This document shows, piece by piece, positions 1 to 64,000 of a stretch of 64,000 nt of DNA. Within the stretch, counting starts at the first letter, position 1, and each line of letters begins with the position of its first letter. Source of the stretch: Aphrocallistes beatrix (taxonomy: Eukaryota > Porifera > Hexactinellida > Sceptrulophora > Aphrocallistidae); the NCBI GenBank assembly GCA_963281255.1, contig OY725495.1:2914001-2978000 (forward strand). Direction: 5' to 3'. Made by a program: the position numbers and the translations under genes. The notes under the pieces are model-generated. The model had not been told where the DNA came from. It was given only the letters and a program-made list of their open reading frames with translations, and did not search any database.

Positions 1-99
1 AATTAAACGGTAAAAAGTATGTGACCGACCTCAGGGGAGCATCCTCTCTCCACCACTCAGCCGCATTCCTTTGGAGTATCCGTGGACCCCTACCACCAC

Positions 100-180
100 C
101 ACCAGCGAATCACACCCTACCACCACCACCAGCGAATCAGATCCGACCACCACCACCAGCGAATCAGATCCGACCACCTT
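100..180. repeat. 27-bp minisatellite, about 3 units
   Basis: Three near-identical 27-bp units, each a run of CCACCACCACCAG followed by CGAATCAGATCCGA. The unit is a multiple of three, so several frames stay open on both strands. I treat those short open frames as by-products of the repeat and not as genes. Confidence 0.85.
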
Positions 181-257
181 GCCCATCAATTCGCAGCCTA
201 CATTCTCCAATATTATCCCATGGACCTCCATCCTACTTATATCTCGGTACTGTATAG

Positions 258-960
258 TTTAAATAAAAGGGGATTTTTTCACACAAACTTCGTCTAATTC
301 TGTGGTTCAAGTTGGTATCGAATGTTTATAAAGATACAGAGACCTCCCAGATGACATGGAAAGCTGTTGGAAAATCTCCTCATTATCTTAATTGCAAATC
401 GTATTCGATGTACGAATGTGTTTTATACATTTCAATTATTTTATTTGCTGAAAGTTATTTTGCTTTATATATATTTACTCATTACAGACCCTAGACCCTA
501 GATTATCCGAACAGTCCGAGTTTCTCCGTCTATTAATATTTTTCGATCGAATTTGAAAAAATAATGCGTCCGAAAAAACTGAAATACACTGCAATATTTA
601 AACTGTTAAAATCGATATCCTTAGTAACTAAATTTATGTATTTTTTGTTCATAACATCATAATCAATCAAATTACAGGGAAATGCTATGATCCGAATTCA
701 TATCAATATTATTCATTGAACAAACACGTTTCCACTAGTTTGGAACAACAAACCCCAAGTTACAGATTACACGACTATATGATATGATGTAATCTTATAA
801 ACCAATCACAACTTCATTAGAATAATTTGTCTACATACTGTATGTGAATTAGTTCGTAAAATGAATGGTTTTCGTCTTATAATCGAAGCTTACTTTCGTA
901 AAATCAGTTTATTGAACAGTTAGATATTAGTTCAAAATCGCAGCAAAGTCACATAATTAA
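258..960. other. No gene recognised
   Basis: AT-rich sequence with only short open frames and no family resemblance. It leads into an (ATT)n microsatellite at about 963-991, which abuts the 3' end of a CRE-repeat copy. Confidence 0.5.
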
Positions 961-993
961 TACATTATTATTATTATTATTATTATTATTATC

Positions 994-1500
994 ACAAGCG
1001 CGCTTTGCTTGCTTGCGATGCGCGGCTGGCGGACACTTTAAGTCCGCCAGATGCGTCTATTGCACATTGATTAATTATAAGGTAGATAACATCTATAAAT
1101 ACGTATGTCTTACTGTTTAATCGATACGTATTACTCGAAAAATCACTAAATTTGTCAATTTTTCAACTTTCGATGAGTAATGATGATGCTATAATAGAGT
1201 GCTGAGTCATCATTTTTATGATAGTTGTATCACATGTGAAGAATGTTAATGTACACATACTGTACTATTAAAATTTCAGCTTTCTATAAAATGGCTGAGT
1301 TATAGTCAAAAACTGAAATTTAGTAATAATTTAAAAAAGGTGACAATGACGTCATAATTCCATGATGACTTGATGAGTCGACATTTTCGTCTGAGGTCAG
1401 GACTTAGTGGAGCCATAGCCAAAAGATTCCTACATGGCAAAAATCAGCTTTCTGTGCCTGGCAGTTTTTTCAATCAATTCGATACAGATATAGATATATA
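994..1500 (-). repeat. CRE repeat, copy 1 (5' end cut by mariner)
   Basis: Minus-strand copy of the dominant repeat family of this window. On the plus strand it opens with the GC-rich 3' hairpin (AAGCGCGCTTTGCTTGC, then TGGCGGACAC) and runs to the TA-rich microsatellite that normally follows the family's 5' end. It keeps one TGACGTCA octamer (near 1347) and a TGAGTCA. The mariner TIR begins exactly where its microsatellite stops, so mariner inserted into this copy. The family's 5' end (TCCTTACTATTAAAACTC) was not found on the far side. Confidence 0.8.
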
Positions 1501-2646
1501 CTAGGGCATTCAAAAAGTCTTGCGGGTCATACCATAAAATAATAAATACATGTCATAGACTATGTTTCAATGTATTATATATTCGAAATACCCCCCTCCT
1601 AATTCTACACAGCGTTTCAATCTTTCCACCTACTTTATGGATGCATTTCTGTACTCTTCTTCGGGGATGGATTTGAAGCAGTGGTACAGGGCCGACCCGA
1701 GGGTTTGTTTCGGCTCAAGTTCCCTGCCTGAAGGTAGATTTTGAGCTTGGGGAATAGCCAAAAATAACAGGGAGCTAGGTCTGGTGAGTAGGGTGGGTGG
1801 GGAAGTAAATTTAACCCCTCTGATTCCAAGAAATTTTTAATGTGCTTGGCTGTATGGGAGCTAGCATTATCTATCAATAATTTTATTCCCCTCGTTTTAG
1901 CCTTGGCTCGGAGCTCTTCCGCGTTTTTGATTAGGTTTGGAAGTACTTTCTTTGTAAAAAACGTTGCGTTTACTGTTTTACCACTTTCAGAAGGTATTTG
2001 CAAGACTATTCCACTACTATTGAAGAAAATCGGGTACATGACCTTCGGTTTTCTGAAGTCGGGCCTAGGAATTTAGGCCGGTCTTTCGTCCCCTCTCACC
2101 CATGATCGCATTTTATACTTGCTGTAAGGGGTTGAATAATAGACCCAAGTCTCATCCCCGGTTATAACTTCAGCTAGGCGTCTAGGATCACAACCGTCAT
2201 AGGTTTCCAGGAGTTTCTTGGCAGTCTTTACACGTGCGAGCTTTTGTTGATCGCCGAGGTTATGTGGGACCCACTTATCGCGAATGGATCGGAAACCAAG
2301 CTGAGTAGTCAGAATGGAATGAATGGCCCCCGATGAAATCTCCATACTCTGCTCTAACTGCTCGATTGTTATACACTTATCTTCCCTGACTTTGCTCTCG
2401 ATTAGAGCAACATTCTCTGGGGTGCTGACGGACACCGGTCTGCCAGATCGAGGTAGATCTGACACGTCTGTATTTCCAGACTGAAATCGTGCAGCCCATC
2501 GCTCAACCGTTGATCTGGAAGGGCAGTCCATGCACAATACCTCCTGCAACTCGTTGTAGATGAGTACCGGTTGGATGCGGAGTTTTGTGCGAAACTCAAT
2601 GTAAGCTCTCCATTTCAGATTTAAAATGTCATCCTTGGAAGCCATA
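1501..2646 (-). mobile_element. Degenerate mariner element (right end not found)
   Basis: A left TIR begins at 1501 (CTAGGGCATTCAAAAAGTC) directly after a TA dinucleotide, as expected for Tc1/mariner target duplication. The transposase gene lies inside on the minus strand. No matching inverse TIR was found between 2650 and 4000, so the element is truncated or the end has decayed. The TIR nearly matches those of two fold-back MITEs at 50339-51104 and 51446-52021, which suggests related transposition machinery. Confidence 0.75.
1635..2645 (-). pseudogene. Mariner transposase broken by one in-frame stop
   Basis: The N-terminal part (2645 to 2073, ATG start) reads as a mariner paired-type HTH domain followed by the first catalytic block, with GDETWVYY carrying catalytic Asp. 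A single TAA at 2073-2075 then interrupts. After eleven further codons in the same frame, the C-terminal part continues (2039 to 1635) with LIDNASSHTA (second catalytic Asp) and the conserved PPYSPDLAPCYFW block. In mariner D,D34D transposases the residue after that Cys is the third catalytic Asp; here it is Tyr. The gene is therefore inactive twice over, by a nonsense codon and by loss of a metal ligand. The full length of about 336 codons matches the family's usual 340 or so. Confidence 0.9.
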
Positions 2647-2649
2647 ATT

Positions 2650-5340
2650 TTACCAGTATGTTGAAATGATGTGTGAATAAATTGATCAGAAATTTGTAAT
2701 TTTCATTCAATCAAGCTAAGATTTTCAGTAAATCAAGCTAAGATATAAGGTTGTGTTTGGAAACAAGATCCTATTTACAATGGTAACTTACAAATACACT
2801 ATTCAGTGTCAAATAACAACAATACGATTTACAAGTATGTACTATATTGAATCCTCTTCAAGATGAATGGTTATAATTTGGTTAGAACAGGTTAACTTTT
2901 GAATTTGATACATCATAATTGTTAAAAAAAATTTTTATCTTTTTAAAACGGAATTTTGTAAAAAAATCACTTTTTCAATTTATTGAACCAAACAGTCATT
3001 ATAGGTAAACAAATCCAAAAGGGGTCTTTTGAGGCTTTTTAGTACAAAACTACAAATCTGAACATCTTTTTCATCCAAAAGTGGAATTTTCCTTTATTTT
3101 TAAAATTTGACCATCTACAACATAATTAACCTATATTATATCATCATCATGTATTATATCATCACAACTTGAAACAATATACATACACCAACATATATTC
3201 TGTTACAAGCTTTATTGGATATAACAATTTAAAACTTGAACAATCTTGGTTATTGTAGCCTTCAGAGTTTGAAATTCGAGTATTTGTTATCTTTCTAGAG
3301 TCTTCAAATTCTGGGAAAAAAATTACTCGTAAATTTTCCTCGAACACTCAATTTGTAGAAATATACGATGTTCAGATCAGTGCAATTTGAGAACCTTTTG
3401 GGTCAGATTTTTTGGTGAAATGAAAAAGTGCCATTTTGGGTGATTTTGCAAAATCTACCTAATTTGAACTCGCGAATGAATAACCTATTCTCTCATTTCT
3501 GATAATCAATTCAATGGATTTGTAAATATTTCATGGTGAATGAAAGGTATCTGGTGCTAAATCGTCATGGAACATCGATTATGAAGACATTTTTTACAGA
3601 AACAGTGGCCCTGATTCATATTTAGAAAAACATACACGACATGAAATCACAGAATATTTTTAACACATTTTTCTACCAACTTTTGGAGCATTTGATTGTC
3701 ATTTTGAAATTCCACAAAGTGCCTTAAGGTTATGGATTTGGTCTACTTTAGAGGAAAACGATCACTTTGAAATGTTGTCAGCAACTACAAGTCCTAAGAA
3801 CGATCTTGATAAGAGACTGGACTCAGTTTTCTTTCGAAAGACTTCGTCACATTAACTCTTCTTAACATAACGAGATTTCATCGTTTCATGATTGATCAAA
3901 GGGTGATGGACAGTTTTTCATGGACTGAATCTATCCTATTTGTCTGCTGATGCTAGTTTTTGCACGATATCAAGTTTGTAGTACCCAATAAACCGATACT
4001 CATCATTCAATTAAAGCAGATGTTCTTAGTGTAACTCAGTTGTCCCGTAGTTAGCATTGCTATGAATGCTATAAGCATTTTCCGGCTTGATAAGATTATA
4101 AACCGCCGCAAATATTGATTGAGTGAAGAGGAAATTTCTGTTCAATGGTCAACTTTAAGGAAAGTTATCTTCGTCCCAACACCAAAACATATGTTAATTA
4201 ATTCTTCTATTCAAATGCTGATTGAATTCGCATAAAGAAATATCAACTAGGTAGTACTTGTAAACTCCACATATGACTTATTGTGATAAGATCAGTGTTT
4301 ACTGCTGGCGTTAAGTAGTAGTGCCGATACAATTGTTGTTATCATGAATACTTCTAATTCCGTATATGATACATTGGCAACCATAAGAAGTCTCATCTCA
4401 TATGGTCAGTTGAACCTTATGCCTCTTTTGTTATGATTTAGCTCTTACCATAATATTCAAATAATTATCAGATGCATTCGATATTGTCCTTTACACTATC
4501 AGTGCTCTTTTAACTCTTAAGATTGGATCTCTTTACTGTATTGATGTGCATTATCTATTTTCTTTCTCAAAATTCCACAACTTTCGGTATTTATAAGTGT
4601 ATATTCATACTTTATAATCCTTAAATACGTACGTATTTGATTAAATGTATTAATGAGATCTCAACGACTAATAAAATAATCCGATTTTAGCACTTGGGTG
4701 GTTATAATGTGAATATGTAAGGATATTATTAGGATATGCATAGACATATATATTCACACCTTTCCACGAATCTAGAGGCAAGATCTCAACGGTTAACATA
4801 GGGTATTTCACTTTGTAGAACCGGACACTTAGATCGTAATAATGTAAATAGTTGTTGAGTTATTAAAATTTTTCTATGCATATTTTCACATCTCTGGTTA
4901 TTGTTTAATGGAGCTGCACTATCGGTCTGTCAATCGACCTTTTCTTATTTGTTGTCTGGAATTGATTAAAACTGGTCAGAACTAGGGTTTGAAATTTGGA
5001 CATGTGGGTACCTCATACTGAGTCTGCAAACATGTCGAATATCTAAGCGACATTTTCACACCCTTCTAGAAAAGCGCCAGTAAACAGCAAAAGCTTATCT
5101 GCACTCTTGGTTTGATGGATCTTAAAAATGTCGAATATCTAAGACCGATAGTGCAGCTCCAGGAAGTGACTCGAAGGAATATGAAAGATGAATATCGGAA
5201 TACATTGGGAAATACTCATTTTAGAGCATTCAAGTGTGAAAATCGGAATCTACATATTAAAATACCATATATTAACCGTTGAGAACTCGTTTTTAGCATA
5301 AAATAAGAATTTTTCAAAAGGTGTGAAAATATATATATAT
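2650..5340. other. No gene recognised
   Basis: AT-rich sequence with short open frames only. The segment from about 4700 to 5330 holds diverged pieces of a dispersed repeat recognisable by GGAGCTGCACT and a 'CCGATAGTGCAGCTCC' inverse copy. The same motif recurs near 6180, 13200, 29420, 51380 and 52110. Confidence 0.5.
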
Positions 5341-5354
5341 CAATATGTTAATTA

Positions 5355-5863
5355 CAGTCGACTCTCGTTAATACGAACACGGATAAGGAGTACAATCGGA
5401 TAAGAAGTACAAGTTTTGATTCCCCAACCTAATCTATGGCAAAATATATACAAACGAACTCCGGTTAACACGAACACGGATAAGACGAAATATCGGATAA
5501 TAAGTACGATTTGTGGGTCCCCTTCAGTGCGTTTTCAATACTAAATACATCGGTTATTACGAACACGGATAATACGAACAGGTGTGTGCCTACGAGCACT
5601 TTGAATATGGTACGTAGTATGTACGTAGATAGATACTAGACAGATATTTCTCAATGAAAATACAGTCGAATCTTGTTAATACAACATGGATAATGAGCTC
5701 TCTATTTGACAAGTACAATTTCATACTCTCACGTAGTTATCACTATGTATATTAAATAATTTGGACAAATGTGGCTATGTACATACTTCGGTTAATACGT
5801 ACTCCGGATAAGGAGTACAAATCTCCACGGTCCCTTGGTGTACGTGTTAACGAGAGTCGACTG
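5355..5863. mobile_element. Pogo-like non-autonomous element
   Basis: The ends are inverted repeats, CAGTCGACTCTCGTTAA on the left and its complement TTAACGAGAGTCGACTG on the right, flanked by TA on both sides. The interior repeats variants of 'GGTTAATACGAACACGGATAA' several times, and a second TIR-like CAGTCGAATCTTGTTAA near 5664 hints at nesting. CAGT-ended TIRs with TA duplication are typical of pogo/Tigger-type elements. No transposase is present. Confidence 0.8.
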
Positions 5864-5984
5864 TACTCATAAAATATTCACATTATTACTTTCAAATTTC
5901 GAAAATCGGTCCTACATGGTGAAATACCCTACATTAGTCGTTGAGATCTTACTTAGATCTTTAAACAAGCTTTGCAGTGGTGGT

Positions 5985-6197
5985 GTTAAAATATGAATAT
6001 ATATTTATAAAAACCGGAAGTGATGAGATTTTGCAAAAAAATCTACACCATAAAGAGATACTACATGCGAAATTTGGTAAAAATCGAACTGTTAGATTTC
6101 GCAGTAGCGCGCTTACGGACATAGTACATACATACATACGGACGGACGAGATACTCCGTCCATGCCATAAGGGCATCTCCCTATAGGAGCTGCACTA
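5985..6197. repeat. Dispersed repeat with GGACGGACG and GGAGCTGCACT
   Basis: One of the better-preserved copies of a repeat that has a run of GGACGGACG followed by CCATGCCATAAGGGCATCTC and GGAGCTGCAC. Related pieces are seen near 9840-9900, 13080-13230, 29340-29430 and 51370-51440. No terminal repeats or target duplication were resolved. Confidence 0.6.
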
Positions 6198-6199
6198 AA

Positions 6200-7046
6200 A
6201 AGGCTAAGAATAATGTTTTAAACCTACAACTACCAAATCTTTTATTACCACTCATCCATCGAATACATTTTATGGCCATCCACATATTTCTTTGTGTCGA
6301 CTACTTTGATCCCCTTCTCAAACTAACAGTCTGAATTTACCAAATTTGGCATGTAAGATATTTTTTTGTTTTGTGTACAACCCCATCTCTTTGTTGTATT
6401 TTCTAAATCACTGAGGTTTTTAGTAGAATACACCTTGCAGAGCCCTCCCCAGCCCGTTATGGCATATTGTGCCGGTACGCCTTCCTTTTTTAAGCGTATC
6501 GGCTGATACGCGTTCGGAAAGATTATATAGTATATATCCCTTTTGAATACATAAATCTACTGCCTAGACAAAGTATTCGTACACCCTAATAGTTTCCATT
6601 CAAATTGTTATAATAATAATACTAATCCATATCAGTCAAAAACATTTAATCAGTATCAGATACACTAAATCTGGTTTCAAAGCCGTTTTCTTCACATTCA
6701 ATTTACTCACTTTATATACTTTCTACCTAATTAGTAATTACTCTCCTTCAAGATTCAGTATTTTCAGCATTTGCTATCCTATTCCACAAGTCACGAGTTA
6801 TCACCATTGTATATGATGGCATTGGTGGCACAGTTTGAAAATGTTCAACCTTGTGGGAGAGTAATCGAGTTGAAAGCTCATAAAGTGAGTAATTCGAATT
6901 TGAGGCTAAATTAAGCGTATCTCTTAAAGATTGAATGCCCTTGGCTCGATAAATAGATTATTATATTATAACCATTTGTATGGGAAATTTTGGGGTATAT
7001 GAATACTTTTGTCCAGCAATATATTGTATTTTAATATAACAAATAC
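6200..7046. other. No gene recognised
   Basis: AT-rich intergenic sequence with only short unrecognised frames. A TACGCC...GGCGTA-like inverted segment near 6475-6515 suggests another decayed MITE. Confidence 0.4.
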
Positions 7047-7054
7047 CAATGACC

Positions 7055-7819
7055 CAGGAGCGGATACAGAGTTTAGACTCAGGGGGGGCCAAAAGCGAGC
7101 GAAGGTAATGGGGGGTCTGGTGGAACCCCCAGAAAATTTTTTTAACTTTAGGTGGTCAAATATCAATGTACAGCAATTCTTATCAAATCTCATACGGGAT
7201 TTGAATTTCCTTCCTGTAACCTGATTACCACTTTGTGCTTCGCGCCAATTCATCACAAGCATTAAACCGGATTTCAATACTCATTTTATTAGTGAAGAAA
7301 GCACTGAAATACAACTAGAAATATAAAAAGAAGACGACTAAAACAAAAATTCTAACCTTCTTGGACTACTATGGGCAAACTTTGAGATGACGTTTTCAAT
7401 GTTTACACGGATGTCCTTATTACAAAAAATGAGAGCAAGACTAGATATCATAGCAAGTCTGTACGGATTTTAGATGCCTATGAAATAGTAGCATACTCAA
7501 GTTTTCACCTCAATCGAATCTAAATGGAAACTCGAAGCTAATGTTGGAGTATTCGTCTCAAATAAAAGAATAATTGTTACACTTATGGGTTAATGTAAAT
7601 CAGATCTGATGAAATCATTAAACACGGAATAATTGAATTGAAGAAAGAAGTATCTTAGTAGATAGATATCATTGGAATTGAGAAAATAAACTCATATAAT
7701 TGAGGGCTAAAGTTCACAAATCTGGGGGGCTAGGCCCAAATAGCTCCCCCGTAGATCAATTCGTAACATTTTCAGGGGGGGGGCATGGCCCCCCTGGACC
7801 CCCCCTGTATCCGCCCCTG
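7055..7819. mobile_element. hAT-type non-autonomous element, 765 bp
   Basis: It is bounded by an exact 8-bp target duplication, CAATGACC, at 7047-7054 and 7820-7827. The ends are imperfect inverted repeats, CAGGAGCGGATACAG on the left and CTGTATCCGCCCCTG on the right. Subterminal G/C runs (GGGGGGGCC, GGACCCCCCC) follow. An 8-bp duplication with CAG...CTG ends is characteristic of hAT elements. It encodes no transposase. Confidence 0.88.
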
Positions 7820-7904
7820 CAATGACCTATCAGTGGATAAATGCGGTTGCAATAGCACTGTAGACCACTGGGTATTTGACTGCTGTATAGACTATATTAG
7901 GTAG

Positions 7905-8181
7905 CAGTAGCGTAGCCCGGAGGAGGGGGGGGGCACAGGGGTACATGCCCTCCCGCCATGATTTATGCACTAAATTTTGCGAGAAATTTTACATTTATTT
8001 TGTCATTTCTCGACAATAATATACCAACTACGATGAAACTGGACAAATTATAGAATAAATGTTGTCAGCTTCCAAGGGCAAAGTCCCTGGACCCCACTGG
8101 AGGGCTTACAGCGCCACCAGACCTCCAGCTGGATGCTGTGCCCCTAGGCCCTCCCGTCAGAAAGTCCTGGCTACGCCACTG
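7905..8181. mobile_element. hAT-like MITE with CAGTRGCGTAGCC ends
   Basis: The left end reads CAGTAGCGTAGCCCGG and the right end reads CTGGCTACGCCACTG, an inverted pair. G-rich subterminal sequence follows the left end. I could not match an 8-bp duplication, so the class is inferred from the terminal motif only. Confidence 0.65.
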
Positions 8182-8184
8182 CCG

Positions 8185-10430
8185 ATACGCCTTAAAAAAA
8201 CTGGGGAGAACCTTAACACCGATATTTATATTGCCACACTTCTTATTACAAAGCTGGTTCCAATAGCATAAAGGAAATCTCAGCGTTTTATAGTTATGGT
8301 ATTTTTCTATGTAAAATTATCGATGGGAACATCGCGATCTGACACATCAGACTTTCAAATGTAGAGTACGTATTGTCAGAATTTATCGGTAATCAACGGT
8401 TAAGAATCACTGCTAAAGCTCATTTTGCGGCCTCCAAGATATGTAGCAGCTTGTTTTAAATAATTGTGTACACACACGCTGATTATAATACATGTACATA
8501 CATATAATACTTCTCCAGGTGTGAAGCTCTCAAATTTAAAGACCCTAGCTCTATCGCTAATGATGCTCCTAATCTCATGTCGTTATAATCGTTCTGTTCT
8601 ATGGGAAGATTAACAATAGTGGACTACTATGTCAACGTTCCTTTGTTAAGTAAAATAATATGCCATATCACCAAATCAATTCGAGTTGTTATCTCGCATA
8701 GCTTCAATTAATATTAATGAATCTGTAGTGATAATGGAAAACTTATTATACTAATAGTGATGAATTTATGCGGTTGATAGAATGCATGGGCAGAGAGACG
8801 CTAGTTATTAATGGATCAGTTAATAACAAAATCCGATGTTTCTATGAAACATCAGAACCGTTCGCTCTAAACTCGCACGCTCGCATTAATTGAAAATTAT
8901 ACACATTACACAATCTCATATACGCAACTAGGGACCTTTTAGGTGACACACCCGCACAAAATGAGTGGGTGGGCCGGTGGGCGTGGGTAGGCATTGTATG
9001 ATGCTATTATTCCTGGTTCTAAATAGACAAGCAATGGGGATGCGAGTACGATATTTCATTATTATTTTCCTTTATTTGGTAATTACCACTATCAATACCT
9101 ACCATGTTTAAACTTAATGTATGTATTGAAGTTTATATTCCCGTCCGAATACAAAAGCTGGTTATACCAACAGCATAATCAAATCAAAGTAGTAAATGCC
9201 CAGTACCCTAAATATAATGCGACACTAAATTGAAATAATTGCAATGCATTTGGCGGCTAAATATAGATTTTGGCGGTGGAGCTGAAATCTTTTCCAGCTA
9301 ACAGCGGCCTTACATCTAGATATTGTTGTATTTAGTAGTCTACATAGGTAACCTTAACATTTCTTCAAATTAAAAATATCCATTATACTTCAGATTTATG
9401 AACGATAGAAAAGTCAAGTAATTGATTGGGTAACAACATATTCTAACTTCACGCTTTTATCATTTTTCAGTCTCAAGGAAATTATGAGTATGAATTGAAT
9501 TATCTCATTTATACCATCGTAACCTCAAACTGTCACTCAGCACATAAAAATACCCTCTACACCCAGATAATATTTCTAAACCGTGCCAGTTGTTTCAGAC
9601 TTCTGGACAAACATACACGCACGCACACGCATACATAGTACACACATATACAGCAACAATTGCGTTTTAATCAGATTAGCAGTTGAGATCACATCAAAAC
9701 ACAGCTTTGTAGTGAAGGTGATAAAAGATGGCAATGAAGGATATCACATGTTTAAATACAGACATTATTTGTTGTGTCATTTACTCGACTGACTGCAGGA
9801 AATATTTTATTCTATGCATCGTACTTGTGTATGTATTACGCACGGACGGACGGACGTGATACACCCGCCATGCCCTAATATGAGGTGCTGAACTAAAAAT
9901 GATGAACTAATACAATTGATGAAGTATAAAAAATATTAAAATATGTTAAACTTTGTTCAGAAATTAGAAAAATTCCGAGATTTATCGCTGATCTTTTTAA
10001 AGTTTATAAGAATGGAAATTCCCCTTGGCAGCGGGTGCTCAATCATGTATAATCAACGCCCCTATTAGCATCTGACTGAGAGTTATGACCTAATTTTTTA
10101 AATGTCTTTTTAAACGACGACGATGTAGTTATGTAGGGTTATAACAAGTAAACAAAAATAAATAGCATTTCTCAACTCTATGTCATTATACTTCTGAACC
10201 AACCAAGAAGTAGTATAATAATTCTTAGTAGTACGCGATCATTCAAATGTTATCTGTTTGTGTACTCCTTAGTTCTTGTGGTGCTGCTGGTCACTCACTT
10301 TATATTCAATTCTGACAATATACTGATATACTGAATCCCAGCATTGCCTCGGGGGAATTCGAATTTGAGGCTCCTATACTTGGTTTCATTAGATATAACA
10401 ACGTTGCGATTGAAATAATATCTGTGATAT
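8185..10430. other. No gene recognised
   Basis: AT-rich sequence with no open frame above 75 codons. It contains a further copy of the GGACGGACG dispersed repeat near 9840-9900. Confidence 0.5.
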
Positions 10431-10496
10431 ACTTGAATGTATTGCATAGTAGTAAGTAAATACAACTTGGCTAAAATACTCGGCAGTAATAGGGAC

Positions 10497-11603
10497 TCAT
10501 ACTTGACTCAAATCTACAATGATCTGCACAGTAGAGTAGGCGTTGGGGGAGGGAGCTGTGGTGTAGATTTCATAGCACCAGTTCTCATACTGATCTACCT
10601 CGAAGGTGTCGTAGTTCTGACAAGCGAAGTATCCGGGCGTATTGCGCTTCCTGACGCTCAGTAGAGAGACGAGACGGAAGTAGGTCCTACAATCTGGCTT
10701 GAGGTTCCATCTGCCAGGATAAGGGTTGGAAGAGAAAGCGTAGCGGGGAGTCACAGCTTTCAACAGTTTCTCAGAGTTGGATTCATTGAATTTGGCCGCT
10801 CTGTTTCCGATCTTCATATGAGTTGAGTTGAGTGAGTAGCCGAGAGCTTCCCACTCCATCACGATCTGATCTTCTATGTCCATTCCCCGCACATCGCCCT
10901 GCCAGAATAGTTGGAATTCAGGCTTCTCAGTCTTTATGTGCATTGTAATGCTGCGGCCCTTGCGAACCTCGCCGAGATTAGCTGCGAGTATTTTAAACGA
11001 CACTGAATGGTCGTCTCCTAAGCATTGGGGAGGATCGTTTGGGCAATCACTCACGCAGGGATAGCCTCCGTTGACGAACTCGATGATGTGCTGGAACATA
11101 TTCATCCATTGGATCATCTCGTACCTGTCATAATCGTAGAACTGCCCGCCCAGTATGATTCGATGCAGGTTCGGAACCTGGGACATGTTCGCAATGAGCG
11201 AGGGCAGAATCATGTAGTGGGAGGGAGTGGGATGAGATATGATTATGGTTGTGAGGCGGTCTAGGTCTCCGGAGAAGAAGGTTTTGACTTGCTGTGGCTG
11301 CCAGCCTTCGTCACTATCCTGTCCCATGTCCAGGATCATCAGGTCTCCTTTAGGACACATGATCACGCTAGCATCGCCATTTCCTACAGGCAACGCATAT
11401 ATATGCAAATTCCCGTCAGCAGCGGGGAGGCCTAACAGCTGAGGATGGGCGTGAATTAATGTTTCTGGTGATTCCCTTCTTCCAGTGATACCAAATTTGT
11501 GCTGATTGTCAATCGGTATCATGATAGGTAAGCTCAGTACATTAGGCAGCAGCAATGCAAATAAAGCAAGAGTGGATAGCATTGAATTGAATAATGAAGC
11601 CAT
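10497..11603 (-). CDS. Secreted metallo-beta-lactamase-fold-like protein
   Basis: Single-exon ORF of 368 codons with an ATG start. Residues 1-25 form a signal peptide (hydrophobic LALFALLLP core), so the product is probably secreted or lumenal. Residues 68-94 (YALPVGNGDASVIMCPKG, then LMILDMG) match the opening beta strands of the metallo-beta-lactamase fold as found in ComEC-like proteins. Strand TTIIISH then leads to the metal-binding loop, which in active members reads HxHxDH or HxDxDH. Here it is H124-P-T-P-S-H129, so the middle ligand and the Asp are replaced. A later WQGDVRG resembles the fold's GD motif. Several Cys in the C-terminal part (CVSDCPNDPPQC and others) fit an extracellular disulphide protein. 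The fold is likely, but classical metal-dependent hydrolysis is doubtful. Substrate and pathway are unknown. It stands alone among repeats. Confidence 0.75.
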   Translation of the reverse strand: MASLFNSMLSTLALFALLLPNVLSLPIMIPIDNQHKFGITGRRESPETLIHAHPQLLGLPAADGNLHIYALPVGNGDASVIMCPKGDLMILDMGQDSDEGWQPQQVKTFFSGDLDRLTTIIISHPTPSHYMILPSLIANMSQVPNLHRIILGGQFYDYDRYEMIQWMNMFQHIIEFVNGGYPCVSDCPNDPPQCLGDDHSVSFKILAANLGEVRKGRSITMHIKTEKPEFQLFWQGDVRGMDIEDQIVMEWEALGYSLNSTHMKIGNRAAKFNESNSEKLLKAVTPRYAFSSNPYPGRWNLKPDCRTYFRLVSLLSVRKRNTPGYFACQNYDTFEVDQYENWCYEIYTTAPSPNAYSTVQIIVDLSQV

Positions 11604-11699
11604 TTTTCACAACTTTGGTTTATTTTCTAGCTTTCCACTGGATGATGACGGTTTGTCTAATTCTCTCCTTCTTATACGAAACGAGCTGAATCTCTGAAA

Positions 11700-14680
11700 T
11701 CGAGGTGCTAGAGTTCAGAATCTGTTTGTCCGCAAAACAAAAGTAGAAATCCCAAATGTGTTTCTTCCTTTCATTATAACGAGTTCAACACTATGCTTTC
11801 CGATTGAACTGATGTAATACTGTGCGAGTTTCCAGTTAACTTTTTAATACGGAGCAATTATGTTAATTTCACAAAGGGGCTCTTTTCATGCATTCGATTG
11901 CATTTCATAATAGTCTCGCTAACCTTACAAAATTGAATTGATGCAGAGATTACGTTATTCGATACAATACCTATATAAACCAATGCTTGGAAATCTTCAT
12001 AATCAATGTATCACAATTAAAACACTTTAACCAGGATATAATGACAGGGAGGTTAAAGCCAATATTCCTTGTATAATGTCAATCCAAGCATTTAATTAAA
12101 ACCGAAGACGCCGGAAAATTTGAGAAGACCAATATTTTCAAGATTTAAGGAGTAAATTACGCTCAGAAGATATCGGAGTAATTTGTCCTAAAAAAAGTGG
12201 AATCATTTTTATTAATCGATGGACTTGCAGTTTTCGGTTAAGTTAGCTTTTACTGGGTAATTATTCCAAAAAACTAGTCATACTTTATAATCGTGCACTC
12301 CCGCTGCCTTCGTTTTAGTGATGAAAACTTAATGAGTGAGAGGTTCTAGTATACTAAGTATTGTTAAAAAAATCTTAAAATTGTCAGACCTCGGTACCTA
12401 GGGCTACGTGGCTGAGGGTAAGTTATTAGAAGAAACGACTCAGTTGCGAAATCTTAATGATAAACTTCTTTTAATTAAATGCTTTCGTGACGTTAATATA
12501 CGTACTTTGATACAGGGCTGGAGGTTAACCGATCTAGGATGTTGAAATATGAGATGTTTAATGAGGAATCCAGACGTAGGAGAGCAAGAGATTCCTTATA
12601 TTTACTCACTCTTACCCCTATTTTTTAATTAGTTAAATTTGTTACATTGGTTGCCGTCATAGTACCCGCGTACGGTAGCAGGGTAGTGGGTACGGAGATT
12701 TCGCGTACCGTACTAATTGAACGATTAGGAGAAATAGCATAATTAAGATTTTTTAAATTTATGCTGGGGACAGAACTTATGGCCCACCCTGTACATATCG
12801 ACTAACTAATAATATGATCTAAAACTTTTCTGATCAAAAACTAAAAAACAAACTTAATAAAATAACGTGCTTCCATGCTACAAGTATATCAATCACAAAT
12901 AGTCCCTTTGCTTGTATGCATTGTAATGTAAGTCACTACTGTTTAGATCCAAATGTATTTGTATTATCATCGAATTTGATTTGTCAGCACAATTTTTAAC
13001 CTGTCTAGGCGAGGTGTGAAAGAGAGAGATTTACCTTGAAGTTTGATAATACTAAAAACTCAGTGGAAAAGTTGATCAAAAACTAGATAGTACCTACACT
13101 ACTATAAAGGGATCCACATGCGAAATTTTAGTAGAAATCGGAGTTTTACGTGGATACATATACACAGACGGACGTAGTTCACTGTCCATGCTACAAGGAC
13201 ATCTCATAGGAGCTGCACTCAAAGTGGATCGACTAATAGTACAGTTGCAAATTAAGTCAAGATATTGAGAAACATTTGCATCGCCTTTTTTAAGTGGAAT
13301 AATTAAGGTGTTAAAATTAGCCTAAGGGCAAAAGTCGTATTATTAAATAGTAAATGAGTTATTTAGAAATGGATGTTAACTTAATTCAATTCTTATACAC
13401 AATTGGTGTTTACGTCAATTGTAGGAAGAGAAGATTGTGAGATTCCCATTGTCAGATAATTCATTCACTCCCAGGTTAGATACTAATCAGAATTTATTTT
13501 CTTCTTCTTCGAAGTTAACTCATTAATCTAAGATATTATTCAATTTCTAGAAACTGTTCTATAGCATTGAGTTTGATGGTCTCGACTAAAATGAGGAATC
13601 CTCATCCATATAATTCGTAGAACACGGTAATAAGATATGAGATTCTCTCTGCAGTATATCCAATTCCAACAAAGGGAAATCATAGATTTAACATAAAATC
13701 CAATAGAACATTTCGATAATTGAAGACAAACCATATGAACTAAAAGAACGCCACTCAATAACAGTAATTATGTGACTTGTACCCTTGCAGATGGAAAGCA
13801 GACCAAAAATGTCAACTAACGTTTTAACAATGCAGGAAATGCTCTTGTAATGCTAATACGAACTTGTAACGCCATTTCTACAATAAACATCAGGCAATAA
13901 TAACATGCCAGACTTTGGTCTGCTAACAAACTTATTGCATCAAGACAGGAAGGAATAATATTATTAATCATTAATGCTTCTGTCGCCACTGTGCTAATAA
14001 TGGATACCAGATGTCCAGGCAGGATATACAATGCAGTGTGGAGACGGAGAGATTTTTCCCATTTATGAAGAAAACGGGAATTTACAAGAGTTCACTAAGG
14101 GAACCGCCTTATGCTAAATCCAACCCTGATAAGAAAAATGCATACGTACTTCGAATTGGAAAATCTTATGTAATGTGTTAAAGAAATTTTGCTGTTGCGG
14201 GCAATGGCTGCCAAAATAAATTATTCTTACCGCTCTAAAGTTGGCTGTTTTAGCAACAAAATTCAAAACGAATGCATACATGGCAACCGTCCCGTTTTTA
14301 TCTTGGTTAGGTTGGCATGCATGCGAATGGCATTAATCAACAATAACTGTGTCCTCACAGACAGCGAGGATGTGCTCCATCTTCTTGGATTGATTATATA
14401 TGATACAACGTATTTGTCAGTGTACGAAATAAAATAAGGTGTTGGCTACTATTACAGCCATAACGATTCTGATGTGAAGTAAGCCACTACTGGCTAAATT
14501 TTGAATTTCTATGGTGAGGACTATAAGCATTATCATTTCTTCTCATGACTATACTGCACTGTTTAATTAAAACCTGCCAAATCACCAAATCACGTATTCT
14601 TTCAACTTTGGTACTGAAACTGGAAGATAAACGCCGAAATTTGGGAGTTCAGATTAGAGAGGATTCGGATTAGAGAGGGT
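11700..14680. other. No gene recognised
   Basis: AT-rich sequence. Open frames at 13540-13758 and 13816-14031 (minus) and at 14189-14437 (plus) are 70-82 codons long and match nothing I know. A lone Tc1-like right end (GGCCCACCCTGTA) lies at about 12781-12793 without a partner. A short palindromic run, GTACCCGCGTACGG, lies near 12663. Another copy of the GGAGCTGCACT repeat lies near 13080-13230. Confidence 0.45.
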
Positions 14681-14681
14681 G

Positions 14682-15404
14682 TGTCATGCTATATATGGTC
14701 CCCCCTACAGTTGGTCCGGCCGGACCATGGACGGTCCCCTTTGTCATATAATATACTTTTCGACTATTCACGGCGTCGCAAATTCATTCCTAAGCATTAC
14801 CCCTATTTGCAAAATAATAGAGAACTAATACTTGTACTAATAACTACTATAATGGTACTACTAATCTAATTCACCAGAGGACTAAATTACTAAGTGCTAT
14901 TATTTTTCATCAGATTTTTTCTTGACACTCTTCACACTGCCATATCACTTTCTTATCTTCAAGCGCTTCTTTAGGTACTGAAACGCAGTGAACATGATAC
15001 CAGCTTTTACATTCACTGCATGCCACCATGTCACCAATTGACGACTCATATGTAACCAAATAAGGGTTTTTATATACATACCTACTAGACATAATTATTC
15101 AATCAGAGAACGATATTGAATGATGTATAAGTGAAGTGTTATAATATTATTTCTCTCTATTAAGGTTCTAAGCTTCATAAATTATTGTCACCAAATATTG
15201 GTTGGGCCTACCCCTATTTAATGAATTGCCAAATAGATTGATTGAGACAATATACTAAAGTAAAAATGCAAATACAATGTTACGAGAGCACATTTCCTGT
15301 AATATTAATAGGGGGGACCATCCACAGCAAGGGGGGACCATCCACGGCTGCCGTGGATGGTCCGGCCGGACCAGTTACGGCGGCGGACCACTTACGGCGT
15401 GACA
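14682..15404. mobile_element. Putative MITE-like element with TGTCA ends and GGTCC blocks
   Basis: The ends TGTCATGC and GCGTGACA are an inverted pair, flanked by GGTG on both sides (14678-14681 and 15405-15408). Both subterminal regions carry GGTCCGGCCGGACCA palindromes and GGGGGGACCA runs. The same terminal style (CTGTCA...TGACAG with GGTCCGGG) bounds the insertion at 51258-52512. The 4-bp flanking match is short, so the boundaries are tentative. Confidence 0.55.
14910..15092 (-). pseudogene. PHD-finger-like fragment inside a repeat
   Basis: A 60-codon frame ending GDMVACSECKSWYHVHC...VIWQCEECQEKI. This reproduces the second half of a PHD zinc finger: Cys-x2-Cys, then WYHxxC, then WxCxxC. 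The first Cys pair expected about ten residues upstream is missing, as the frame there reads SSRYVYKNPYLV. It lies inside the element at 14682-15404, so it is either a captured exon or a relic of a transposon-encoded PHD domain. I saw no partner exons. Confidence 0.5.
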
Positions 15405-15409
15405 GGTGT

Positions 15410-17015
15410 ACTGTACCAGCATGTGTAAACTATCAGCCTATGCCACTTTGTGTCACTTATCACCATCATATTTGACGATATATTCATTGTTGGTTAATGA
15501 CAAATGATGATATTATATTATAGTAAGTAGTTGAATACTAAATAATCTTTAAAACATGCCCACTTCGCATGTTGGACTATTTCACTATGACCCAGGAGTG
15601 TACGTATGTAAGTCAACCCAAATGAGTTGCAAGTTGCAATGAGGTCATATACCTACTTCAGATTGTTCTCAGTTGTAATTTTCAAAATACAGATCATTCA
15701 GACTTTGTTGCGTCAAATAGATTACAGAGTGGACCATGGGTCAATGGGTCATGGGTCCGTGACCAATGACCCATCTGAATTTACAGATCGGTGGAAGTTT
15801 TAAGCCGATCTGTTTAATTTTTAGTTTGCCGACTATACAATGTATATTGGGGCCAACTTCTGAAATGAGTGCCTCCCCTATATTTTGTTTTCTTGTTTTC
15901 TCCATAACGGATTTCTCAGGAATACCAGAAATGTGAGATGATAAAATTTAGACACAATGTGTAGACTGTTTATGTGCAGACGAGGTTACTAACGATTTTT
16001 GATCTAACACTTCGCGACACATTGAGACACCTTTTAAAGCCCAGACAAGTTATAACTCATAATTCATCAATGCAACCCTATTATTTTTTGTCGCATAAGA
16101 TGCATGAGTCAATTTTAACACCTGGAGTTGCAGAATTTTTCTATGACGCACCATCTTTTTACAATCTTGATTTTTTATTCATTCATTTCACACTATGTAA
16201 TAGGAATGGATTTCTATTCTCTGGATTTAACACCCGTTACCAGAAGCTAGTGTGAGACTTGAGATTTATTTTATTAAGTAAATATTTTTTTCACTGATTC
16301 GAGTATACAACGATTGAGAGCCAGTTTAGACTAGATACTATTTGTATAGATCTCAATTATATTACACAAATATTACTGAGCTAGATTAATCATGTCCATA
16401 TAAGGATAATATGGATAATATTATACAAATGTTTGAAACTTGATATAACTTGATGATGAACAGTGATAAAAACAAACTTTAACGAATAAATGTTCATCAT
16501 ATATCTTGACACTTTTAAATAAATATATATATGTGGTCAAGTGACGATGACTCATCATAAAAATCCAAAATATTGAAATTGCATTATTATGCTACACCAT
16601 GTTGCTCAAAAACGCTTTCTCAAAATATCACAATTTATCACACCTCGAGGGTATTAAAAGTGGCATAACTTGAAAACGAGAAGAGATAGAGAATAGGCTA
16701 CTTGAGAGGAATTGTTCATTTGGCATCACAACACCTTTCTATGTAAAAATGTTCATGATCAGATGATAACTCATCAATTATTCTATCATTTGCAAAAAAA
16801 AAAAAAGTATAATAAAGATACTCCAGTTTGCCTCCACCTTGAGATCCCACAAATGCTCCGGGATAACTAATAAAATTATTATAATATATGTACTATTACA
16901 CCACGAAATATCGGACTTGAAAATGATCAATGAAATAAGAGCTATGTAAAATAAAATAAGTATATTGAGGCTATAAATAAAAAAGTTAAATTTTATGCAC
17001 TTATAACCCTTAAAT
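15410..17015. other. No gene recognised
   Basis: AT-rich sequence. A 93-codon frame at 15974-16255 (plus) has no recognisable motif. A small repeated block of 'CCATGGGTCAATGGGTCAT' type near 15733-15775 is echoed at 22262-22310. A degenerate piece matching the arm of the inverted repeat at 46121-46340 (GTTTGCCTCCACC) lies near 16827. Confidence 0.45.
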
Positions 17016-17017
17016 TA

Positions 17018-17751
17018 CAGTGTGTTTCATAATTATTGGGACTAGACTTTAACTTAATGAAGTATCAAACCTGTACTTGGAAAGAGTATTATAATTTCAG
17101 TATAACTTCATGTATGTATTTTCTTACTATATATACTTTGTTTTGAGTTACACTATCATACCATGTGATTACCCAGCATCTTTTCTAGAATGCAAACTCA
17201 TTCTTTGTCTCAGTTTTCGTCAAAATTACAACCACAGTTTGCTATGGTATAGCAATATGTTTTCTTCTATACCGCTTAATTTAGTTAAAGAAATATCTAA
17301 GCATGTATATATCTTGTAGTTGTGCAATTCTTGCGCGTATTTGTTCAAGGGATTCGGAAAGATGTAGGCTCTGAAAGTCAGAATTAGCGATGTGCCAGTT
17401 ACCCTGCCAATTACCCTACAAAAATCAAAGAGAAAAAAATAATTGTAATTGTGGTCAATACCCAACGTGAAAAGGTGATGGCCGTTATAGACAGGAAGTG
17501 GCCGTTATACACAGTTTTAGGGTCAGTAAGGGACTACAAACGGGTGGCCACTGGCCGCGTTGAGCAGGTGACCGCTATACACAGGTTCAATATTATGGGA
17601 TTTCGGACGGGACTGTTCATTGGTGACCGCTATAGACAGGTGACCGTTATAGCAGGTTCGACTGTACCGAAATTATAATACTCTTTCCAAGTCAGTTTTG
17701 ATACTAGTACATTAAGTTAAAGTCTAGTCCCAATAATTATGAAACACACTA
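17018..17751. mobile_element. Tc1-type fold-back MITE with a nested pogo-like element
   Basis: Inverted repeats of about 80 bp bound this element. The left arm starts CAGTGTGTTTCATAATTA and the right arm ends TAATTATGAAACACACT, with TA on both flanks. A CAGTG...TA boundary is typical of Tc1 elements. The interior right half (about 17450-17664) is related to the pogo-like element at 33332-33773, sharing GGTGACCGCTATAGACAGG and the terminal GCAGGTTCGACTG. No transposase is present. Confidence 0.8.
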
Positions 17752-18407
17752 TACCTGGGGTCATTTCTATTTATAGCAAATACCCCACACTTCTAAGGTT
17801 TCCCACCCAAAATGACTTAACCGGAAATGAGTTAGCAAAAATCTAGCGTCAAAAAAAGTTAATTAACAGAAAAAATGAATAAGTAATTAGCATTTTCAGT
17901 AGAAAATACCTAGTTTAGTGACAGTGGACTAATACGGTCTATAATGAAATTAAACAATTGACTAATATCTTTGGTGTACGAATACTTTTGGTAGGTTAGT
18001 GTATATATGGGATAATATACACTACCCGGACAAAAGTATTTGCACACTTCATTATCTTACGTGCATTTAATACTAAAATGGGTCTATTCATGAAGATTAA
18101 AACTCCGAAACGGTAAGTGATACAACTAATCGGGTTTCAAATTCGAAATCTTCGCATTCGAATTAGTTATTGTAGGATATTTCTAATCAATTACTAATTC
18201 CCAATTATTTCAAATTATCAATCACTGCCACCTTGTGCCACATATGTCCCTTTTTATCACTATACATGATGGTAATGTACTACCCCTTGTGCCACAGGTT
18301 GTTAATTTTACTCATTGGGTTGAGCCATTTGTTAGAAATCTTCAACTATTACTAATTCGAATGTGAAGATTTCGAATCTTAAATCAGACTCTTAATAATC
18401 CCGCGCT

Positions 18408-18516
18408 TGGCGAGGTGTTTTGTTGCGTCATTTCCTGTTTAAGCCATTTTGGGCGGGGAAGCCATACAAGTTTGGGGTCTGACTATAAATAGAAAAAATC
18501 ACTTAGCCAACCGCAG
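18408..18516. repeat. Small dispersed repeat (CCCGCGCTTGGCGAGG)
   Basis: About 110 bp almost identical to 32838-32955, starting CCCGCGCTTGGCGAGGTG and ending AGCCAACCGCAGG. A diverged inverse copy lies near 17755-17830. Comparison of the duplicated blocks A and C shows that the 32.8-kb copy is an insertion, so this is a mobile family of unknown class. Confidence 0.75.
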
Positions 18517-18557
18517 GTTGCTCTTAGAGTTTGAATACTTTTATGTATACATATATA

Positions 18558-18743
18558 CAGTCAGGGTCGCTTATTATGAACACCTTGGGGACCAAGAAGT
18601 ATGTTCATAATAGAGAGACTTCATATTAAGCGAACTCGACCTAATACAAATCCTATGGAACCTGTTGAATTGGGACCAGAGAGTTAGTTCATAATAAACG
18701 AATGTTCATAATAAGCGGGTTCATAATAAGCGAACCTGACTGT
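18558..18743. mobile_element. Pogo-like MITE, 186 bp
   Basis: The left end is CAGTCAGGGTCGCTTATTA and the right end is the inverse TAATAAGCGAACCTGACTG, flanked by TA. The interior repeats 'GTTCATAATAAGCGAA' variants. It sits in the TA-rich 5' part of CRE-repeat copy 2. A decayed relative lies at about 48043-48198. Confidence 0.85.
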
Positions 18744-18745
18744 AT

Positions 18746-19228
18746 ATATATCTGTAACGAATTGATTGAAGAAACTGCCAGGCGCAGAAAGCCCAATATT
18801 TGGCATGTAGGAGTCTTTTGGCTATGGCTCCACTAAGTTCTGAGCTCAGACGAAAATGTCGACTCATCATGGAATTATGACGTCATTGTCACATTTTTAA
18901 AAGTTAAACAATACAGTTATTCGAGCATTACTCAGCCATTATAGGAGTTAGAAGGCTGAAATTTTAATAGAATCTGTATACTAACATACCTCACATATGA
19001 TACAACTATCATCAAAAAATGATAGCTCATCAATCTGTTATGACGTCATCATTACGCGTCAAAAATATAAAAAAATGTCAAATTTGGTGATTTTTCGTGC
19101 GATATCGATTATAACAGTACGACAGACGTATTTAGAGATGTTATCTCCCTTTTAATTAATCAATGTGACCTCAGGCGCCCACAAAGTGTCTGCCAGCCGC
19201 GCAGCACAATCAAGCGAAGTCCGCTTGT
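18746..19228 (+). repeat. CRE repeat, copy 2
   Basis: Runs from the TA microsatellite and TGTAACGAATTGATTGAAG to the 3' hairpin (TGTCTGCCAGCCGCGCAGC, then CGCTTGT). It has two intact TGACGTCA octamers, near 18880 and 19044. Copy 3 follows in tandem, separated by a pogo-like MITE. Confidence 0.85.
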
Positions 19229-19237
19229 ATGTATATA

Positions 19238-19425
19238 CAGTAGAACTCGGTTAGTACGTACCCCTCCCGGAAGCGGAAAAAAGTACGTACTATCCGTAAG
19301 TACGTACTAACCGAGTTGATATTACATAGGAATCTATATAATTAATGAATTTTGGTTCAGAGAAATGAGTACGTACTAAGCCGAAGTACGTCTTATCCCG
19401 AGTACGTACTAACCGAGTTCTACTG
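19238..19425. mobile_element. Pogo-like MITE, 188 bp
   Basis: Inverted ends CAGTAGAACTCGGTTAGTA and TACTAACCGAGTTCTACTG (allowing a one-base shift), flanked by TA. The interior repeats 'AGTACGTACTAACCGAG' variants. It lies between two tandem CRE-repeat copies. Confidence 0.85.
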
Positions 19426-20065
19426 TATATATATATGTGTAACGAATTGATCGAAGAAACATTTTTGGCATGTGGGAGTCATTCGTCTATGGCTCCAGTA
19501 AGTTCTGAGCTCAGACGAAAATGTCGACTCATCATGGAATTATTACGTCATTGTCACTTTTTTGATAATTATACATTTCAGTTTTTCGACTATAACTCAG
19601 CCATTTTAGGTGATAGAAGGCTGAAATTTTAGATTGTGTATATTAAAATATCACAAATATGATACAGCTCTCATTAAAAAATGATTACTCATCACTCTTT
19701 ATGACGTCATCATTACGCATTAAAAATGGAAAAATTGGCATATTTTCTGATTTTTCGAGGGTTATAGATTATAAACAATAAGACAGACGTATTTAGAGAT
19801 AATTATTATCCACTTTATAATTAATTAATGTGAGCCTAGCAGGGTAGCCGTGGGAATGGAATTTCAATACCCATCCCATTCCAACAGGATTTCTGTGGGA
19901 ATACCCACAAAAACCCACAGAACCCACATATGGGAACATCCATAGGCTTAAAGTCATTCCCTTCCCATCCCATATGGGAATACCCACAGATTCCCATTCC
20001 CACGGCAACCCTGGAGCCTAGGCACCTAAAGGGCTCCTCCGGCGGACACAGTGTCCGCCAGCCAC
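19426..20065 (+). repeat. CRE repeat, copy 3, split by a hAT MITE
   Basis: Family member starting TGTAACGAATTGATCGAAG. One TGACGTCA is intact near 19702, and the other has become TTACGTCA. A hAT-type MITE (19840-20013) interrupts it at GAGCCTAG. The 3' hairpin region is degenerate after GGCGGACACAGTGTCCGCC. Confidence 0.8.
19840..20013. mobile_element. hAT-type MITE, 174 bp
   Basis: It is flanked by an exact 8-bp duplication, GAGCCTAG, at 19832-19839 and 20014-20021. The ends are CAGGGTAGCCGTGGGAATG and the inverse CATTCCCACGGCAACCCTG. The interior is a run of CCCATTCC and TATGGGAA motifs. A longer relative lies at 61960-62279. Confidence 0.92.
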
Positions 20066-20383
20066 ATACACATTTGAGTGGCTACTGAAGTCAATTCACA
20101 ATTAACCAATTATATGTCGTTCTTGTTCTGACAGTATCCTCACTCTAGTATTAATTCATCTAGATTTAGTGAGTGATTGTCATTCAAGCTGCATTTCTTA
20201 AACCTAGATTCAATATATATCCTGAGAGGCTATGTAAAAAAAATCAAAACACACCCCTGATATTTTCATAGCCCCACTAACGTCACTCTCAGATACCCCC
20301 TGTTTCATTCTATACACTAGATATAAAATAAAATAACATAAAAAGAAACAAAAAAATTTGAGTTAGAAATACTTTTAAGTAAA

Positions 20384-21643
20384 TTAGAAGTTTTTGAGAA
20401 TTTTAACTGTAATTTCTAAATCCAATTTGTCTGATTTGATGAAATCTTCCAAATTTGTAGAGAGAGGGATTGAAGCGATTCGTTTGTAAATACATGGCAA
20501 TGAAAGTGCTGAGAATTCCTTCCTCTGAATAACTATCATAGGACTTTTGAATATCAGAGAATCCTTGGTGTTTTTATGACAAATAAACTTTGTAACAAAG
20601 ATTGCTTTGAAAGGCCATTCTAGTGAATTGTATTCATCTCCATCTTGAGGATGGAATTCTATTATGAAACTTAAGGAATCAGTGCGATGGAACAAGACAA
20701 ACCGATAACCAGTAACTACACAATCATCTGAAAAACCTGATACACAACATCCAAGGTTAGGTTTAAACTTTTTAAGAATTTCTTCCACAGTCCACTTTAC
20801 TTCATTTTGTCTGATAAGAATTCCTTGGAATGATTCATTTTCTTTCTTTAGAGTTTCATTTTGTGTCTCTAGAAATTTAATCCTCTTTGCAGAAATCTCG
20901 AACTTCTCTTCTATTGCGTTGAGTTTCAGTTCTGTGTGTAGACATCTATTCTCTTCCAAATGCCGCTTCAACTCTCGTCGTTTTAACCCCACCACTTCAC
21001 ACCTGTAATTATCATACGGACACACAACTGACTGTTCAGAACACTCACTCTCTCGATGACACAGAATACTCTCGCGACGCACACGTGTTCCACATCCCAA
21101 TTGACACAACACTTCTACCTTCCCACACACCTTCACATGCTCTACCATCTCACACACCTTATGCACTCCTAAACAGTGCAAACATGCCTCTTCACGTTGG
21201 GAGCATTCCTCTCGCACGTGCCTTCCCATCTCATCACGTGTTGTCACAACGCCACACAACAGCTGACACGACTGATGAACGTGAGCACATGTAGTCAGGT
21301 GATTTTCCACACTCTCCAGCCTACCCAACCACTCACAGCCTCGCTTGAATAAAGGACAGACACACTTCAATGATAGAATTGTGTTACGGACGTTTCCATG
21401 TGGACTCATCTGTTCAACTTCTCGCTTACAACAACCACAAGATTGTTCTCCAATGTTTGAAATTGAAGCATCTTTCATTATACCATTACATCTCGTACAC
21501 TTGTAGATAACTATTTCTCTCTCGGACAGATTTTCGGTTAGAATGTCGCTTCTGTATCCTCCCAATGAACCTCCCTCTAGCTTAATACGACACAACTCAG
21601 TCCCTGTCTCAGGTTCTAACGGTACACTTGTTCTTGTTGCCAT
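20384..21643 (-). CDS. TRAF-like protein: degenerate RING, TRAF zinc fingers, coiled coil, MATH
   Basis: Single-exon ORF. The first ATG is at 21643, giving 419 residues; a TTG further upstream is not used here as a start. Residues about 46-70 (YKCTRCNGIM...EQSCGCCKRE) look like a shortened, degenerate RING that lacks most zinc ligands. Residues about 90-225 hold several Cys/His TRAF-type zinc fingers, such as CPLFKRGCEW...HLTTCAH and CPYDNYRCEV...HLEENRC. A short coiled coil follows (EEKFEISAKRIKFLETQNETL trimmed). The C-terminal 130 or so residues fit a TRAF/MATH domain, with WTVEEIL, a GYRFVLF strand and LEWPFKAIF. TRAFs are cytoplasmic adaptors linking receptors to NF-kB and MAPK signalling. 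Ubiquitin-ligase activity is doubtful with this RING. Sponges have many genes of this architecture by my recollection. Confidence 0.85.
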   Translation of the reverse strand: MATRTSVPLEPETGTELCRIKLEGGSLGGYRSDILTENLSEREIVIYKCTRCNGIMKDASISNIGEQSCGCCKREVEQMSPHGNVRNTILSLKCVCPLFKRGCEWLGRLESVENHLTTCAHVHQSCQLLCGVVTTRDEMGRHVREECSQREEACLHCLGVHKVCEMVEHVKVCGKVEVLCQLGCGTRVRRESILCHRESECSEQSVVCPYDNYRCEVVGLKRRELKRHLEENRCLHTELKLNAIEEKFEISAKRIKFLETQNETLKKENESFQGILIRQNEVKWTVEEILKKFKPNLGCCVSGFSDDCVVTGYRFVLFHRTDSLSFIIEFHPQDGDEYNSLEWPFKAIFVTKFICHKNTKDSLIFKSPMIVIQRKEFSALSLPCIYKRIASIPLSTNLEDFIKSDKLDLEITVKILKNF

Positions 21644-21659
21644 TGATTTCAATTGAATT

Positions 21660-23110
21660 GTAGATCAAGATGAACTCTTAAATTTTAAAAAAAGTTTTTA
21701 TAGATGAATTCATTGCATAAAGCATATTGATCTGGACTGTAATATGATAGATACTGTACTTAGCTCTGAATACTTCCTAGACCTGAACATATCCATTACA
21801 AAGAAGAGAAGTTTTGAAATAATGGAGAATGCAGGTACATACAATTATTACAAATATTCATGGGCGTAACAGGTAACGATTTGGGGGGAGGGGCAGTGCA
21901 CATTGTGAAATATCCAGCGGGACAAGAGTGATCGCCTCAACGAACGGACACTTTTGGCTTCTCTTGACTGGGCATCCGTATCAACATGACTCAAAAAGTT
22001 TCATGGTACCTTACTTCAAGTATCTCACTTAGTTTTTTTAATGGGATTCTATGATTTAGTAATTTCGTTATAGACAATAAAACCATCTCTCAGACGAAGT
22101 ATTACGACCCTTATTAATACACACACACCTTAATGTAGGAATATTATTTGAATATGAAAAATCAATGTTCCTAGAGACAAAGTATTTCTGTGGTTTTAAA
22201 GAACACAATAATAAATTGTATGCTTAGTGTTGATATCTAAATTTGACGTTAATATTGTTTGATGGGTTAATGGGTCATGAGTCATAAGCAAAAGTGACCA
22301 ATGGTCCACTCTGAAGTAGAATATTCCTACTTAGCGCAAAACAATATGAACATTGAATTTCATGCTGAATACTTTTAGCCATAAAACATAAGAATGAAAC
22401 CACAAAATTACGTGGATCATGCTGATTCGGAATCTATAAAGGGTTGACCGACGGTAACTATTCCATAAATAATCTCAGCCTCTCAGAACTTCAAGTCAGC
22501 ATCTCTTAACTCTGGTCAGGAGTCTGGCCTGAATTCAAAAGTGGTCATCTATAGTCCAATTATAATAATAGCTTGCTAAGCTATTGTATAGGATGCACAC
22601 TAAAATAGTGGAGCGTTGAGGCATTTAATTAGTCTATTAGAATGCTGTGGCCAATCATTTTAGAGAAGAAGTAGGCTTTGTGAGCAATCTACCTAGCTTG
22701 ATATAGCAAATTTACGATTCGATTGTTTAGTAGAATTTAAGATTAATATTGTATGATTGAATTCAGATTCAGATTTCTAATGGTAAGGAAATTGATCTAA
22801 CATTTATACATTGAGGTTACAGTTTCACGAATAAGAATCCTTCACCTGTTTAGTAAATACTATAGCGATTCTATGATACAGTTAAAATATGGACGGTGGC
22901 ATTATATTGTTAGAGTTTTATAAAATATCCAAGTTAGATAGTTTTTAATTAGATCTTCTAGAAAGAGGAAAGAAAAGGGTCGGTTGGAAGTTGGAGGTTT
23001 TCATGTTGAACGATTTATGCTTTTTTTGGTATTGAGGCCTAATTGAACTTTTTTAAAGGAAACGCGTATGCATATATGGTTGTTTTCAATAGAGTATAAC
23101 TAGCAATTTT
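21660..23110. other. No gene recognised
   Basis: AT-rich upstream region of the TRAF-like gene with no open frame of note. A 'GGTTAATGGGTCATGAGTCA'-type segment near 22262-22310 resembles 15733-15775, so both may belong to a decayed repeat. Confidence 0.45.
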
Positions 23111-23115
23111 GATGA

Positions 23116-23259
23116 CAGTCAAACCTCTCTATAGTAAACACCCTCGTGATCAGATTTTTGTTCATTAAGCAGAAGTTAATATTATTTGATTTAAATATTG
23201 AAATACTTGGAGTGGGAAATATTCCACAATTTCGAGGTGTTCACTTTTGGGGTTGACTG
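23116..23259. mobile_element. Pogo-like MITE, 144 bp
   Basis: Ends CAGTCAAACCTCTCTATAG and, inverted on the right, GGGGTTGACTG. TA follows on the right, while the left flank reads GA, probably a mutated TA. The interior GGTGTTCACTTTTGGGG resembles the pogo-like debris inside the hAT MITE at 61960-62279. Confidence 0.65.
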
Positions 23260-23460
23260 TATATCCTAGCCTTTAACTATCGACTCAAAAACCAATTCTA
23301 TTTTGTGACAGTTATTAACGCAAGGGGATTCTAACTTTCGATAGTAGATAAAATCCTAATTTGTACACTCATCTCATCTGACCAAATTAATTCGTCCCCA
23401 TCACTTTCAGAGAGATGTTTATAAGCTTGAGAGAAATTTAGTATTAATTTAGTAATAACA

Positions 23461-23940
23461 TCCTTACTATTAAAACTCGATTAATGTACATATCCTTACT
23501 ATTAAAACTCAATTAATGTGTGTGTATATATATATCTGTAACGAATTGATTGAAAATGTCGACTCATCACGGAATTATGACGTCATTGTCTCCTTTTTTT
23601 ATAATTAGAAATTTCAGTTTTTCGACTCAGCCATTTTAGGTGATAGAAGGCTGAAATTTTAATAAAATGTGTATATTAATATATCTCACATATGATGCAA
23701 CTATCATCAAAAAATGATGACTCATCACTATATTATGATCTCATTATTACGCATCAAAATATTTAATTGACAAATTTGATGATTTTTCGAGTGATTTAGA
23801 TTTTAACAGTAAGACAAACGTATTTAGAGATGTTATCTCCCTTATAATTAATCCATGTGATCCTAGGCACCCAAAGGGCGCCTCCTGCGGACACAAAGTG
23901 TCCGCCAGCCGTGCAGCGCAAGCAAGCGAAGCGCGCTTGT
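23461..23940 (+). repeat. CRE repeat, copy 4 (both ends present)
   Basis: Begins with the family 5' end TCCTTACTATTAAAACTCG, repeated once more at 23493, then a TA microsatellite, the core and the 3' hairpin ending CGAAGCGCGCTTGT. It has one intact TGACGTCA near 23579 and a TGACTCA near 23719. The second octamer has decayed to TGATCTCA. Confidence 0.85.
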
Positions 23941-23954
23941 TATTATTAAATGAC

Positions 23955-24150
23955 GACGATACTACTAATAACTATGCCAACTTGAGCCTTGATAAAAGCG
24001 GGACGCGGCGTATAATTTCGCAGGGCATGGCGGGTCGCAATAGGAAAGTATTCTAGTACATTTAATCCTTATATAAATGCGGGACATAATAGAGAAATTC
24101 ATGTAAAACGGGGATACTGTGAAAATTAGCTCAAAGTGATAAAACGGGAT
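23955..24150. repeat. Dispersed repeat (ACTTGAGCC...GCGGGAC)
   Basis: Shares the order AACTTGAGCC, GATAAAAG, CATGGCGGG, then GAAAATTAGCTCAA with 52153-52340. A weaker relative with repeated GCGGGACA lies near 40450-40550. Mobile origin is likely, but no termini were resolved. It ends just before the glycosyltransferase gene. Confidence 0.55.
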
Positions 24151-24218
24151 GGGTATGGTAGGTAGTGTATGTGTATATATTTGAAGTACCTTTATGTAGA
24201 TCAGACATCTCTCAATAG

Positions 24219-25315
24219 CACTTGTGATTGCAGTGATAGCATTGGTCCTGGTTGTTGCACTCATGATTCAATCCCATCACTCTTCAACCGTGGATTACAA
24301 AGAATTCAAGGTAGAAGAAGTAACATGCACGAAATCCAATGTATCATTTGACCACAGCAATGCTAGGAATCTGGTAGCAGTATTTACAGGCAGATGGCAA
24401 TTCCTCCGAATCTTATTTCCTTATCTGATCCGTGAGTTAAGACAGAACGGAGGTGTAGTTGATGAAATTGAATTCATAATAGTGCAATGTGAAGAGAGAA
24501 CATTAGAAAAACTTAGCAAACTCGTCGATATGACAAATTCTCTTGCTGGAAATGAAATTCTAAAAATCACGAACATTCCTCATGAACCTGCCAGGACATA
24601 TGATGATGCAGAAAGAGGATTGCTGCGAGCAATTTCTTTCTACTTTTTAGATAAATTAACTGATCCAGAACTAAATATATTCAAGATTGATGACGACATC
24701 ATCTATATTCATCCTAAAACATTTGAAATAATGGTTAGAGAGAGTGACTACGATAGATGTAATATACACTTTGCAAACATCGCAGGTAGTAACTGGAGAT
24801 GCAGCTTCATCCATCAAGAGATGGGAGTTTATGACAATCCTGAACTAAACCCAGACCGGTTAGAGTATGAATTCAATCCTTTTGCAGAATGCGGATGGTC
24901 CTCTAAGGAATGCGCAAAACTTGGATTACACGCGTTCCTCCACCATTACCACAAGAAATCCCTAGGAACCTATACCATGCCGGGCTTACACATAATGGAA
25001 AAGAGGGATCGTTTCAGCATAAATTTCTACATGCTATCGCAGAAGGTGATTACAAAGAACATGGCGGCATTTAGTGAAGCGAGTCCAATCACAAACGATG
25101 ATGAAGAGTGGTGGTCGGAGAAATTCGGGAACAAAGCGAAACAGCCAAACTGCGTGGTGGGAGGCGGACTTGTCCTGCACTTCTCTTACTTCAAAACTGT
25201 AGACTATCTTCTAGGACTCGATATTCTCAAGGAATTCGAGAAAATTGTATATTTAGAGGTCGGAACTCTGTTAACCAAACAAATATGGGAGACTCTCGAA
25301 TTTGTCTTAAAATAA
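24219..25315 (+). CDS. Probable type II membrane glycosyltransferase (5' exon not found)
   Basis: Open frame of about 365 codons ending at TAA. The N-terminal stretch LVIAVIALVLVVALMIQ is a single membrane-spanning signal anchor, followed by a short stem and a catalytic domain, the layout of Golgi glycosyltransferases. The centre carries FKIDDDIIYIHP, a DxD-type motif that binds a divalent metal and nucleotide sugar. VAVFTGRWQFLRILFPYL resembles the start of a Rossmann-like domain. The anchor begins before any ATG: the first in-frame ATG is 24263, inside the anchor, and an in-frame TAG sits at 24197. I therefore place an acceptor AG at 24217-24218 and expect a small upstream exon. Donor sugar and acceptor are unknown. 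No AATAAA was seen close downstream. Confidence 0.75.
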
Positions 25316-25329
25316 CATTTTGAATATTT

Positions 25330-26120
25330 TGGCACTATTTTTTTCCCAATAACTATGATAATTTAGCAGAAAATATTATACAATTATTTTAACACTATAT
25401 TACGTGTATTTTTATAATTTAGCCTTTGAACATGGTGAAGTTAAATATCAATATTTCCATTAAAAGAATTGAATAATTGAGTTTGGAAATAGTGTCGCAA
25501 TATCCAATTTGGCCTAAGTGTTTTAATTCCCTAGTCAGCCTCATCACAATTAAAAATATAAAATTTGCAGCTCAATTGATAAGATGAGAACGATTTGCTT
25601 GAATGAAGGGCGGTCTTTGTTGAGTCCTTCTCCTCCCCATCAGAGGAAGAGTTGTCCAGTCATTGACATGTTTAATTTCCTTCTTATTATGAACCTTATT
25701 AAATGGCTAGACCAACCACGAGGTAGGAAAACATAGATAGCTCTCTAGCAAGACAGAACAGGTCAAATCGGAGAAAACCACGGTTCCTGTCCTGCAGGAA
25801 ATCTTCATGCTATTTTCAGAAGAAAATTGCAGACACTCCAAATGCCTCTGTTTCTGATCTCACCCATGGAAAGCCATTCATGAATGAACCTGAGATTTAA
25901 CATGCCAGAGATACTTTCAAAGTATTCATTTCCCAGTCCTTTTGTGAGTGTATAAGTTATCTCCTGGTAATTAACTCAAATGCAAATGAGCGTTTACACA
26001 ATTCACTTAAATCCAAACGAGTCGGAACCAACTCTTTCATAATCAGCACTGCACTCGCCGTTCTTTCTTTCAATGATGGATCGTTGTCAAATGCAAGTGT
26101 TCTGGATCTCTAGGCTATCA
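25330..26120. other. No gene recognised
   Basis: Sequence downstream of the glycosyltransferase gene. It has no open frames of note and no repeat structure that I could define. Confidence 0.5.
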
Positions 26121-26124
26121 CTAA

Positions 26125-26222
26125 AGCCCAACATACACGATACAACAAAGTTGCATGCAACTTTGTTGCATCGTGTATGTTGAAATTTCCATGCAACAAA
26201 GTTGCATCTTGTATAGTGGGCT
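26125..26222. mobile_element. 98-bp palindromic MITE, Harbinger-like TAA duplication
   Basis: The ends AGCCCAACATACACGA and, on the right, TATAGTGGGCT are inverted and flanked by TAA on both sides (26122-26124, 26223-26225). The interior is a tight palindrome around CAACAAAGTTGCATGCAAC. A 3-bp TAA/TTA duplication is typical of PIF/Harbinger elements. The class assignment is tentative. Confidence 0.7.
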
Positions 26223-26229
26223 TAATACG

Positions 26230-26700
26230 CTCACCTACCTTCAAGGCATGACCACACCAGAAACATGGCTCTTCGCACTGGAGCACCACAAAAGCGTCAC
26301 AGGAGAGAATTATAACGAGCAGGCTAGCTGAAGCCTAAAGATACTTGTTATTCATCTGAGAAATTTGGGGCAGAAATAGATCGTACTTATGAGGAGCCTG
26401 AGACTATTTGTGGTAAATGTAACCAAAGGAAAGAGAGATAGATGATATCATGACAGGACTGCAACGGGTGGCTTCACTGGCAATGATTACTCTCGAGAAG
26501 TGAAAGTTAAGAAAATAATAAATTTATGGAATAATTTGTTAGGTTGAATATACCAAATCCTATCAAACACGTACAACAGTTTGGCTCTATCACTTCACGC
26601 ATTGTGGTTGGCGATTTAGGCGAACACAAATTCCGAAGGCACTCAGGGCAAGTAACGAAGCTTGCTTGTACTACGTACTACGTATTATAATGGATTATAG
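26230..26700. other. No gene recognised
   Basis: Unremarkable AT-rich sequence between the small MITE and the large palindrome. Confidence 0.45.
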
Positions 26701-26705
26701 ACAGC

Positions 26706-28066
26706 GGTGTTTTGCCAAAAATAGAAGTGGGGGGGCGCTTCCCTCCCGTAAAAAAGTTATATCATAGCCTACTATAATAAGGCCTCAGAGTAACTTGCGA
26801 ATTTGGCACTAGGGATGCAGTAGAAGATGGTTGAAGAAATACATGAGCTGCCTTAAATCATTAACAAAGCACAATAGAGCTTAGGAATGTATTACCAGCA
26901 TATATAAATATGGTGTCAAAGCACCCATATCCGTTGTTAAAATTTAGATTAGTCATCAAATGATTGCGCAACAGGCTATATTTGGGTCAAATTTAGTGAT
27001 TTTCAGAGGTCGTTTAAGGGCACTTCTAAGTGTTTTTATTATAAAGTTTTTTGCATAGAACTGAGAAGTGAATGTGTTAATACGAAAAATTTGGAATTTT
27101 TTCATGGAATGTTCTTACATTCCAGTGTTGCTATGGAAACGTGTTTTGGTCAGTTGGGGCTATATCTTGAAAACAGCGATAGCTAGGCATTCAAATATAA
27201 TCCCATTTGATAGCAAATAGGCTACTTCCTATTAAGCTATAATACAATTTCTATGTCTTAATTCAATAATTTACGAGTTATTAGACAATTTATCATATTG
27301 GTCACATTTGGTAATTTGTCGAATATCTCGTAAACCATCGAATTTAGACACAGAAATTGTATTATAGCTAAATAGGAAGTAGCCTATTTGCTATCAAATG
27401 GAATTATATTTGAATGTCTAGCTATCGCTGTTTTCAAGATATAGCCCCAACTGACCAAAACACGTTTCTATAGCAACACTGGAATGTAAGAACATTCCAT
27501 GAAAAAATTCCAAATTTTTAGTATTAACACATTCACTTCTCAGTTCTATGCAAAAAACTTATAATAAAAACACTTAGAAGTGCCCTTAAACGGCCTCTGA
27601 AAATTACTAAATTTGACCCAAATATAGCCTGTTGCGCAATCATTTGATGACTAATCTAAATTTTAACAACGGATATGGGTGCTTTGACACCATATTTATA
27701 TATGCTGGTAATACATTCCTAAGCTCTATTGTGCTTTGTTAATGATTTAAGGCAGCTCATGTATTTCTTAATCCATCTTCTACCGCATCCCTGGTTAAGT
27801 TACTCTTAGGCCTTATATATAGTAGGCTATGGTTATATGTTTTTTCGTGAAACTTTAATCCCCTGATGGTATAGAAATGATGATAATAAGAAAGAGAAAA
27901 AGAATATGGTTAGTTTAAAATGGCAACAATTGATTTGAATTTGTTATGCTATGTAATACATTCTAAGGCTAAAATTAAAATTGTAGTCAGCATGAGGTAA
28001 GGAGTGCCCTCCAAGCGAAAAAAGTGGGGGGGGGCAGCGCCCCCCCGCGCCCCCCCCCAAAACACC
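26706..28066. mobile_element. Large fold-back element with arms of about 535 bp
   Basis: Near-perfect inverted arms run from about 26755 to 27290 and from about 27305 to 27837, with a very short centre near 27297. Examples: TTGTATTATAGCT-type sequence in the centre and CATAGCCTACTAT at the outer edge, mirrored on the right. Outside the arms, G-rich blocks and a GGTGTTTTG / CAAAACACC pair mark probable outer termini at 26706 and 28066. No coding sequence is present. Arm divergence is a few per cent by eye. The superfamily is unknown. Confidence 0.8.
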
Positions 28067-28629
28067 AAATTATTCGCTAAAATGCAAGAAAATAAACTTA
28101 TGGGTTCGGAACAGCTTGAGAATTTTCATCATGTCTTCTTATAGCAGAGTGATATACAGACTACAGTCTAGTGTGAGTAGAGACTATCAACATCAGACAT
28201 AACAAACATCAAAGTCTTGGAATAATTCGGCCTTATTCCAGTTTTGACAATTCGGCTTTTTCCCAGTCTTGATGGATTACCTCAGTATTGATCGCCCGAT
28301 TTTTCATTAGTTTCTCTGTCAATCAGTTTCAATCTTTGTTACAGACTGCGGGACGGTCGCGTTTACAAATTTCTGCCCGCGTGCAATTATAATGCAAAGG
28401 GAAGGAAAAGAATGTTAGTCTGTTATGTGAAATAATAGTATGATCATTATTGAGTGGAAAAATTTGATTCAACATAGTAAAAAGTTATATATCGGCGTTG
28501 ATGAAGACCTTTTAAATACTCGTACGTACACGTTTAAAATAAAAGGCGTAAATTATGAATACATACCGTGCTTGTAAAAACCGAAAGTCCTGATAGACCA
28601 GGTACAAATCTAGTCATGAGGGATCCTAC

Positions 28630-29329
28630 TAGGGCAGTCGATCCTCAAAAAGAAGATCGCATTCCCGATCCCAAATTCAAAAAGGATCTACGATCCGATC
28701 TTGATCCTTGAACGATCTTTTTGATCAAGTCTACTATTGACATTTATCAAAAGTGGATTGTCATTAATGATAGCTAAAAGTTTAGCTAGGTCATCTTAAA
28801 TTGCTAAGCGCGCATTCGTAACAACCCTTACAAATCACTTGGACCATTTTCTAACCAGAATTACCCCAAATCCTGTTAAAAGTTGAAATTCAATTAATAA
28901 AAATAAAAATATTGCCTGAAATAGTGAGTACAATAAAGGCGGCTTCTATTTGGTTATACCGATTGATAGAGGTGAAATTTACTTGTCTACGCTTATGCAG
29001 ATCAATTTATCCCACTTGCAATCTGCTAAATGTATCGTTAGAATCTCATTTCACCGAATAATTGAACACATTATTCGGGTTATGAGATAAATTTTAATAT
29101 AAAAAGTCAATAAATCTGAAATCATGAAATAAAAGAAAAAAATTTAGCTGCACTAGTCACTCACCCTGGAGTCGTGGGTAGTCGTGAGAATGGATCGGGA
29201 TCGAAACTTAAAAATTTCCGATTTGATCCCGATCCTATTTTTCAAAATGGATTGCAATCTGCTCCGATCCTCAAAGAGGGATCGCGATCCGAATCGTACG
29301 ATCATAGATAGAAAGATCCTAATGCCCTA
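28630..29329. mobile_element. hAT-type element, 700 bp, TAGGGCA ends
   Basis: The termini TAGGGCAG and TGCCCTA are inverted. Flanking octamers GATCCTAC (28622-28629) and AATCCTAC (29330-29337) match at 7 of 8 positions. The subterminal regions are dense in GATCC/GGATC motifs such as CCCGATCCC and GGATCGGGATCG, which may be transposase-binding repeats. It has no transposase. Confidence 0.8.
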
Positions 29330-29506
29330 AATCCTACATACTTAAGTTGATAGAAATCGGACTGTTACATTTCGCAGGATCGCGCTAATACGAAAAAATA
29401 TAAGTGCCATAAGGCACCTCCCCAAATAGCTGCACTAAAACTGATCATAACTAAGCACTATTATATACCAATACACAAATACTACAACAGCATTTTATCA
29501 CATTCA

Positions 29507-30655
29507 TTAAAATCTCCACACTGTTCTGTCATATGCTGAGTTTTGATCTTTTATCAAATTGCGAATTAAAGTTGGATTAGAGTAGAAAGTATTTTTTCGG
29601 AAATGATTCCATCTCTTTATTTGTAGATAGAGATATCCGAGACTGAAGAGGACGTAGGGAATTACCAGGAATACTGATCCAATCAGAAAGACCGAGAAAA
29701 CTATGATATAAAGGACTTTCTCAAATGAGAAAACTGGTATTATTGCCGCTATGCTAGGTAGATTGGGAATTAACGATTTCAAAACATATATTTGGGGCAT
29801 AGTTGAAATATATATAAACCCGATAATACGGCAGAATAAGGCAATTGTGAGTGCAAGGAATGTCAGTTTAAAACTCTTATGAGCTCGTCTGTAGTATTGT
29901 GTAACCCACTTCTCTAGATAATCATGATGTTGTGAGTCGAAATAACGTTTGTAAAGACAACTTTTCAACTTAATTGAAGTTCTTATATACATAATATACT
30001 CTGTGATTAAAAGAATTGGGTAGAGAATACTTTGTATTATTATTGAATACCTGAAAATTCCTAATCCGAATATTATTGTACTTACACAGCAAAAATATAA
30101 TAACTTTGGCTTTAACCGAAAATATTCTTTAAAATAGTTGTATTGGCTGTGTAGGTACTGCGTTGTTATTCTTATTAGGAGCAGAAGAGAAAGAAAAGAA
30201 GTTAAAAAAAAAGAATTTACTATCCTGAATGTTATAAAATTATCCGATATAGAATGATTGAAACTTGGAAAAGCGAGATCATGAAATGAAAGTCTCATCA
30301 GATCGTAATCGTTTAAACTATTACCCATTAGCGATAGTATTACGACTGATATTACTAAAATGTATTCAGATATGCAGATAGCTAAAAGAAGCAAGTTTTT
30401 ATTTCGAGCAATTCTGTATTTTCTCTCAGCAGATCTACTATCTTCAGGCGGTAGCATAGATACTTCCAACTTGTGTGCTTTCGAATTCGCCCATAATTTA
30501 CGAATAAGGTGCACTCCCCAGAAGAAAGAGAGCAACAGTGTTGTCAATATTTCAAAAGAAATGATAAACGATAAAACGTTACCTATGTGCAGTTCTACCT
30601 TGTGTAAGTATTCAGCAGAAAGAAGATTCTGAAATTGTGTGAAATTAGTATCCAT
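29507..30655 (-). CDS. Multi-pass membrane protein, seven or eight helices, family unknown
   Basis: Single-exon ORF of 382 codons with an ATG start at 30655. Hydrophobic helices are visible at about residues 28-50, 89-111, 145-168, 185-206, 208-226, 263-285 and 300-345, the last long enough for two spans. There is no signal peptide. An N-glycosylation site lies in the N-terminal segment (NFTQ), and charged loops alternate with the helices. The layout could be a receptor of seven-helix type, but I see no DRY, NPxxY or other motif that would place it in a known GPCR family, and it could equally be a transporter-like or lineage-specific membrane protein. It has no neighbour within several kb. 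Confidence 0.7.
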   Translation of the reverse strand: MDTNFTQFQNLLSAEYLHKVELHIGNVLSFIISFEILTTLLLSFFWGVHLIRKLWANSKAHKLEVSMLPPEDSRSAERKYRIARNKNLLLLAICISEYILVISVVILSLMGNSLNDYDLMRLSFHDLAFPSFNHSISDNFITFRIVNSFFLTSFLSLLLLIRITTQYLHSQYNYFKEYFRLKPKLLYFCCVSTIIFGLGIFRYSIIIQSILYPILLITEYIMYIRTSIKLKSCLYKRYFDSQHHDYLEKWVTQYYRRAHKSFKLTFLALTIALFCRIIGFIYISTMPQIYVLKSLIPNLPSIAAIIPVFSFEKVLYIIVFSVFLIGSVFLVIPYVLFSLGYLYLQIKRWNHFRKNTFYSNPTLIRNLIKDQNSAYDRTVWRF

Positions 30656-30659
30656 CCGA

Positions 30660-32090
30660 ATTTCATAAATAGTACAGAAAACTGAACATAAAGGAATAAA
30701 TATAAATGTTTATTTATAGTGCAATTCATTCTAGAAAAAGATTCAATTTTGATACACTTTTAGGATTATTAGTCAGAATGATTTGAGAATATGGCGCCCG
30801 AGGCAAGATAAAATTAGAACAACATTATTCAATAGCTTAGTACTTAACTTACATTACTCGATGATTTGCTTGAATAAATTCTAAAATGATAAATTATGTT
30901 AATTATTAATATGTAATACAGTTATAATTCATTTATATCATGTAATACCCAAAATCCGTAAAACCTTTGACATCTGATCATGTGCACAGTGAATCAGTGA
31001 TTGAGAGAAGAGCAATGAATATTACGCAATGCAAATACATACATAAGGAGAATTAATTAGGTGCAAGAGGTAATGAAAAAAGCTAAGGTCAATTAATATT
31101 AACAAATCATGCATGCAGTTAAAAGGGGATATTAGCCTAAGGAATGTATACCTCTAATACCGTAAAACGAACTCGAGTGACATGATAAAGTAAAGTAAAG
31201 TAAAGTATACCAGTTAAGACCTCTACTGTATCTGAGTCAAGTAGGAAAAATTTTAAATCTTAGACGCTCAAATATCGATCTACATCTATTGTTGTCACCT
31301 AGGGAAAATCTCGGCGGACTATAGTAGAATAAAAATGTAATTAGGATATATATCAGACTCAATTTACATACTTTTGGAGTTTAGTTGTAACCTATAAGTT
31401 TGTGTGAAGTCCTGCCATAACACAGCTTCCTCCACTGCTCCACTGCTCGGTACCACGCCCCCCTCCCAGGTACCCATACTTGGCGCCTATGAGTGCAGTG
31501 TGGCTTTTTAATTTTTACCCACCCTCTCTTCTATAATTAGTGCTTGAGGGATAATTGTTAGTCTGTTCTCTTCCTAAATCATTTTAACCGTTTTTGAAGA
31601 AGTCGGACGCATGGATGGGTCATCATAGAGGTCCTAACTGTCATAATTAAATCGTTCGATCTATCTAAGCTTTCGAAGGATATTCAACACCAAAATATCC
31701 TGCATTTTTGTAATATGTGCGAGCCAGTCTTCCCTTTTTTCCACATATACCAAATTATTTGTCGTTTGTATTGAATTGTCGGTATCCCCTCTATGCTAGT
31801 GTAAATGTAAGATTAATTTACAACATTGTGGCAGATAGAATATGATTATAACATGACATCTAACATTCAAGTGTCCACAATTGATCAAATAAATTAGTTG
31901 CGAAGTGTCATAACGAAATTTCGGTATCCCAATTCCCGATACTTTTATTGAAATTATGTGTCTCAATTATCCAGATGGTCCCGTCCCCGGAATTAGGGAT
32001 GCCCTCTGCTATTGACTTGCAGTGCAACAAGAAATGGAGCGATAACACAAATCTTATATATTAAAATGCTAGGATTTTTTAAAAAAATTA
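30660..32090. other. No gene recognised; duplicated block at 31248-31500
   Basis: AT-rich sequence with a TAAAG microsatellite at 31185-31208. The stretch 31248-31500 closely matches 62534-62790, sharing 'TTAGACGCTCAAATATCG' and 'TTGGCGCCTATGAG'. On the minus strand both copies contain GAVEEAVxWQDFxQTY-like frames, so the block could derive from an exon. I cannot name it. Confidence 0.5.
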
Positions 32091-32152
32091 TTGAATGTCT
32101 ACTATTGTATCAATTTAATCATTATTAAATTGATACAATAGTAGACATTCAA
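32091..32152. repeat. Perfect 29-bp inverted repeat with 4-bp spacer
   Basis: TTGAATGTCTACTATTG... at 32091-32119 is matched without error by its complement at 32124-32152. A perfect short hairpin of this kind is usually a young palindromic MITE or a replication-derived duplication. The lack of mismatches argues against a microRNA precursor. Confidence 0.85.
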
Positions 32153-32444
32153 TTTGGCATAATTAAAACTTGATGGAGTAAAAGGATAACTATTGAGGCT
32201 CGAGCAAATGAAGTATGTAAAACATTAGGAAGAAGAAATGTTAGTTGCTGTAAGAGAATTAAAAGAGATAAAAACAGTTGTGTGGATTGAAGCATAGTAT
32301 GATTATATCTGTATTATTATTAAAATTCAGAGCTATTTCACGAGGAAATGAGATGTCTTCTCCATGCAACAATTCCCTACCAAACATGTGGATCAATCCT
32401 CTCTGAATGAGAAGATAGCTACAGAGTGACAATAATAAATATTT

Positions 32445-33102
32445 AGAAACTGCCAGGCACAGAAAGCTGATTTTTGGCATGTGGGAGTCTTTTGGCGATG
32501 GCTTCACTAAGTACTGACCTCAGACCAAAATGTCGACTCATCATAGAATTATGACATCATTGTCACCTTTTTTTATGATTAAAAATTTTAGTTTTTTGAC
32601 TATAACTCAGCCATTTTAATAGAAGGCTGAAATTTTAATAGATTGTCTATATTAATATATCTCAAATATGATACAACACTCATCAAAAAATGATCGCTCA
32701 TCACCCTGTTATGATGTCATCATACGCATCAAAAATTTAAAAATTGACAAATTTGGTGATTTTTTGAGTGATATATCGATTATGACAGCAAGACGTATTT
32801 AGAGGTGAAATTATCTACTTTATCTTTATTAATAAATCCCGCGCTTGGCGAGGTGTTTTGTTGCGTCATTTCCTGTTTAAGCCATTTTGGGCGTGGAAGC
32901 CATACAAGTTTGGGGTCTGACTATAAATAGAAAAAATCACTTAGCCAACCGCAGGAAAATAATTAATCAATGTGAGCCTAGGCGCCCAAAGGGTGCCTTC
33001 GGCGGACACAAAGTGTCCGCTAGCCGCACAGCGCAAGTATGCGAAGCACGCTTGTATATACAAACAAACAAACATTAGTCGAGTTTTAATTAATAGTAAG
33101 GA
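32445..33102 (+). repeat. CRE repeat, copy 5, in block A, with a nested insertion
   Basis: Truncated at the 5' end (starts AAACTGCCAGGCACAG) and ends with the inverted terminus ATAGTAAGGA. Both octamers are decayed (TGACATCA and TGATGTCA), the pattern expected of CpG loss. A 137-bp insertion (32825-32961) interrupts it. It is homologous to copy 11 in block C. Confidence 0.82.
32825..32961. mobile_element. 137-bp insertion of the small dispersed repeat
   Basis: In block C the sequence reads TTTATCATTAATCAATGTG without interruption (about 53947-53965). In block A the TATC and ATTAATC are separated by this stretch, which is nearly identical to 18408-18516. The empty site defines the boundaries. 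No clear target duplication is visible, and the class is unknown. Confidence 0.75.
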
Positions 33103-33273
33103 TAATATTGAATCTTGCTCAGTTATAATAATTGTGTAACTATAATTCTGCTCCTTATTACTCAATAGTTGCAAGTCTAAACTTGTTGTTATTGGTTGTG
33201 AACTCGTATGGAATGACTATTTCAATAATAAATATTTAGCCATCTCTCATAATCTCACACGAACTTCTGGTAA

Positions 33274-34275
33274 TCCTTACTATTAAAACTCGATTAATGT
33301 ATATTTATTTATTTATATATATATATATATACAGTGGAACCTGTATATAACGGCCACCCAAGGGACTGGATAAAATTGGCCGTTATACACAGGTGACCGT
33401 TATATACAGGTGATTGTCTTAATCCCTAAAGGTATCAACGTAGTGCAATAAATATCAAGTTTTTAGAAATCTATTACTTGTAATTCCAAGAAACTTGTTT
33501 ATCGTTCGTAGCAGTCCATCACCTTTTACCTTTTCATGTATTGAAAAAAACACATGAAAAGGTAAAAGGTGATGGCCGTTATAGGCAGGTGATGGCCGCT
33601 ATACACAGTTTTAGGGTCAGTAAGGGACTACAAACGGGTGGCCGCTGGCCGCGTTGAGCAGGTGACCGCTATACACAGGTTCAATATTATGGAATTTCGG
33701 ACGGGACTGTTCATTGGTGACCGCTATAGCAGGTGACCGTTATGTAGAGTGGCCGTTATAGCAGGTTCGACTGTATATATCTGTAACGAATTGATTGAAG
33801 AAACTGCCAGTCACAGAAAGCTGATTTTTGGCATGTGGGAGTTTTTTGGCTATGGCTCCAGTAAGTTCTGAGCTCAGACGAAAATGTCGACTCATCTTGG
33901 AATTATGACGTCATTGTCACATTTTTAAAGGTTAAGCAACACAGTTATTCGAGCATAACTCAGCCATTATAGGAGATAGAAGGCTGAAATTTTAATAGAA
34001 TATGTATACTAACATATCTAACATATGATGCACCTATCATCAAAAAATGATTACTCATCACTTTGTTATGACGTCATCATTACGCATCAAAAATTTTAAA
34101 ATTGACAAATTTTGTGATTTTTCGAGTGATATCGATTATCACAGTAGGACACACATATTTAGAGATGATATCTCCCTTATAAATAACCAATGTCACCTCC
34201 AGGCGACCGAAGGGAGCCTCCGGCGGACACGAAGTGTCCGCCAGCCGCGCAGCGCAAGCAAGCGAAGCGCGCTTG
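33274..34275 (+). mobile_element. CRE repeat, copy 6, dated by an empty site; pogo-like element nested
   Basis: Block C reads TTCTGGTAATTAGTGTTAAA at 54249-54268. Block A has the same words separated by this element, as TTCTGGTAA, then TCCTTACTATTAAAACTCG ... AGCGAAGCGCGCTTG, then TTAGTG. The insertion left no duplication and falls between A and T (or T and T, since the shared T is ambiguous). The 5' TC, the 3' hairpin just before the end and the lack of duplication suggest a non-autonomous Helitron or Helentron-like element. The 3' CTTG departs from the usual CTRR. Two intact TGACGTCA octamers lie near 33907 and 34070. A pogo-like element occupies 33332-33773. Confidence 0.8.
33332..33773. 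mobile_element. Pogo-like element, 442 bp
   Basis: The ends CAGTGGAACCTGTATATAA and TTATAGCAGGTTCGACTG are imperfectly inverted and flanked by TA. The interior repeats 'GGCCGTTATACACAGGTGACC' variants. It inserted in the TA microsatellite of CRE-repeat copy 6. A related interior lies within 17450-17664. Confidence 0.82.
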
Positions 34276-34279
34276 TTAG

Positions 34280-34976
34280 TGTTAAAATGGAAACAATATA
34301 ATTTGGATTGCATTGAGTAGTGTGAAATGAATAATGAATTTTAAATAAGGATTGTAAAAATGGTACGTCATAGAAAAAGATTTAACTACAGGTGTAAAAA
34401 AGTCTTCTGTACCTTAAGCATAAAAAAATATGTTGCATTCATGGAGTCTGAGTTCACACCATATCTGGCCATTCAAACACGCTTAGGTGCACACTCCATA
34501 TTCTCTAAGCACCTATTCCCAGAAATTTCAGACTATATTCTCTTATGGTATGTCAATACAGAAAATCACCGAGAAAAAAATATAGCCACTCATTTCAGAA
34601 GTTGGCCACTATTCGTAGTATAGTCGGTAAACTAAAAAAATATACACAACAAAAAGTATTAGCTCCATTATTTGATACTTATATAAACAGAAAAAATAAA
34701 TCAAGATAAATCTAAACTGGTGAGTTAACGATAATATAAATGTAAGTTTGGTCCTAGTTTGTGCTACAATTATATTGTTGAGTTTCATTTCTAAGAACAA
34801 GGATAATGGAGTAATTTTGAGTCGCTCAGGTGCTCAAATCTCACTATTGGGTATGGAATAAGTATTGAGCAAAGAATGGACACACACCTCGAGTTTTCTT
34901 CTATGCTAATTATTTTCCTACGTTTTCAAATAAAGCAGTTACTCGTATAGCCTGTTGCTGTGGCAGCTGTATGCTA
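34280..34976. repeat. Block A 3' flank, shared with blocks B and C
   Basis: This non-coding stretch downstream of the helicase ORF recurs at 46630-47090 (block B) and at 54270-54511 plus 55849-56350 (block C). Shared words include GTAGTGTGAAATGAATAATG, TCCATATTCTCTAAGCA and AGTCGCTCAGGTGCTCAAAT. Short open frames in it are not conserved between copies, so I do not call genes. Confidence 0.75.
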
Positions 34977-37190
34977 TCAATCCCAGTTCTCATCATCCTC
35001 AGCCGTGGGGGGCACTGAACTATTAAATCCAGTGTTGATGGGGTCTCCGAACGATTGACTCCTGAATCCACCGGAACCCCCCTTAAAGTTTTTTTTTCTT
35101 CCTCCCCCTCCTTGCCTGCGATCTGTTCCTCTGAAATTCCCTCCAACAGCTCCGTATCCTGTACCGATCGTGCTCTCTACTATTTCTTCTAGGAAGGTAG
35201 GCACGTCTTGTTCTGAGTCGGACAAGACCTTGATTAGACTCCTGGCGATCGGAGTATCTTTTGATGTGTCGAAAAAGGAAGTGGCAAGACATACATGTCC
35301 GATTCGTCCTGTCCTGCCTATTCTGTGAACGTATTGAGAGATATCTGTCGGCATATCGAAATTGACCACGTGGTTAACCTTAGGGATGTCTAAGCCTTGA
35401 GCAGTGACAGAGGTCACGACTAGAACTTGCGTTTTTCCTGTTTTGAATGCGTCTAGCACTTCTTCCCGTCCTCTCTGCTGTCGCGCCCCGTGAATCATGG
35501 TAGTCGAAAAATTCTCTTGAGAGAGATACGTTGCTAGAAAATTAGCTTGTCGTTTGGTTTCAACAAAAACTAACACTTTATCTTCCGGTTTGCTGCGCAG
35601 GATTTCAGTTAACTTTTCTTTCTTCTTTAGAGCCTCTACACACACAATCTTCTGTACAATATCGTTGGCTGGGCCTCCTATCTTCCCTACTGTGAGGAAG
35701 AGGTAGTCATTGAGAAAGTCTGCTGCGAGCCTTTGAAATTCTTCTGGGAGGGCAACAGAGAACATGAGTATCTGCCTGTCACTCTTCTGACACATGTCAA
35801 ACTCGTGCACTATCTTCTTCAACTCAGGAATGAAACCCATGTCCAGAAAAAGATCTGCCTCGTAGAAGACAAGGAACTTCACCTTGTCTAGCCTCACTTT
35901 TCCCCTAGTCATGAAGTCGATTAGTCGTCCTGGGGTTCCAACTAAAACGTGGCAACCTTTCTCTAAGTTTCTCAGCTGGTAGCCAGCTGAAGTTCCACCG
36001 TAAGCTACGACCGGATCGATAATCGTGGAGTAGGATAACTTTCTAGCTTCGTGGAAAATCTTCAACGCTAGCTCCCGCATAGGAGTGACTATCAACGCAG
36101 TAGGATGTGCGGTGCCGGGGTCCATGCTTGCCTCCTGGTACAGCCCCTTGCTCAGCATGAGGGACAGGATGGGCAAGAGGAAGGCGGCGGTCTTGCCGGA
36201 CCCTGTCTGAGAGCATCCCATCAGGTCTCGTCCAGAGAGGATGGCGGGGATCGCGTACTTCTGGACTGGAGTGGGCTCGGTGTATCCTGCTTTCGAGACG
36301 TTCTCTGAAATCTTTTCAGAGAGACGCGCCTGACTGAAGGAGGTGATGTGCTGTGTCGGGTCGCGCCCTGTCAGCTGCGCAGGGATATTTTCGTACTTGC
36401 TGAAATTGATCCCTTTCGTGACGTTGACGAATATGTCCCCTTCCTGGTCTGAAGGAGTTGGAGGGATGTAAGGTTCTGGCCTCCACCGACCATCAAATCT
36501 CCCTCTCCCGCAGTCCCCAGAATCGTCATCTCTTCCCCCGCCATGTTCAAGACTGTGTCTACAAACTTCCCTGACAGGTTCCCCTTTCTTCTTGTAGTCT
36601 AGTTTTCCGATTATCCTGATTCCTCCCGTCTCACTAAGTTTTATCTCCAGCTCTTCATCCCATTCCAGCTCCAAACTTTCCATTCTAGCCTCAGCTGCCT
36701 CCAGACTCGCTTCCAGCTCTCTGATGCGGGAATTTAGTGGTGCGATGCTTAACTCCAAAGCTTCGTGGCTTTCATTCTCTTTCAGAACGGACATGATACT
36801 CTCTTTTGAGATAGAGAGCTGTTGGATCTGATTCCTAACCTCCTCCCACTCGTAGCTAGCCACCAGCTGGTCCAGCTCTGACAGCAGAGCCGCTTCTCTC
36901 TCATGCAGCACTTGGTGAGAGCTGAGGAACCTGGCTCTTATCTCTCCTCTCACTCTCTGCGCCTGAGACAGGAATGGTTCACTTTCTGACTCACTCAAAC
37001 TCGCCGTTATGCTTATGTGGCTGAGAGGATAGAAGACACAAAAGAACGCTAACCAAGTGTCATCATTTGCAAATAATAATTTGTAGATAAGCCATGAATT
37101 ATAATACATCGTGACAGGTGCATGTTTGTACAGTAAAGCATGTGGAAGTTGTGGGGGCAGCGCATTTGTGGGATGTCTGGATGCGAACAT
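34977..37190 (-). CDS. DDX4-like: Vasa/DDX4-type DEAD-box helicase ORF with damaged catalytic motifs (block A)
   Basis: Intact single-exon ORF; residues below count from a GTG at 37202, and the first ATG is codon 5. Residues 69-195 form a coiled coil, then an RG-rich linker and a complete two-domain helicase (about 255-660) with a Vasa-style acidic tail ending DDENWD. The Q motif (PTPVQ), motif I (SQTGSGKT, 331-338), TPGRL and HRIGRTGR (626-633) are intact. Motif II is YEAD (447-450) in place of DEAD, motif III SVA in place of SAT (482-484), motif Ia PMREL in place of PTREL, and motif V AQGLD in place of ARGLD. ATP hydrolysis coupled to RNA unwinding is unlikely. The start used by copy C (MASLSES) is ACG here (37005-37007), so translation would need the upstream ATG at 37190. 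Vasa proteins act in germ-cell and stem-cell RNP granules. This is either a pseudoenzyme or a young pseudogene. Confidence 0.85.
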   Translation of the reverse strand: MFASRHPTNALPPQLPHALLYKHAPVTMYYNSWLIYKLLFANDDTWLAFFCVFYPLSHISITASLSESESEPFLSQAQRVRGEIRARFLSSHQVLHEREAALLSELDQLVASYEWEEVRNQIQQLSISKESIMSVLKENESHEALELSIAPLNSRIRELEASLEAAEARMESLELEWDEELEIKLSETGGIRIIGKLDYKKKGEPVREVCRHSLEHGGGRDDDSGDCGRGRFDGRWRPEPYIPPTPSDQEGDIFVNVTKGINFSKYENIPAQLTGRDPTQHITSFSQARLSEKISENVSKAGYTEPTPVQKYAIPAILSGRDLMGCSQTGSGKTAAFLLPILSLMLSKGLYQEASMDPGTAHPTALIVTPMRELALKIFHEARKLSYSTIIDPVVAYGGTSAGYQLRNLEKGCHVLVGTPGRLIDFMTRGKVRLDKVKFLVFYEADLFLDMGFIPELKKIVHEFDMCQKSDRQILMFSVALPEEFQRLAADFLNDYLFLTVGKIGGPANDIVQKIVCVEALKKKEKLTEILRSKPEDKVLVFVETKRQANFLATYLSQENFSTTMIHGARQQRGREEVLDAFKTGKTQVLVVTSVTAQGLDIPKVNHVVNFDMPTDISQYVHRIGRTGRIGHVCLATSFFDTSKDTPIARSLIKVLSDSEQDVPTFLEEIVESTIGTGYGAVGGNFRGTDRRQGGGGRKKNFKGGSGGFRSQSFGDPINTGFNSSVPPTAEDDENWD

Positions 37191-37439
37191 GCAAACTTTC
37201 ACAGACTAGCCTAGAGAGATATTTTCTAATACGGTTAAACATCGCTAGGCGATTCAAAATTAGAAAATTGTGAAAAAGTAAGCATTTTGAAATAGGAAGG
37301 TTGAAATTCGGTATTCCATACCAAAAAGTATCCCAGAAGTCCTCCTAGGAATATTTCAAACCCAAAAACCCCGCACAATTCTGAAGAGTATTTTTAAAAA
37401 AAATCAAACCTAAAATTTGAAGCTCCGATCTTGATTTCA

Positions 37440-37970
37440 GCTGACGCACTGGCTATCTGAAACAGAGCCAGCAGAGTCTGCTTCCTCCAGCTTATGCTGC
37501 TGCTTCAAGCAGATGCAGCCCCATCAGAGACCAGATATTATTTTTGTACTGCTTCAGATCCTCTCGGTAGACAGATTCAGAAGACTCAGCAGCGTTCCAG
37601 ACTCGAGCACTGCAAAGCACCGAGTACATGTCTGGTTGGAATCAACCATGACCAAGGTGCATTATACTTCACAGATTGCAATCACGTTTTACTGCGAGAC
37701 GAAGTTGTTCGATTGGGGTCGTACAAGTTATTTAACATGCATCGTTGAGCTAAAGAATAATTCACGTTCTTTTTCAGCTTGAGCTTGCTTTTTCCCAAAG
37801 CTGCAAACGCTACTCCCCGTGCATACCGTGCCATGACTACGGAGCTAGGACAATCCTTCTTGCTCTCATTTATTGGACGATTAATGATGTCTTCCCATTA
37901 GGTAGCGCCTTCTCAGGCGTAGCAGATAACTCCATTGTATAGTAATGGCAGATACCAGGATGTATATCAC
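37440..37970 (-). pseudogene. TPR-protein C-terminal remnant (block A)
   Basis: The minus strand shows, across several frames, pieces such as YNAPWSWLIPTRHVLGAL and VYREDLKQYKNNIWSLMGL, which match the C-terminal part of a TPR-repeat family best known to me from bacteria (pattern WGWxxPxRHALGALLLExG...VYREDLxxxPxNxWSLxGL). Stops and frameshifts interrupt it. The same gene's upstream portion survives at 48190-49095 in block B, in the same position relative to the helicase-like ORF. The two together show that the duplicated unit once held a helicase-like gene followed upstream by a TPR gene. Confidence 0.7.
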
Positions 37971-37977
37971 CTTCCAT

Positions 37978-38120
37978 TTCATAATTTCTGTGTCAGGGAT
38001 CCAGGTCGTTTCCTAGTTATTTATGTGTAAAACACATAATACATACATCCTACATACAGGAGTAGGTCCACCTGGCTAAAATATGTAGGAATCTTACAAC
38101 GACATTTACAGGGAGAGGGA
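37978..38120. repeat. Block A segment also present, split, in block B
   Basis: The run from CTGTGTCAGGGAT to ATGTAGGAATCTTACAA recurs at 51176-51257 and continues at 52513-52570. In block B a 1.25-kb element (51258-52512) separates the halves. This shows that the duplication extends beyond the TPR remnant. Confidence 0.75.
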
Positions 38121-38155
38121 TGGGTGAGTATTTGTGTTTCAATTACAAAACATAA

Positions 38156-38760
<605 letters not shown>

Positions 38761-38767
38761 ATATATA

Positions 38768-39356
38768 TCCTTACTATTAAAACTCAATTAATGTTTGTGT
38801 ATATATCCTTACTATTAAAACTCAATTAATATATCTCTGTAACGAATTGATTGAAGAAACTGCCTGGTGTAGAAGGCTGATTTTTGGCATGTAGGAGTCT
38901 TTTGGCTATGGCTCCACTAAGTTCTGACCTCAGACGAAAATGTCGACTCATCATGGAATTATGACGTCATTCTCACCTTTTTATAATTAGAAATTTCAGT
39001 TTTTCGACCATAACTCAGCCATTTTAAGTGATAGAAGGCTGAAATTTTAATAGAATGTGTATATTAATATACCTCACATATGATGTAACTATCATCAAAA
39101 AATGATGACTCATCACTCTGTGATGACATCATCATTACACATCAAAAATTTGACAAATTCGGTGATTTTTCGTGCGATATCGATTATAATAGTAGGACAG
39201 ACGTATTTAGAGATGTTATCTCCCCTATAATTAATGAATGTGACCCTAGGCGCCCGTAGGGCGCCTCCGGCGGACACAGTGTCCGCCAGCCGCGCAACGC
39301 AAGCAAGCGAAGCTCGCTTGTATATATAAATATTAATCGAGTTTTAATTGTAAGGA
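38768..39356 (+). repeat. CRE repeat, copy 8, with inverted terminus at both ends
   Basis: Starts TCCTTACTATTAAAACTCA (also repeated at 38807), carries the core with one TGACGTCA (near 38962), a decayed TGACATCA and a TGACTCA, then the hairpin. Beyond the hairpin it ends with the inverse terminus TTAATCGAGTTTTAATTG...AAGGA. Some copies have this extra terminus and others stop at the hairpin. Confidence 0.85.
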
Positions 39357-39640
39357 TAATTTATTGCTATCGAAAAAGTGAGTGTCTCGAATTAGATCTT
39401 ACAAAAGCTGAGGACATGTGACGTTAAACATGTCTGGGATAATTTAGGTTTAAAGATGTCAAATTCTAAATAAAGCTAATATTCTGAAGCTATTTATAGA
39501 GATTTCTTAATTTAATTTATTTTATATTATAAATAGAGTACATACTCATTTTCCATTGAGCAGAGTATTGGTTTACATTCACATTCATAGTCTCTGTTAC
39601 TTGTACTTATATACTGAGTTCGATTCGGAAGAGAATCAGA

Positions 39641-41279
39641 ATGCAGCCAATCAAGTGTGTCGTGGTTGGAGATGGGTGAGTTGCTTAGTAGTGAGTGTAG
39701 AGTTTGTGTCTCATCACACCTGTCCCTACTGCCAGAAGTCTCCTAGGCTAGGAGTTCCCCCGTTGGGTTAGATGGGGGGTATAAGATCTGGGGAGGGACA
39801 CTTAACACTAGGATAAGGTGTTAATAATAATTCCTTGAGTTTGAAGTTTGCAACCGCTTGCATTTTGTCGTTAAAATGTTGTGTATACATTCTAATACGT
39901 TAAATGATAACATTCCATCCTTCCAGAGCGGTTGGCAAGACCTGTCTCATCACAACCCATCTCACCGATAAGTTCCCAAGCGGGTACGTGCCCACTGTAT
40001 TCGACAATTCCCATCAACCCGTCACGGTGGACGGATGTTCAGTCGGCATCGGGATCTGGGACACAGCTGGACAAGAGGACTACGACGCGCTAAGACCTAT
40101 TTTCTACCCCCAGACAGACGTGTTCCTCATCTGCTTCTCTCTCGACTCCCCCTCTTCCTTCCAGAACGTTAAATGGAAGGTAATAAACGCACTGCAGCTA
40201 AAGTACCTTCTCAATGATTCCTGTTTGTTTGTTTGTTTGTTTGTTTGTTTGTACAGGATTGATTGAAGATGTATACTCATTTTCGACTGATAAGATTTAT
40301 TTGTTTGTTAATTAAACGAAACTTCACACCTTGCCAAAAGAAGTGACGAATTGTACTAACCAATCAAATTTTAGTATTTTATACTACAGCTATGTGTGTA
40401 ACTATACGAACACACAATACATGCAATCAAAGTCATAATAACCATTTGAGGGAAAAGCGGGACAATTCCACTTGTGGAACGTTTTCGCGGGACATAACTT
40501 TCAACATATGTCCGAAAGCGGGACAGTTGGCAAGTTTGTAGTAACTACGCCAGTACAGCAATTCCCACGGGATAAGCTATTGCAATGCTTTCCCTAGAAA
40601 TCCCACGGCAATTCTGTTGTTTAATATTTACCGTAAACTGGGGCGACTTTGGCCCTAAGAGGTGACTTTGTCCCACAATAGCAATTTTAATAAAATATAC
40701 TCAAACTTAAAATATTGCGGTTTAAATACGTTCGGATATATTGAGAGTTTCATTCAACATATTAGCAATGTGATTACATTGATTCATCAGTTTGAGTGTA
40801 TTTTATTAATATTGCTATTGTGGGACAAAGTCACCCCAGTCTACGGTAGGACAAATTATTTAAGAACTTTTGTCAGTCTCTGGAATTGTTTAGCGAGGTA
40901 TCTAAGATGCTAAATGCCCCATAGCTTCCCTAGATTTGAATCTAGGGCTTAGGAATTTGAACCTAACAAACATTTCACTGTGTAGTGGTATCCAGAGGTG
41001 TCGCACCATTGTCCTAACACCCCCATCATCCTAGTGGGGACCAAGCTGGACCTGAGAGACGATGCGGAGATGGTGCAGAAGCTGAGGGACAAGAAGCTAG
41101 CGCCTATCTCCTACGCACAGGGACTCAGCATGATGAAGGAAGTGAGAGCTGTCAAGTACCTCGAATGCTCTGCGCTCATTCAGAAAGGACTGAAGACAGT
41201 GTTCGATGACGCGATAAGAGCTGTGATACAGCCGAGGAAGGACGCGGGTAGCAGCAAGAAGTTCTGTAGTCTCATTTAA
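39641..41279 (+). CDS. RAC-like: Rac-like small GTPase, three exons, divergent
   Basis: Exons 39641-39675, 39927-40179 and 40986-41279 join to 582 nt, 193 residues plus stop. Donors are GTGAGT and GTAATA; acceptors end CCAG and GTAG. The product starts [17 protein letters not shown] (P-loop) and continues with YVPTVFDN (switch I), [14 protein letters not shown] (switch II) and [10 protein letters not shown] (base recognition). A short Rho-type insert follows. It ends CSLI, a CAAX box whose final Ile is compatible with geranylgeranylation. The length matches Rac (192). It should be a membrane-anchored switch for actin control. Compared with canonical Rac it is divergent after the P-loop ([24 protein letters not shown]). 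A polyadenylation signal AATAAA lies at 41413-41418. Intron 2 holds a (TTTG)n run at 40220-40252 and a MITE. Confidence 0.93.
40631..40846. mobile_element. MITE, 216 bp, CCGTARACTGGGG ends, in Rac-like intron 2
   Basis: Inverted arms of about 60 bp: left CCGTAAACTGGGGCGACTT, right AAGTCACCCCAGTCTACGG. TA stands on both flanks. The arms continue inward through CCCACAATAGCAAT. The TA duplication suggests the Tc1/mariner/pogo group. Confidence 0.85.
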
Positions 41280-41412
41280 CAGAACGGATGATTGTAAATT
41301 TGTATTTATATGCAGTACTGTGATTAGTGATGAAATGATGGATTGTTAAATCTATCCAGGAATTCTCGGTTGAGACAATTCTATACAGTGGACATAATTG
41401 CAACACAATTTG

Positions 41413-41418
41413 AATAAA
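41413..41418 (+). terminator. Polyadenylation signal AATAAA of the Rac-like gene
   Basis: AATAAA lies 134 bases after the stop codon of the Rac-like gene and just before a CRE-repeat copy begins at 41460. Confidence 0.55.
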
Positions 41419-41459
41419 CCATGGATTATACAGGAAATTCCTAACTGCTGTTAATCTAA

Positions 41460-41925
41460 CAAGCGCGGTTCGCTTGTTTGCGCTACGCGGCTGGCGGACA
41501 CTTTGTGTCAGCCGGAGGCTCCCTTCGGTCGCCTGGGGTCACTTTGATTAATTATATGGTAGATGACATCTCTAAATAAAAAATTTCGGTGCGTAATGAT
41601 GACGTCATAACCGAGTGATGAGTCATCGTTTTTTGATGATAGCTGCAGCATATGTGAGGTATATTAACCCTAATTGGACTTGGAATGTTGAAGTGAAAGT
41701 GAAAGTTAATTGAAAGTGAAAATGAAAGTGGGAATTTTCTATTTATACCTTTGACCCCAAGTCCAAGTAGGGTTAATATACACATTCTATTAAAATCTCA
41801 GCCTTCTATCACTTAAAATGGCAGAGTTATGGGCGAAAAACTGAAATTTCTAATCATAAAGAAGGTGACAATGACGTCATAATTCAATGATGAGTCGACA
41901 TTTTCGTCTGAGCTCAGAACTTAGT
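41460..41925 (-). repeat. CRE repeat, copy 9, with a nested piggyBac-like MITE
   Basis: Minus-strand copy from the hairpin (CAAGCGCGGTTCGCTTG) to the CTGAGCTCAGAACTTAG part of the core. It has two intact TGACGTCA octamers (near 41602 and 41874) and TGAGTCA motifs. A TTAA-flanked 105-bp element interrupts it. It starts about 40 bp past the Rac-like polyadenylation signal. Confidence 0.85.
41668..41772. mobile_element. piggyBac-like MITE, 105 bp
   Basis: TTAA is duplicated at 41664-41667 and 41773-41776. The ends CCCTAATTGGACTTGG and CCAAGTCCAAGTAGGG are inverted with few mismatches. TTAA targets and CCC/GGG ends are the hallmark of piggyBac. The interior has GAAAGTGAAAGT repeats. Confidence 0.85.
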
Positions 41926-41929
41926 TTGT

Positions 41930-42605
41930 TTGTTTGTCCGAATTGATTGAAGAATTGGCAAGTCGTGGAGATACGAAAATTGGCATGTAGGTGTCAAATG
42001 ATGAATCTAGGATTAAGTTCGGGAATCTAAGCGAAATTTTCACACCTCTGCAAAAAAATGGAAAACAATTTTTTACACCTTTTCTATACAAAATATATGA
42101 CTACACTATCACAATAGAAATCATTGTACAAATACGACACGACAATAGATCGTCATTGTTAATACTTCAAAGCCACAACTTATGTTTGATATCTTAAATA
42201 TATTATAGTGTATTTCAATAAAAAAGATCAATATAAATTATTTGTTTACTTTTGTTTATATTAGATACATAAAGTAAACAAATCTCAAAAATATGCTAGA
42301 AACTTGCGACACCTAGAGAAGGGATAGGTGAGAAAGAAATGAAAATATCAAGAATACTCTCAAACTAATAATCATGAAACTAAAACATCATTTAAAAGAA
42401 TTAAGATCATCACAAATTTTGTATTGCTATTACTAGAATTCTAATTTTAAAATCATTGAAGATTTGTGTTTGTATGAATCGTATTTCTACAATTGAAACT
42501 AACACATAGGAAATAGTGACATGTTTGTTCGTTTTTTGCTTGATCGTAGAAAAGAAAACATTTTTATAATTGGAATACTTACCTATGATCATTTAACCTT
42601 GACAG
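41930..42605. other. No gene recognised
   Basis: AT-rich sequence with a (TTTG)n trace at its start and short open frames of no recognisable family. Confidence 0.45.
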
Positions 42606-42609
42606 AACA

Positions 42610-45234
42610 CTCCTCAGCTATCTGCGTGAGGCTTGAAACGGAGTGGAGAGCTCAGACTTGTCAAGGTCCAGTATTTACACGCGTGGAAGTGTCTGAATCA
42701 GACACACTAGAGGCTCGCATGAAGCAGAGGTGAGACCGCAACTTATTATCCACAACCTCCTAATAGCTGGATGGTAGGATAGACTATGGCGCAGTATCAG
42801 CATGCCAGAGTCCTCTAACGAGGTAGAGAGGAGTTGCAGGTAAACGAGCGAGTTTAGAGCTGACACAACTCTGTACCAGCAGCTCATATCTTCAGGATCG
42901 AATCGAGTGTACCACAGCCATCAGGTTGGAGCATGGCGAAATAAGGTTGAAGATGCTACTCCAGCTGTTAAACCCGACATCACGTAGACGAATTAACTGA
43001 ATCTCTCTCAATGAGTTAGAGTTTGAAGCTATTAGTTGAGTCATTGGGCGTAGAGGTGCTCCTTTACGAGATGGTGGAGTAAAAGATAATAGAGACAGTA
43101 GAGTGATGGAGCTGATGCTACGTAAGAAAGGTAGCACACGATAGCAGTCTTCTTTCTGTGTCCACCAAAATAACTCTGTTAGGGAGGAGAGTCCTGAAAG
43201 GAAGTCAGCTGTTATAGGGAGGTGACCATCGATATTGTAAATGTAGAGCCCTTTAATCTGACTGTTACTTATTAACTGTGGGAGAATGGACCAATCAGAA
43301 TCAATGGATTTGGGCCTATAGAAGAAATGCTGTAGTGAAGAGAATTGATTGGTCAATTCTAGCAACATCTGTTGGTTCAGTTCAGAATTGCTTAAGCCTA
43401 AACTCCCTGTGAATTGATTGGTGGGGGAAAAAAGTCGTAGAGTGGAGTCGCAGGATGTCAGGTCACAACCTTGCAGGTGAATACTCACTCGAGTGTCAGG
43501 TGGCAGAGTGGCGGAGGTGAGAGCTCTAGTGTAGGGATGGATTTCAGTGTAACCCTTGTTAAAGAATACCAGTGCTAAGTAGTGGACTTCACACGTGGAG
43601 AGCTGGTTTAGGAGTTGGAGGAATTGAGGAGCAGTGACGTAATCAGATCGGATATGAATTGATTGGAATTTGTGAACATATTTCAGCGATCGAATAAAAC
43701 AGTACCATTCATTTGGAGAAATGATGGATTCAAAATAGAAGTAGAGCGGATAAATAACCTCAGTTTGAAATAGGAGAAGTGCTCAGGAATGGATTCTGAG
43801 TTCATTTCAATAATGATAGCGCAGAGAAAAAGGAATGACTGAGTGAATTCCTTCCAATCTGAAACTTCAACAAGTTCAGTAGTATGACCCAACTGATAAT
43901 ACATAGGCGTATCATGGAACCGCAAAGGAACTGTGAGCGCATGGCGGCAGAGAACAGGCGTGATGCAACCTGCGTCCTTCATTAAGATGCCGGCAATGAA
44001 GCGCACAACAATTTTGTACATGGAAAGGTACTTAGCGGAAGTTGTGAAATATCGAATGATAAAACACTGATTGGTCAATGAATTAGCGCATATGGAAACT
44101 GCCGCCATATATTCCTGAATCGTGAGGTGCTGGAATGTCCACACCTTCACGCGGACACCGAAACTCACAACTTCGGCCGAGACGCTCGCTACGATAGACC
44201 TCATTCTCGACTCTCAGTGGAATATACTTCTCGGAGGTGAGCGATCGATGGAATATTCCCAGATTGGCTTCCAGCCCGATGGCATGGATAGATTCCCTGA
44301 TGGCCGGATGGAAGTCGGACATATTGAGGACCTTGCTGAACTTCTTAAGGCCAATTCGGATCAACTGGTGCCTAATAATGTAGACCAGTGTTTCTCAACC
44401 TTTTTCGCTTACCGCCCACTTAAGCCGTTCAAAATTTTCCACTGCCCCCTTCTCCTAATACTGATAAACATATTATAACAAATATAGACCACACATTAAT
44501 AAAGTGACTTTGGCTTCAAATCAGACAATCAGACAGGAAGTTGACAATTAGATATACTATATACTAATTCGATTGGTATCAACGTAGTGTGAAGTTTGTT
44601 TTTGATGACACCAATGGTGGATTTATAATATGAGTCTTGTTTGAATTGCATTGTGTTAAGCATCTATTCTCTGTAATTTGTTATTAGTAACAGTTTACGG
44701 TATTTGAATTCAAATAAATGCTTTATCATCAACTGGTTTGACAATCGAAAACTGGATGGGTGATTGATCATAATACTATACTATATGTAACCCTCTCTTG
44801 AACAATTAATTCTGCCATCCATAATTATACAATAATTTTGATATAAAATATTCTCCTAGCGCCCCCTTACCGCCCCTTTGGTACCTATCGCCCCCCCTAG
44901 GCTCTCCGAATGCCCCCTGGGGGGCGGCAGCGCCCACGTTGAGAACCCCTGATGTAGACGATCAGCTGGGTGTACAGGTGCGAAAGGGTTTGAGTCAGGA
45001 TGGAATTCGAATTGTTGAAAAGCGACGTAAATAAGCTAGCATTAACGGGAATAAGTGCAAGCTGTTTTATCTCGTTATGGCGATGGAATAATTCATGCAC
45101 AGCCTTCAAATGATCCAAACTCACAATTCGCTTGGCGAAATAAATGTCTCTGTTTTCGGGTGAAAATCCCAGGACTTGAAAATTTCCGTCGATCTTAAAC
45201 TGGGACCCGTAAGGTTGTTTAAGGGAGACAGTAG
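42610..45234 (-). pseudogene. NACHT-LRR (NLR) receptor pseudogene
   Basis: Read on the minus strand with frame changes. From 45234 the frame gives FQVLGFSPENRDIYFAK and IPVNASLFTSLF...TLSHLYTQLIVYI, the C-terminal end of a NACHT ATPase. It continues past an inserted MITE into IRHQLIRIGLKKF, then after a frameshift near 44205 into VWTFQHLTIQEYMAAVSI, the signature of the NACHT-associated helical domain. Frameshifts near 43690 and 42895 separate the leucine-rich part, which ends with LRR units such as LVYLQLLSTSLEDSG and LWIISCGLTSASCEPL. The P-loop region is missing upstream and there are at least three frame breaks. NLRs are intracellular innate immune sensors. Introns could explain one break but not all of them. 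Confidence 0.82.
44386..44951. mobile_element. hAT-type MITE, 566 bp, inside the NLR pseudogene
   Basis: An exact 8-bp duplication ATGTAGAC flanks it (44378-44385, 44952-44959). The ends CAGTGTTTCTCAACC and, inverted, GTTGAGAACCCCTG fit hAT termini. Subterminal ACCGCCCAC and GGCGGCAGCGCCCAC blocks follow. Removing one duplication copy restores the NLR reading frame across the site (VYI joined to IRH). Confidence 0.95.
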
Positions 45235-45260
45235 CTTAAATAATCTCTGTGACTGAAACA

Positions 45261-45349
45261 CGCCGAATTAAATAAAACAGAGCTAAATTTGGATATAATT
45301 CAAAAAAAATAATTATAGTCAATCTAGCTCTGTTTTATCTAATTCGGCG
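45261..45349. repeat. Inverted repeat, 25-bp arms
   Basis: CGCCGAATTAAATAAAACAG at 45261 is mirrored by CTGTTTTATCTAATTCGGCG ending at 45349, with one mismatch and a 39-bp spacer. It lies just upstream of the truncated NLR end, so it may mark the breakpoint that removed the P-loop. Confidence 0.8.
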
Positions 45350-46120
45350 AAATAGAATACTTCAATTTTTGAGCAAATTTAAAGTATAAATTATTTTCAA
45401 GAGAAAAAAACTTTTTTTGAGAGAGAAAATCAATTTATTAACATTATTTTGACGTGCATTGTATTAAAATGAATCTTAAAGATACAGCTACTGCTAAAAT
45501 CTAGCATGCTAGTAAATGACGGACTAAAATCTCAGAGAATAAAATTTGAAATAACAATTTGAATGTAGGTAATTCACTGTAAACCAGAGCTGCAAAGACA
45601 CATAAAATGCCCCTTGACCCACGTGATTACATATCTACATATCATAATTCATCGTTGAAGCCATTGAACACAGAAACAAAAAGAAGATTCCAAGTATACT
45701 CATTACGAAACATGTTAGGCAGTTAGGGTCAGTACTCAGTAGTATACGTACACTATGGTAGCATTGCAAATCAGTAATAATCCAAATTTCACAAACTTGC
45801 ACTCTTTCTTCAAATATTAGAGAGTGACACGTTTGCAGCAGAGCAATAGCTAACTAAATAACTTAGATACGGATATAATATATTGACAGTCCTGAGTAGT
45901 GAGTAGTCGGACAGGACTCAAAATTCTCCAAACCCGGACAAATTCATCCAATTCCCGGACTCCGGGCAAATGGCTCGAAATCCGGACTGTCCGGGTCAAA
46001 CCCGGACGTCTGGCAACCCTACTCGTATCAGAATGGAATTGTTGTTTTATGTTTGTGATTCTTTCGTGAATATGTAATCCAGTCAAGTTCTAATCATCTG
46101 CAACTGCAGGTGTTAAAAAA
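45350..46120. other. No gene recognised
   Basis: AT-rich sequence. A segment of repeated CCCGGAC words near 45905-46015 (AACCCGGACAAATTC, GTCCGGGTCAAACCCGGAC) looks like a decayed MITE. Confidence 0.45.
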
Positions 46121-46340
46121 TATCAAAAGATACATCAGTTTGCCTCCAACTTTATCACACAGTCGCCACCCAGATCCCACAAAAGCGCCGGATACTAAGT
46201 GAGTATAGTCTGGTACAGTGGGACTTATTTGAACAATAATTGAACCAGACTATGCTCACTTAGTATCCGGCGCTTTTGTGTAACTTCTGGGTGGCAACTG
46301 CTTGATAAAGGTGGAGGCAAACTGGGGGATCTTTTTGATA
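46121..46340. mobile_element. Fold-back MITE, 220 bp
   Basis: Left arm TATCAAAAGATACATCAGTTT ... GCGCCGGATACTAAGTGAG is mirrored by the right arm, which ends GATCTTTTTGATA. The arms are about 95 bp with a short spacer around 46220-46240. A fragment of the arm recurs near 16815-16870. No target duplication was resolved. Confidence 0.8.
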
Positions 46341-46629
46341 GTTTTAAATTCGACATTTTATTTTTTCTGATGAGTCAGCGTCGTTGAAGTAAGAATAAGT
46401 CCGAAAAATGAAGTAGGAATAAGTTCGAAAACCTATGAAGGGAGATGCGGAATAAGTTCGAAAGTTGAAGTAGGAATAAAACCTAAAATTGGAGGGAGAG
46501 CGAAAGTGAGCATTTTGGAGAGTGATGCGACCCTTGTGAACTCGTATCAATGGAATGAATATTTCAATAATAAGCATTAAATAATTCTCTCATAATCTCA
46601 CCCTAGCTTCTGCTAATAGTGTTAAACTT

Positions 46630-47072
46630 GAAACGATAGGTTTTGGATTGGCATAGTGTGAACTAAATATAATTAATTTTTAAATAAAGATTGTGAAAAA
46701 ATGGTGCGTCATAGAAAAAATCTGCAACTGCAGAAGGGGTTAAAATTGTCTTCTGTACCTTAAGCGTTAAAAGATGATAGGATTGTATTCATGGATTCTG
46801 AGTTCACACCCTGTCTGGCCATTCAAAGGTAGTATCTCATTTTGTCCTTCAGTGTCGGATCGAAAATCGAACACTTTGTTGCACACCCCATACTCTCAAA
46901 GCACCTTTTCCTAGAATTTTAGAGTATAATCTCTTATGGTTTGGCCATACGGAAAATCACCGTAAGAAAAATGTGAACAAATATTATAGCCACTGACTAT
47001 AGTATAGTCGGCAAACTAAAAAAATATACGCAACAAAAAGTATCAGGGCTGGAGTTTGGGTCGCTCAGGTGC
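46630..47072. repeat. Block B 3' flank, homologous to 34296-34850 and 54270-56200
   Basis: The flank shares TGCGTCATAGAAAAA, CTGTACCTTAAGCGTTAAAA-like words and AGTTTGGGTCGCTCAGGTGC with blocks A and C. At about 47090 it joins directly to the repeat region of the truncated helicase copy. The helicase core, tail and intervening sequence present in block A are therefore deleted here. Confidence 0.75.
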
Positions 47073-47852
47073 TCAAATCTGAATAGGCCGGAATCCAGAA
47101 TCGTTATCTCTTCCCCAACCAAAACTTCTCCCGCCTCCGGAATCGTCATCTCGTCTCCAACCAAAACTTCCCCCGCCATGGTCAAGACTGTGTATACAAA
47201 ATGCCCTGACAGGTTCCCCTTTCTTCTTGCAGTCTTGTTTTCCGATTATCCTGATTCCTCCCGTCTCACTAAGTTTCCTCTCCAGCTCTTCATCCCATTC
47301 CAGCTCCAAACTTTCCATTCTAGCCTCAGCTGCCTCCAGACTCGCTTCCAGCTCTCTGATGCGGGAATTTAGTGGTGCGATGCTTAACTCCAAAGCTTCG
47401 TGGCTTTCATTCTCTTTCAGAACGGACATGATACTCTCTTTTGAGATAGAGAGCTGTTGGATCTGATTCCTAACCTCCTCCCACTCGTAGCTAGCCACCA
47501 GCTGGTCCAGCTCTGACAGCAGAGCCGCTTCTCTCTCATGCAGCACTTGGTGAGAGCTGAGGAACCTGGCTCTTATCTCTCCTCTCACTCTCTCCGCCTG
47601 AGACAGGAATGGCTCACTTTCTGACTCACTCAAACTCGCCGTTATGCTTATGTGGCTGAGAGGATAGAAGACACAAAAGAACGCTAACCAAGTGTCATAA
47701 TTTGCAAATAATAATTTGCAAATAAGCCATGAATTATGATACACTGTGACAGGTGGATGTTTATACAGTAAAGCATGTGGAGCCTGTGGGGGCAGCGAAT
47801 TTGTGGGATGTCTGGATGGCAACTGCATGATAAAGATGAATGCAAACTTCAT
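47073..47852 (-). pseudogene. DDX4-like: Truncated Vasa-like copy: coiled coil plus two RG/FG repeats (block B)
   Basis: Open frame almost identical to block A over the coiled coil (SLSESESEPFLSQAERV onwards) and carrying two GGGxSFGWxRDxDS repeats, then ending in an unrelated FRPIQI tail. The helicase core and the acidic tail are missing, cut by a deletion that joins the repeats to the 3' flank. As in block A, the start ATG of block C is ACG here (47640-47642). The upstream frame stays open to an ATG at 47852. Expression of a 260-residue coiled-coil protein is possible but I consider this a remnant. Confidence 0.8.
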
Positions 47853-48042
47853 CTTTATGATATTTTTAATTTGTACATGATGCAATCATTGATGAACCAT
47901 TATCATCTGATCATGAAATATTTATAAAGAAAGATGTTGTGATGCACGTTGTGGTGCATAATAAACATTCATTGATGACTGAACATTAACACTCATCGTA
48001 GAATAGTTTATGTGCATCTAGAGCAGTATTGTCGTTGACCTC

Positions 48043-48198
48043 CAGTCAGGGTAGCTTATTTTGAACCCGGAACATTCGTTTATGAACTATACTTCTGTCT
48101 CAATTTCATTGTTTACGTAGGATATGTATTGAGTCGAGTTCGCATATATAATTAATAAATGAAATCTCTCTATTATGAACAATCTTTTTGGTCCCCGG
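48043..48198. mobile_element. Decayed pogo-like MITE fragment
   Basis: Starts CAGTCAGGGTAGCTTATTT and includes GTCGAGTTCGC and TATTATGAACAATC...TTGGTCCCC, clearly related to the element at 18558-18743 read from both sides. No intact right end was found. Confidence 0.6.
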
Positions 48199-49095
48199 AT
48201 TGCAATCACGTTCACTGCGAGACGAAATTGTTCAAAGCCTCCTTGAAATTCCCTTTACGATATTCAATATCACCGTTCAGCACAGCTTCCGCTATATCTA
48301 GAATTCCATTACCTGGTCGATTGGGGTCGTAAAGTTATTGAACATGCATCAGTGAGCGAAAGAGCTATCATTTCGGACTAATGAAATAAGGTTAGGCCCA
48401 ATCTGAGATTTTAAATCTTCGGCACATTTCATCGCTACAGTATATTTCCCATTAAACATCGCTGTCCATGTAAGGAAGTGATAGTTGTGAAGCTGGTAGT
48501 AGGTGTAGAAGCCATACCACTCTCCCCTGGCAGAAATATAATTATGATCCGCCGCAATTGCCAGTTGGTTCACTTCAAAGGCCTGTTTGTACTATCCCAC
48601 CCATGCCCATACTCTCCATAACGACGCCGCAACACATCTGCAGCAGTAGCGCCCTCAAGCGGAGCAGATAACTCCATCGTATGGATGTATTATGGCGGAG
48701 ACCAGGATGCACAGGGGATAGAGCCCCAGAGCCTTTTCCAACACTTGCACCAGTTCTAAAGTTTCCGGGATTGTAGGCTTAATATTAGGAGGCTTAGTCC
48801 ACAGTTTCCATGGTGCTAACTTCATTAGAGATTCCGCGAAAAAGAACGCTACATTCCTCCTCATGCTTCTGATAGACAGGACGCATGCATTGACATAATT
48901 CATGATCCGAGTGTGAAGGGCACAGAACCGACTGGGGAACAGAAACGGTGCAATTGTGCCTCAATCAAATCAAATTCCCATTATTTGAGGGTCATGCTAT
49001 TTGATAGGGCCTGTGCCGTTCTGGATTCTTCTCACCCTACGGTACGGCATGCTCGAACCCTTCTGGGTTATTGTAATTGCCAGCGTGACTGTAAG
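48190..49095 (-). pseudogene. TPR-protein remnant, N-terminal and middle part (block B)
   Basis: The minus strand carries, in shifting frames, HAGNYNNPEGFEHAV (near 49070), LMKLAPWKLWTKPPNIKP, VLEKALGLYPLCIL, then AFEVNQLAIAADHNYISA, FYTYYQLHNYHFLTWTAMF and IAEAVLNGDIEYRKGNFKEA. This is the order of a TPR family with signature YxxHNxHFLxxAAxMxGR and GEIxYRxGxYxEAFxHL, which I know mainly from bacteria and some invertebrates. Frameshifts and stops (for example TGA after MESMGMGG) break it. Its C-terminal continuation survives in block A at 37440-37970. Confidence 0.75.
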
Positions 49096-49099
49096 CAAT

Positions 49100-50335
49100 A
49101 AAATAATGCGCCAGCTTAGTTGTGGTTGAAATTAAATATATGAATGAGGCTTTTACCAATCCATTCTAAACATTCTGGAGAAGATTGGTTACTTTGTTAC
49201 ACATCACTGCTAAATCTTTATCTGGGACTTCGGACATCGTTCAGTTATCTTGTAATCTGTCAGTTGATTATTAATATAAAAATTAAGCAGGTTACATTCT
49301 TGCCAGGAGAGTCATTATAATAGTGGGGAATAATATAGATGCGTTATTTCAGGACTCTCAACTCTCACGATTTCCTCGCCGTTATATGAGAGACCATTAC
49401 TCACTATAATCTCACAATCTTGATCCACTGTTCGCAATACAATTTTACTATATCTCACGATTCGGTTAGATTACAGGTTGAGAGGCCTGGCACTGCTGGT
49501 TATTTATAGTAATCGACCGGGATCAATATTTTGGCCAGGACAGGGAACATTGGGGGCTACAGCCCCCAGTCAGGGAAAATTTAATAATCTGTCGGGGAAA
49601 GAACTGGAAGCAAAATAGAAAAGAATTTGTACTCTAAAGCTCTTTATTTGTGTAAGGAGTCGCCAAGAATTTCCACCTTTTCAACATTTTAGGGGCATGT
49701 CTAATTTACGGGACGGCATCCCGTCCCGTAAATTAGGTATGCCCCTTTTTAGCAATATTATTTTGTATATTATACTTTCACTCAATCGCCAATAATTTCA
49801 GCGAATTGCCATAATTGCATGCTCTTTGCTAGTATCAACAGCTGAGTGTAAACGGAATTTTTGCTCAATGCGGCTGATAAAGAATGATCTCCGCTCAGCA
49901 ATGAAACAAGACCGTTTGGAGAGCTTATTAGTGCTAGGAATTCATCGAGATTGAAGCAGCAAGCTTGACTTAGACATTGTTGTGATAAATAGATTCCCAG
50001 CAAAGTTTCCTGAATGTAGAATTTCCCTATAAGCATTAAAATAAATGTTATGAATGGATATATTCTAGGATATATAAATAGACTATTTTGGCATTTCAGA
50101 GGACACTCTAATTTAGCCCCTCTGTCGGAGACCTTAGGCCCCCCGTCAGGGAATTCCTGGAACCGCCCCTGACCGAGAATATAATTTTTACCGGGACTGG
50201 GTTTAAAATCGGGACTAAAACCGGGATTGCAGTTTTGCTTGGTCCACGGAGCGAAGAATGGAAAGAATAGACAATTTAGCAGTTTTAGTATATTAATATT
50301 TTCAGTAGTTCGTAGCCTAATTTACAAATTAGATA
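49100..50335. other. No gene recognised; two small repeats
   Basis: A palindromic MITE lies at about 49691-49745 (AGGGGCATGTCTAATTTACG ... TATGCCCCTTT), related to the ends of the element at 60594-60900. A hAT-like region runs from about 49532 (CAGGACAGGGAACATTGGGG) to about 50172, where AGGAATTCCTGGAACCGCCCC ends it in inverted fashion; its boundaries are unclear. An 84-codon frame at 49782-50036 lies inside and resembles nothing. Confidence 0.5.
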
Positions 50336-50338
50336 TTA

Positions 50339-51104
50339 CTTAGGGCATTCAAAAAGTTCTCATCCCAAATCTGTATCTCAAATGATAGTGAAAATATGAT
50401 ATTTTCTATTTGTCTATTGTATTCCTTAGGGGATCAGCTTCCAATTTGTATATTGGTTTATTTTACAAGGACAATTGTTGTGGTTCCTACATTATATTTT
50501 TGTACATCGGTTTAAGGTAGTCCCTTTGAACGTGATTTTTCGGGTTCCCTTTGATATATTTCAGTTCTGAGCAAATTTAGATTAAAACTGATCCCTCCAT
50601 CGAATTCTACGCATCAACTAACATATAGATTGAATTTTCTGAAGTATTATAGTTTGAGGCTGAGGGAATACTATGTTTTGAAGTGGTTTACTACCATTTT
50701 TGTCCCACTTTTTGAGTGGCGAAAATTGACAAAAAATCCACTAAAAGTAGCATGATATTTTTTCAACACGAGCAATACTATTGAACACCTCCCGTTTACT
50801 TTTTCACATTGGTTCTTAATTATTTAACCTTTTAATGACCTTATTCTACGATTTTCACAACTTTTATTCTCCAAATTTAGTTTTAAGCCATTTTCAATGG
50901 GGAGATTCCAACTTTTCGACACTACCCTAAACCGATGCACAAAAAATCTAATGTAGGAACCACAATAATTGTCCTTTTAAAATAAACCAATATATAAATT
51001 GGAAGCTGATCCCCTAAGGAATACAATGGACAAATCGGAAATATCCTATTTTCACTATCATTTGAGATACAGATATGAGATGAGAACTTTTTGAATGCCC
51101 TAAG
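50339..51104. mobile_element. Mariner-type fold-back MITE, 766 bp
   Basis: Inverted arms of about 185 bp, with CTTAGGGCATTCAAAAAGTT on the left mirrored on the right and TA flanking both ends (50337-50338, 51105-51106). The outer 20 bases nearly equal the left end of the mariner at 1501. The non-palindromic centre has no ORF. Confidence 0.9.
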
Positions 51105-51175
51105 TAGATATAGGATTACATCTACAATCCACATGAAAATGAAAATTTTGAAATTAATATTACCTTTCATAAATA

Positions 51176-51257
51176 CTGTGTCAGGGATTCCAGTTGTTTC
51201 CTAGTTATATATGTGTAAAACACATAATACATACACATCCTACATACAGGAGTGGGT
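51176..51257. repeat. Block B segment homologous to 37984-38062
   Basis: Reads CTGTGTCAGGGATTCCAG through ACATACAGGAGTGGGT. Its continuation in block A is found at 52513-52570, after a 1.25-kb insertion. Confidence 0.75.
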
Positions 51258-52512
51258 CTGTCAGGTCAAAATTGGTCCGGGGGGGACCAGTTTTGGCAGC
51301 CAAAACTGGTCCCCCTTGGCTAAATTTGGTAACCCGGACCAGTTTGGCTGCCAAATCTAGTCCGGGGGACCATTTTTAGTGCAGTTTCTGCAGAGAGATG
51401 CCCCTATGGCAAGGACGGTGTACCACATCCGTCCATATGTATGTACTTAGGGCGGTCAGAAAGTTCTAATCAGTGCTATCATATACTCTTATTGTACCTT
51501 ATTGGATCGATATTGAAGCTTGAATTTACTTCTTAACACATTCACAAGTGATACCAATTTACAAAATCAAAATCTAGAGAAAACTCTTTGTATACCACTT
51601 CCTATATATTGTGTCGCTTGAGCCACCGTGTAAAATTATGGCCACAAATCACCCGTTCACCACTCGTCCTTCCCTAAAAAGTAGGCTCCATTATCAGATA
51701 TTTGAATCTGAGAGAGTATCATTCCCATCAACTTCCTAAGATTGATTTGTATTTGAGCATTCGTATCGCTTAGTAATGCCCTTGTAATGTCGTTTACTCT
51801 TGAGGGAAGGTCGGGTGGTTTGTGGCCATAATTTTACACGGTGGCTCAAGCGACACAATATATAGGAAGTGGTATACAAAGAGTTTTCTCTAGATTTTGA
51901 TTTTGTAAATTGGTATCACTTGTGAATGTGTTAAGAAGTAAATTCAAGCTTCAATATCGATCTAATAAGGTACAATAAGAGTGTATGATAACACTGATTA
52001 GAACTTTCTGACCGCCCTAAGTATGTATCTCCGTACGCTGCGAAATTTGAGTTTTCAAAAATTTAGTAGTCCCGATGTATTACAATATTCATATCTCACG
52101 TGCCAAGTTAGCTGCACTATCGGTCTACCGACAGACATTTTTAAAAAAATGAATAATGCTAACTTGAGCCATGATAAAAGGGGGCGCAGCTTTGAAGTTT
52201 GCGGGACATGGCGGGACGCGATAGTGAAACTTCTACATACTTGTAGAATCAAAAAAAAGTGGACAGAATAAAACTTCATATAAAAGCGAAACATTCATGA
52301 AAATTAGCTCAACAGAAGAATGCAAAAATCGGGACGTCCCGTCAAAAACGGGCAGTTGGCATGTATTGAATATACTCCCTATTAATAGAGACCTAGAATG
52401 ATTGTAATGTCATCACATCCTATGAGGAGAGGACTACTTTAGTGTACGTAATTAAATGACACAAAATTTAACCCGGACCAATTTTTGCCCCGGAGCATTT
52501 TTTTCGTGACAG
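51258..52512. mobile_element. Composite insertion with CTGTCA ends, 1255 bp
   Basis: Comparison with block A shows that this whole stretch is inserted in block B. It starts CTGTCAGGTCAAAATTGGTC and ends GACCAATTTTTGCCCC ... TGACAG, inverted with gaps, and carries GGTCCGGGGG runs. It includes a complete mariner-type MITE (51446-52021), a fragment of the GGAGCTGCACT repeat and a copy of the GCGGGAC repeat (52153-52340). The terminal style matches 14682-15404. Confidence 0.7.
51446..52021. mobile_element. Mariner-type fold-back MITE, 576 bp
   Basis: Arms of about 230 bp, starting CTTAGGGCGGTCAGAAAGTT and mirrored at the right end, flanked by TA (51444-51445, 52022-52023). A 12-bp or so indel is the main difference between the arms. 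The terminal TTAGGGC..TCA.AAAGT is shared with 50339-51104 and with the mariner at 1501. Confidence 0.9.
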
Positions 52513-52574
52513 GTCCACTCTGGCTAAAATATGTAGGAATCTTACAATAACATTTACAGGGAGAGTAGAGTCTA

Positions 52575-53315
52575 AAAAATTACAGTCAACGTATTAAAAG
52601 TGTACATATATTTACCAGTAAAGTTCATCAGTAGGGTGTAGCCTAACTAAAACAGGAATTGTGTAGGTCATACGGAGTCTTGAGGATGAAGTTATACCTT
52701 GAGAGGGGAGACCCGATACTGCATGGTCTCAAGTCACCTGCATTCGCGGTGAAATATGAATTTTTCGCAAATACTTAAATCTAATAGTCATATATGCTGA
52801 TATATTTCATTATAATCAGCTCGAACTATTTAATATATAATTATGGAATGTTTTGCAAACAAGAACAATTTAATTTGCATCGAAATACTTTAACAATTTA
52901 GGAAGTGGCGTTTCAGTGGGAATTTTTTTTAAAAAAATTGTTCGGGACATGGCCAGGATCTCACATCTCCGACGCAGATAATTCTTAATATAAATAAGAA
53001 GCTAAGATTTGGAAAATACTAATACCAAAACTGGGGCAGGGCAGACTCTGCTCGCAAAATCATAAACTTGGTTGCTATGCTGCCTAGTGATTAAGGTAAC
53101 CGCATTCATTCTAAAATCTACATCTCTCGCAAATACATGAACTGTATATGTTATAAACTGATAAAATTAATTATTAGTTTTTTTGGTCTGTCTTTATAAA
53201 CATGGATCATTTAAAATACTTCTAAAGACACAAAATTCAGGAAAACGAGTTTCATCGAGAATAAATTTTAAAATTTGCCATGGTCCCCTAGCATCTCACA
53301 TCAATAATTCATTAT
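52575..53315. other. No gene recognised
   Basis: AT-rich sequence between blocks B and C without open frames or repeat structure that I could define. Confidence 0.45.
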
Positions 53316-53318
53316 ATA

Positions 53319-53418
53319 CAAGCGCGCTTCGCTTACTTGCGCTGCGCGGATTGCAGACACTGTGTGTCTAAGACTCCCACATACCAAAAATCAGCTTTCT
53401 GTGCAATCAATTCGCTAT
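53319..53418 (-). repeat. CRE repeat, copy 10, internally deleted
   Basis: Minus-strand hairpin (CAAGCGCGCTTCGCTTACTTG) followed at once by the 5' core (AGACTCCCACATACCAAAAA, CAATCAATTCGCTATACG), so the middle of about 380 bp is missing. Confidence 0.75.
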
Positions 53419-53426
53419 ACGTATAT

Positions 53427-53446
53427 ATTTACTATTAAAACTCGAT

Positions 53447-53521
<75 letters not shown>

Positions 53522-54087
53522 GCATATATATATATATATGTGTGTGTATATATCTGTAGCGAATTGATTGAAGAAACTGCCAGGCGCAGAAAGCTGATTT
53601 TGGTATGTGGGAGTCTTTTGGCTATGGCTCCACTAAGTTCTGAGCTCAGACGAAAATGTCGACTCATCATGGAATTATGACGTCATTATCACATTTTTTA
53701 CAATGAGAAATTTCAGTTTTTCGACCATAACTCAGCCATTTTAATTGATAGAAGGCTGAGATTTTAATAGAATGTGTATATTAATATATCTCACATATGA
53801 CCATAATCAAAAAATGATGATACATCACTCTGTTATGACGTCATCATTACGTATCAAAATTTTAAAAATTGACAAATTTGGTGATTTTTCGTGTGATATC
53901 GATTACAACAGTAGGACAGACGTATTTAGAGGTGATATTATCTACTTTATCATTAATCAATGTGAGCCTAGGCGCCCAAAGGGTGCCTTCGGCGGACACA
54001 AAGTGTCTGCTAGCCGCGCAACGCAATTATATGAAGCGCGCTTGTATATACAAACACACAAACATTAATCGAGTTTAATAGTAAGGA
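53427..54087 (+). repeat. CRE repeat, copy 11, at the edge of block C
   Basis: Starts with a diverged 5' terminus (TTTACTATTAAAACTCGATTA), followed by a (TA)n microsatellite at about 53450-53540, the core with two intact TGACGTCA octamers (near 53678 and 53837), the hairpin and the inverted terminus ending AGTAAGGA. It is homologous to copy 5 in block A and lacks that copy's 137-bp insertion. Confidence 0.85.
53455..53540. repeat. (TA)n microsatellite
   Basis: About 40 TA units with a few interruptions (ACGCATA, GTGTGTG). It lies in the usual microsatellite position of the CRE repeat. Open frames that spell IYIYIY here are artefacts. Confidence 0.95.
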
Positions 54088-54513
54088 TAATATTGAATCT
54101 TACTCAGTAATAATTATTGTGTGACTATAATTCTGCTCTATATTACTCAATAGTTACTAAGTCTAAAACTTGTTATTGGTTGTGAACTCATATGGAATGA
54201 ATATTTCAATAATAAATATTTAGCTATCTCTCATTATCTTACACAAGCTTCTGGTAATTAGTGTTAAAATGAAAACAATAGAATTTGGATCGCATTGAGT
54301 AGTGTGAAATGAATAATGAATTTTAAATAAGGATTGTTAAAAAAGTATTCTGTACCTTAAGCATTATAAGGTTGCATTCATGGAGTCTGAGTTCACACCA
54401 TATCTGGCCACTCAAACGTGTCTCATTTTGTCCTTTGGTGTCGAATCGAAAATCGTACACTTAGGTGCACACTCCATACTCTCGAAGCATCTATTCCCAG
54501 AAATTTCAGACTA

Positions 54514-55846
54514 CAGGGTGTCAGATAATTATTTTCAAATTTTAATTTGATTATATGCGAAGAAGTAGATGATGCAGGCATATATCAATCATTTTATGTG
54601 TTCATTTATGATAATATATTAATAATCAATTTTATAACCATCTCCATCTATTAAGAGACGGCATCTTTTAGGCATAGAAGACCAGTAAGGCTCTAGGAAT
54701 ACAGGATCGATATTGCTCCAAATGTCATTAAGCTCACTTTTAAGGGCCGAAATGTTCTTTGGACTGCGTTTGGACAGTTCGTACTTGATCCAACCAAAGA
54801 GATTTTCTATTGGATTAACATCTGGACTTTGGCTTGGCCACTCTAACCTCCTATTAGGCATATTTTCGTTCATCCAAGCCTTTGTTGCCTTCGAGGTGTG
54901 CTTTGGATCGTTGTCCATAACCAAAACCCACTCTTTATTGTGAAATACTTTTGCTTGTGCTAATAAATGAACCTCCAATATCTTTGTAAATAGGGACGAG
55001 TCAAGATTTTGAGTGAATATGCATAAAGGAAATGTTCCTACGGACGAAAATGCAGCCCAGATGTGTATTTTCTGTGTATGTTTGCAAGTGGGTTGCAGGC
55101 GAATTTGACCTTTTTTGGTCCACATTCTGACACGACCTCTTGATAGCCATATAGAAGCTTCATCAGCAAAAATTGAGTGTTCCCATCTTCTTGACATATT
55201 GCACTTAGCCCATTCTACCCTATAAAGGCGATTCTTTTCGCTTAACATCGGAATTTTTATTGGATACGGCTTCGAGTACTCAAGGTTACGAAGACATCTG
55301 TGTACTGTATCTCGAGAGATAATCACTGGTGATTTTGATGTCAATGTTCGTATAGAGGTAGTAGGATCCAAGCTGATGGATTTCGCGACAAATTTCTTTA
55401 TTTGAGGAATAAGTTTAGAGGGTCTACCTGCGCCTTTCTTGTGTTTAATCCCAACTCCTGATTTAATGCTAGAATTTACATTGTAAACAGTCCTGGTAGA
55501 CACACCTACAAGTCGACTAATTTCTTCAATCGAGTGCTTTTTACCATCTAATAAGATTCGTATGTGAATGCGCTTTGATAGTTGAGACATAATAGAACAA
55601 ATTATCTAGCAAATAATTATAAAAATATCAATAAATAAAAATCAATAAAAAAAGTCGCGTCATCATGATGACGTAACGATTTTCAACCTAAAAATCAAAT
55701 TGTCCACTTAAATGAATGATTTTAAATTTAGTCAAAGCCTACTTAGGTTCATTTCCACCAGCAAAATGCAGCTAGTCATAGTTGCTCTAGGTTCTGAAAC
55801 CATGAATGATAAAACAATGTTTTGAAAATAATTATCTGACACCCTG
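54514..55846 (-). mobile_element. Tc1-like transposon, 1333 bp, intact, with known empty site
   Basis: The TIRs CAGGGTGTCAGATAATTA... match perfectly for 26 bases at both ends, and TA is duplicated (54512-54513, 55847-55848). Block A carries the unoccupied site (TTTCAGACTATATTCTCTT, about 34527-34545). Block C therefore acquired the element after the duplication. One complete transposase gene lies inside. Confidence 0.97.
54619..55590 (-). CDS. Tc1-type transposase, full length
   Basis: 323 codons with an ATG start and no breaks. An N-terminal HTH (IEEISRLVGVSTRTVYNV) and a GRPSK hook precede a second HTH-like region, and together they would bind the TIRs. The catalytic core shows FADEASIW (first Asp), VLVMDNDPKHTSK (second Asp) and SQSPDVNPIENLFGW (Glu). 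By my count 35 residues separate the second Asp from the Glu, one more than in Tc1 itself. All three acidic residues are present and the TIRs are intact, so this copy may be active. It catalyses cut-and-paste transposition at TA sites. Confidence 0.95.
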   Translation of the reverse strand: MSQLSKRIHIRILLDGKKHSIEEISRLVGVSTRTVYNVNSSIKSGVGIKHKKGAGRPSKLIPQIKKFVAKSISLDPTTSIRTLTSKSPVIISRDTVHRCLRNLEYSKPYPIKIPMLSEKNRLYRVEWAKCNMSRRWEHSIFADEASIWLSRGRVRMWTKKGQIRLQPTCKHTQKIHIWAAFSSVGTFPLCIFTQNLDSSLFTKILEVHLLAQAKVFHNKEWVLVMDNDPKHTSKATKAWMNENMPNRRLEWPSQSPDVNPIENLFGWIKYELSKRSPKNISALKSELNDIWSNIDPVFLEPYWSSMPKRCRLLIDGDGYKIDY

Positions 55847-55848
55847 TA

Positions 55849-56354
55849 TATTCTCTTATGGTTTGGCAATACGGAAAATCACTGAGAAAAAAAAAGCCAC
55901 TCATTTCAGAAGTTGGCCACTATTCGTATTATAGCAGTAGGCAAACTAAAAATATACATAACAAAAAGTATTAGGGCTCCATTATTTGATGTTTATATAA
56001 ACAGAAAAATAAATCAAGATAAATCTAAACTGGTGAGTTAACGAAAATATAAATGTAAGTTCGGTCCTGGTTTCAGCTACAATTATATTGTTATGATTGT
56101 TTCATTTCTAAGAGCCATATTAACCATAGTAACTATGAGCAAATATCAGGAGCCAGTATGGATAATTGAGTAATTTTGAGTCGCTCAAGTGCTCAAATCT
56201 CACTAGGGGATATGGAATAAGTATTGAGGAAAGAATTGGTATACACCTCGAGCTTTCTTTAACGCTAATTATTAAGTTTAACGTATGTGGGCGTTTCCTA
56301 CGTTTTCAAAAAAGCAGTACTCGTATAGCCTGTTGTTGTGACAGCTGTATGCTA
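55849..56354. repeat. Block C 3' flank
   Basis: The stretch continues the homology to block A interrupted by the Tc1 element. Compare TATTCTCTTATGGTTTGGCA here with TATTCTCTTATGGTATGTC at 34536, and AGTCGCTCAAGTGCTCAAAT here with 34820. No gene is supported. Confidence 0.75.
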
Positions 56355-57554
56355 TCAATCCCAGCTCTCATCATCCTCAGCCGTGGGGGGCACTGAACTA
56401 TCAAATACAGTGTTGAAGCCTATCAATCCATTCCCGAAATCGTCATCTCGTCTCCCACCGAAATTTCTCCCGCCCCCGGCATTGTCATCTCGTCTCCCAC
56501 CGAAATTTCTCCAGCCCCTGGCATTGTCATCTCGTATTCCACCGAAATTTCTCCCGCCCCCGGCATTGTCATCTCGTCTCCCACCGAAATTTCTCCAGCC
56601 CCTGGCATTGTCATCTCGTATTCCACCGAAATTTCTCCCGCCCCCGGCATTGTCATCTCGTCTCTCACCGAAATTTCTCCCGCCCCCGGCATTGTCATCT
56701 CGTCTCTCACCGAAATTTCTCCCGCCCCCGGCATTGTCATCTCGTCTCCCACCGAAATTTCTCCAGCCCCTGGCATTGTCATCTCGTATTCCACCGAAAT
56801 TTCTCCCGCCCCCGGCATTGTCATCTCGTCTCTCACCGAAATTTCTCCCGCCCCCGGCATTGTCATCTCGTCTCTCACCGAAATTTCTCCCGCCCCCGGA
56901 ATTGTCATCTCGTCTCCCACCGAAATTTCTCCCGCCCCCGGAATTGTCATCTCGTCTCCCACCGAAATTTCTCCCGCCCCCGGCATTGTCATCTCGTCTC
57001 TCACCGAAATTTCTCCCGCCCCCGGAAGCATCATCTCGTCTCCCACCGAAACTTCTCCCGCTTCTGGAATCGTCATCTCTTCCCCCGCCATGGTCAAGAC
57101 TGTGTATACAAAATGCCCTGACAGGTTCTCCTTTCTTCTTGTCGTCTAGTTTTCCGATTATCCTGATTCCTCCCGTCTCACTAAGTTTCCTCTCCAGCTC
57201 TTCATCCCATTCCAGCTCCAAACTTTCCATTCTAGCCTCAGCTGCATCCAGACTCGCTTCCAGCTCTCTGATGCGGGAATTTAGGGGTGCGATGCTTAAC
57301 TCCAAAGCTTCGTGGCTTTCATTCTCTTTCAGAACGGACATGATGCTCTCCTTTGAGATAGAGAGCTGTTGGATCTGATTCCTAACCTCCTCCCACTCGT
57401 AGCTAGCCACCAGCTGGTCCAGCTCTGACAGTAGAGCCGCTTCTCTCTCATGCAGCACTTGGTGAGAGCTGAGGAACCTGGCTCTTATCTCTCCTCTCAC
57501 TCTCTGCGCCTGAGACAGGAATGGCTCACTTTCTGACTCACTCAAACTCGCCAT
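56355..57554 (-). CDS. DDX4-like: Core-less Vasa-like protein: coiled coil, RG/FG repeats, acidic WD tail (block C)
   Basis: An intact ORF of 399 codons from the ATG at 57554 (MASLSESESEPF), with an in-frame ATG also at 57641. Residues 1-130 are the coiled coil shared with block A (QRVRGEIRARF to EWDEELERKLSE). About 15 tandem 14-residue units of the form GGGRNFGGRRDDNA follow, encoded by a 42-bp minisatellite (about 56440-57080). The end, NTVFDSSVPPTAEDDESWD, matches the tail of the block A helicase. The entire two-domain helicase core is absent, as if deleted between the repeats and the tail. The RG/FG repeats and the terminal Trp-Asp are typical of Vasa ends, and such repeats drive granule assembly. 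A granule-binding protein without helicase activity is possible; so is a non-functional relic. It is the only one of the three copies with a canonical start. Confidence 0.8.
   Translation of the reverse strand: MASLSESESEPFLSQAQRVRGEIRARFLSSHQVLHEREAALLSELDQLVASYEWEEVRNQIQQLSISKESIMSVLKENESHEALELSIAPLNSRIRELEASLDAAEARMESLELEWDEELERKLSETGGIRIIGKLDDKKKGEPVRAFCIHSLDHGGGRDDDSRSGRSFGGRRDDASGGGRNFGERRDDNAGGGRNFGGRRDDNSGGGRNFGGRRDDNSGGGRNFGERRDDNAGGGRNFGERRDDNAGGGRNFGGIRDDNARGWRNFGGRRDDNAGGGRNFGERRDDNAGGGRNFGERRDDNAGGGRNFGGIRDDNARGWRNFGGRRDDNAGGGRNFGGIRDDNARGWRNFGGRRDDNAGGGRNFGGRRDDDFGNGLIGFNTVFDSSVPPTAEDDESWD
56440..57080. repeat. 42-bp minisatellite encoding RG/FG units
   Basis: About 15 units, each close to CGTCTCCCACCGAAATTTC plus TCCCGCCCCCGGCATTGTCAT on the plus strand. 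The unit length is a multiple of three, so unrelated long frames open on both strands (plus 56338-57378, minus 56423-57097). I reject those as genes. Unit variants (TCTCAC, TATTCC) recur in a higher-order pattern. Confidence 0.95.
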
Positions 57555-57659
57555 TATGCTTATGTGGCTGAGAGGATAGAAGACACAAAGGAACGCTAAC
57601 CAAGTGTCATAATTTGCAAATAATAATTTGTAGATAGCCATGAATTATAATACACTGTC

Positions 57660-58340
57660 ATATGCGTAGGCTATTTACTTCTATAACCATAATACGATTT
57701 GTCCAAAATGGCCTTACCAATTCTGAGTTCTAGCCCAAAGGACCTACAAATCCCAGGCCTCTCAACTCTCACGATCTGTCGTGTGTTACACGATTTCGGG
57801 TAAAATGTCACGATTTGTCGCATCCCCAGACTGAGAATGCGACAAATGCACGACGATATCCCACGAGAGAGAGAGAGAGGAAACCGCGACAATTCTTCGG
57901 AGAAATGATTCATCAGGTGTGAAAAATACATTTGTTAATTATTAATATCGCATTAATTAAGTCATATTCTAGTCATACTATCAGTGCGAAAATCAAATTC
58001 ACTACGCGTATAGTAAATAATTATCGTATGAGCAGTTTAGAAAAAGAGATCTCGTTACTGTGGTTTAAAATACTAGTTGGACGGATTTGAAGGTAGGCGA
58101 TGTTTCAATAATAATCCAAAAACTGAAATGATATGTCTTTGATAATTAAGATTACAAGAGTTCTGATTTGCTAAATATATTTGATATTTTCCGAAAAAAT
58201 GTACCTTCCTAGATACCCAAGTGAAAGCAGCAGGATTTTTCTTCCATTAAAAACCCCACGAACTGATTAGTAGTTTCGGTAACTGATTGATTGCCCAAGA
58301 AACTGAAATGAAATATGATTGATCATGTGATTGTAAGAGA
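57660..58340. other. No gene recognised
   Basis: Homology to blocks A and B stops at about 57658 (ATACACTGTCA). The rest is AT-rich and without recognisable content except a palindromic GAGAGAGAGAG run near 57866. Confidence 0.5.
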
Positions 58341-58347
58341 TAATATG

Positions 58348-61270
58348 CTAAAGTGTGAGAGGCAACTCCTCTTCGCAAGTCAGATCTTTAAGGTGGGCGG
58401 GCGTGTACACACTCTCCCTGCACCTCGACGGACTGCTAGGGACGTAGGGCCTGCTTCTGGGGCTCATCCTCAAATCGTCGTAGTCGAATAGCTCCGAGAG
58501 AGAAGTGTAGGTCGCCTTGTCGGGCATGACAACCTCCAGCCTGGGCCGTTTCGGGGGTAGGGTGGGGATGTGGTAGCGCTTCCGTGGCGTCTTGAAGACC
58601 TCTGGGGAGTCCGCCTTGTGTGACTTGGGCGTGGGCGTGGAGGGGGACTTGGGGGTGGAAGGGGACTTGGGGGTGGAAGGGGACTTGGGGGTGGAAGGGG
58701 ACTTGGGCGTGGAGGGGGACTTGGGACCGTTCCTCAGACACATGGAGTGTTTGGTGGGAGAGTTCGGGGGAGTGGCTGGACCGGAGGAGGTGGGTTCCTG
58801 CTTGGAACTGCGGACAGATGGGGACAGAGGACAAGGGAGGTCCGGCAAGGATTCGGATTTCCTGCGCTTCAAGGGAGAAGTGGGAGGAGAAGGGGATTCA
58901 GGAGGCGAGACGGATTTGCTGATCGCCTCGGAGAGTTTAGTGGGGGAGAGAGATTCCGAAATTCGTTCTGATCTGCGTAGACGGGGGGAGACCGGGTCGC
59001 TGAGGGTGTCTTTCTTACATTCTCCTCCCTTCCCTCCCTGCTGGCTCTTCAGCGGAGAGTGGGGCTGCTCTTTAGGGGATGTGATTCTGGAGATTAATGG
59101 AGACTTCATGCCGACTGGAGATGTGGCGTGGGAGCATTTAAATGCGGATTCGATGGTTGGGTTCGCTGCTATTCGAGAGCAGAATAGGAAGATTGGAGCG
59201 AGTAGCTGTGAGTGTGTGAGGCTAAGTGATTTCTGCGTGTCAGGGTCAGTGCATATGGACTCGAACTGTGTACCCTGCGACTGCTTGAGCTGTGTATATC
59301 TAGAAGAGAGCGCAGTTCTCAATACATTGCTGAGGTGTGTACAGACTTTAGATTGAGGCAAGACAAATTATTTTATTCTATTGTTCATGGAACTAGGGTA
59401 CAGGGACAATTTAGGATTTATGGCAGACCCTGGTAGGTGTGAAGAGGAGGTAGGTGGATCGGTAATATTCGATGTATTCTGAATCAAGAAGCAGAAAAGG
59501 CGTGTTTCAAGGATTTAATTAATTAATTAAAGTTGCCTGTGCATCTGATATTATGATAACCAGGCGGATACAGCAGTGCGAGAATCAAAGTCAATGCGTT
59601 ATTAATTAAACATGATCCCCAATCATGTTTAATTAATAAATAACAAACTCTTCCGAATGTTGATTGATCTCACGAACAAGTAAATAAACAAAGAAAGTGT
59701 TTTGACTGAAACCACAACTTGAAAGTCGACGAAATTCCATTAAAATGAATGCATAGTAAGCGTGATATATTGAACCAGACAAATTCAATATATAAGTTCC
59801 TACGAGAATTGACATGAATTCGGACCACCCAAACTCCATCAATTTAAACAAGTAATGACCAGATCACTTTGATTTACGTAGCTCCAATCCAACAGAATTC
59901 TCATACCTCACAAAACTAAGAATTGTCAATAATCAAACTTACTTGTCAAATTGTTCTTTGGTTACAATCATTACAGGAATATTTCGGTCTGGAACTATTC
60001 GTTGCGTGAGAAGAGCAAGTCTAAAATTGGAGTTATTTCTAAATCATTTGAGGCGTCTCTTACAATTTTTCTATTTTTATCAAATAAATTGGTACGAACA
60101 AAATCTGAGGTCATCAAGGCACTCAGAAACGAATTGGATCACTTCTCTTCTGTCACAAATATTAACGCCATCCATTAATTTGGAAAACCATTAAATTCGA
60201 TCCAGAAAAATTACTTTCAAAAGTAAAAAAGGAAGATTTCACGTGTCTAGCAATGTTCCATACTCACTTTCGCTTCCTGCCTCCTCTCGTGTGGCTCATC
60301 TCCACCTCTCTCTCATTCAGGAACAGCTGCTCACACTCCAAAACAGCTGACTTGTCCAGAGCTAACACCTCTTCGCACTTATCTGATCCGATGACGTCAC
60401 TGCCAGTAGGATAGTAGATACTCACGCTCACTAGTTTGCTCTTAGACCTGAAATGAAGTAAAATCAAAGTTCAGTTGCTTGAATTGCGAGAAAATGGTAC
60501 CTTAATTTCGCACGAAATTAATGAGTTTTACTTTTAAAATCGACTAATTTCTATACCGATATTTGAAAACTAACAGGTACAGGGGATTAGCTCAGGGCAT
60601 GCCTAATTTTCGGGACGGGACGAGTCAAGATGCCTAATCTCCGGGACGGGATAGAAAAGGTACTTAATTTCCGGGACGGGATAGAGAAGGTACCTAATTT
60701 CCGGGACGGGATAGAGAAGGTACCTAATTTCCGGGACAGGATAGAGAAGGTACCTAATTTCCGGGACGGGATAGAGAAGGTACCTAATTTCCGGGACGGG
60801 ATAGAGAAGGTACCTAATTTCCGGGACGGGATAGAGAAGGTACCTAATTTCCGGGACGGTCCCGTGACTCCCGTCCCGTCCCGGAAATTAGGCATACCCT
60901 TAGTTCAAGTCTCAAACGGAGATATATCCATTCAACTTCCAAGGATCATAAGCTATGCTAAACAACCAAGGAACTGTAAAATCTGATCTTATACAGAAAT
61001 GAATAATAGAACAAAGTTAAAATTAAAGGAAACTCACTCTGACTCTTCCCATACTCGAAGAATTTCCGCTACTGTGATGGGGACAGAGTCCTTCGCTTCT
61101 AAGAGAACGAAATCTCCAACCAAATAGTCCCGTATCTTCGTAGTCGCTTTCCCATCCGAGGAAACTTTGTCTGACTTCGATTTGGGTTTTGAAGTAGCTT
61201 TGAATCCAGTGAAGAATTCGTTTTCTTCCTTTGAAAGTGGAGAGAGAAAAGTAATCATTGGTGCAGGCAT
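58348..61270 (-). CDS. ARID5-type BAH-domain protein, three exons, no ARID seen
   Basis: Exon 1 61270-61038, exon 2 60447-60268 and exon 3 59329-58348 join to 1395 nt, 464 residues. Donors are GTGAGT in both introns and acceptors end in CAG. Residues about 45-110 (YLVGDFVLLEA...VAEILRVWEESESKSKLVSVSIYYPTG trimmed, then EEVLALDKSAVLE) match the BAH-like domain at the N-terminus of ARID5A/B, a chromatin-binding module. A basic GGRKRK follows. Exon 3 is disordered and SP/TP-rich, with RSERISESLSP, five tandem KSPSTP units (58632-58727) and basic clusters, suggesting a nuclear protein phosphorylated by proline-directed kinases. No ARID is visible. The exon 3 acceptor is the least certain point. 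Intron 1 contains a MITE with a minisatellite. Confidence 0.68.
58632..58727. repeat. 18-bp tandem repeat encoding KSPSTP
   Basis: Five near-identical 18-bp units (GGGGACTTGGGGGTGGAA on plus) inside exon 3 of the BAH protein gene. Each unit encodes a proline-directed kinase site on the minus strand. Confidence 0.9.
60594..60900. mobile_element. MITE carrying a 30-bp minisatellite, in intron 1 of the BAH gene
   Basis: The ends AGGGCATGCCTAATTTTCG and, inverted, CGGAAATTAGGCATACCCT form the MITE. Between them lie about seven 30-bp units (GGTACCTAATTTCCGGGACG plus GGATAGAGAA) at about 60659-60860. The unit itself contains the TIR core CCTAATTTCCGGGACGGG, so the array arose by amplification of the terminal repeat. 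Frames open on both strands are artefacts. Confidence 0.85.
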
Positions 61271-61299
61271 GATGAATTCAACTAAAAGAAATAGAAATG

Positions 61300-61955
61300 A
61301 TTGTACACAAATGAAAGTACTCTCTATACTTCTGTAGTATTTATATTATAGCACAACTGCGAAATGAGTTGAACCGATTAGTCGCATCATATTACGCGCC
61401 TATGTCAGCAAATACTATTATGCATAACTTCAAGACGAGAAGTAGCTATTCTTACGAAATGAAACACAGAGCAATAATTATTTATTGAAAATAGAAAGTA
61501 TGAATGCAACCAGCCCGAGAAATTCAAGTTTCTTTTCGTGAAACGAGGTTGGTGTTCTGCTCAATGCATTATTGGAGTCAACATAGTGTAATAAGGGTTG
61601 TTAATAATGAATCATCAAGGAGGAGAAAAAGTGCACATTTGGGACATGGTCTTTGTCCGTTTCTCGGAGGGGATACCAACAATTCGCACCACTTTTGTTT
61701 GGTCAATTCAATTTAGTATATATTAATGTTCTACTACTAGTAATTAATAATATAATATAATCTAATAGTCCAAAACATCTTGTTATACTGGTTAATATAC
61801 TTTGATTAACATTTAATCGATCAGTCTAAACGGCTGCTGATTAAGTTCCTCTGCCATAATTAAGTGAAAAGTTCTTCTTGATGTAAATATTTAGACTGGA
61901 AATGATCTGGTCTATTTATATCCATTGATTTCCGGCACAAGTGACGCATGTGCTG
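61300..61955. other. No gene recognised
   Basis: Upstream region of the BAH protein gene, probably containing its promoter, but I cannot point to a specific element. Confidence 0.4.
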
Positions 61956-61959
61956 TTTA

Positions 61960-62279
61960 CAGGGTTGCCGTGGGAAAGAAATTTCCATTCCCATTCCCAC
62001 GAGATTTCCCGTGGGAATTCCCATGGGTTTCCCACATGGGAATCCCATGGGTTTTCCCTATTTTCCTTCCTATTCACTATTTTTGAGGTGTTCACTAATG
62101 ATAGGTGTTCACTAACAGAGGTTTCACTGTAATTATACGGATAACCGTTTCCACATGAGAATCTGTATTAAACAATATCCATATGAGGGCAATCACATTT
62201 GGGAAACCCATGGGAATTCCCATATGGGAATTCCCACGTGGAAAAATCATTTCCCATTCCCATTCCCACGGCAACCCTG
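61960..62279. mobile_element. hAT-type MITE, 320 bp
   Basis: An exact 8-bp duplication GCTGTTTA flanks it (61952-61959, 62280-62287). The ends CAGGGTTGCCGTGGGAA and TTCCCACGGCAACCCTG are perfectly inverted. It belongs to the same family as 19840-20013 and carries a fragment of pogo-like sequence (AGGTGTTCACTAA twice) in its middle. Confidence 0.95.
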
Positions 62280-62289
62280 GCTGTTTACC

Positions 62290-63420
62290 ACATTCTTTGT
62301 TAAATCAAATTGTTTATATTTGTAAACACATACAAGTGATTATTCTAGTCAGGTGTACTGTAAATCTAGATTTTAAAATAAGGTTACAGCAATCCTATTA
62401 TGGTGCGATTTGTCGTGATGCGAATTGTCGTGGTGGGAATTGTCGGTATCCCTTCTCGGAGTGTCTATTTTGGGAGACTCCACTGTATGTTAAATTTATT
62501 CCGTTCCACAAAGCTTGTCCGTTGTGGAGGGGTTTAAAATTTTTCTTAGACGCTCAAATATCGATCTACAGGTATTGCTGTCACCTAAGGAAAAGAAAAT
62601 CTCGGACTATAGTGAAAATGTAATTGGGATATATATCTACACTCAATTAACATAATGTTTGGGGTTTAGTTGTAACCCATAAGTTTGCATGAAGTCCTGC
62701 CATACCACAGCTTCCTCCACTGCTCCACTGCCAGGCACCACGCACCCCACCCCCCCCAGGTACCCACACTTGGCGCCTATGAGTTGTAGGTATATACCTC
62801 AGGGTAGATGGTGGTGGAAGTAAGGAAGGATGGTTTGAAGTTAAAATAAAAAGTAGATGGTCGGTCGTCGGTAGGCGTTGCTTCACGAAGGGATCAATGC
62901 ATACCAGGGTGCCAAATAGGTTGTTAAGGATAGCAAGATTGTCCGCACGGTGAACGGTGACCGCTTTTTCTTTAAGATAGAGGTGGTAGAGGCAGTGTTT
63001 CCCTCAGGATTATTAGAAAGCGCGTTAATTTTGCAATTTTGTGCAGTTTATTCGGGCAAATTGCATTATTTAACAACAAAATCAAGTTATTCGACAAGTT
63101 AAGCGGCTAAATAGCGAGCTTAACGCGCTCGGCGGGAAACACTGGGTAGAGGTCTGTAAGAGTGTCATTAGGAATGATTACAAGTCCAGACCAGTTTACT
63201 GCTGTGAAGAGGCTGTTGTTGATTGCTTTCTGCTTGGAGTATTTACGGTAGGTGAGAGCGTGCGATGGGGACTGGTGCTAGGACACCTTGCCGAAAGACA
63301 TCTTTCCGAAGGACATTGTGCCGAAAGACATCTTGCCGAAAATGTGATTCGGTGTTAGTAATCAATCTTATTAATCTCAAGAGTGTGTACTCATACCATG
63401 TGTGCGTGTAAACAATCTTA
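62290..63420. other. No gene recognised; duplicated block and short tandem repeat
   Basis: The stretch 62534-62790 repeats 31248-31500. Around 63287-63342, a tandem repeat of TTGCCGAAAGACATC-type 15- to 18-bp units is present, a motif I associate with decayed MITEs. No gene is supported. Confidence 0.5.
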
Positions 63421-63426
63421 TAGATA

Positions 63427-63472
63427 TCCTTACTATTAAAACTCGATTATTGCATATTTATATATATATATA
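63427..63472. repeat. Solo 5' terminus of the CRE repeat
   Basis: TCCTTACTATTAAAACTCG followed by a TA microsatellite, with no core. It is a truncated or terminal-only copy. Confidence 0.75.
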
Positions 63473-63495
63473 TGTTAGAACAAATTTGCGAAATC

Positions 63496-63592
63496 AACAA
63501 TTATGCATAATTGCCGACAGTTATGCATAATTGTTCATTTCGCAACAATTATGCATAATTGTTCATTTAATACGACAATTATGCATATTCTA
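63496..63592. repeat. Four palindromic TTATGCATAA sites
   Basis: ACAATTATGCATAATTG occurs four times within 100 bp (one shortened to AATTATGCATATTC), each a near-perfect palindrome around ATGCAT, spaced by about 15-20 bp. It may be a small tandem repeat or a cluster of binding sites for an octamer-type homeodomain factor; neither can be decided from sequence alone. Confidence 0.65.
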
Positions 63593-63599
63593 CATATAT

Positions 63600-64000
63600 T
63601 CGTAGATATTTACTGCACTTTTCGAGCCATTCTTTTTAATTTATTATGCCATCCCTCTAGTTTATTATTAGTTCTAGGACAGTGCGTGTGTTCGTCGAAT
63701 ACATTCCATAAAATGAGTGAAAACTGCCCTACCAACCAAGTCTCTTCAAATTATTTTATAAATCCTTATAGGAAGATTCAGGTCTAAATACTAGGGTTAA
63801 AATTCATTTAGACCCAGAACTTCTGGGTGAAGATGTCACCAGTAATATCGAAAATCAACAGAATGTTTATTCTGAGTTTCTCATTGACTATCTAATTAAA
63901 ATTATAATTGGATTACTACATGTTTAGCTTATCTAATTTTTTGATACAATACATACATCCTCAATTGGAGAAATCGGGTTAACTGTGAAAAAAATGGAAA
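63600..64000. other. No gene recognised
   Basis: AT-rich sequence. A 94-codon frame at 63503-63787 begins inside the palindromic sites and has no recognisable motif. Confidence 0.4.

Follow-up and report, generated by a model that had tools for sequence, protein, structure and literature searches.

The minus strand of the window, the 64,000-nucleotide stretch of DNA that was analyzed, carries three related open reading frames, here called copies A, B and C (Table 1). As the preliminary description had it, they share one orientation and one coiled coil. The coiled-coil blocks are 96% identical in DNA between A and B (36532-37193 and 47167-47827), 97% between A and C (36520-37108 and 57067-57654) and 97% between B and C, and at the protein level the coiled coil of C shares 97% identity with that of B and 96% with that of A. 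The account of B as a coiled coil followed by two repeat units only was also borne out, there being two FG/GR units and neither core nor tail in its frame. In C the core has been deleted in frame, and a Pfam search at E 0.01 returned no family for C; the coiled coil is followed by 15 units of 14 residues and a tail that ends AEDDESWD. C had been described as a coiled coil with about 15 RG/FG units, a WD tail and no core, and all of these parts are present, but the units are of the GR type, the repeat and tail together holding 16 FG and only 3 RG. At the position of the family start codon, ACG stands in both A and B, and ATG in C as in seven NHL genes.

Table 1. Positions of the copies and of associated features in the window
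Feature	Coordinates	Strand	Description
Copy A	34977..37205	-	stop-to-stop frame, 742 codons: coiled coil, Vasa helicase core, acidic WD tail
Copy B	47073..47885	-	stop-to-stop frame, 270 codons: coiled coil, two FG/GR units
Copy C, stop to stop	56355..57644	-	429 codons
Copy C from ATG at 57554	56355..57554	-	399 codons: coiled coil, then FG/GR array (15 units of 14 residues), then acidic WD tail
Coiled coil of A	36534..37004	-	N-terminal part of coiled-coil/NHL family
Coiled coil of C	57081..57554	-	coiled-coil/NHL family
Tandem array of C	56433..57086	-	42-bp in-frame units, related to vasa FG/RG repeat
5' flank common to A and B (~100 bp of it in C)	37006..37193	-	3'-splice-site-like CTATCCTCTCAG directly before start (by eye)
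vasa-derived DNA of A	34635..36483	-	core and tail, then ~340 bp of 3'UTR; identity to C7 vasa 89%
vasa tail and 3'UTR of C	55945..56416	-	88% identical to C7 vasa
Downstream flank of B	46617..47043	-	vasa 3'UTR scrap, then dispersed repeat as in A and C
Dispersed repeat adjoining truncated vasa 3'UTR of A	34277..34637	-	at least 49 matches in assembly, this one included
Transposase ORF (DDE_3, Tc3-type HTH)	54619..55605	-	in 3' flank of C, with parts of shared flank on both sides

The claim that the copies share flanks was upheld on both sides. Upstream, approximately 190 bp is common to A and B and approximately 100 bp of this is found in C, while elsewhere in the assembly the flank was represented by only six short pieces of 37 to 64 bp. 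Downstream, vasa 3'UTR is retained for 340 bp in A and 408 bp in C, and scraps of it were recognized by eye in B; all three are followed by the same dispersed repeat, with at least 49 matches in the assembly, these loci included. The shared dispersed repeat would by itself be weak evidence, but the shared junction between vasa and repeat indicates a common origin of the copies. A, B and C are thus very probably a triplication of one chimera, in agreement with the earlier proposal that a Vasa-type gene joined to an unusual coiled coil had been duplicated locally. A and B differ at 3 sites in a 420-bp tract of the coiled coil and at 14 sites in 187 bp of the 5' flank, an identity profile suggesting that gene conversion may later have evened out their coiled coils.

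The first approximately 155 residues of A, B and C correspond to the coiled coil of a large family in which it forms the N-terminus ahead of an NHL propeller (best 150 of 631 candidates scored). A coiled-coil query 99% identical to C was 61 to 74% identical to its ten best matches beyond the three copies. Twenty-nine frames were read among the 30 loci with the highest scores: 21 with NHL, the three copies themselves, and five short frames without NHL. Two of the other 120 matches, read by eye, have a coiled coil and then NHL-like sequence, the second ending in N. We rejected wide shuffling of the coiled coil, its partners in these 29 frames being only NHL or Vasa. Both family members scanned with Pfam contained NHL, and neither gave a RING or B-box match. 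The copies resemble TRIM-NHL-like proteins in the coiled coil and differ from them in lacking an NHL propeller, none having been found in A, B or C by Pfam scan and frame reading.

An intact vasa gene, without a coiled coil and with canonical motifs, is present on another contig (C7); its coding sequence is a single open frame and is 88% identical to A. In a tree, the C7, A and C12 genes grouped with insect Vasa, apart from DDX3X and the outgroups (UFBoot 84), and copy A thus appears to descend from a Vasa-clade gene. When the C7 gene was compared with solved structures, DDX3X (509 bits) scored slightly above BmVLG (499 bits) and Vasa (DmVasa, 489 bits), an order that counts against its assignment to Vasa. 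An acidic C-terminus with Trp-Asp is a mark of Vasa, and such an end is found in A (AEDDENWD), C (AEDDESWD) and the C7 gene (AGDDESWD). The preliminary description had assumed an intact Vasa parent with the coiled coil, and this was not found in the 100.5-Mb assembly by protein and DNA searches, which score best candidates only, such that a very diverged copy could escape. Among these candidates, vasa-derived sequence was confined to the C7 gene, A, C and a broken relic on contig C8, with the scraps at B seen by eye. Since the C7 vasa has no coiled coil and the coiled coil comes from the NHL family, the copies almost certainly descend from a chimera. Relative to Vasa/DDX4, the core of A derives from such a gene, as do the WD tails in both A and C, and the array of C resembles an amplified unit of the Vasa FG/RG repeat, whereas the coiled coil replaces most of the N-terminus of Vasa, and the catalytic residues are missing from A and the core from C. 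Chimeric genes that arise by capture of a gene fragment are a known kind, and the likeness here is that two unrelated genes are joined in frame, vasa retaining the 3'UTR but lacking the 5' end. The difference is that no poly(A) tract was seen by eye at the 3' junction; the coding sequence of the C7 parent was already one open frame.

The relic on C8 is a second coiled-coil/vasa fusion, dead and frameshifted, with three gaps (1, 2 and 4 bases, counted by eye) in approximately 366 bp. Its coiled coil belongs to another subfamily, and its junction lies approximately 28 residues earlier in the alignment than in the C9 copies. Because junction and subfamily both differ, two captures seem a likelier history for C8 and C9 than a single fusion event. 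In the vasa 3'UTR, the C8 copy continues approximately 40 bp past the point where A ends. Against C7, A and the C8 relic agree at 6 core sites, including an Ala-to-Ser change in motif I, which counts against two captures; in the 3'UTR, 1 site sets C7 apart and 4 sites group A with C and C7 with C8. A shared vasa intermediate may lie behind both fusions.

Copy A had been said to keep its helicase core. This holds for the frame, which aligns with C7 over 499 codons (1,497 bp) without a stop or an indel (dS 0.138, dN 0.062), but not for motifs II, III and V, where DEAD has become YEAD, SAT has become SVA and ARGLD has become AQGLD with loss of the motif V arginine. Motifs Ib, GG, IV and VI are unaltered, and motif I has changed only from AQTGSGKT to SQTGSGKT. 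The N-terminal repeats are reduced to a single remnant unit, with 1 FG and 5 RG in 742 residues. Changes were found at 51 of 395 core sites, including 6 of 37 invariant sites; the mean conservation of changed sites was 0.344 against 0.372 overall (P 0.26), indicating that the changes do not significantly avoid conserved positions. Two intermediate conservation bins had fewer changes (8% and 7% versus 15 to 16%). The branch leading to A is 0.130 long and that leading to C7 is 0.0017. From these substitutions, we consider it nearly certain that A is not an active helicase. In an alignment of 333 bp, the vasa 3'UTR of A is separated from that of C7 by 11 indel events, including one at the end of the alignment. 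Under neutrality 8 to 12 indels would be expected in the core, and the probability of none is 0.0004 or less when scaled from the C8 relic (3 gaps for every 23 substitutions unique to it) with 60 to 90 substitutions assumed on the A branch; for stops alone the probability of none is 0.05 to 0.21. The unbroken frame of A fits poorly with a long-dead gene.

A comparison of dN/dS over the shared coiled coil had been suggested earlier. Seven changes separate C from A and B there, 5 of them synonymous and 2 nonsynonymous (P 0.023); the A-B differences, 1.5 synonymous to 8.5 nonsynonymous, were consistent with neutrality. Strong selection on C was rejected, as the signal amounts to these seven changes, with 3 synonymous and 2 nonsynonymous on C's own branch when polarized with NHL genes. 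Over the full 156 codons, synonymous and nonsynonymous changes numbered 5 and 5 between B and C and 6.5 and 7.5 between A and C. The stem of the three copies, compared with six NHL genes, carried 14 synonymous and 25 nonsynonymous changes (omega ~0.48). The NHL loci used throughout were L012, L013, L015, L018, L019 and L022, which are 6 of 27 tried for the polarized and full-length counts and 6 of 12 tried for the stem. Measured against its own consensus over 14 units, the array of C showed 4 synonymous and 19 nonsynonymous changes, a ratio around neutral or above, suggesting that the array is under no amino acid constraint. Of the three copies, C is the strongest candidate for a gene that still functions. 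That it is translated and under selection is possible, at somewhat below an even chance.

We propose that a coiled-coil/NHL-propeller gene supplied the coiled coil and that vasa sequence without most of its 5' end came to follow it in the same reading frame, by a route that may have been retroposition or DNA copying, to give a coiled-coil-FG/RG-DEAD-WD chimera. This chimera would have been copied locally into A, B and C, and helicase activity would have been lost, A keeping its frame without the catalytic residues, C losing the core in frame and B losing nearly all of Vasa; the array of C would have been re-amplified. Taken whole, from the birth of the chimera through duplication and helicase loss to C as the most likely working copy, this explanation appears probable to us, with A and B most likely decaying.

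A serious competitor, to which we give a little less than even weight, is that A, B and C are relics alike. A chimera formed by chance would have duplicated together with transposon-rich DNA and would now be in decay, its frames open only through youth. The family ATG missing from A and B, the changes in A without significant avoidance of conserved sites, the neutral A-B coiled-coil changes, the unconstrained array of C and the dead, frameshifted C8 fusion all agree with this. Harder to explain as relics are the 1,497 bp of A without indel or stop, set against the indels of its own 3'UTR, the gaps of the C8 relic and the 8 to 12 indels expected, and the 5-to-2 ratio in the coiled coil of C.

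The intact frame of A, together with its unaltered motifs, the single change in motif I and the retained acidic WD tail, could alternatively mark a selected pseudo-enzyme that no longer hydrolyzes ATP, retains binding to RNA or partners and acts as a competitor of Vasa. We find this improbable given the changes at invariant sites, the branch length of A relative to C7 and the ACG start, from which the next upstream in-frame Met codons are 35 and 62 codons away and may be intronic. Least credible, and very improbable, is subfunctionalization of an intact coiled-coil Vasa gene, with the helicase passing to A and a granule scaffold to C. The complementary retention of core in A and repeats in C and the common junction and flanks are what it would predict, but no intact parent was found among the best candidates in the assembly, and the loss of DEAD, SAT and ARGLD in A leaves little helicase function to share. 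The claim that parts were partitioned between the copies is weakly supported: core and repeats are divided between A and C, but A has lost its catalytic residues, A and B lack the family ATG, B is a remnant and the array of C is re-amplified.

On the favored history, in which C is the candidate working copy, C would act as a catalytically empty Vasa-like protein. Its coiled coil would dimerize or oligomerize it, possibly with NHL-family partners, its FG/GR array would join RNA-rich germ or stem-cell granules as the Vasa N-terminus does, and its WD tail may bind Vasa partners. We regard a granule role for C as rather doubtful. A review describes granules begun by self-association, through the coiled coil plus RGG of PGL and in the TRIM protein PML, and a requirement for spaced FG/RG in DDX4 (PMC4700675). 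The C. elegans PGL-1/3 and PML scaffolds treated there resemble C in that a granule-forming protein carries a domain for self-association, with RGG in PGL; they serve as a working analogy for C only, with no claim of sequence kinship. Vasa is used as a marker in another paper (PMC4238977), and no established contact between TRIM-NHL proteins and Vasa is claimed here. A narrow search of the literature found no Vasa/coiled-coil chimera, nothing combining NHL repeat, Amphimedon and coiled-coil, and no title on Vasa copies among the retrogene papers listed.

In the most far-reaching reading, Vasa sequence would twice, on C9 and C8, have come to stand in frame in place of the propeller of a coiled-coil/NHL protein. 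The C9 fusion would then have lost its helicase to leave a protein of coiled coil, FG/GR array and Vasa tail, a condensate scaffold or Vasa decoy whose repeats, like those of a minisatellite, could vary freely in number; we think this unlikely. If C is made, it would offer a natural test of how a Vasa-type repeat and tail behave when the helicase is absent and a coiled coil clusters them. Even with C silent, the locus would remain a clear record of the birth, conversion and decay of a chimera. Recurrent fusion of the two families would also raise the question of whether coiled-coil/NHL proteins and Vasa already cooperate in the animal.

Reading of the open frames in the window, which lies on contig C9, bore out the preliminary description of three frames, A, B and C, on the minus strand. 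Self-comparison of the window showed that the coiled coil and the proximal 5′ flank form one block with 96 to 97% DNA identity in every pairing (A-B, A-C and B-C), and that the 3′ flanks are common to the copies but more diverged than this block. The duplication claimed in that description was right: A, B and C are a real chimeric gene, triplicated at one locus, and there is a second, dead fusion besides. The expected intact parent combining the coiled coil with Vasa was not found among the best-scoring candidates in the assembly (28 contigs, 100.5 Mb), and the proposal that helicase function was shared out among the copies is contradicted.

A coiled coil of 158 residues, 99% identical to C, was used to search the assembly and drew 631 candidates. 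The best 150 of these, counting A, B and C and possibly a few adjacent fragments of single genes, were scored, and every one had E < 1e-15. Identity to the query was 61 to 74% in the ten best matches other than A/B/C, and many of the 150 belong to open frames about 412 codons long. At one locus, L013, the coiled coil is followed by NHL repeats (Pfam PF01436). The 30 best-scoring loci yielded 29 frames (L020 had none), comprising 21 with an NHL part, A, B and C themselves, and five short frames without NHL. The coiled-coil-only frames at L033 and L035 are possibly spliced or belong to a shortened subfamily. The coiled-coil/NHL family is very large (150 scored of 631 candidates), with clusters on contigs such as C1, C3, C6, C12, C14 and C17. 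Similar coiled-coil/NHL proteins probably occur in demosponges.

The best other match of the A helicase core was a frame on contig C7, 88% identical and lacking the coiled coil, which runs for 899 codons from stop to stop (837 from Met) and encodes an FG/RG N terminus and canonical helicase motifs. Vasa remains comprise the tail and 3′UTR in C and, by eye, scraps in B. Across the assembly, a DNA query with part of the C7 gene matched C7 itself, copies A and C, two pieces of the C8 relic and, weakly, two short stretches of contig C12. The C7 gene and a second Vasa-like helicase gene, on C12, fell with insect Vasa in a small tree, separate from DDX3X plus outgroups (UFBoot 84). Against solved structures, the C7 gene matched DDX3X best by a small margin, A scored 444 bits with BmVLG, 443 with DDX3X and 431 with Vasa, and the C12 gene scored 442 with BmVLG, 427 with Vasa and 407 with DDX3X. 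Of the two names Vasa is the better, though not a certain one.

Over 499 codons, A differs from the C7 gene at 113 bases, with no indels and no stops (dS 0.138, dN 0.062, omega 0.45). The C12 outgroup could be aligned at 63 of the amino-acid differences, and it agrees with C7 at 31 of them, with A at 7 and with neither at 25; maximum likelihood branch lengths were 0.130 for A and 0.0017 for C7. Changed sites in the A core number 51 of 395, distributed over conservation bins drawn from nine other helicases, from most variable to invariant, as 11/73, 25/168, 6/72, 3/45 and 6/37. There was no significant overall avoidance of conserved sites by these changes (P = 0.26), the two middle bins being lower; over the same bins the changed fraction in the control pair C7/C12 fell from 0.68 to 0.05. 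A has lost the first Asp of motif II, SAT in motif III and the motif V Arg, and catalysis is almost surely gone. Neutral simulation gave a probability of 0.05 to 0.21 for the lack of stops, and 8 to 12 indels would be expected when scaled from the C8 relic. We read the A frame as having been under selection for much of its past; because the relic rate comes from three gaps and an assumed 60 to 90 substitutions, this reading stops short of proof of present function.

Pattern matching at 16 NHL-family loci recovered the family start in seven, and it is ATG in all seven. The codon at this position is ATG in C and ACG in both A and B. Further Met codons in frame are found at -62 and -35 in A, -71 and -63 in B and -30 in C, or at +70. 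By eye, a 3′-splice-site-like tract ends directly before the start in all three copies, and the Met codons upstream of it may therefore lie within an intron. Between A and B there are differences at 3/420 positions in the coiled-coil tract versus 14/187 in the 5′ flank, a contrast that points to gene conversion between these copies; no such contrast was seen in A-C (9/420, 2/100) or B-C (8/420, 4/100). The ACG of A may have been acquired late, through conversion with B, which would make its intact frame compatible with a lost start.

The second fusion, on contig C8, lies downstream of a tandem pair of coiled-coil/NHL frames, the first of which is incomplete, cut by the end of the examined stretch. 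The relic begins with a coiled-coil fragment (81% DNA identity to the neighbouring gene), continues in frame into FG/RG sequence of Vasa, followed by the beginning of the core and by Vasa 3′UTR, and closes with the 3′-terminal part of an NHL gene (87% identity to the neighbour). Its frame is broken by gaps of 1, 2 and 4 bases over a stretch of about 366 bp, and the Vasa core is mostly missing. Both the coiled-coil subfamily and the junction differ from those of the C9 fusion. That one gene appears to have arrived in frame twice downstream of coiled coils from a single family is striking; by simple arithmetic rather than a formal test, the family would make up about 0.2% of the assembly at 150 genes of about 1.25 kb, or 0.8% at 631.

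Coordinates of the fusion-derived sequences and of other elements (window positions unless a contig is named)
Feature	Position	Strand	Remarks
vasa-derived DNA of A	36483 to 34635	-	includes ~340 bp of vasa 3′UTR
C8 relic	contig C8 193554-194619 (L052 3555-4620)		broken second coiled-coil/vasa fusion
Coiled-coil-only frames	contig C6 3332835 (L033) and 3322876 (L035)		147 codons, ending RPIG
Dispersed repeat	34277-34637, plus copies		~360 bp; at least 49 matches; end adjoins truncated vasa 3′UTR
Further repeats	32445-34276, 38490-39360, 53545-54417		self-comparison
Direct repeats	38168-38418 / 39907-40156		74% identity (self-comparison); 39907-40156 resembles a Rho-type GTPase fragment (by eye)
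Transposase ORF	54619-55605		matches DDE_3 and Tc3-type HTH
Transposase ORF	1635-2702		mariner-like appearance (by eye)
ORF	20387-21664		TRAF-type zinc finger, 26.8 bits, slightly below Pfam cut-off of 27
Tandem repeat	60602-60859		~30 bp; ORF with repeated FRDGIEKVPN units

Copy C has 399 codons from its ATG, encoding the coiled coil, 15 units of the RDDNAGGGRNFGGR type and the tail SSVPPTAEDDESWD. Up to the GEPV residues it differs from A/B by five synonymous and two nonsynonymous changes (P = 0.023, neutral draw); over all 156 codons the synonymous to nonsynonymous counts are 1.5 to 8.5 for A-B, 6.5 to 7.5 for A-C and 5 to 5 for B-C. Along the stem that separates A/B/C from six NHL genes, omega was about 0.48, and part of this constraint may be older than the fusion. 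Fourteen units of the C array depart from their consensus by 4 synonymous and 19 nonsynonymous changes; the array is flexible in length and under no visible constraint.

Passages of PMC4700675 describe coiled-coil self-association of PGL-1/3 and PML as seeding germ granules and PML bodies, RGG in PGL besides its coiled coil, and a need of DDX4 condensation for regularly spaced FG/RG motifs and charge clusters; on DDX4, PMC9624338 agrees. On these descriptions, C resembles granule scaffolds and DDX4 in its coiled coil, evenly spaced F/R units, alternating charge and acidic Trp tail. RG is scarce in C (three) and GR frequent, which weakens the analogy. Since C matches the layout of granule-forming proteins, we favour, with low confidence, a role in which it would act as a scaffold or as a competitor of Vasa.
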